DNA of 25,185 nt from positions 1 to 25,185 of the IMG/VR virus record IMGVR_UViG_3300012936_002527; one strand, given 5' to 3'. The stretch is from a virus. Position 1 is the first letter of the stretch, and every line of letters starts with the position of its first letter. This document shows, one piece after another, positions 1 through 25,185 of the stretch. The translations under genes were made by a program, and so were the position numbers. The notes below the pieces were generated by a model that was given only the letters and a program-made list of their open reading frames with translations, was not told the DNA's origin and did not search any database.

Positions 1-1461
1 GTAACTTGGACAGCAACAACACTTCCAGCAACTAGTGCTTGGACAGATGTTGCATGGGGTAACGGACACTTTATTGCAGTTGCAAGTGATACAAACACAG
101 GTGCTATGTCGTTAGATGGCGCAACATGGGTAGCGATGCCAATGGGTGCTCCAGACTCAACAGCAGTTTCAGGATTGCAAAGAGTTGAATACGGACAAGG
201 ACAGTTTGTTGCTACAGCATACATTGACGGATTAGACGGCTTTAATGATGTTGCTACATCACAAGACGGATTTAACTGGACATGGAAATCACTAGAAGGT
301 GTAACTGGAGACCAAGTAGGTGAAGGTTACCAAGCATGTGGATTTGGTGTAGCAGATAAAAAAGGTTATTGGGTAACAATTCCAGTTGTAGCAGGAGCAA
401 TTGCTTCAAGATCAAGACTGGGTGTTACTGCAAAAGCAAGATCATTTGTTGCACAGAATAAAATCTTTGCAATTAGAATTATTGAACCAGGTTCAGGATA
501 CGATAGTGCTCCAACACTAACAATTACTGATCCGAGCGAGATTTACGCTGTACCATTCATAGTTAGAATTGGTAACGGTGTGTTAGCTAACCCATCATTT
601 ATTAGCAGAGGAACTGGATATGTTTCAGCTTCCGCTGACTTAGTAGGTGGTGACGGATTTGCTGACTTCTTCCAAAGTGGTTCGTTCATTGCTGTTAGAC
701 AACTTACAGATATTCCGGTAACAGGATCAAACGTTGTGTTTGGACATTTACCAAATGAAACATTTAAACTTGTTAATATTGTAACACAACTTGGTACAAA
801 CCCAGGTGCGTACACATGTTTCTTACAAGTATCACCGGATATGAAAGTTATTAATGTTCCTGCACATGGAACTAGTGTAACAACTAGAATTAAGTACTCG
901 CAGGTACGTTTAACAGGACACGACTTCCTAGATATTGGTACAGGTAACTTTACTGAAACCAACTATCCAGGACTTCCAACACAAGATCCAATACAGGCTA
1001 ACGAAACCAGGGAACGTAGCGGTGGTAGAGTATTCTACACAGCAACTGACCAAGATGGTAACTTTAGAGTTGGTGGATTGTTTAGTGTTGAACAGTCAAC
1101 TGGTGTTGCAACATTGAATGCTGATGCATTTAACATTGCAGGACTACAAGAACTTACACTTGGTGAGGTTACGCTAGGTGGAGGATCTGCTTCAATTGAA
1201 GAATTTAGTACAGACCCATTCTTCACAGCAGATAGTGACAGTGTTGTACCAACACAAAGAGCTATTAAGGCTTACATCAGTTCACAAATTGGTGGCGGTG
1301 GTGCATCACTTAACGTAAATAGTGTTACAGCAGGTGCAATTTACATTGCTGGAACACAGATAACTACAACTACACAAGCGGCAATTCAAGTTAATGCTAA
1401 CATGAATTTCAAAGGTGGAGTTAGAGGACTACCAATTGCTTGGTCGTACTTCTTAAACTAG
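1..1461 (+). CDS. Virion structural/tail protein, 3' part (5' end outside window)
   Basis: The frame is open from the first base, so this is the C-terminal 486 residues of a larger protein; the first internal ATG (106) is not a credible start. The visible N-terminal part has repeats of the type W-G-N-G-x-F-I/V-A followed by S-x-D-G-x-x-W (for example SLDGATW and SQDGFNW), which resemble Asp-box/BNR beta-propeller loops common in phage tail proteins. The last part reads like the C-terminal module of large T4-like cyanophage structural proteins: a Gly/Ser/Thr-rich beta segment with VVPTQRAIKAYISSQ and a Gly-rich linker. It probably sits in the baseplate or fibre of the particle. It is followed by further virion genes on the same strand. 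Exact identity is not recognised; virion role is inferred from composition and context. Confidence 0.75.
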   Translation, partial: VTWTATTLPATSAWTDVAWGNGHFIAVASDTNTGAMSLDGATWVAMPMGAPDSTAVSGLQRVEYGQGQFVATAYIDGLDGFNDVATSQDGFNWTWKSLEGVTGDQVGEGYQACGFGVADKKGYWVTIPVVAGAIASRSRLGVTAKARSFVAQNKIFAIRIIEPGSGYDSAPTLTITDPSEIYAVPFIVRIGNGVLANPSFISRGTGYVSASADLVGGDGFADFFQSGSFIAVRQLTDIPVTGSNVVFGHLPNETFKLVNIVTQLGTNPGAYTCFLQVSPDMKVINVPAHGTSVTTRIKYSQVRLTGHDFLDIGTGNFTETNYPGLPTQDPIQANETRERSGGRVFYTATDQDGNFRVGGLFSVEQSTGVATLNADAFNIAGLQELTLGEVTLGGGSASIEEFSTDPFFTADSDSVVPTQRAIKAYISSQIGGGGASLNVNSVTAGAIYIAGTQITTTTQAAIQVNANMNFKGGVRGLPIAWSYFLN

Positions 1462-1488
1462 AAATATATATAAACGGAGAAAAAAGAA

Positions 1489-1809
1489 ATGGCAACAGGA
1501 ATTTTAGGGACAGCAGACCTTGCAGCGGCTACTGATACTACCCTATACACAGTACCTGCAGATCACTTTAGCGTAGTAACGGTAAACATCTGTAATAGGT
1601 CTTCAAGTGCTGCAAGTGTGAGGATTGCGGTTAGTTCCTCTGGAACACCTAATGACGCAGATTATATTGAATATGATTCTCAAATTTCTGCAAACGGTGT
1701 ATTAGAAAGAACAGGTTTAGTGCTTGACGCATCTAAGGTCGTTGTTGTAAGATCAAATGCAATTAACGTATCAGCTGTGTGCTTAGGTATCGAAACTTCA
1801 ACAGCATAA
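1489..1809 (+). CDS. Small virion structural protein (hypothetical)
   Basis: A 106-residue protein starting MATGILGTADL, preceded by a GGAG ribosome-binding sequence in 'aacggagaaaa'. It is Ala/Ser/Thr/Val-rich with alternating hydrophobic positions, looks like a single beta-sandwich, and has no signal peptide or membrane segment. The pattern 'YTVPADHFSVVTVNICNRSS' followed by 'YIEYDSQI' and a hydrophobic beta end is typical of small structural/decorating proteins encoded beside tail fibres in T4-like marine phages. It lies 27 bases after the large structural gene and 13 before the next, so it is probably co-transcribed with them. Function beyond a structural role cannot be assigned. Confidence 0.7.
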   Translation: MATGILGTADLAAATDTTLYTVPADHFSVVTVNICNRSSSAASVRIAVSSSGTPNDADYIEYDSQISANGVLERTGLVLDASKVVVVRSNAINVSAVCLGIETSTA

Positions 1810-1822
1810 GGGAGAGATAAAC

Positions 1823-2281
1823 ATGGGAAGAATAGTAGGACAAGGACTTAATGATCAGCCAGTTATTGCATCTGGCACTACTGCTCAACGCCCGCCTAGT
1901 GCTAACTCTGGTGCTTTGTATTATAATACTTCTAAAAATATTTTAGAAATTTATAACCATAACGCGGTACAATGGCACGTGGTAGGGGAATTACCAAGAG
2001 TGGTAGTTACTTCTGCAACAGCGGCTATGTCAAATACATTCTATATTGTCAATAGCGCAGGCGGACCAGTTACAATAACACTACCGGGTTCACCAGTAGA
2101 AGGTGATACAGTTAAGTTTCAAGATTACTCAGGTACTTTTGGCACTAACAATTTAACAGTTGGAGCCAACGGTAATAAAATTATGCGTACTAGCGACAAC
2201 ATGACTGTAAGTACTAATGGTGCATCATTTACACTAGAGTACACCGACGCGGCAAGTGGCTGGTTAGTAGCATCAATTTAA
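1823..2281 (+). CDS. Short fibre-like virion protein
   Basis: A 152-residue protein preceded by a good ribosome-binding site (GGGAG, 'taagggagagataaacATG'). Residues about 18-55 hold the phage-fibre pattern 'G-T-T-A-Q-R-P-P ... G-A-L-Y-Y-N-T ... E-I-Y ... W', a small module widely repeated in tail-fibre and virion proteins. Residues about 60-152 form a beta-rich domain with 'GPVTITLPGSPVEGDTVKFQDYSG' and 'NLTVGANGNKI', like the terminal beta-sandwich of many fibre proteins. No enzymatic motif is visible. It sits between a small structural gene and the Gly-rich adhesin triplet in a continuous plus-strand virion operon. A fibre or fibre-tip connector role is inferred. Confidence 0.7.
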   Translation: MGRIVGQGLNDQPVIASGTTAQRPPSANSGALYYNTSKNILEIYNHNAVQWHVVGELPRVVVTSATAAMSNTFYIVNSAGGPVTITLPGSPVEGDTVKFQDYSGTFGTNNLTVGANGNKIMRTSDNMTVSTNGASFTLEYTDAASGWLVASI

Positions 2282-2299
2282 TAGGAGCATAGAAAGAAA

Positions 2300-3151
2300 A
2301 TGGCATTTGATTATCAAAGTTTGAAAAAAGTTACAGGGGCTGCAATTGTGGACGGAAGTCTGGCTCAGGCAGACTTAGCGAATACAACTGTAACAGGAAC
2401 AAACATTGCCGCCGGAGCAGTTGGGTCTGACGAGATGGCATCAGGTGCAGTAGATCTTGGAAGTGCTAAAGCAACAGGTGCATTATCAGTTGCACAAGGT
2501 GGTCTAGGTATTAACAGTGGTAGCGGAGCATATAGAGCTGTAAGAAGCACAGGCTCAGCACTAACTACTGATCAACATGGTATTGCAAGTATGAATGTTT
2601 ATACAGGTAATAGCACATGGAGTAGACCAAGTGGTGTACGATACATTAGAGTACAAGTACAAGGTGCTGGTGGTGGCGGAAGCGGCCACGGAGAAGGTGG
2701 TGCTGCAGGCGGATACGCAGAAAAATTTATTGATGTAACAGGAATTAGTTCAGTTTCAGTTAGCATTGGTGGTGGAGGTGGTGGTACATACTACTCCGGT
2801 GCTGGTGGTAATGGTAACGGTTCTAGTTTCGGACCATATGTTAGTGCAAGTGGTGGACACGGAGCAAACAGACAAAACCAACACAGTGGTGGAGTTAGTG
2901 GAAATGGATCAGGTGGTAACTTGAACATTCATACAGGCGGCGGATTTAGTCACCATGCTTATAGTGCTCAGAGTACAGCAAACACATATTTTGGAGGTGG
3001 TGCTCCAGGTAATCACCCACAAGGTGGACACTTTGCACACAATCACCAAAACCACTGTACACAAGGATCAGGTGGAGCAGGATCTCACTTCCACGGACAC
3101 AGAGGTTCAGACGGTAGACCTGGCATGATTATTGTGACTAACTACTATTAA
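2300..3151 (+). CDS. Glycine/histidine-rich adhesin-like tail-fibre protein, copy 1
   Basis: A 283-residue protein with AGGAG upstream of the start. Residues 1-75 are a repetitive beta segment ('TVTGTNIAAGAVGSDEMASGAV') ending in a QGGLG linker. Residues 99-120 carry the join 'TWSRPSGVRYIRVQV', typical of Gly_rich_2-type domains. Residues 121-275 are dominated by Gly, His, Ser, Asn and Tyr, with blocks IGGGGGGTYY, SGGHGANRQNQH, GGHFAHNHQ and GHRGSDGRPG, then a short hydrophobic end IIVTNYY. Runs of Gly separated by variable patches recall the polyglycine-helix receptor-binding domain of T-even gp38 adhesins; this is analogy, not demonstrated homology. It is the first of three tandem paralogues. 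The patch at residues 212-231 differs most between copies. Likely role: receptor contact at a fibre tip. Confidence 0.75.
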   Translation: MAFDYQSLKKVTGAAIVDGSLAQADLANTTVTGTNIAAGAVGSDEMASGAVDLGSAKATGALSVAQGGLGINSGSGAYRAVRSTGSALTTDQHGIASMNVYTGNSTWSRPSGVRYIRVQVQGAGGGGSGHGEGGAAGGYAEKFIDVTGISSVSVSIGGGGGGTYYSGAGGNGNGSSFGPYVSASGGHGANRQNQHSGGVSGNGSGGNLNIHTGGGFSHHAYSAQSTANTYFGGGAPGNHPQGGHFAHNHQNHCTQGSGGAGSHFHGHRGSDGRPGMIIVTNYY

Positions 3152-3166
3152 GGAGTATGAAAGAGA

Positions 3167-4024
3167 ATGGCATTTAATTATCAAACACTTAAACAATTAA
3201 CAAATACTTCCTTAGATGGTGCTACTGTTACAGGTGCAGATTTAGGCACAGATTCAGTAACAAATGCAAAATTAGCAAACGGTGCTATTACTAGTGATAA
3301 GATGGCAACAGGTGCTGTTAACTTAGGCGGTAGTGTAGTTTCTGGTACAGCAGCATTTAATAAAGGTGGTACAGGACAAACTAGTGTTGGTGGAGCATAC
3401 CAAGCACTAACAATGAATTCAAGTAATAACAACTTAACCTTTACACCAACAGGTATTAGAGGTATGAGTGTTTATACAAGTACAGGTACTTGGAACAAAC
3501 CAAGTGGTGTACGATATATTTTAGTACAAGTACAAGCCGGAGGCGGCGGTGGTTCAGGACATGGTGAATCAGGAGCAGCAGGTGGCTATTCAGAAAGAGT
3601 ACTTGACGTAACAAGTATTAGCTCAGTGAGCTGTAATGTTGGCGGTGGCGGTGGTGGTACATACTACTCTAACGCAGGCGGCAACGGCAGTGGATCAAGT
3701 TTTGGTCCATACTTATCAGCTGGTGGAGGACACGGTGCTAATAGACATAATCAACATAATGGCGGATTACCTGGTGTTGGATCAGGTGGTAACCTAAACA
3801 TCTATTGTGGTGCAGGCGGAAGTCACGAACAACGTTCAGCAGGAATGGGCGGTGCTAGTTTCTTTGGCGGACCAGGTCCATCAGGACACCCACAAGGCGG
3901 ACACTTTGCACATAACCACCAAGGACATAGTTCACCAGGAACAGGTGGAACTTCAGGATACTTTAGTGGACATAGAGGTGCTGACGGTAGACCAGGAATC
4001 ATAATTGTAACGGAGTTCTATTAA
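3167..4024 (+). CDS. Glycine/histidine-rich adhesin-like tail-fibre protein, copy 2
   Basis: A 285-residue paralogue of the preceding gene, starting 15 bases after it behind AAGGAG. It keeps the architecture: repetitive N-terminus beginning MAFNYQTLKQ, KGGTG linker near residue 70, 'NKPSGVRYILVQV' near 110-123, and a Gly/His/Tyr-rich C-terminal domain. That domain has conserved frames VGGGGGGTYY (158-167), GGHGANRHNQH (187-197), GGHFAHNHQ and GHRGADGRPG. Between GGNLNIY and HPQGG the patch (about 213-240: CGAGGSHEQRSAGMGGASFF and on) is unlike copies 1 and 3. This suggests a rigid Gly scaffold with an exposed variable surface. Likely a second receptor-binding subunit or alternative adhesin; virion location is inferred from context. 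Confidence 0.75.
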   Translation: MAFNYQTLKQLTNTSLDGATVTGADLGTDSVTNAKLANGAITSDKMATGAVNLGGSVVSGTAAFNKGGTGQTSVGGAYQALTMNSSNNNLTFTPTGIRGMSVYTSTGTWNKPSGVRYILVQVQAGGGGGSGHGESGAAGGYSERVLDVTSISSVSCNVGGGGGGTYYSNAGGNGSGSSFGPYLSAGGGHGANRHNQHNGGLPGVGSGGNLNIYCGAGGSHEQRSAGMGGASFFGGPGPSGHPQGGHFAHNHQGHSSPGTGGTSGYFSGHRGADGRPGIIIVTEFY

Positions 4025-4025
4025 A

Positions 4026-4880
4026 ATGGCATTTAACTATCAAACACTAAAGCAATACACAGGTGACGCATTTATTGATGCAACTCTAACAGGATCAAAA
4101 TTAGCAGCAGGAACAGTTGCACAAGATGATATTGCAACAGGTGCTGTTGATGCAAACAAATTAGCAGATGGTGCAGTTAACTTAGGTTCAAGTGTAGTTA
4201 CAGGTACAGTACCAGTAAGTAGAGGTGGTACAGGACTTACTAGTGTTGGAGGAAATAACACTATTCTTTCTGCTAACTCTTCAGGTAACGCATTAGAATA
4301 TAGAAACGAAGGTTTCTCAGGTATTCAAGTTTTTACAGGTAATGGTACTTGGAACAGACCAAGTGGTGTAAGATATATTAGAGTTAAACTAGTTGGCGGA
4401 GGCGGTGGCGCAAGTGGTCACGGAGAGTCAGGCGGCGCTGGTGGATACTCAGAAAGAATTATGGACGTAACAGGAATTAGCTCAGTTGGTATTACAATTG
4501 GCGGTGGTGGCGGAGGTACTTATTACTCTGGTGCTGGTGGTAATGGTAACACAACGAGCTTTGGGCCTTATATGTCAGCAGGTGGCGGACATGGGGCTAA
4601 TAGACAGAACCAACACAGTGGTGGAGTAAGTGGTAACGGTAACGGCGGAAACTTAAATATTCACCAAGGTGGCGGAGGGTGTCATCACCACTCATTTGGT
4701 CCAGGTGGATCAACATATTTCGGTGGTGCAGCACCGTCAGGGCATCCACAAGGTGGACACTTTGCACACAATCACCAAGGACACAGTGCGCCAGGTACAG
4801 GCGGTACAGGCGGGTATTTTCATGGACATAGAGGTTCAGATGGAAGACCAGGTATTGTAGTCGTTGAGGAATATAAGTAA
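4026..4880 (+). CDS. Glycine/histidine-rich adhesin-like tail-fibre protein, copy 3
   Basis: A 284-residue third paralogue. Only one base separates its ATG from the stop of copy 2, and its ribosome-binding GGAG (4012-4015) lies inside the end of copy 2, so translation is probably coupled. Domain order matches the other copies: N-terminal repeats (DATLTGSKLAAGTVAQDDIA), RGGTG linker near 70, 'NRPSGVRYIRVKLVGGGGG' near 110-128, then the Gly-rich domain with HSGGVSGNGNGGNLNIH shared almost exactly with copy 1. The variable patch here is QGGGGCHHHSFGPGGSTYF (about 214-232). It ends VVVEEYK rather than the aromatic ends of copies 1 and 2. Receptor-binding role inferred. Confidence 0.75.
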   Translation: MAFNYQTLKQYTGDAFIDATLTGSKLAAGTVAQDDIATGAVDANKLADGAVNLGSSVVTGTVPVSRGGTGLTSVGGNNTILSANSSGNALEYRNEGFSGIQVFTGNGTWNRPSGVRYIRVKLVGGGGGASGHGESGGAGGYSERIMDVTGISSVGITIGGGGGGTYYSGAGGNGNTTSFGPYMSAGGGHGANRQNQHSGGVSGNGNGGNLNIHQGGGGCHHHSFGPGGSTYFGGAAPSGHPQGGHFAHNHQGHSAPGTGGTGGYFHGHRGSDGRPGIVVVEEYK

Positions 4881-4886
4881 TAAATA
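4879..4886 (+). promoter_or_regulatory. Candidate T4-type late promoter (AATAAATA)
   Basis: AATAAATA overlaps the stop of the third adhesin gene and lies 25 bases before the ATG at 4912, with a ribosome-binding GGAG (4897-4900) between them. NATAAATA is the late-promoter consensus described for T4-like cyanophages. Assigned by motif and position only. Confidence 0.5.
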
Positions 4887-4911
4887 AAAGACAATAGGAG
4901 TATATTAAACC

Positions 4912-5424
4912 ATGAAAAAAGCACTTATAGGATATCAAGGTTGGGTTCAAGACATTAGAGAGCCCGGCGAAGAGTTTGAAATCTACAATGGTCCTGATGC
5001 ATCAATCCAGTGGGTAGACGCACCAAATGAGATCACTTTAGATTGGACCTTAGAATGGTCACCACAACAACAACAAATGATTTGGGTAGAAAGAGACGGC
5101 CCATACACACAAGATTCAGAAGCACGTAGAGTTGCGTACGGTGAAATTGGTGAGCAATTGGACATGATTTATCATGAAATCCAAGAAAACGGATCTATTG
5201 CAGCAAATGGCCCATGGGCATCACACATTGCTACAGTAAAATCAATGATTCCTGCTCCGCCAGCACCAGAACTAATCACTGAAGAAGAAGCAATGGTAAG
5301 AAGAAATACTATGGAACCAAGTGAAGATAAACCATGTAATTCAAGTACTTCGGACTTACCAGCTTGGAAAAGATACAGTGGTTGGACAGATAAATCCAAC
5401 GACCCTATTCCGGGTATTAATTAG
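4912..5424 (+). CDS. Fibre-cluster accessory protein (virion-associated or chaperone, uncertain)
   Basis: A 170-residue acidic protein behind a ribosome-binding GGAG and a possible late promoter. Residues about 66-113 contain 'VAYGEIGEQLDMIYHEI ... WASHIATVKSMIPAP', matching a small module seen in many T4-like marine phage proteins (typically R-x-x-x-Y-P-S-I-G-D-Q-L-D ... I-x-x-V-K). The first 60 residues, with several Trp (GYQGW, IQWVD, TLDWTLEW), look like a small beta domain. The C-terminal 50 residues are Pro/Ser/Asp-rich and probably flexible. It is the last gene before the terminator of the virion operon. By position after the adhesins it might be a fibre assembly factor or minor virion protein; neither is shown. 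Confidence 0.6.
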   Translation: MKKALIGYQGWVQDIREPGEEFEIYNGPDASIQWVDAPNEITLDWTLEWSPQQQQMIWVERDGPYTQDSEARRVAYGEIGEQLDMIYHEIQENGSIAANGPWASHIATVKSMIPAPPAPELITEEEAMVRRNTMEPSEDKPCNSSTSDLPAWKRYSGWTDKSNDPIPGIN

Positions 5425-5450
5425 TAAAAACGTAATATACTCCAAATATT

Positions 5451-5475
5451 AAAAGGCTCTTCGGAGCCTTTTTTT
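5451..5475 (+). terminator. Rho-independent terminator with TTCG tetraloop
   Basis: A perfect 9-bp stem (AAAAGGCTC, 5451-5459, pairing with GAGCCTTTT, 5464-5472) closed by a TTCG loop, followed by a T run to 5475. It separates the virion operon from the halogenase/oxygenase operon. Confidence 0.9.
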
Positions 5476-5497
5476 ATTTCTACACCTATATCCATCG

Positions 5498-5505
5498 GAT
5501 AAATA
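5498..5505 (+). promoter_or_regulatory. Candidate T4-type late promoter (GATAAATA)
   Basis: GATAAATA lies just after the terminator and 32 bases before the halogenase ATG, with an AAAGGA ribosome-binding sequence between them. This is the only non-coding gap of any size before the 13-gene operon, so it is the natural place for its promoter. Confidence 0.6.
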
Positions 5506-5537
5506 ATAGTAGTATATAATACACCAAAGGAAAAGAT

Positions 5538-7157
5538 ATGAAAATTAAAACAGTAACCATTGTTGGCGGCGGCTCTTCCGGTTGGATGACAGCAGCAGCA
5601 CTTTCTAAGTGTTGCCCACACTTAGACATTACACTAATTGAATCTAAAACAATTGGCACAGTTGGAGTGGGCGAAAGTACATTGGGGCATATTAATAGAT
5701 ATCTTCAAATGCTTGATCTTAAAGATGAAGATTGGATGCCTGCATGTAACGCAACATATAAGAACTCAATTCAATTTACAAACTTTAGAGAAAATAAAGG
5801 AGAAGTATTTCAATATCCGTTTAGTGATGGATTTGATTATACTGATAAGCCAGGTGGCATGGAAAACTGGAGACAGTTAGCAGCACTAAAACCTGATCAG
5901 TATACACCAGAAGAATTTGCAAGGTTCTTTTGTACAGGTAATACATTACTTGCTGAACAAAACAAGCAAACTAAAAACGAAGATGGTGTATTAAGAAACT
6001 TTAATTTTGCTTGGGATACTGCATATCATTTAGATGCAGCAGCATTTGGTCAATACTTAAAAGATAAAATTGCTATTCCTAACGGTGTAAAACATATATA
6101 TGGCGAAGTACATTCCCATATGAAAGACAATACACACAGTTACGTTACACAAGTATTATGTGCAGACGGAACTAAGTTAAACAGTGACTTGTATATTGAT
6201 TGTACAGGTTTTGCATCTATTATGTTAGAAGGTTGGATGGGTTCACACTTTATGAACTTTGAAAAACACTTAGCAAATGATAGAGCATGGGCGTGTAGAT
6301 TACCTTACACTGATAGAGAAAGACAAATGCACAACGTAACTGATTGCCATGCACTTGGTAATGGTTGGGTATGGAACATTCCTTTATGGAATAGAATTGG
6401 TACAGGGTATGTTTACTCAACAAGATTTACAACACCCGAAGCAGCAAAAGTAGAGTTTAGAAAACATCTTGCAGAAGCACATACACCAGAAATTGCTGAA
6501 GCAGCAGAAATGTTTGAAGTTAAAATTAGACATGGTTATAGACATAGAGCATGGAAAGGTAATGTAGTAGGTGTAGGACTTAGTTACGGATTTGTTGAGC
6601 CATTAGAATCAACAGGACTGTTAACTACACACGAAAATATTATTAAACTAGTTGATATATTAAACACAAGAGACGGCCATGTAACTAGAACTGAACGAGA
6701 AGGCTTTAACTTTTCTTGTGAATATGATGTTAAAAAGTTTAGAGACTTTGTATCACAACACTATGCATTCTCTATGAGAGAAGACACTCCATACTGGAGA
6801 TGGTGTTCTGAAATAAATGAATATGATCCGCTTATGCATTCAGATGAAATGCAAAAACATTCACAATATCCTGCTATGATTGGTAACATTGTGGGCGGAC
6901 ATGCATACGATGAAACATATACAGGAAATTGTTTTATTACAGCGGGAATGGGCATTAGAGCGACTGCTACACCTGAGTTAGTTTTACGAGGATCTAGTCG
7001 TAGATTCGAAGTAGATGTACAAGAGGAAATAGGTGCAGTTGATCGTATGTATCAACAGTATAAAAACTTTGTGTTGGATCATCTAGAGAATCTACCTAGT
7101 CATTATGAATACTTAAAAGAAAACATATATGGCGGTAAGGATGATTACAAGGATTAA
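5538..7157 (+). CDS. Flavin-dependent (tryptophan-type) halogenase, canonical copy
   Basis: A 539-residue member of the flavin-dependent halogenase family (Trp_halogenase type), which uses FADH2, O2 and halide to make a hypohalous species that halogenates an aromatic or electron-rich substrate. Visible motifs: FAD-binding GGGSSG (10-15), GVGES (43-47), a Lys in the position of the catalytic Lys (TYKNSIQF, K75), WVWNIP (277-282, the WxWxIP signature that discourages monooxygenase chemistry) and GFVEPLESTG with the expected Glu (E357). Length matches PrnA/RebH-like enzymes. Relatives occur in marine T4-like phages; VirX1 of cyanophage Syn10 is a characterised viral member. No flavin reductase is in the window. 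It is the first gene of a long operon, with an AAAGGA ribosome-binding site. Substrate cannot be read from the sequence. Confidence 0.92.
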   Translation: MKIKTVTIVGGGSSGWMTAAALSKCCPHLDITLIESKTIGTVGVGESTLGHINRYLQMLDLKDEDWMPACNATYKNSIQFTNFRENKGEVFQYPFSDGFDYTDKPGGMENWRQLAALKPDQYTPEEFARFFCTGNTLLAEQNKQTKNEDGVLRNFNFAWDTAYHLDAAAFGQYLKDKIAIPNGVKHIYGEVHSHMKDNTHSYVTQVLCADGTKLNSDLYIDCTGFASIMLEGWMGSHFMNFEKHLANDRAWACRLPYTDRERQMHNVTDCHALGNGWVWNIPLWNRIGTGYVYSTRFTTPEAAKVEFRKHLAEAHTPEIAEAAEMFEVKIRHGYRHRAWKGNVVGVGLSYGFVEPLESTGLLTTHENIIKLVDILNTRDGHVTRTEREGFNFSCEYDVKKFRDFVSQHYAFSMREDTPYWRWCSEINEYDPLMHSDEMQKHSQYPAMIGNIVGGHAYDETYTGNCFITAGMGIRATATPELVLRGSSRRFEVDVQEEIGAVDRMYQQYKNFVLDHLENLPSHYEYLKENIYGGKDDYKD

Positions 7158-7935
7158 AAAGTTTTTTAGTAAGAAAAAACCATCCATAAGGTTCTATAGT
7201 CTGTACCCAGGGGTTGCAGATATATTCCCTATTTTCCAAGCATCTAAATTACCAAGAGATTTTACAAAAAATCAACCACACCCATCGATTGAAAGATTAG
7301 AAGCTAATGTTGCAAAGTGTCCTGGAATACGTAAAGTTGCTATGACAGGATGGATAGTACCAGCACCAGCAGATTTTGTTATTAAAACAAATGGTGATGG
7401 AGTTAGTTTCGAATGGCGCGAACCACTTAGATTTGACAAAGAAATGCCAGGTACTGAATCATATATTATGATGCATACTGAAAGTCAAACTGTGCCTGTA
7501 CTTGATGATGTTAACAACACGTTAAGAACAACAGTGAAAGTAGAAACTCCTTGGAGAGTTGATGCTTCAGATGATATTGTATTGTTACAATTACCACTTA
7601 CATATGCTAATGAACCAAGGTTTACAGCAGCACACGGTATATTAGATCCAATGCAATCTCATGTAGTAAACTTACAACTGTTTTGGAATGTCTTAGAAGG
7701 AGAGACATTAATTAAAGCAGGAACACCTTTAGCCCAATACATTCCTATTAAAAGAAGTGAATTAGGTTATAGTGCGTACGATCATGAAGTTGCATCGCAA
7801 CCTAATGAAAACGACATACAGAGAGAAAAAGCGTATAATTATGCTGCTAACTGCTCTTTAATTGATAAAGATAATCTTGCGTCAAGATTGAAACGAGCAA
7901 AAGCAGTATTAACTAAGTATAAACACAAAGGATGA
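7129..7935 (+). CDS. Beta-rich conserved phage protein, DUF6065-like
   Basis: A 268-residue protein overlapping the halogenase end by 29 bases. An alternative start at 7141 (MITRIKKFF) would leave a 17-base overlap, and neither has a clear ribosome-binding site. The first 20 residues are very Lys-rich and probably flexible. The body has 'YPGVADIFPIFQASKLP', then 'KCPGIRKVAMTGWIVPAPADFVI', and near the end 'NLQLFWNVLEGETLIKAGTPLAQYIPI'. That succession resembles, from memory, DUF6065-type proteins found next to oxygenases in marine phages; the assignment is tentative. No HxD metal motif or other catalytic signature is visible, so it may be a binding or scaffold protein. It is the second gene of the halogenase/oxygenase operon. 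Confidence 0.6.
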   Translation: MAVRMITRIKKFFSKKKPSIRFYSLYPGVADIFPIFQASKLPRDFTKNQPHPSIERLEANVAKCPGIRKVAMTGWIVPAPADFVIKTNGDGVSFEWREPLRFDKEMPGTESYIMMHTESQTVPVLDDVNNTLRTTVKVETPWRVDASDDIVLLQLPLTYANEPRFTAAHGILDPMQSHVVNLQLFWNVLEGETLIKAGTPLAQYIPIKRSELGYSAYDHEVASQPNENDIQREKAYNYAANCSLIDKDNLASRLKRAKAVLTKYKHKG

Positions 7936-7939
7936 TACA

Positions 7940-8206
7940 ATGACAGAAAAAAATAACAGAATGTATATCACAAAGTTGGAAGCAGTTAAAGCTCAACTTC
8001 AAGCTGATATGACAAAAAATACTGAAGAACTTGCCAAATTAGAAGATGAGTTTGCTGATTTAAAATTAAATCCGTACGGAATTACTTCTATTGACTTTGC
8101 CAAAAGACAAGAACTATCAACAGATGTTCTTAAAATGGAAGGCACACTTATGGGTTTAGATTTAGCGATTGAAACCTATGAGGAAGAACATGGTAAGTCC
8201 GACTAA
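7940..8206 (+). CDS. Small coiled-coil protein (hypothetical)
   Basis: An 88-residue charged, helical protein with AAAGGA seven bases before the ATG. Residues about 10-45 (KLEAVKAQLQADMTKNTEEL, then AKLEDEFADLKL) have a heptad-like spacing of Leu/Val. A short turn (NPYGITSID) leads to a second helix (about 58-82), giving a helical-hairpin appearance. No enzymatic motif. It sits between the DUF6065-like gene and the first oxygenase and overlaps the latter's start. Possibly a small adaptor; function unknown. Confidence 0.65.
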   Translation: MTEKNNRMYITKLEAVKAQLQADMTKNTEELAKLEDEFADLKLNPYGITSIDFAKRQELSTDVLKMEGTLMGLDLAIETYEEEHGKSD

Positions 8207-8777
8207 TGAGGGAGGCATACACCTCTTTCCGCCTACAATTTGGAAATACAGTTATAACTTTCCATATGACGAAATAGAACAATCAATACAAGAAGTTTTT
8301 GATTCAGTTGAGAGAAATTCTAGTTTAGAAAAAGGCGCCGCCCTATCTACTGTAACTTTGCCTGAAAGACAGCAGCCCCACACTTGGGAAGAACTTGCTG
8401 AATTTCAAGAATGGCTAGGCATTAAGTTGACAGGAATAAAAGAAGAATTAAATTTTTACGAAAGACAATCTTCAGTAATTGGTTCTTGGTTTAATAGACA
8501 TTACAAGACAGGATATACTGAAGAGCATTGTCACAACTATAGTACGTTTGTAGCAAGTTGCTATATCAAATGCCCACCCGATAGCGGCAATATTGTTTTT
8601 AGAAATCCTTTAGAATATCACTTCTCAAACTTTCCTATAGTAAACGAAACACAAACATTGCAAGAAGTGCAATGTAAAACAGGAGATGTTATTATTTTTC
8701 CTAGTTGGTTAAAACACTTTGTTACAGAAAACAAAACAGACCAAGAAAGAATTGTAATGACTATTAATATTAAATAA
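8190..8777 (+). CDS. 2OG-Fe(II) oxygenase, 2OG-FeII_Oxy_5-like
   Basis: The start at 8190 (MVSPTNEGGIHLFPP) is chosen because GAGGA lies six bases upstream; an upstream ATG at 8169 would add seven residues with no such site. The 195-residue protein begins with the 'F/L-P-P-T-I-W' opening usual for this family. The core has H113-C-H115 followed by a beta strand, 'PPDSGNIVFRNP', then 'GDVIIFPSWLKH' with H176, and R187 in 'ERIVMTIN', the expected positions for iron and 2OG carboxylate binding. Members hydroxylate or otherwise oxidise unknown substrates. The H-C-H-N stretch is a variant of the H-x-H-x-N/S pattern, and ASCYIK replaces SGVYYL. It overlaps the preceding gene by 17 bases. Confidence 0.8.
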   Translation: MVSPTNEGGIHLFPPTIWKYSYNFPYDEIEQSIQEVFDSVERNSSLEKGAALSTVTLPERQQPHTWEELAEFQEWLGIKLTGIKEELNFYERQSSVIGSWFNRHYKTGYTEEHCHNYSTFVASCYIKCPPDSGNIVFRNPLEYHFSNFPIVNETQTLQEVQCKTGDVIIFPSWLKHFVTENKTDQERIVMTINIK

Positions 8778-9580
8778 TGGACTTTAAAATTTGTTATCCA
8801 GATGCAAACACTATCGATAGTGTTATAAAGGTAAAGTCCTTAGAGGACTTTAAAGCCGAGTACTTTGACTTAGGTGAAGGTATTGGATATTGGATTGCTG
8901 ATAATCCTTTTTATGATGACGGCTTTAATTTTTTTAAAGGCTTAGTAAAGTCTTTTCCTATTGTAAAAGATAACAATGCAGAAGGTAATTTAGATCCTAA
9001 TCCATTTGATACAATACATTTACCAGACTGGACATATAAAAATATATGTTTCTTATTGCGTGATTTTTATTTAAAAAATGTAGAAAGCAATATGTTTGAT
9101 CCGCAAATACATGAATGGGGTAATGTATATTACAAAGAAAGAGCTAAACCTATTAGTTGCTGGCGAATTCCGCATGTTGATTATCCTAAAGGTTTAGTAG
9201 GTAATTTATGGTTTACAGGACACGACTTAGTAGATTCTTGTACAAAACTTTACAAGTACGAAGGAACTGTAAAAGATAGTCTATACGATTTTCAAACAGA
9301 TAAAGATCATCCTATGTATGAGCGTTGGTCACAAATTGCAGATAATCCACAAAGAGCAGATGCTTGGTTCAATATGTCAGACGAAGAATTAGCACAATGG
9401 GGATTTAAGTATATGGGATCAGCGCCATCAATAGAAGGCAAAATGACAATGTATAGAGCAGATATTAGTCATGCAGCAGTTATTTCATCTAATGTAGATT
9501 TTAGATGGAGTCATACATTTGCATTTTCAGATGATTTTCCGCCTGAAGTTAGAATGGGCGACTTGGAGTTAAGGTTATGA
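8777..9580 (+). CDS. 2OG-Fe(II) oxygenase-like protein, long variant
   Basis: A 267-residue protein whose ATG overlaps the preceding stop (TAATG), so translation is likely coupled. A double-stranded beta-helix centre is suggested by H133-V-D135 in 'WRIPHVDYPKGLVGNLWFT', a distal H232 in 'RADISHAAVIS', and R243 in 'VDFRWSHTFAF', the HxD...H...R order of 2OG oxygenases. Between HxD and the distal His is an unusually long, acidic, Trp-containing insertion (about residues 150-225) that would form a lid or substrate loop. The first 110 residues are a separate helical and aromatic region. The specific subfamily is not recognised. Substrate unknown. Confidence 0.7.
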   Translation: MDFKICYPDANTIDSVIKVKSLEDFKAEYFDLGEGIGYWIADNPFYDDGFNFFKGLVKSFPIVKDNNAEGNLDPNPFDTIHLPDWTYKNICFLLRDFYLKNVESNMFDPQIHEWGNVYYKERAKPISCWRIPHVDYPKGLVGNLWFTGHDLVDSCTKLYKYEGTVKDSLYDFQTDKDHPMYERWSQIADNPQRADAWFNMSDEELAQWGFKYMGSAPSIEGKMTMYRADISHAAVISSNVDFRWSHTFAFSDDFPPEVRMGDLELRL

Positions 9581-10203
9581 TGAATATGGATATGTTCTTT
9601 CCTACTCCAGTTTGGTGGGAGCAAACAGAACTAGACAATACAGATATGCTAAAACTTTGTTATCAACTGCACAAAGAAGATGACAATGGAAGAGTATTAA
9701 GTAATCAAGGAGGCTGGCAATCAAAAGATTTTAGGCCTGATGCATACGAATCAATGAAACCATTGCACGATGCAATTATGCAACAAGCACATCAGTGTAT
9801 TAGAGATTACGGTTATTACGAAGAATATTGTTATCCTATAATGGAAAACTTTTGGTTTAATATTAACAAGCAAGGTAATACTAATTCGGTACATATACAC
9901 GATAATAGTTTTATATCTGGTGTGTACTATGTAAGTGCAAAGCCAGGACAGGGTAATTTAAATGTTTACAAAAATCATATGCAAGATTTTATTATTGCAT
10001 CAGCAGCACCAATGAAAAACTATACACCTATTAGTGCAGCAGCAATTGCTTATGAACCAGTATCAAGTAAATTAATATTGTTTCCAGGTTGGTTGCCGCA
10101 TGGTGTTGAAAGAAATACAACAGAAGAAGATAGAGTAAGTGTATCTTTTAATGTTAAATTAATAAGGACAGATGATGAACGACTTCAGCAGAAGAATACT
10201 TAG
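9577..10203 (+). CDS. 2OG-Fe(II) oxygenase, 2OG-FeII_Oxy_5 family
   Basis: A 208-residue protein overlapping the previous gene by four bases (ATGA). It has the textbook layout of this family: 'FFPTPVWW' at the start, 'FWFNINKQGNTNSVHIHDNSF' with H106-I-H108, then 'SGVYYVSAKPGQGNLNVY', then 'LILFPGWLPHGVERN' with H175, and R186 in 'EEDRVSVSFNV'. These are the expected iron and 2OG-binding residues. It is a paralogue of the oxygenases at 8190 and 19774 and the best conserved of the three. The last ten residues overlap the following gene in another frame. Predicted soluble dioxygenase; substrate unknown. Confidence 0.88.
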   Translation: MMNMDMFFPTPVWWEQTELDNTDMLKLCYQLHKEDDNGRVLSNQGGWQSKDFRPDAYESMKPLHDAIMQQAHQCIRDYGYYEEYCYPIMENFWFNINKQGNTNSVHIHDNSFISGVYYVSAKPGQGNLNVYKNHMQDFIIASAAPMKNYTPISAAAIAYEPVSSKLILFPGWLPHGVERNTTEEDRVSVSFNVKLIRTDDERLQQKNT

Positions 10204-10891
10204 CGAAACAAACTTAGCGTTTGAAGATAAGCCACACTTCTTTAAGAAGTTGCTTGACAATCCTAGCGAATTGGTTACTTGGCAAGATATTGAACAGCAC
10301 ACAAACAAAACAGAACGTTATAACTTTGAACTTATAAGTCCAGATAGCAGTAAAATTGAAATACCTGTTAGTAGAAAAAATTGGATTTATGATAGAGGTG
10401 TGCAAGATAAAGGTTTTATATTTGATAAAGTAAATGCTGGTTACGGATTAATCTGTTTAGATTACGGATTTCATAATCAAAAAACAATGGATTTTTTAAA
10501 CGTATTTGAAAATATGTTTAGTATACATGCTGCAATACATGTGTATTGTGGGCTAAAAGATTCTAAGTCTTTTACAATACATGATGATTATCCTTGTAAT
10601 TTTATTATTCAAGCAGAAGGAAAAACTAGATGGAAAGTGTATAAAAATAAAATTTCTTACATGCACAGAACAGGATTAATGAATGGTAAGTTACAAGATA
10701 AAGACATGGAAGTAGATATTGACGTAGAATTAGAACCGGGAGATGCATTATATATTCCCTCAAGACAGTATCATTGTGCATATCCTAAAGGCAAACGAAT
10801 ATCTCTAAGTATTCCATGCTGGCAGAAACTGCCAACAGAGCCTATGGAAAATGCAGTAGATAGAAATTATTATAGGATCAACAATGTTTAA
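10172..10891 (+). CDS. JmjC/cupin-type 2OG oxygenase-like protein
   Basis: A 239-residue protein starting inside the end of the preceding gene (32-base overlap), with AAGGA in 'aataaggacagATG'. The centre reads 'SFTIHDDYPCNFIIQAEGKTRWKVY' (H137 and D139), then 'LEPGDALYIPSRQYHCAYP' with H201. The H-x-D, Q-x-x-G-K-x-R-W and P-G-D-x-L-Y-I-P-x-x-x-x-H order is the signature of JmjC/cupin_4 proteins such as the ribosomal oxygenase RoxA, which hydroxylates a ribosomal-protein arginine. It is shorter than RoxA and seems to lack the C-terminal dimerisation and winged-helix parts. This is the operon member whose family most often acts on proteins. Its phage substrate is unknown. Confidence 0.82.
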   Translation: MMNDFSRRILSETNLAFEDKPHFFKKLLDNPSELVTWQDIEQHTNKTERYNFELISPDSSKIEIPVSRKNWIYDRGVQDKGFIFDKVNAGYGLICLDYGFHNQKTMDFLNVFENMFSIHAAIHVYCGLKDSKSFTIHDDYPCNFIIQAEGKTRWKVYKNKISYMHRTGLMNGKLQDKDMEVDIDVELEPGDALYIPSRQYHCAYPKGKRISLSIPCWQKLPTEPMENAVDRNYYRINNV

Positions 10892-11465
10892 ACCGATTGA
10901 AATAGAAAATGTAATCGAAAAAGATTACCAAAAACAAATATTTGATGTAGTGACTGATATCACTTTTGATTGGCATTTTATGGAAGATACAACATTTGAA
11001 AAGAAGGATACTCTTAATACATCTACACCTAGTTTTGCAAATCTAGTATATCATCCTAACAATAAAGAAAATCCAGGATTAGAATTTTTTACTCCGTTGT
11101 TACAGAATACTTGTGCAAAAGCAGGTTTAGAACTAGACCAACTGTTACGTATGCGCTTAGGCTTTTTACTTAATACAAAGTATATGATGCCGCATGTAAG
11201 ATATCAGCATAACACACCGCATGTAGATTTTGAAGTAGATCATTATACTGCATGTTACTATGTTAATGAGTGTGATGGTGAAACTGTTGTATTTCACGAA
11301 ACAGAAGAGGCAGAAAAATACAAGCCTCTGCATAAAAGTATGCCACAGCAAGGTAAAGTACTAGTATTCAACGGAAGAAACTATCATGCAAGTACATGTC
11401 CTAAGATGTTTACAAAAAGGATTGTAATGACTATGAACTTTACAGCGAGACAAATAGATGGATAA
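10884..11465 (+). CDS. 2OG-Fe(II) oxygenase (paralogue of the 12668 gene)
   Basis: A 193-residue protein, start overlapping the preceding gene by eight bases. Metal and cosubstrate residues are clear: H113-V-D115 in 'NTPHVDFEVDHYTACYYVNE', a strand 'CDGETVVFHE', then 'PQQGKVLVFNGRNYHAS' with H168, and R179 in 'KRIVMTMNF'. This is a complete HxD...H...R set. Architecture and phrase order (HxD - YYVN(E/D)CDG(E/D)T - F-x-G-x-x-Y-H) closely match the gene at 12668, so the two are paralogues flanking the DUF6445-like pair. Predicted soluble dioxygenase; substrate unknown. Confidence 0.85.
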   Translation: MFKPIEIENVIEKDYQKQIFDVVTDITFDWHFMEDTTFEKKDTLNTSTPSFANLVYHPNNKENPGLEFFTPLLQNTCAKAGLELDQLLRMRLGFLLNTKYMMPHVRYQHNTPHVDFEVDHYTACYYVNECDGETVVFHETEEAEKYKPLHKSMPQQGKVLVFNGRNYHASTCPKMFTKRIVMTMNFTARQIDG

Positions 11466-12165
11466 AGAGCAGTATATAAACGAATTACTAGAGCGTGACA
11501 AACAATCTAGTTCTCGTATTGTTTCTCAAAATCTAAAAGATAGATTTACATATCCTTACCTACCTACTATGGTAGTTGATAATTTTTATGAAGAGCCTGA
11601 TCAAGTAAGAGAATATGCACTTAGTTTAGAATACTTTAAAGGTGATAGAGGAAGTTGGCCGGGTGTAAGAACTAAACTGTTTCATGAATTTGATCAAAAA
11701 AGTTTAGACTTTTTTAGTAAAAAATTATTAGTATATCTTAAAGATTATGGTTATACAGGATTTGACGAAATACAAACAGCGTTTCATAGTACACCAGAAT
11801 CATACACACGTGGCTGGGTACACGACGATGATCCTAAATTAAATGTAGCAGGAGTTGTATACTTAAACAAAGAAGCACCTCAAGGAACAGGAACAGTAAT
11901 ATACGAAGATATGGATTTTGATGGTGGCAAATATGCAGAAGTGTTTATGCAAGATGTATTAGATGTTCCAGCAAAAGAAAAAGAAGAATTTAATCAAATA
12001 CGCGAAGCACAAGTTGCAGAATTTAAAAAGACAGTAACAATGGAAAGTGTATATAACAGAGCTATTATTTTTGATACTAGGCTTTGGCATAGTCCTGAAT
12101 ACTTTTATGGTAATACTATTAAAGACTCAAGGCTTACACAAGTATTTTTTGCGAGGGCAATATGA
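11458..12165 (+). CDS. DUF6445-like 2OG oxygenase-fold protein
   Basis: A 235-residue protein overlapping the preceding gene by eight bases. Near residue 39 it has 'VVDNFYEEPDQVREYAL', followed by 'WPGVRT', the opening that characterises DUF6445-type proteins. A probable oxygenase site follows: H122-D-D124 in 'GWVHDDDPKLNVAGVVYLN', H211 in 'TRLWHSPEYFYG' and R225 in 'DSRLTQVFF'. Between 150 and 195 is a helical insert rich in Glu/Lys. All three cosubstrate/metal positions are present, so it is predicted active. It is followed directly by a shorter paralogue lacking these residues. Confidence 0.78.
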   Translation: MDKEQYINELLERDKQSSSRIVSQNLKDRFTYPYLPTMVVDNFYEEPDQVREYALSLEYFKGDRGSWPGVRTKLFHEFDQKSLDFFSKKLLVYLKDYGYTGFDEIQTAFHSTPESYTRGWVHDDDPKLNVAGVVYLNKEAPQGTGTVIYEDMDFDGGKYAEVFMQDVLDVPAKEKEEFNQIREAQVAEFKKTVTMESVYNRAIIFDTRLWHSPEYFYGNTIKDSRLTQVFFARAI

Positions 12166-12671
12166 TTAGAAATATTACACAACCTGTAAAAGTTATTGAC
12201 AACTTCTTTGAGCAGCCTTGGCTAGTAGAACATCATGCAAATAAACAAGAGTTTGTTGACCAAGATAATTCTGTTTTTCCAGGATCACGTTCAGCAACAC
12301 TAGATGAACTTGATATAGATATGTTTGAAAGATTACTAGGTAAACTTATTAAACATGTGCTTGGTAAAGAAATGTTTACATTCTTACATTGCGAATATCA
12401 AAAAATGAATGAAAGATGTATTGATCAAATTAAACAAATCAGCACACAAGCAAATATTGCTGGTACAGTATTTTTAACAGAAAACACCGAACTAGATTCT
12501 GGTATTTGTTTTTATGATAATAAACATAATCCTACAATAAACATAGAAAATGTTTACAACAGATGTGTACTATGGGATCCTAAAGAACATTATAAAATTC
12601 TAAAATACAAACCAAATACACTTATGTTAACGTTTTACGGAACAGCAGTACAGAGGTATCCAACACAATGA
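12162..12671 (+). CDS. Shortened DUF6445-like paralogue lacking the metal site (probable pseudoenzyme)
   Basis: A 169-residue protein joined to the preceding gene by ATGA. It shares the family opening ('KVIDNFFEQPWLVEHHA', then FPGSRS), the strand 'NIAGTVFLT' and the closing 'RCVLW ... LMLTFYG', so it is a paralogue of the gene at 11458. Aligned on those strands, the HxD motif is replaced (K91-Q-I93), the distal His is replaced by D139 (LWD for LWH), and the Arg by T153; the last two keep the same 14-residue spacing. The helical insert is also lost. The reading frame is intact, so it is not an obvious pseudogene. It probably keeps a structural, regulatory or partner role without Fe/2OG catalysis. 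Confidence 0.7.
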   Translation: MIRNITQPVKVIDNFFEQPWLVEHHANKQEFVDQDNSVFPGSRSATLDELDIDMFERLLGKLIKHVLGKEMFTFLHCEYQKMNERCIDQIKQISTQANIAGTVFLTENTELDSGICFYDNKHNPTINIENVYNRCVLWDPKEHYKILKYKPNTLMLTFYGTAVQRYPTQ

Positions 12672-13279
12672 CAAATGATATTTTAATACTTGATGATGTA
12701 ATTCCTAAAGATTATTCAGACCATATTAGAACATTATTAACTGGGTGGGAATTTGGTTGGGTCTTTAATCAGAACATGGTTTCTCCTGATGCAGAACTAC
12801 AAGGTGAAAGCAATCATGCAGGTTTTAATCACTTCTTTTACGAAAAACAACAAGCAGTAAGCCAACACTTTAATTTTATATATCCGCTTGTTTTAAGCAT
12901 TACTAGTGCGTCTAAGACGCCGTATAACAGGTTAATACGCATGAGAGCTAACTTGACCCTACCTAACAAAACAAGCACGTTAGAATACCATATGCCGCAC
13001 ATAGACAGCTTCTTTGAACATTGGAATGCAATTTATTATGTAAACGATTGTGACGGTGATACTATTATTTTTAATGAAACAAATGATACTTATGATCCTG
13101 GTACTGATGATATTATGCGTATCAAAGAGAACAAGTTTACAATTAAAGAACGTGTTACACCTAAGCAAGGTAGAGTAGTTGTATTCCCAGGAAAGTATTA
13201 TCATACTAGCAGTTATTGTAAAGATTCTGCATATAGAGCTGTTATTAACATTAATTTAGATAGGGTTCAACTAGGATGA
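12668..13279 (+). CDS. 2OG-Fe(II) oxygenase (paralogue of the 10884 gene)
   Basis: A 203-residue protein joined by ATGA to the previous gene. Catalytic set: H111-I-D113 in 'EYHMPHIDSFFEHWNAIYYV', then 'NDCDGDTIIFNE', then 'PKQGRVVVFPGKYYHTSS' with H179, and R190 in 'AYRAVININL'. The order and wording match the oxygenase at 10884, with a longer loop (about residues 137-163) between the two halves of the barrel. The loop is rich in Asp and Lys and probably shapes substrate entry. Predicted active soluble dioxygenase; substrate unknown. Confidence 0.85.
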   Translation: MTNDILILDDVIPKDYSDHIRTLLTGWEFGWVFNQNMVSPDAELQGESNHAGFNHFFYEKQQAVSQHFNFIYPLVLSITSASKTPYNRLIRMRANLTLPNKTSTLEYHMPHIDSFFEHWNAIYYVNDCDGDTIIFNETNDTYDPGTDDIMRIKENKFTIKERVTPKQGRVVVFPGKYYHTSSYCKDSAYRAVININLDRVQLG

Positions 13280-13833
13280 GCGAATACTACTTACACCAAA
13301 GTCAATATATAATCGAGAATAAGACTCAGATTTTTGATCATTTAGATAACGCACATGGTGTTTTTAAGAAAATATTTTCTGATAATAATGACAGCACATG
13401 GTCATATAATTTGTACAATGTGTTTGCACTAACTGCACCTAGCACTATTTTTTATAACATATATAAAGAGCTTGGAACATTTGTAAGAAGTAATATAGGT
13501 GATGATCGACCACTGTGGATACAAGCATGGTTAAACTATCATAGACCAGATGAATGCTTAACACGACACGGACACGAATTTGATTGGCACGGATATATTA
13601 GCATTGATCCTAAAAGTACACAAACTATATTTGATAATTGGACTATTGATAACAAGCCAGGTCAAATATATTTAGGACCAGGACATGCTGAACACGAAGT
13701 TAAAGTACTAGAACCATATGAAGGTTATAGAACAACAATAGGGTTTGATGTACATTCAATACCAAATAATTCTTTTATTAGAAATTATGAAGAAAGACCT
13801 TTTGGTAATATGGGGTTAATGCCACTGCTATGA
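13276..13833 (+). CDS. 2OG-Fe(II) oxygenase-like protein
   Basis: A 185-residue protein joined by ATGA to the previous gene. The core 'WIQAWLNYHRPDECLTRHGH' followed by EFDWHGYISIDPKSTQTIF contains H98-G-H100 and a nearby HGY. 'GQIYLGPGHAEHEVKVLEPY' then supplies the distal His (H137 or H140), and R152 (YRTTIGFDV) fits the 2OG carboxylate position. The 'HGYISID' plus 'IYLGPG...H.V' combination recurs in oxygenases of marine T4-like phages, as I recall it. The H-x-H in place of H-x-D is a family variant rather than obvious decay. Substrate unknown. Confidence 0.75.
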   Translation: MSEYYLHQSQYIIENKTQIFDHLDNAHGVFKKIFSDNNDSTWSYNLYNVFALTAPSTIFYNIYKELGTFVRSNIGDDRPLWIQAWLNYHRPDECLTRHGHEFDWHGYISIDPKSTQTIFDNWTIDNKPGQIYLGPGHAEHEVKVLEPYEGYRTTIGFDVHSIPNNSFIRNYEERPFGNMGLMPLL

Positions 13834-14456
13834 TAGAAGATTACAAAATTATACGAGGCGCAGTATCAACAGAACTCTGCGAATTTCTTGCATTAGAGTA
13901 CGAAATGATGGAAGAAGTTTGTAAAGTATTGTATGCTGGTGCCGACTTATCTGACCTTGAAGAAAACACTTTTGCGAGATACGCTCCCTTGATGTTTGAA
14001 ACATTGATGGTAAAACTAAATCCTTTGGTTGCAAAAGAATGGGGTCATGAGTTAGTGCCAGTGTACTCTTATGCTAGGATATATTATAAAGGTTCGCAAC
14101 TTAAAAAACACTTTGACAGACCTAGCTCTGAAGTATCAGTATCAGTTGCAATATCAAAAGAACCAGAATACAATTGGCCAATATACATTAAAAATGAAGA
14201 TGGTGTTGAACACGAGATTAATTTAGATGTTGGTGATATTGTTATATACAGTGGACGTAGGCACGAACACTGGAGAAACCCGTATGAGGGTAACAAAGTA
14301 GTACAAGCGTTTCTACAGTACGTAGAAGCCGATGGACCATATTCACATTTAAAATGGGATACGAAACCAGCATTAGGACTTCCTGCAGAATTTGTTCGTC
14401 AAGAGATAAAAGACGAAGTGCAGAATGTTAAAGATATGCTTGGATTTAAGCGTTAA
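13830..14456 (+). CDS. 2OG-Fe(II) oxygenase, prolyl-4-hydroxylase-like fold
   Basis: A 208-residue protein joined by ATGA, last gene of the plus-strand operon. It has 'YARIYYKGSQLKKHFDRPSS' with H94-F-D96, then 'INLDVGDIVIYSGRRHEHWR' with the distal His (H145 or H147), then K156 in 'NKVVQAFLQYV'. A Lys rather than Arg for 2OG binding is normal in P4H-like enzymes. The N-terminal 45 residues are helical and the last 30 charged. Its stop codon abuts the stop of the convergent small gene with no base between them and no visible terminator. Confidence 0.82.
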   Translation: MIEDYKIIRGAVSTELCEFLALEYEMMEEVCKVLYAGADLSDLEENTFARYAPLMFETLMVKLNPLVAKEWGHELVPVYSYARIYYKGSQLKKHFDRPSSEVSVSVAISKEPEYNWPIYIKNEDGVEHEINLDVGDIVIYSGRRHEHWRNPYEGNKVVQAFLQYVEADGPYSHLKWDTKPALGLPAEFVRQEIKDEVQNVKDMLGFKR

Positions 14457-14615
14457 TTAGTCGCTGACTTTAGTAGGGCCTGCAACGATTTTTGCTGGAC
14501 CGTGACGCTCTTCAAAGATTTTTGCCGCTGCTTCTTTACTTGGTGCTTCACAAGTGTCCTGAGTAATAGGCGCTTTACCTACCTCTTTTCTAATAATCAT
14601 TTTGTAAGTTGCCAT
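14457..14615 (-). CDS. Small 52-residue phage protein
   Basis: An ATG at 14615 opens a 52-codon frame on the minus strand, ending with TAA at 14457. The protein starts MATYKMIIRKEVGKAPITQD and continues to 'APSKEAAAKIFEERHGPAKIVAG', a beta-beta-alpha-beta-like pattern with an amphipathic helix (about 26-37). AGGAG lies upstream at suitable distance and a GATAAATA motif 22 bases before the start. It is the last gene of the minus-strand operon, 21 bases after the halogenase. Coding potential is supported by the ribosome-binding site, the motif and exact abutment with the opposing gene. Function unknown; such tiny A/K/E-rich proteins are common in T4-like phages. Confidence 0.7.
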   Translation of the reverse strand: MATYKMIIRKEVGKAPITQDTCEAPSKEAAAKIFEERHGPAKIVAGPTKVSD

Positions 14616-14636
14616 ATTTGTATAACTCCTATATCT

Positions 14637-16181
14637 TTATTTATCAATATTCTTAATCCATTCATCGATTGTCCAGAATGGAGCCACAAGCTCTTTGTAG
14701 CGTTTTACGTTAGTATTTAGCACGTTTCTGCCTGTTTCAAGTTTATCTTCAAATGCAGTGCTAAAGTATGTGTTAGGAAATATATGTAATCCCTGTATTA
14801 CTTGCATCCATGCTGCTGGCGAATAACCGTTAAAAACAGGCTCTACACCAACAAGTCCTTTCCAATAATGATCCCAGTCTTTTAGTTTCATTGCTAATGA
14901 TTCTGGAATACGTTCTGGGTCATGTATATGACTTTTCCAGAAGTCTGTGTCATCTCTACGTCCTCTAAAATGCAATGCAATAAAGTCTTTAATATCTTCA
15001 TAAACTGTATTAACTCTATGATTAAATCTATCTCTGTACAGCGTGTGATCTCTTCTAGTAGGATCCCACAAATCTTGCATAGCATACAGTGACTCGCAAA
15101 TAACTGCAATACCGTTTGCTTCTAATGGTTCTAAGAAACCACTGCTTAATCCAATTGCAAAAACATTATTTTTCCAACTTTCTTTTGCTACTTCAGGTGT
15201 GTATGTAAATGAAGCAATAGGTTCGATATGTTCACCACATACACTTCTTGCTTCCTCTAATGCTTGGTCTGCTGTAATATAATTGTTGTCATAAATGTAA
15301 CCATTACCAGATCTGTGTTGCAAATTAATATTCCAACGCCAACCATATTTCATTGCTGTTGCATTTGTTGTTACTGAATACTTGGGTTCGTCCCACCATG
15401 CAATAACAGAGTTGTGTGTAAAATGATCTGAGTAATCAGAGTATTCTGCTCCTAATTTTTTTCTAATTAGTAACTGTGCAAATCCAGTACAATCAACAAA
15501 CCATTCTCCTTCAATTTCTCTGTTATCATCTAAAATTAAAGTTGTTATATCACCTTTATCATTTTGTTTGGCATCTACGTATGTGCCTTCAATCAATGTA
15601 ATATCTCTTTTAAGAGCCACTTCTTTCAAGTATGCTGCTGTTGCTCTACTCTCATTGTGCCACATAGCAATAATTGGTAGTTCTGATTTAGAAGCACCAA
15701 ACGGGACTTTATTTTCTTTAATAAAATAGTTTGCATAGAATGCATCTGCTAACGGAACATTATTACCTAGCAGTGTAGCCTGATATAAATTCTTTTGCCT
15801 TTCAGCTGCTATTATACCGGTAAATTGTCCTAAGTTCATATTAAAGACATTAGCGTCAGGATTGTCTGACCAGCCATCTAACCAAGGTGCATAATCTGTT
15901 TGCAAACAATGAATAAATTCACTACCTGCTCCTGACCAATCTTTAAAACGTCCACCTAGTTTTGGTGTAGCATTTGCTTTAGCAACAAAGTCATTAAAAT
16001 CAATATCAAGATACTTTAACATATCAACAAATGTAGTTGTACCGCTTTCACCAGCAATAATAGGTGGCTTATTAGGATCTTCAACAACAGTAATATTCAT
16101 ACTAGGTCTTGTCTTTTTTATTAGTAGTGCAGTTAACCAGCCTGCAACGCCGCCGCCTAATATAACTGTATTAGAGTTCAT
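14637..16181 (-). CDS. Flavin-dependent halogenase-like protein, divergent copy A
   Basis: A 514-residue FAD-dependent protein of the Trp-halogenase family, overlapping the upstream halogenase gene by 11 bases. It keeps the FAD motif GGGVAG (9-14), AGES (43-46), a Lys in the catalytic position (ATPKLGGRF, K74) and the Glu of the active site (GFLEPLEANG, E354). The signature motif is changed to WRWNIN (281-286; Pro replaced by Asn), and the halide-binding S-T-G after the Glu is A-N-G. It may still halogenate, or may have shifted to flavin oxidation. It is the least similar of the four copies in the visible motifs. Substrate unknown. Confidence 0.85.
   Translation of the reverse strand: MNSNTVILGGGVAGWLTALLIKKTRPSMNITVVEDPNKPPIIAGESGTTTFVDMLKYLDIDFNDFVAKANATPKLGGRFKDWSGAGSEFIHCLQTDYAPWLDGWSDNPDANVFNMNLGQFTGIIAAERQKNLYQATLLGNNVPLADAFYANYFIKENKVPFGASKSELPIIAMWHNESRATAAYLKEVALKRDITLIEGTYVDAKQNDKGDITTLILDDNREIEGEWFVDCTGFAQLLIRKKLGAEYSDYSDHFTHNSVIAWWDEPKYSVTTNATAMKYGWRWNINLQHRSGNGYIYDNNYITADQALEEARSVCGEHIEPIASFTYTPEVAKESWKNNVFAIGLSSGFLEPLEANGIAVICESLYAMQDLWDPTRRDHTLYRDRFNHRVNTVYEDIKDFIALHFRGRRDDTDFWKSHIHDPERIPESLAMKLKDWDHYWKGLVGVEPVFNGYSPAAWMQVIQGLHIFPNTYFSTAFEDKLETGRNVLNTNVKRYKELVAPFWTIDEWIKNIDK
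14638..14645 (-). promoter_or_regulatory. Candidate T4-type late promoter (GATAAATA, minus strand)
   Basis: GATAAATA on the minus strand covers the last codons and stop of the halogenase and precedes the 52-residue gene by 22 bases. It could give this small gene its own late transcript. Because it coincides with coding sequence (Asp-Lys-stop), chance cannot be excluded. Confidence 0.4.
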
Positions 16182-17676
16182 GGTTTACCTCCAAGTAACG
16201 ATCTTTTAATATGTTTAATGCTTCTCGATGTGTGTAAATTTTTTCATCTGGCCAATCTGCTAATTGTTTTTTCATTAAATTTGTTAAACTTTCATTGTGT
16301 CTTTCTGCAAAATTTTCTTCCCAAAACTTTTTACAAGCGTCATAATCAAAAAGATGTAAGCCGTGCATAACTTGTATCCAATTAAGATAACTGAACATAA
16401 GAGACGGATCAACAAAATGTCCTGAATTAGGATAAGCAGTTTTAAATGACTGTAGTGTTTCTTCGTTGAATGGTGTTAGAACAATACCTTCATCACACCA
16501 ACGCCAAAACTCTGAGTCGTTACGTTTTGTAAGATAATGTATCTGAATAAAGTCAATAATGTTAGTAGCAATTAAATTCATTCTTTCATTAAATCTTTTT
16601 GCAACAGTATCATCATTTTTTCTATAGTACAATAAATTACCTACAAGTATATTAACTTGTTGTATTGTTGAACCTATTGATGTTGCTTCTAAAGGTTCTA
16701 CAAACATAGCACTAAGCCCTAATGATACACAATTCTTTGTCCAAAATTCATTAACATATCCAGCATTAAATTTTACACGTTTACCTATTTCTAAATCTTT
16801 AATACCTAAATGCTTTTCATAGTGCTGCGATACTTCATCATATGCTTGTGTTTCGTTAATAAATTGATCACTAAACACATAACCATTTCCATATCTATCT
16901 TGTGTAGGAATTCTCCAACACCAACCACTGCTTAGTGCAGTTGCTTCTGTATAAGATGGTATGTCTTCAGTTCTAGCAGTAGGAAATGCAATAGCACTAT
17001 TCATAGGAAGTTGATGTCCACAGTCTATCCATTTTTGTCCTAGTTTACTTGATATAACTCTATTGAAACCACTACAATCAATAAAGAAATCACTAGCATG
17101 TTTTACACCTGCTTCATCAACTAGCTCTTTAACATTACCTGTTTCATCTAAAATCACATCTGCAATATCAACATCTAATACTTCAATACCTCTTTCTATG
17201 CATAGACGTGTAAAGAAGTCATTTAATTTATTTGTATCAAAATGGTATTGAGCAAAACTATCATGAAAAGGTTCAGCATGTAAACTACTAGCAGTTCTTT
17301 TCCAAACAGTATCAATAGGATCCCAATTTTCAGCAATCATTCTCATCCATTGAACAGGTGCTTCACTAAGTGGATCTAGTGCTGCAAACTGTTCTGTTAA
17401 ACTATGAAAATAATGTTTCCCATCTCCTTGCCAATTAGTAAACTTAATACCAATTTTAAATGTTGCCCCTGTTTCTCTAACAATTGTTGGCACATCGATA
17501 TCAACATGGTGCATAAATTTTGACCAGTGTTCTGTACTACCTTCACCAACGCCAATAATACCAATCTTACTTGATCTTAAAAGTTTTAATTTTAATAGAG
17601 GGTGGGATTTTCTAAGTGTTAGTGCTGCAACTAATCCACTTGTTCCGCCACCTAATATTGTTAGAGATTTTATCAT
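16171..17676 (-). CDS. Flavin-dependent halogenase-like protein, divergent copy B
   Basis: A 501-residue family member, overlapping the upstream gene by four bases (ATGA). Motifs: GGGTSG (9-14), GVGEGSTEHW (42-51), catalytic-position Lys in ATFKIGIKF (K74), full WCWRIP (252-257), and FVEPLEATSIG with E330. The ESTG of canonical enzymes is EATS here, so the halide-side residues differ while Lys and Glu remain. It is closest to the neighbouring copy C, sharing GVGEGSTEHW, 'LPMNSAIAF', 'GNGYVFSDQFI' and 'WIQVMHGL'. This indicates a tandem duplication. Predicted FADH2-dependent halogenase with altered specificity; unproven. Confidence 0.87.
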   Translation of the reverse strand: MIKSLTILGGGTSGLVAALTLRKSHPLLKLKLLRSSKIGIIGVGEGSTEHWSKFMHHVDIDVPTIVRETGATFKIGIKFTNWQGDGKHYFHSLTEQFAALDPLSEAPVQWMRMIAENWDPIDTVWKRTASSLHAEPFHDSFAQYHFDTNKLNDFFTRLCIERGIEVLDVDIADVILDETGNVKELVDEAGVKHASDFFIDCSGFNRVISSKLGQKWIDCGHQLPMNSAIAFPTARTEDIPSYTEATALSSGWCWRIPTQDRYGNGYVFSDQFINETQAYDEVSQHYEKHLGIKDLEIGKRVKFNAGYVNEFWTKNCVSLGLSAMFVEPLEATSIGSTIQQVNILVGNLLYYRKNDDTVAKRFNERMNLIATNIIDFIQIHYLTKRNDSEFWRWCDEGIVLTPFNEETLQSFKTAYPNSGHFVDPSLMFSYLNWIQVMHGLHLFDYDACKKFWEENFAERHNESLTNLMKKQLADWPDEKIYTHREALNILKDRYLEVNHEL

Positions 17677-19160
17677 AACTTATAGGTAGTCCTTCCTTTT
17701 AATGTTTCTATTGCTTCTCTACATTTCATCCAGCCGTTACCTGGAGTTTGTGGTAGCATAGATAATCGTGCTACATCTTCTGCACGATATTTACTATAAC
17801 GCTCATTATATAATTTTTTAATGCTAGGAACATCAAACATACGCAAACCATGCATAACTTGTATCCAATTTAAATTATCGTAAATTCTAAAACTTCCGTG
17901 CATACCGTCTTCGGGTAATAATATTTGATTTACAAATTGTTTTTTAAAATTTTCTAAGTTTTGTTTATTGAAAGGAGTAATTTCTATATCATTTTTACAC
18001 CAACGCCAAAACTTTGAATCTTCTCTTTGTGTAAAATAATGCAGTTGAATAAAGTCTAACACATTACTTAAACAGTCATCAAATATTCTATTGTATTCAT
18101 TTATAGTTGCTTGATCGCCACGTTCCCAAGATGCTAGTGCAGCAACTAATGCTCTTGATTGTTGTATAGTTGTTGAAATACTACTTGCTTCTAAAGGTTC
18201 TACAAAGTTACTACTAAGTCCAATGCTAACACAGTTCTTAATCCAAAATTCATTAACTTTACCTGAAACAAAATTAATTTTTCTACCTATATTAATTGTG
18301 TCTGAAAACAATGTTTGTATTTCTGCTACGGCTTCGTCTTCAGAAATAAATTGATCACTAAACACATAACCGTTACCAAAACGTTCTTGTACAGGGCTGC
18401 GCCAATGCCAACCAGCACTTAATGCTTTAGAAAGTGTGTAAGGTGGAATCTCTTCTTGACGTGGTGTTTGAAAAGCAATAGCACTATTCATAGGTAAAAA
18501 TGCTGACCAGTCTACCCATTCAGCACCTAGTTTACTTGCAATAACTCTTTTGAATCCACTGCTGTCAATAAAAAAGTCTGCATTATAAACGTATCCGTGT
18601 ACATCAACTACTGAGTCTACAAATCCTCCGTCACCAATATTAACATCTACAACTTCTGTAGTAACAACTCTAATACCTGCTTCAATGCATCTCTTTTCTA
18701 AAAATGCATTTAATTTTTCACTATCAAAATGGAACTGATAGTAATCTTCAAACGGTGGACTTACATATCCTTGCATAGGTAAATCCCAATGCAACGATTC
18801 AGAGTCAACACCTTCTGAAATTAATCTCATTAATGTATGTGCATCGCCTGTGTATGCATCTGCGAATACATATGGTTCTGCTAAACTGTGATAGTAACTG
18901 GTTTTGTCACCGTGCCAATCTTCAAACTTAATACCAATTTTAATAGTTGCACCACACTCTTTTGCAAGATCAGTCATTGTAATACCTACTGCATCAGCAA
19001 ATCTTCTCCAGTGTTCTGTACTACCTTCGCCAACACCGATAGTTCCAATTTTATCAGATTTAATAAGTGTAATGTCTAAGTTGTCAATAGACTTTTTATG
19101 ATATAGTGCAGTCATTAGTCCAGCATTACCACCACCTAGCACAAGTAATTTATTAATCAT
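17673..19160 (-). CDS. Flavin-dependent halogenase-like protein, divergent copy C
   Basis: A 495-residue family member, ATGA-joined to the upstream oxygenase. Motifs: GGGNAG (9-14), GVGEGSTEHW (42-51), Lys in ATIKIGIKF (K74), WHWRSP (251-256, Ile of WxWxIP replaced by Ser) and FVEPLEASSIS with E324 (canonical ESTG replaced by EASS). Paired features with copy B (LPMNSAIAF, FGNGYVFSDQFIS, LNWIQVMHGL) show recent common ancestry. Both catalytic-position residues are kept, so halogenation remains possible, but the halide pocket is altered. It lies in the middle of the minus-strand operon. Confidence 0.86.
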   Translation of the reverse strand: MINKLLVLGGGNAGLMTALYHKKSIDNLDITLIKSDKIGTIGVGEGSTEHWRRFADAVGITMTDLAKECGATIKIGIKFEDWHGDKTSYYHSLAEPYVFADAYTGDAHTLMRLISEGVDSESLHWDLPMQGYVSPPFEDYYQFHFDSEKLNAFLEKRCIEAGIRVVTTEVVDVNIGDGGFVDSVVDVHGYVYNADFFIDSSGFKRVIASKLGAEWVDWSAFLPMNSAIAFQTPRQEEIPPYTLSKALSAGWHWRSPVQERFGNGYVFSDQFISEDEAVAEIQTLFSDTINIGRKINFVSGKVNEFWIKNCVSIGLSSNFVEPLEASSISTTIQQSRALVAALASWERGDQATINEYNRIFDDCLSNVLDFIQLHYFTQREDSKFWRWCKNDIEITPFNKQNLENFKKQFVNQILLPEDGMHGSFRIYDNLNWIQVMHGLRMFDVPSIKKLYNERYSKYRAEDVARLSMLPQTPGNGWMKCREAIETLKGRTTYKL

Positions 19161-19774
19161 TTCTTTTCCTTAGTGTGTACTTCTAAACTTGCAACTGAAT
19201 CTGTTGCTAAATTAAAATTTATGTCGCCATATGGCATTGTATTAAAACTTATAATGTATCTATCTTTTTCTCCGAAGTGTGGGGTTGAACTATGAAATAA
19301 CCAACTAGGAAATAAAACAAGTTTTCCAGGCTCAGCTTCACTAAACCAGTGTGGACTATAATCATGTCTAAGCACTTCTAGTTGTGCTTCTGTTCTGTGC
19401 TTAACAGGATCTTCAAATACTGTTGCAGCACCTTCAGTAAGATAATATACACCACTTAAAAAACTCATAGAGTGTCTGTGGTATTGTAAACGCATACCTT
19501 CTCTGGGCAATGCTCTATTAAACCAACTGCTTGTAATTTTAAATCCATCGCAGTCAAATTTTTGTTGTTCATGAACTTGCTTTATACAATCGTTAATCCA
19601 TGAAAACAAAGGTTGCAATTCTTTTTTATCATGCAAGTTTCTCATTGAGCTAAGTGTTTCTGATTGCTTTACATGATCTGCATACTGTTCACACAAAGGA
19701 ATCAATGAATTGTTGTCTAATTCAGTGTTGCGGAATTCAAATATCTCAGTAGGAAACGTTGGTATTACTTTCAT
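19157..19774 (-). CDS. 2OG-Fe(II) oxygenase, 2OG-FeII_Oxy_5 family
   Basis: A 205-residue protein whose start codon shares a base with the preceding stop (TAATG). Family layout is clear: 'IPTFPTEIFEF' at the start, 'LQYHRHSMSFLSGVYYL' with H99-R-H101, 'GAATVFEDP', then 'KLVLFPSWLFHSSTPH' with H161, and R172 in 'DRYIISFN'. These are the expected iron and 2OG positions. It is a paralogue of the plus-strand genes at 8190 and 9577. It lies directly upstream of the halogenase trio and is probably co-translated with them, which ties oxygenation and halogenation to one transcript here. Confidence 0.88.
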   Translation of the reverse strand: MKVIPTFPTEIFEFRNTELDNNSLIPLCEQYADHVKQSETLSSMRNLHDKKELQPLFSWINDCIKQVHEQQKFDCDGFKITSSWFNRALPREGMRLQYHRHSMSFLSGVYYLTEGAATVFEDPVKHRTEAQLEVLRHDYSPHWFSEAEPGKLVLFPSWLFHSSTPHFGEKDRYIISFNTMPYGDINFNLATDSVASLEVHTKEKK

Positions 19775-20352
19775 TAAAACTCAACCCAGCCTGTTAAAAG
19801 ATATTTTTCACCACTTAGTGGCGGATTGCCTCTGTGAGTATGGGTGTAACCTGCAGGCCAAACAACTAGTGTACCTTCTGTAGCAGCAATACGCTTCTTC
19901 TGATACAACCATTCTGTTTCACCTCCTTCGTCGACTGTGTTAAGATACAATCCCCATGCTGCAATTCTACTTGATCTTTCTTTGGTATCTGATTCAAAGT
20001 GCCAAGTATGATATCCTTCCCCAGGAAGAGTTTTTTGGAGTTTCATAAAATAAACTCTGTGATCACCACATTCGCCTAATACACTATAATGTGCTGTATA
20101 CTGTTTCCAACAATCAATAAATCTATTCATAAAAATATGCACAGTAGGATTATCTGTTGACATATTTAAGGCTGGTTGCTCAAGAAGAAATGCAGCATTG
20201 TCTGCTTTGTTGTGTGCTGAATTATCACCCAAAGTTTGACGACTAGCAGTTAAATGCAAGTCGTTCAATTTTTCGTAGTATTCAATAAGTGTAGCACATT
20301 CTTCAGGTCTCATAACGCCTGTCCATGTTGCAATATCGTTCTCTATAATCAT
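19774..20352 (-). CDS. 2OG-Fe(II) oxygenase, P4H/2OG-FeII_Oxy_3-like
   Basis: The start at 20352 (MIIENDIATWTGVMRPEECATL) is preferred. An ATG at 20445 would add 31 Cys/Phe-rich residues and run back through the divergent promoter region. The 192-residue protein has 'GEGYHTWHFESDTKERSSRI' with H118-F-E120 (HxE rather than HxD), 'LYLNTVDEGGETEWLY', then 'EGTLVVWPAGYTHTHRGNPP' with the distal His (H171 or H173), and K183 in 'EKYLLTGWV'. This order fits the P4H-like branch, where Glu and Lys variants are tolerated. It is the first gene of the minus-strand operon. A CATAAATA motif lies only five bases before the ATG, so its transcript may be nearly leaderless. Confidence 0.83.
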   Translation of the reverse strand: MIIENDIATWTGVMRPEECATLIEYYEKLNDLHLTASRQTLGDNSAHNKADNAAFLLEQPALNMSTDNPTVHIFMNRFIDCWKQYTAHYSVLGECGDHRVYFMKLQKTLPGEGYHTWHFESDTKERSSRIAAWGLYLNTVDEGGETEWLYQKKRIAATEGTLVVWPAGYTHTHRGNPPLSGEKYLLTGWVEF

Positions 20353-20357
20353 ACTAC

Positions 20358-20365
20358 TATTTATG
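20358..20365 (-). promoter_or_regulatory. Candidate T4-type late promoter (CATAAATA, minus strand)
   Basis: CATAAATA on the minus strand, five bases before the start of the first oxygenase of the minus-strand operon. It is one half of a divergent promoter pair in the 86-base intergenic region 20353-20438. The short distance would give a leaderless or very short-leader mRNA. Confidence 0.5.
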
Positions 20366-20400
20366 GCCAGTTTATTAATGACATGAATAGTCTGAAAGCA

Positions 20401-20408
20401 GATAAATA
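20401..20408 (+). promoter_or_regulatory. Candidate T4-type late promoter (GATAAATA)
   Basis: GATAAATA on the plus strand, 30 bases before the fibre gene at 20439 and 35 bases from the divergent minus-strand motif. A GGAAG ribosome-binding-like sequence lies between it and the ATG. It fits late expression of a virion protein. Confidence 0.6.
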
Positions 20409-20438
20409 CTTTACAACAACAGTGGAAGAACTCAAAAT

Positions 20439-22172
20439 ATGGCAAATTTACCTATCATTAATAACCTTCGAGTAGTACCAAGAGATGCAGAATTTCTGGA
20501 TAGAAAAACGGGTGCTCGTGGAGAAATATTCTATGATAAAGACAATAACACAATTAGACTGTACGATAGTCAAGTTGTAGGTGGTTTACCATTAGCAAGA
20601 GGCGACTTAACCAACGTTACTAATGCAATATTTGCAGCAAAAGCAACAGCAGCAGGAGTAGGCGGAAGCACTAGCAGCGGCAGTATTGAAGTAAGTCAAA
20701 CAGCGCCAAGCACACCAGAAGAAGGTACAATCTGGTTTAATAGCACTAATGGTACACTTTATGTCTATATCAATGACGGTGATAGCAATCAATGGGTACA
20801 ACCAGTATTAGGTTATCCTGCTATCCCATCGAATTTAGAAGATTTATCAAACGTAACTATTGTATCACCAAGTGCTGATCAAGTTTTAAAATGGAACGGA
20901 AGTGCATGGATTAACGCAGCAGCACCAGCAGCAGGATTAGATCAAGCAGCAGTTAGGTCAAGTATTTCAGTTGGCACAGAAGGAACTGCGGCAGGCGACG
21001 GAGCAGTTAGTTACGACAGCGGAACAGGTGTGTTTACATATACACCACCATTACTAAACAGTTTAACAGTCAGTGGTAACTTAGATATGGGTAGTAATGA
21101 TATTACTACAACAGGCAAAATTTACTACGCAAACGTATTTCCAACCGAAGGTGATTTACCAAGTGCAACAGATTATCATGGCATGTTTGCCCATGTACAT
21201 GGAACAGGTAAAGGTTATTTTGCTCATGCAGGTGCATGGACTAAACTAGCAAACGAAGCAACAACACTTGCTGGGTACGGAATTACAGATGCTGCAACTT
21301 CAGCACAAGGTACTAAAGCAGATAGTGCATTACAAGATTTAACAACAACTTCTATTACAACACTTTCAGATGTTTCAGCAAGTTCACCAAGTACTAACCA
21401 AGTACTTAAATGGGACGGCGCACAATGGTCTCCAGCATCAGACGCAGTTGGTAGTGGTGCTATAACTGCAACTATTGGAGGAGCAACACAGGCAAATCCA
21501 GTTGTAATTAGTACAACTTCTGCACATGGATTCTACGAAGGACAACCTGTAACTATTACAGGTGTTGTTGGTATGACAGAACTTAATGGTAACGAATACT
21601 ATGCAAACGTTACTAGCACATTAGAGTTTGCTTTGTATTCTGATAGTGGATTAACATCAAGTGTTAACGGTACAGGATTTACAGCATACACATCAAGTGG
21701 TACAGCAACAGGCGGTGCAACGGCTGCTGAAGTTGGTAACTTTGTATTCACAGGTTCAAACATTGACACCAGTGACAGTTCAGGAATAAACTTTACTCCA
21801 GGTGTGTTAATGCAAAGTGATCTAACTGTTGAAAACGATTTAACTGTAAACAACTTGCTCACAGCAGCACAATTTTCAGTAACAGATTTCACAACAACAA
21901 ATCATACAACAACTAACTTAACTGTTAGTGATACACTATCAGTAAAAACTATCGCTCAAACCGATACTGGAACGCCACAAATTACAAGTAGTTCAACTCT
22001 AGTTTTAGATACACAAGACGGTGTAAGAGTTACTGGTGCTCCGTTTAGATTACCTAGTTTTACAACAACAGAGAAAAATGCATTGTCGCCAGGGAACGGC
22101 GATATGATTTATGATTCTACGTTGAATAAAGCACAGGTATATGAAAACGGTGCTTGGGCGAGTCTAGTATAG
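20439..22172 (+). CDS. Modular tail-fibre/virion structural protein
   Basis: A 577-residue Ser/Thr/Gly/Asn-rich beta protein typical of phage fibres. It starts 'MANLPIINNLRVVPRDAEFLDR', an opening suited to virion attachment. It contains two copies of the fibre module 'L-S-(N/D)-V ... Q-V-L-K-W-(N/D)-G-x-x-W' (about residues 132-160 and 310-335), a 'G-T-I-W-F-N-S-T-N-G' type module (about 95-105), and 'GYGITDAATSAQ' (about 280-290). At the end is 'GNGDMIYDSTLNKAQVYENGAWASL', the small end-cap module of many fibres. No enzyme motif, signal peptide or transmembrane segment. It has its own candidate late promoter and is followed nine bases later by the protease gene. Confidence 0.78.
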   Translation: MANLPIINNLRVVPRDAEFLDRKTGARGEIFYDKDNNTIRLYDSQVVGGLPLARGDLTNVTNAIFAAKATAAGVGGSTSSGSIEVSQTAPSTPEEGTIWFNSTNGTLYVYINDGDSNQWVQPVLGYPAIPSNLEDLSNVTIVSPSADQVLKWNGSAWINAAAPAAGLDQAAVRSSISVGTEGTAAGDGAVSYDSGTGVFTYTPPLLNSLTVSGNLDMGSNDITTTGKIYYANVFPTEGDLPSATDYHGMFAHVHGTGKGYFAHAGAWTKLANEATTLAGYGITDAATSAQGTKADSALQDLTTTSITTLSDVSASSPSTNQVLKWDGAQWSPASDAVGSGAITATIGGATQANPVVISTTSAHGFYEGQPVTITGVVGMTELNGNEYYANVTSTLEFALYSDSGLTSSVNGTGFTAYTSSGTATGGATAAEVGNFVFTGSNIDTSDSSGINFTPGVLMQSDLTVENDLTVNNLLTAAQFSVTDFTTTNHTTTNLTVSDTLSVKTIAQTDTGTPQITSSSTLVLDTQDGVRVTGAPFRLPSFTTTEKNALSPGNGDMIYDSTLNKAQVYENGAWASLV

Positions 22173-22181
22173 GTATAAAGC

Positions 22182-23786
22182 ATGGCTGAAAAAGAATATA
22201 TTGTCACAGTAAAAGCCGGTGTTGATCTTAATGCATTTGATGCAGAAATGGTTGCAGCATTTGGCGATGAAACTATTCCAAGCAGAAGTGTTGAAATTGC
22301 AAACGCTCGTAAAGCCTCACAAAGAAACACACACTATTACTTGTCAGACGATGAAGCAACTACACTTGCTAACGACAGCAGAGTAATAGCAGTTGAGATT
22401 CCGCCAGACCAAAGAGATGATATTGAGATTACACTTAGAGCAAGGCAGTCAGGAACATTCTATAGAGGTGCAGGTAGTGCAGGTAACATTGATAACTGGG
22501 GACTTAAACGTTGTCAAAGTTTAACAGAAAACTATGGTAATGGTAGCACACCTTCCGGCGAACAAACTGTAACACAAATAACAGAAGATTACTTGTATCC
22601 ACTAGATGGTACAGGTGTTGATGTTGTTATTCAAGATTCGGGTATTGAACCCTTACATCCAGAATGGCAAGATGCTAACGGTGTTTCTAGATTAGTTGAG
22701 CTAGACTGGTATAATGGATTCAGCGGTGGCGGCTCAATGCCTGCAGAACATTACACAGACTATCACGGCCATGGAACACACTGCGCTGGTACAGTTGCAG
22801 GTAAAACATTTGGCTGGGCAAAGAATGCAAAAATATATGCAGTAAAGATGATTCCAGGAACAGCAGATCCTAATGGCGGTATTCCTATTTCAGATTGTTT
22901 TGATATTATTAGAGAATGGCACAATAACAAACCAGTTACAAGCACAGGATATAAAAGACCAACTATTGTTAATATGAGTTGGGGATACGGAACTAATATT
23001 CCTGCTGCAACAACGCCAGTAGGTGGAAGTTACAGAGGAACTACTTGGTTTTGGGGAACAACATACAATACCGTTGCCGACCTATGGGCAAACACAGGTG
23101 TTGTACCTTATGTAGGTTCAAGATGGAAAATACCTGTACAGGTTGCATCAGTTGATGCTGATGTAGAAGAACTTATTAACGCAGGAGTACATGTTTGTAT
23201 TGCAGCAGGAAATGATTACTACAAAGTTACAACTTCAGGAGAAATTGATTATAATAACACAGTTTCGTGGACTAGTTACGGAACACAGTTTTACAATAGA
23301 CCTCCTTCTCCATATGCAACAGGAGCATTTAACGTAGGAAACATTGACAGTAGAATTCTTAACGATCAAGATGTAACAAAGCCAGACAGTATGAAAGGCC
23401 CAGCAGTAACAATATGGGCACCTGGTACAAATATTATTAGTGCATGTTCACAGATATCAGAAATAGGTGGCCCAACACCATATAAATTAGATCCTTCGTT
23501 TGGACAGCAATCTATTAGTGGTACAAGTATGGCATGTCCGCAAGTATGTGGTGTAGGAGCATTACATTTACAAGCAAAGCCTGAACTAACACCAGCACAA
23601 TTAAAGCAAGAAATAGAAGCAAATTCACCACAAGCAATGTATTCAACAGGACTTTCAAATGATTATAATGCATATACTACTAGCATTATGGGTTCTGAAG
23701 GTAGAATATTATACAACAAATATAAGACAGATGAGTCACACAAAATTGAAGGCAGTGTTACTATCACAAACTTAGGTATCGCATAA
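22182..23786 (+). CDS. Subtilisin-like serine protease (S8 family), virion cluster
   Basis: A 534-residue peptidase with a complete S8 triad: Asp in 'VVIQDSGIEPLHPEW' (D152), His in 'YHGHGTHCAGTVAG' (H197), Ser in 'SISGTSMACPQVCG' (S449). The oxyanion Asn lies in 'CIAAGND' (N344). Residues 1-75 ('EYIVTVKAGVDLNAFDAEM' to 'SRVIAVEIPP') look like an I9-type propeptide that would fold and inhibit the enzyme until cleaved. There is no signal peptide, so it is made in the infected cell's cytoplasm. Flanked on both sides by fibre genes, it may ride on the particle and cleave host surface proteins, or mature fibre proteins. The serine active site is intact; the target is inferred. Confidence 0.9.
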   Translation: MAEKEYIVTVKAGVDLNAFDAEMVAAFGDETIPSRSVEIANARKASQRNTHYYLSDDEATTLANDSRVIAVEIPPDQRDDIEITLRARQSGTFYRGAGSAGNIDNWGLKRCQSLTENYGNGSTPSGEQTVTQITEDYLYPLDGTGVDVVIQDSGIEPLHPEWQDANGVSRLVELDWYNGFSGGGSMPAEHYTDYHGHGTHCAGTVAGKTFGWAKNAKIYAVKMIPGTADPNGGIPISDCFDIIREWHNNKPVTSTGYKRPTIVNMSWGYGTNIPAATTPVGGSYRGTTWFWGTTYNTVADLWANTGVVPYVGSRWKIPVQVASVDADVEELINAGVHVCIAAGNDYYKVTTSGEIDYNNTVSWTSYGTQFYNRPPSPYATGAFNVGNIDSRILNDQDVTKPDSMKGPAVTIWAPGTNIISACSQISEIGGPTPYKLDPSFGQQSISGTSMACPQVCGVGALHLQAKPELTPAQLKQEIEANSPQAMYSTGLSNDYNAYTTSIMGSEGRILYNKYKTDESHKIEGSVTITNLGIA

Positions 23787-23789
23787 ATA
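23782..23789 (+). promoter_or_regulatory. Candidate T4-type late promoter (CATAAATA)
   Basis: CATAAATA overlaps the stop codon of the protease gene and stands 19 bases before the next fibre gene, with a GAGG ribosome-binding sequence between them. It would give that gene a separate late transcript. Confidence 0.5.
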
Positions 23790-23808
23790 CAGTAGAGGAA
23801 CAAATATT

Positions 23809-25185
23809 ATGGCACTAGCATTTCCAAACAGTCCTTTAGTAGGAGACCAATATACAAGCGGTGGCGTTACATGGCAATGGAACGGTACAACTTGGGATAT
23901 CGTTATCTCTGGTGGAGGCGGTGGCGGCGGTGGTTCAAGCCTATCATTTGCTACTATTTCAGTATCAGGACAAGATAACGTTTCAGCAGACAGTGCAGCA
24001 GATACACTAACACTAGTTGCTGGCACAGGAATGTCTATCACTACAAATGCTAGTACAGATACGGTTACACTAACATCAAGCGGCGGCGGAGCAGGCGGAA
24101 ATATATTTTCAACTATCTCAACTGACACAGGTGCAGATGTTGTAGCAGATGCTTCAACAGATACATTGACACTTGTTGGCGGAACAAATATTCAATCAGT
24201 GGGTGATGCAGCGTTAGATAAAGTAACGCTTGATATGATTCCTTTTTCAATTGACTTTTTATCAGATGTAGATACTACAACAACAGTACCAACAACAGGA
24301 CAAGTTCTAAAGTGGAACGGTACATCTTGGGTGCCAGGTGTTGATAGTACAACAGGTGGCGCAGGTACTGATGCAGATACACTAGATGGTTTTGACAGTT
24401 CATACTTTTTAAATTATAATAACCTAAGTAACAAACCTAGTGTGTTAGCACTTACAGCCTTAAGCATTGGTGCTAATGCAACAGCATCAGGTAACGGTGG
24501 ACTTGCATATAATGATTCAACAGGTGTGTTTACTTACACACCACCTAATCTTTCAAGTTTCTTAACAAGTGTAGCATTTACTGACATAACAAGCAAACCA
24601 ACTACAATTGCAGGTTATGGAATTACAGATGCTTTTGATGGAGCATATAGCTCACTTACAGGTACTCCAAGTATTCCATCAAATAACAATCAGTTAATTA
24701 ACGGTGCAGGATACATCACAGGAATTGGTTCATTGTCTATTGATGCACTAAGTGATGTTGACACAACAACTGTTGCACCATCAAGCGGACAAGTACTTTC
24801 TTGGAACGGTAGTAACTGGGCACCATCAGCATCAGGTGGCGGCGGTGATGTAAACCAAAATGCGTTCTCTACTATTATGGTAGCAGGACAAAGTGATGTT
24901 GTAGCAGACACTCCAACTGACACACTAACACTTACAGCAGGTACAAACATTACACTTACAACAAATGCAAGTGGAGACAGTGTTACTATTACAGCATCAG
25001 GCGGTGGAGCAACTGACTTTGACGACTTAGGTGATGCAACATCGGCAGGATTAAAGATTTCAGATGTTTACTTGCCAGCAATTACACAATTGGTTGTTGG
25101 TTCTGGTGGTACTTCAACATATACTTTTGATCAATATTCTGGGGGCAATCCTACAATTTATGCAATTAGCGGAACAACTATTGCA
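23809..25185 (+). CDS. Modular tail-fibre protein, 5' part (continues past window)
   Basis: The ATG at 23809 follows a GAGG ribosome-binding sequence; the frame is open to the last base (459 codons seen, no stop). The N-terminus 'MALAFPNSPLVGDQYTSGGV' then 'WQWNGTTWDI' and an eight-Gly linker is a common fibre opening. Two imperfect duplicated blocks follow. One is about 50 residues, of the type 'F-(A/S)-T-I ... DTLTL ... GT' (near 46-92, 99-125 and 352-398). The other is 'LSDVDTTT ... GQVL-(K/S)-WNG-x-x-W' (near 150-174 and 313-337). The second block is shared with the fibre gene at 20439. Other modules are 'DADTLDGFDSSYFL' and 'IAGYGITDAF', common in T4-like phage fibres. A trimeric distal-fibre role is likely. 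Confidence 0.8.
   Translation, partial: MALAFPNSPLVGDQYTSGGVTWQWNGTTWDIVISGGGGGGGGSSLSFATISVSGQDNVSADSAADTLTLVAGTGMSITTNASTDTVTLTSSGGGAGGNIFSTISTDTGADVVADASTDTLTLVGGTNIQSVGDAALDKVTLDMIPFSIDFLSDVDTTTTVPTTGQVLKWNGTSWVPGVDSTTGGAGTDADTLDGFDSSYFLNYNNLSNKPSVLALTALSIGANATASGNGGLAYNDSTGVFTYTPPNLSSFLTSVAFTDITSKPTTIAGYGITDAFDGAYSSLTGTPSIPSNNNQLINGAGYITGIGSLSIDALSDVDTTTVAPSSGQVLSWNGSNWAPSASGGGGDVNQNAFSTIMVAGQSDVVADTPTDTLTLTAGTNITLTTNASGDSVTITASGGGATDFDDLGDATSAGLKISDVYLPAITQLVVGSGGTSTYTFDQYSGGNPTIYAISGTTIA

Follow-up and report, generated by a model that had tools for sequence, protein, structure and literature searches.

Why do marine phages carry halogenases and many 2OG oxygenases? Published answers point to host metabolism. 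We addressed the question at a locus that combines both, in a window of 25,185 nt (the whole stretch of DNA analysed; IMG/VR record IMGVR_UViG_3300012936_002527, positions 1-25,185). An island at 5538-20352 lies in the host-recognition cluster, with tail fibres on one side and neck genes on the other. Four flavin-halogenase homologues, all intact, are encoded there together with twelve oxygenase-fold genes, ten on the plus strand (O1 to O10, 8178-14456) and two on the minus strand (O11 and O12, 19157-20352), and the complete metal motif is present in 11/12. The genes are as follows.

5538..7157, plus: H1, VirX1-type flavin-dependent halogenase homologue (PF04820 2e-104; VirX1 6QGM, phmmer 1.6e-192)
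7129..7935, plus: U1, dUTPase-like beta-clip fold (phrog_7084; AlphaFold pLDDT 89.8)
7940..8206, plus: U2, 88-aa protein, position conserved
8178..8777, plus: O1, 2OG-FeII_Oxy_5-type (PF13759 6.5e-18; H120xH122...H183...R194, numbered from TTG at 8169)
8777..9580, plus: O2, oxygenase-fold (phrog_1644 6.8e-21; H133xD135...H232...R243)
9577..10203, plus: O3, 2OG-FeII_Oxy_5/TIGR02466 (PF13759 5.4e-24; TIGR02466 1e-31)
10172..10891, plus: J4, JmjC protein (PF08007 7.1e-18)
10884..11465, plus: O5, oxygenase (phrog_274 1.5e-31; H113xD115...H168...R179)
11458..12165, plus: D6, DUF6445 oxygenase-fold (PF20043 8.1e-15; H122xD124...H211...R225)
12162..12671, plus: D7, DUF6445 homologue without metal motif (PF20043 1.6e-6)
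12668..13279, plus: O8, oxygenase (H111xD113...H179...R190)
13276..13833, plus: O9, oxygenase-fold (phrog_2696 3.9e-39; H98/H100...H140...R152)
13830..14456, plus: O10, oxygenase (phrog_2954 4.2e-50; H94xD96...H147)
14457..14615, minus: 52-aa ORF with its own late-type promoter motif
14637..16181, minus: H2, halogenase homologue, second phage clade (PF04820 2.7e-87; tree)
16171..17676, minus: H3, halogenase homologue, sister of H4 (PF04820 6.9e-97; 45% identity to H4)
17673..19160, minus: H4, halogenase homologue, P-SSM2-type clade (PF04820 1.1e-105; tree)
19157..19774, minus: O11, 2OG-FeII_Oxy_5-type oxygenase (PF13759 4.3e-16)
19774..20352, minus: O12, prolyl-4-hydroxylase-like oxygenase (PF13640 1.2e-9; P4H 3itq, E 0.0017)

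The four halogenase homologues claimed in the first-pass annotation all pass PF04820 (E 1e-87 to 1e-105). H1 has G10-G15 (the FAD-binding GxGxxG), K75, W277/W279 and E354/E357, with equivalents in H2-H4, and the GxGxxG, catalytic Lys and Glu and WxW of the VirX1/PrnA family of flavin-dependent halogenases are found in all four. The full WxWxIP is seen in H1 and H3, while H2 reads WRWNIN and H4 WHWRSP. By family, H1-H4 would be flavin-dependent halogenases, for which halide-incorporating activity is predicted. Because H1 falls in the VirX1 clade of the tree and H2-H4 in another phage clade, the four are, on this placement, not an expansion of a single family. VirX1 itself is the H1 homologue of Syn10, a relative of syn9. 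The best match to a cellular source of H1 was 36% identical, and there is therefore no bacterial template cluster.

The oxygenase-fold calls were made with Pfam (PF13759, PF13640, PF08007, PF20043) and PHROGs (81, 274, 61, 1644, 2696, 2954), and they bear out the ten plus-strand and two minus-strand genes counted earlier, 11/12 having the metal/cofactor residues. The metal triad and distal Arg/Lys of 2OG-Fe(II)/JmjC oxygenases are present except in D7, where HxD is lost and the motif is absent in nine aligned rows; D7 was therefore excluded from the active members. HxD/E is present in O2, J4, O5, D6, O8, O10 and O12; O1, O3, O9 and O11 have HxH instead, as PF13759-type members here usually do. 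The nearest solved relatives of J4 are protein His/Arg hydroxylases (NO66, 1.2e-7; L16 Arg hydroxylase, 1.4e-4), and D6 matched no solved structure. The U1 model resembles dUTPase 3ecy (E 1.7e-4, TM 0.72 by target), a predicted likeness at fold level only, and U1 was not accepted as an active dUTPase. Several island genes receive misleading PHROG labels ("DNA endonuclease V", "ferrochelatase", "minor coat protein"). ATGA overlaps, consistent with the coupled translation proposed before, occur at five plus-strand junctions (O2/O3, D6/D7, D7/O8, O8/O9, O9/O10) and two minus-strand ones (H3/H4, H4/O11). To the three small or unknown proteins listed earlier besides the enzymes we add the small minus-strand gene at 14457-14615. 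The Rfam search and a nucleotide-level search for isolates gave no match, and an anti-phage defence library gave weak generic matches only, a subtilase fold excepted.

The content given for 5538-20352 stands, but by stopping at that edge the first-pass annotation missed partner genes. The conserved unit begins upstream of the island, at the tail-fibre tip genes (2300-5424):

2300..3151, plus: GR1, glycine/histidine-rich tail-fibre tip protein, kept upstream of H1 (PF21722 2.6e-9; phrog_863 2.5e-49)
3167..4024, plus: GR2, tip protein, paralogue (PF21722 2.1e-7; 58-63% identity to GR1/GR3)
4026..4880, plus: GR3, tip protein, paralogue, proposed substrate (PF21722 1.1e-8)
4912..5424, plus: small protein, always between GR and H1 (phrog_1787 1.5e-21)

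Both profile and fibre fold place the GR proteins in the glycine-rich tail-fibre tip family (PF21722), the fold at moderate model confidence: the AlphaFold model of GR3 (mean pLDDT 69.5) matches the cyanophage Pam3 fibre 7ypx at E 1.1e-7. Residues 236-267 of GR3 are strongly conserved, yet have pLDDT <50 in the model. The small protein is probably a tail-fibre assembly factor.

The order GR1-GR2-GR3, small protein, H1, U1, U2 and then at least eight oxygenases recurs collinearly across dozens of viral contigs, down to ∼40% amino-acid identity, and partially so in nine isolates, syn9 included. We surveyed 80 of at least 593 H1 contigs, scoring GR upstream against at least three oxygenases downstream. 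Both were found at 57 loci, neither at 4, and no locus was discordant (Fisher 1.9e-6; 2e-5 on 30 non-redundant loci). When the survey was seeded with GR, a halogenase lay within 2.5 kb in 94/94 proper GR loci, and six distant GR-like loci had neither halogenase nor oxygenase row. Nine of 25 T4-like isolate genomes have a strong GR, each with H1 directly downstream (0/10 controls). The tips GR1-GR3, the small protein and the enzyme row are thus one conserved collinear unit rather than scattered accessory genes, as the proposed tip-modification cassette predicts. The co-occurrence that the first-pass annotation proposed to look for is therefore real, and the scatter in relatives that would have spoken against a joint set was looked for and not seen. 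Its pathway reading holds as far as one conserved set is concerned; the open-substrate framing is not supported, since the set is inseparable from the upstream GR tips.

The control signals are the following.

4880..4886, plus: ATAAATA late-type promoter motif before the 4912 gene
5450..5476, plus: terminator-like intrinsic hairpin and T run, an arrangement that recurs in many relatives
5499..5505, plus: ATAAATA late-type promoter motif before H1
20358..20364, minus: ATAAATA late-type promoter motif before O12
20402..20408, plus: ATAAATA late-type promoter motif before the fibre gene at 20439

The T4-late-type motif stands upstream of both enzyme operons and of fibre/virion genes, 6/6 in promoter position (p 1.7e-9, a somewhat flattering value as the ATAAATA form was picked after the intergenic sequences were seen). 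TATAAATA does not occur in the window; it is the shorter ATAAATA that is informative. The terminator and promoter motif ahead of H1 are conserved in relatives.

These observations bear on a proposal made for cyanophage 2OG enzymes generally (PMC3037559), by which the oxygenases would draw down host 2-oxoglutarate and alter nitrogen signalling, with the halogenases as unrelated passengers. However, 2OG genes are present in 25/25 genomes surveyed and the island-type row occurs only alongside GR tips. The promoters are late-type, consuming 2OG needs no fixed order of ∼12 distinct enzymes, and the halogenases are left unexplained. We consider this proposal highly improbable here.

Besides cyanophages, unrelated T4-like phages of jumbo type carry the block, and psbA was not detected in the latter. 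Between the two groups the cassette genes are 30-61% identical and the capsid proteins 31-33%. In the H1 tree the window H1 nests with S-CREM1, syn9 and G008 (support 100/99), and cyanophage and jumbo-type sequences are intermixed, which indicates that the block moved as a unit. As this gene cluster is known to be hypervariable (PMC7029224), and GR and enzymes could be inherited as a single recombination block, tail-fibre and accessory genes might merely share a plastic region and hitch-hike without joint function. The perfect 57/4/0 and 94/94 associations argue against this, as does the strict order, maintained across two phage lineages and two distinct genomic contexts; moreover, no GR locus in this survey had lost the row or had it replaced. 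Such hitch-hiking is very unlikely.

Bacterial homologues of the enzymes tailor small molecules, and the halogenases and oxygenases could modify a host metabolite such as a toxin, antibiotic or signal. For a cluster of ten genes in the S-SSM6a group, Iyer et al. (2021) suggested a role in making a halogenated metabolite or in decorating the capsule (PMC7824862), and the S-CREM1 halogenase has been interpreted as antibiotic protection (PMC9964418). Against a small-molecule pathway, the block has no recognised enzymes for making a scaffold, for activation, for transfer or for transport, it lacks the carbamoyl- and methyltransferases found in the Iyer cluster, and the set, although carried by two unrelated phage lineages, follows tips in every case. 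We regard such a pathway as quite unlikely. Protein and host metabolite were both among the substrates listed by the first-pass annotation; we favour the tip (or its receptor) over the metabolite because the set is inseparable from the tips, its promoters are late-type and it moved between cyanophages and jumbo-type phages.

Our main reading, to which we give a probability of about 0.5, is that the island is the enzyme half of a tip cassette and that its products hydroxylate the tail-fibre tip and probably halogenate it as well. Late in infection, the enzymes would act on GR tip proteins produced in the same cell. On the conserved glycine scaffold, which is rich in His, Asn, Pro and Arg, the 2OG and JmjC enzymes would hydroxylate side chains, by analogy with the His/Arg protein hydroxylases that J4 resembles and the prolyl 4-hydroxylases that O12 resembles. 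H1-H4 would halogenate an aromatic residue with reduced flavin from the host, and the virion would end up with a chemically finished receptor-binding tip. As a guess, halogenation would most plausibly occur at Tyr167, and candidate positions for hydroxylation are His197, Asn192 and the 236-267 loop. Glu134 and Tyr167 are present in 67/67 enzyme-linked tips and Asn192 and His197 in 66/67; among enzyme-free GR homologues, of which only four were non-redundant, Glu134, Tyr167 and Asn192 occur in none and His197 in one. The correlation of GR residue content with oxygenase number (rho His 0.37, Pro 0.54, Phe 0.61) was rejected as support, being loose and not His-specific.

In favour of tip modification, the solved structures closest to J4 and O12 belong to enzymes with protein substrates. 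Several observations count against it. Lone H1-type halogenases exist (S-H35, S-MbCM6, L079), Sf-CH11 retains a halogenase and oxygenases with no GR, and in the jumbo-type group a terminator and separate promoter divide the enzymes from the tips. A set of twelve oxygenases is also large for a single small domain, binding of receptor or metal may be all that the conserved GR residues do, and the VirX1 enzyme was reportedly characterised on small-molecule substrates. No published link of phage halogenases or hydroxylation to tail fibres was found in the openly licensed literature.

The enzymes might instead oxidise and halogenate a glycan, lipid or protein of the host surface, preventing re-adsorption of progeny or excluding rivals; their place beside the adhesin would then reflect joint change of adhesin and receptor. 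The island's place in the host-recognition cluster, where pelagimyophages carry glycosyltransferases read as surface modifiers (PMC7029224), suits this explanation, and late expression is also compatible with it. However, the block has no recognised glycosyltransferase, lipid enzyme or membrane protein, the closest solved structures to J4 and O12 are protein hydroxylases, and enzyme-linked tips have extra invariant residues in common. We judge surface modification unlikely.

Taken together, the results suggest that aquatic T4-like phages carry a travelling block of tips with up to four halogen-adding and ∼12 oxygen-adding enzymes, which would chemically finish the host-recognising tip. More tentatively, and with the odds against it, these phages could build halogenated and multiply hydroxylated receptor-binding tips; a single cassette exchanged between lineages would then provide as many as four halogenases and a dozen oxygenases dedicated to maturing the virion adhesin. 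If the tip is the target, host recognition would rest on chemistry beyond the twenty amino acids, sequence alone would not suffice to understand receptor-binding tips, and a natural substrate would be at hand for VirX1-type enzymes.

The closest known system is the VirX1/syn9-Syn10 locus (Kyanoviridae), where H1 matches VirX1 over its full length (1.6e-192). In syn9 the GR tips, small protein, two halogenases, U1, U2 and oxygenase row stand in identical order; it differs in having two halogenases rather than four and in lacking the adjoining minus-strand H2-H4-O11-O12 block. The pelagimyophage/cyanomyophage host-recognition cluster (PMC7029224) likewise has a variable tail-fibre region beside neck genes, but is defined by variability and glycosyltransferases, whereas the window has a fixed, ordered oxidising set tied to one tip family. 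The predicted halogenated-metabolite cluster of the S-SSM6a group (PMC7824862) also places a phage halogenase beside 2OG and cupin-fold hydroxylases; in contrast to that cluster, with its carbamoyltransferases, methyltransferases and phosphatases, no such genes were found among the window genes with Pfam and PHROGs. NO66/MINA53, the bacterial L16 Arg hydroxylase and prolyl 4-hydroxylases show a remote sequence likeness to J4 and O12 (1e-7 and 2e-3).

The window, 25,185 nt long, comes from a virus record. The first-pass annotation had placed four halogenases and twelve oxygenase-fold genes within 5538-20352, and profile matches (Trp_halogenase for the former) bear this inventory out. The conserved unit is a single block and extends beyond this island, starting with the tail-fibre tip genes.

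Genes of the block and its surroundings
2300-4880, plus strand: GR1-GR3, glycine-rich tail-fibre tip proteins (PF21722)
4912-5424, plus strand: small protein
5538-7157, plus strand: H1, VirX1-type halogenase
7129-7935, plus strand: U1, predicted dUTPase-like fold
7940-8206, plus strand: U2, 88 aa
14457-14615, minus strand: additional gene, 52-aa protein, separating the plus- and minus-strand enzyme operons and preceded by a late-type promoter motif of its own
14637-19160, minus strand: halogenases H2-H4

The order GR1-GR2-GR3, small protein, H1, U1, U2, followed by the oxygenase genes O1, O2, O3, J4 (JmjC), O5, D6, D7 (both DUF6445 type), O8, O9 and O10, is kept in IMG/VR contigs from 98% down to ∼40% amino-acid identity; the minus-strand H2, H3, H4, O11 and O12 usually come next. 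The order of GR, small protein, H1 and oxygenases (three to about ten) is also seen in nine isolates: S-CREM1, syn9, Sf-FR1, S-WAM1, P-TIM40, S-RIM44, P-RSM6, S-SZBM1 and Sf-FP1. A second GR copy in S-CREM1 (L201) carries five internal stops, and one contig's H2 match is broken into two pieces (G001:C1:55881-57281). Between two fibre genes lies a subtilase-family S8 protease (22182-23786; PF00082, 4.9e-29), replaced in some relatives (L112) by a more distant protease. In other contigs (L147, L135, L146) the minus operon is followed on its right by a Nudix gene and another U1-like gene, ahead of the neck genes.

In the alignment, the WxW pair and the catalytic residues Lys and Glu are kept by all four halogenases, the full WxWxIP being found in H1 and H3 only. 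The metal motif and distal basic residue are present in 11 of the 12 oxygenases. D7 (12162-12671) has lost the metal motif; it appears to be a DUF6445 copy, is still retained in several relatives and is perhaps a partner of D6. A conserved HxH replaces HxD/E in O1 (8178-8777), O3 (9577-10203), O9 (13276-13833) and O11 (19157-19774), which may form a three-histidine metal site. In PHROGs 274, 2954 and 1644, “DNA endonuclease V”, “ferrochelatase” and “minor coat protein” are names given to proteins of the oxygenase fold, both in the window (O2, O5, D6, D7, O8 and O10) and among cyanophage records.

Among H1 loci with sufficient flank, 57 combined an upstream GR with three or more downstream oxygenases and four had neither (Fisher 1.9e-6 for all loci, 2e-5 for 30 non-redundant lineages plus these four; both values overstate independence because the loci are related). 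The reverse search found a halogenase within 2.5 kb at 94/94 GR loci, and six distant GR-like loci without one. In 25 whole isolate genomes, picked partly by halogenase content, nine had a strong GR, always with H1 directly downstream; ten control genomes in this survey had none. There are exceptions: in S-H35 and in S-MbCM6 the H1-type halogenase stands alone at another site, and Sf-CH11 has a halogenase and oxygenases amid other adhesin-like genes, without GR. Oxygenase number correlates weakly and unspecifically with GR composition.

The capsid protein of large four-halogenase contigs is 66–72% identical to those of the jumbo T4-like phages PA5oct, GAP32 and Phosso, but 31–33% to that of the cyanophage contig. 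psbA was not found in these contigs (up to 265 kb), which may be incomplete. A neck protein of a window-like contig (fibre genes 96–97% identical to the window's) best matches PA5oct-type phages. Between the jumbo-type and cyanophage groups, identity is 53–61% for H1, 54–55% for J4, 46–49% for U1 and ∼50% for GR. In the H1 tree the window's H1 groups with S-CREM1, syn9 and one cyanophage contig (support 100/99), apart from other cyanophages. Set against the divergent capsids, these identities and the tree show that all or much of the block has passed between phage lineages. Cellular relatives of H1 reach at most 36% identity. H2–H4 fall in another phage clade, alongside P-SSM2 and HTVC008M, H3 and H4 being sisters.

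ATAAATA, the core sequence of T4-type late promoters, occurs six times in the window, each time on the correct strand and no more than 60 nt upstream of a gene start (p 1.7e-9, for a motif picked after inspection). These starts belong to the small-protein gene, H1, the gene for the 52-aa protein, O12 and the fibre genes at 20439 and 23809. Many relatives have a terminator and then such a motif before H1 (T run in 32/40 spacers, ATAAATA in 24/40); in the checked cyanophage contigs the gap between the small protein and H1 is 40–50 bases and lacks this arrangement. We infer that the enzyme operons are probably transcribed late.

The GR tips are unusually constant for a host-recognition tip, with nine invariant His in 45 rows 58–89% identical to GR3. 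The predicted GR3 structure matches the cyanophage Pam3 fibre; residues 236–267 are conserved, yet their fold is not confidently predicted. Compared with four non-redundant enzyme-free homologues, enzyme-linked tips are set apart by Glu134 and Tyr167 (67/67 each), and Asn192 and His197 (66/67 each); Glu143 and His250 also set them apart. Structural residues, among them Phe179, Trp109 and Asn211, are common to both. Of the enzymes, J4 is similar to protein hydroxylases that act on His and Arg, and O12 to prolyl 4-hydroxylases. These tip-specific residues and hydroxylase likenesses favour the reading that the enzymes modify the tip itself, to which we give roughly even odds (0.5). Modification of the receptor would account for the tip-enzyme linkage nearly as well, and we consider it unlikely; a small-molecule pathway, whose remaining enzymes are missing, seems more doubtful still.

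Published readings are nitrogen signalling (PMC3037559), antibiotic protection (PMC9964418), a halogenated metabolite or capsule decoration (PMC7824862) and a cluster for host recognition that includes enzymes modifying the surface (PMC7029224). The host-recognition cluster was already known, as were halogenases and 2OG oxygenases; new, as far as the open-licence literature shows, is that the enzymes keep a fixed linkage to a single tip family in two phage lineages.
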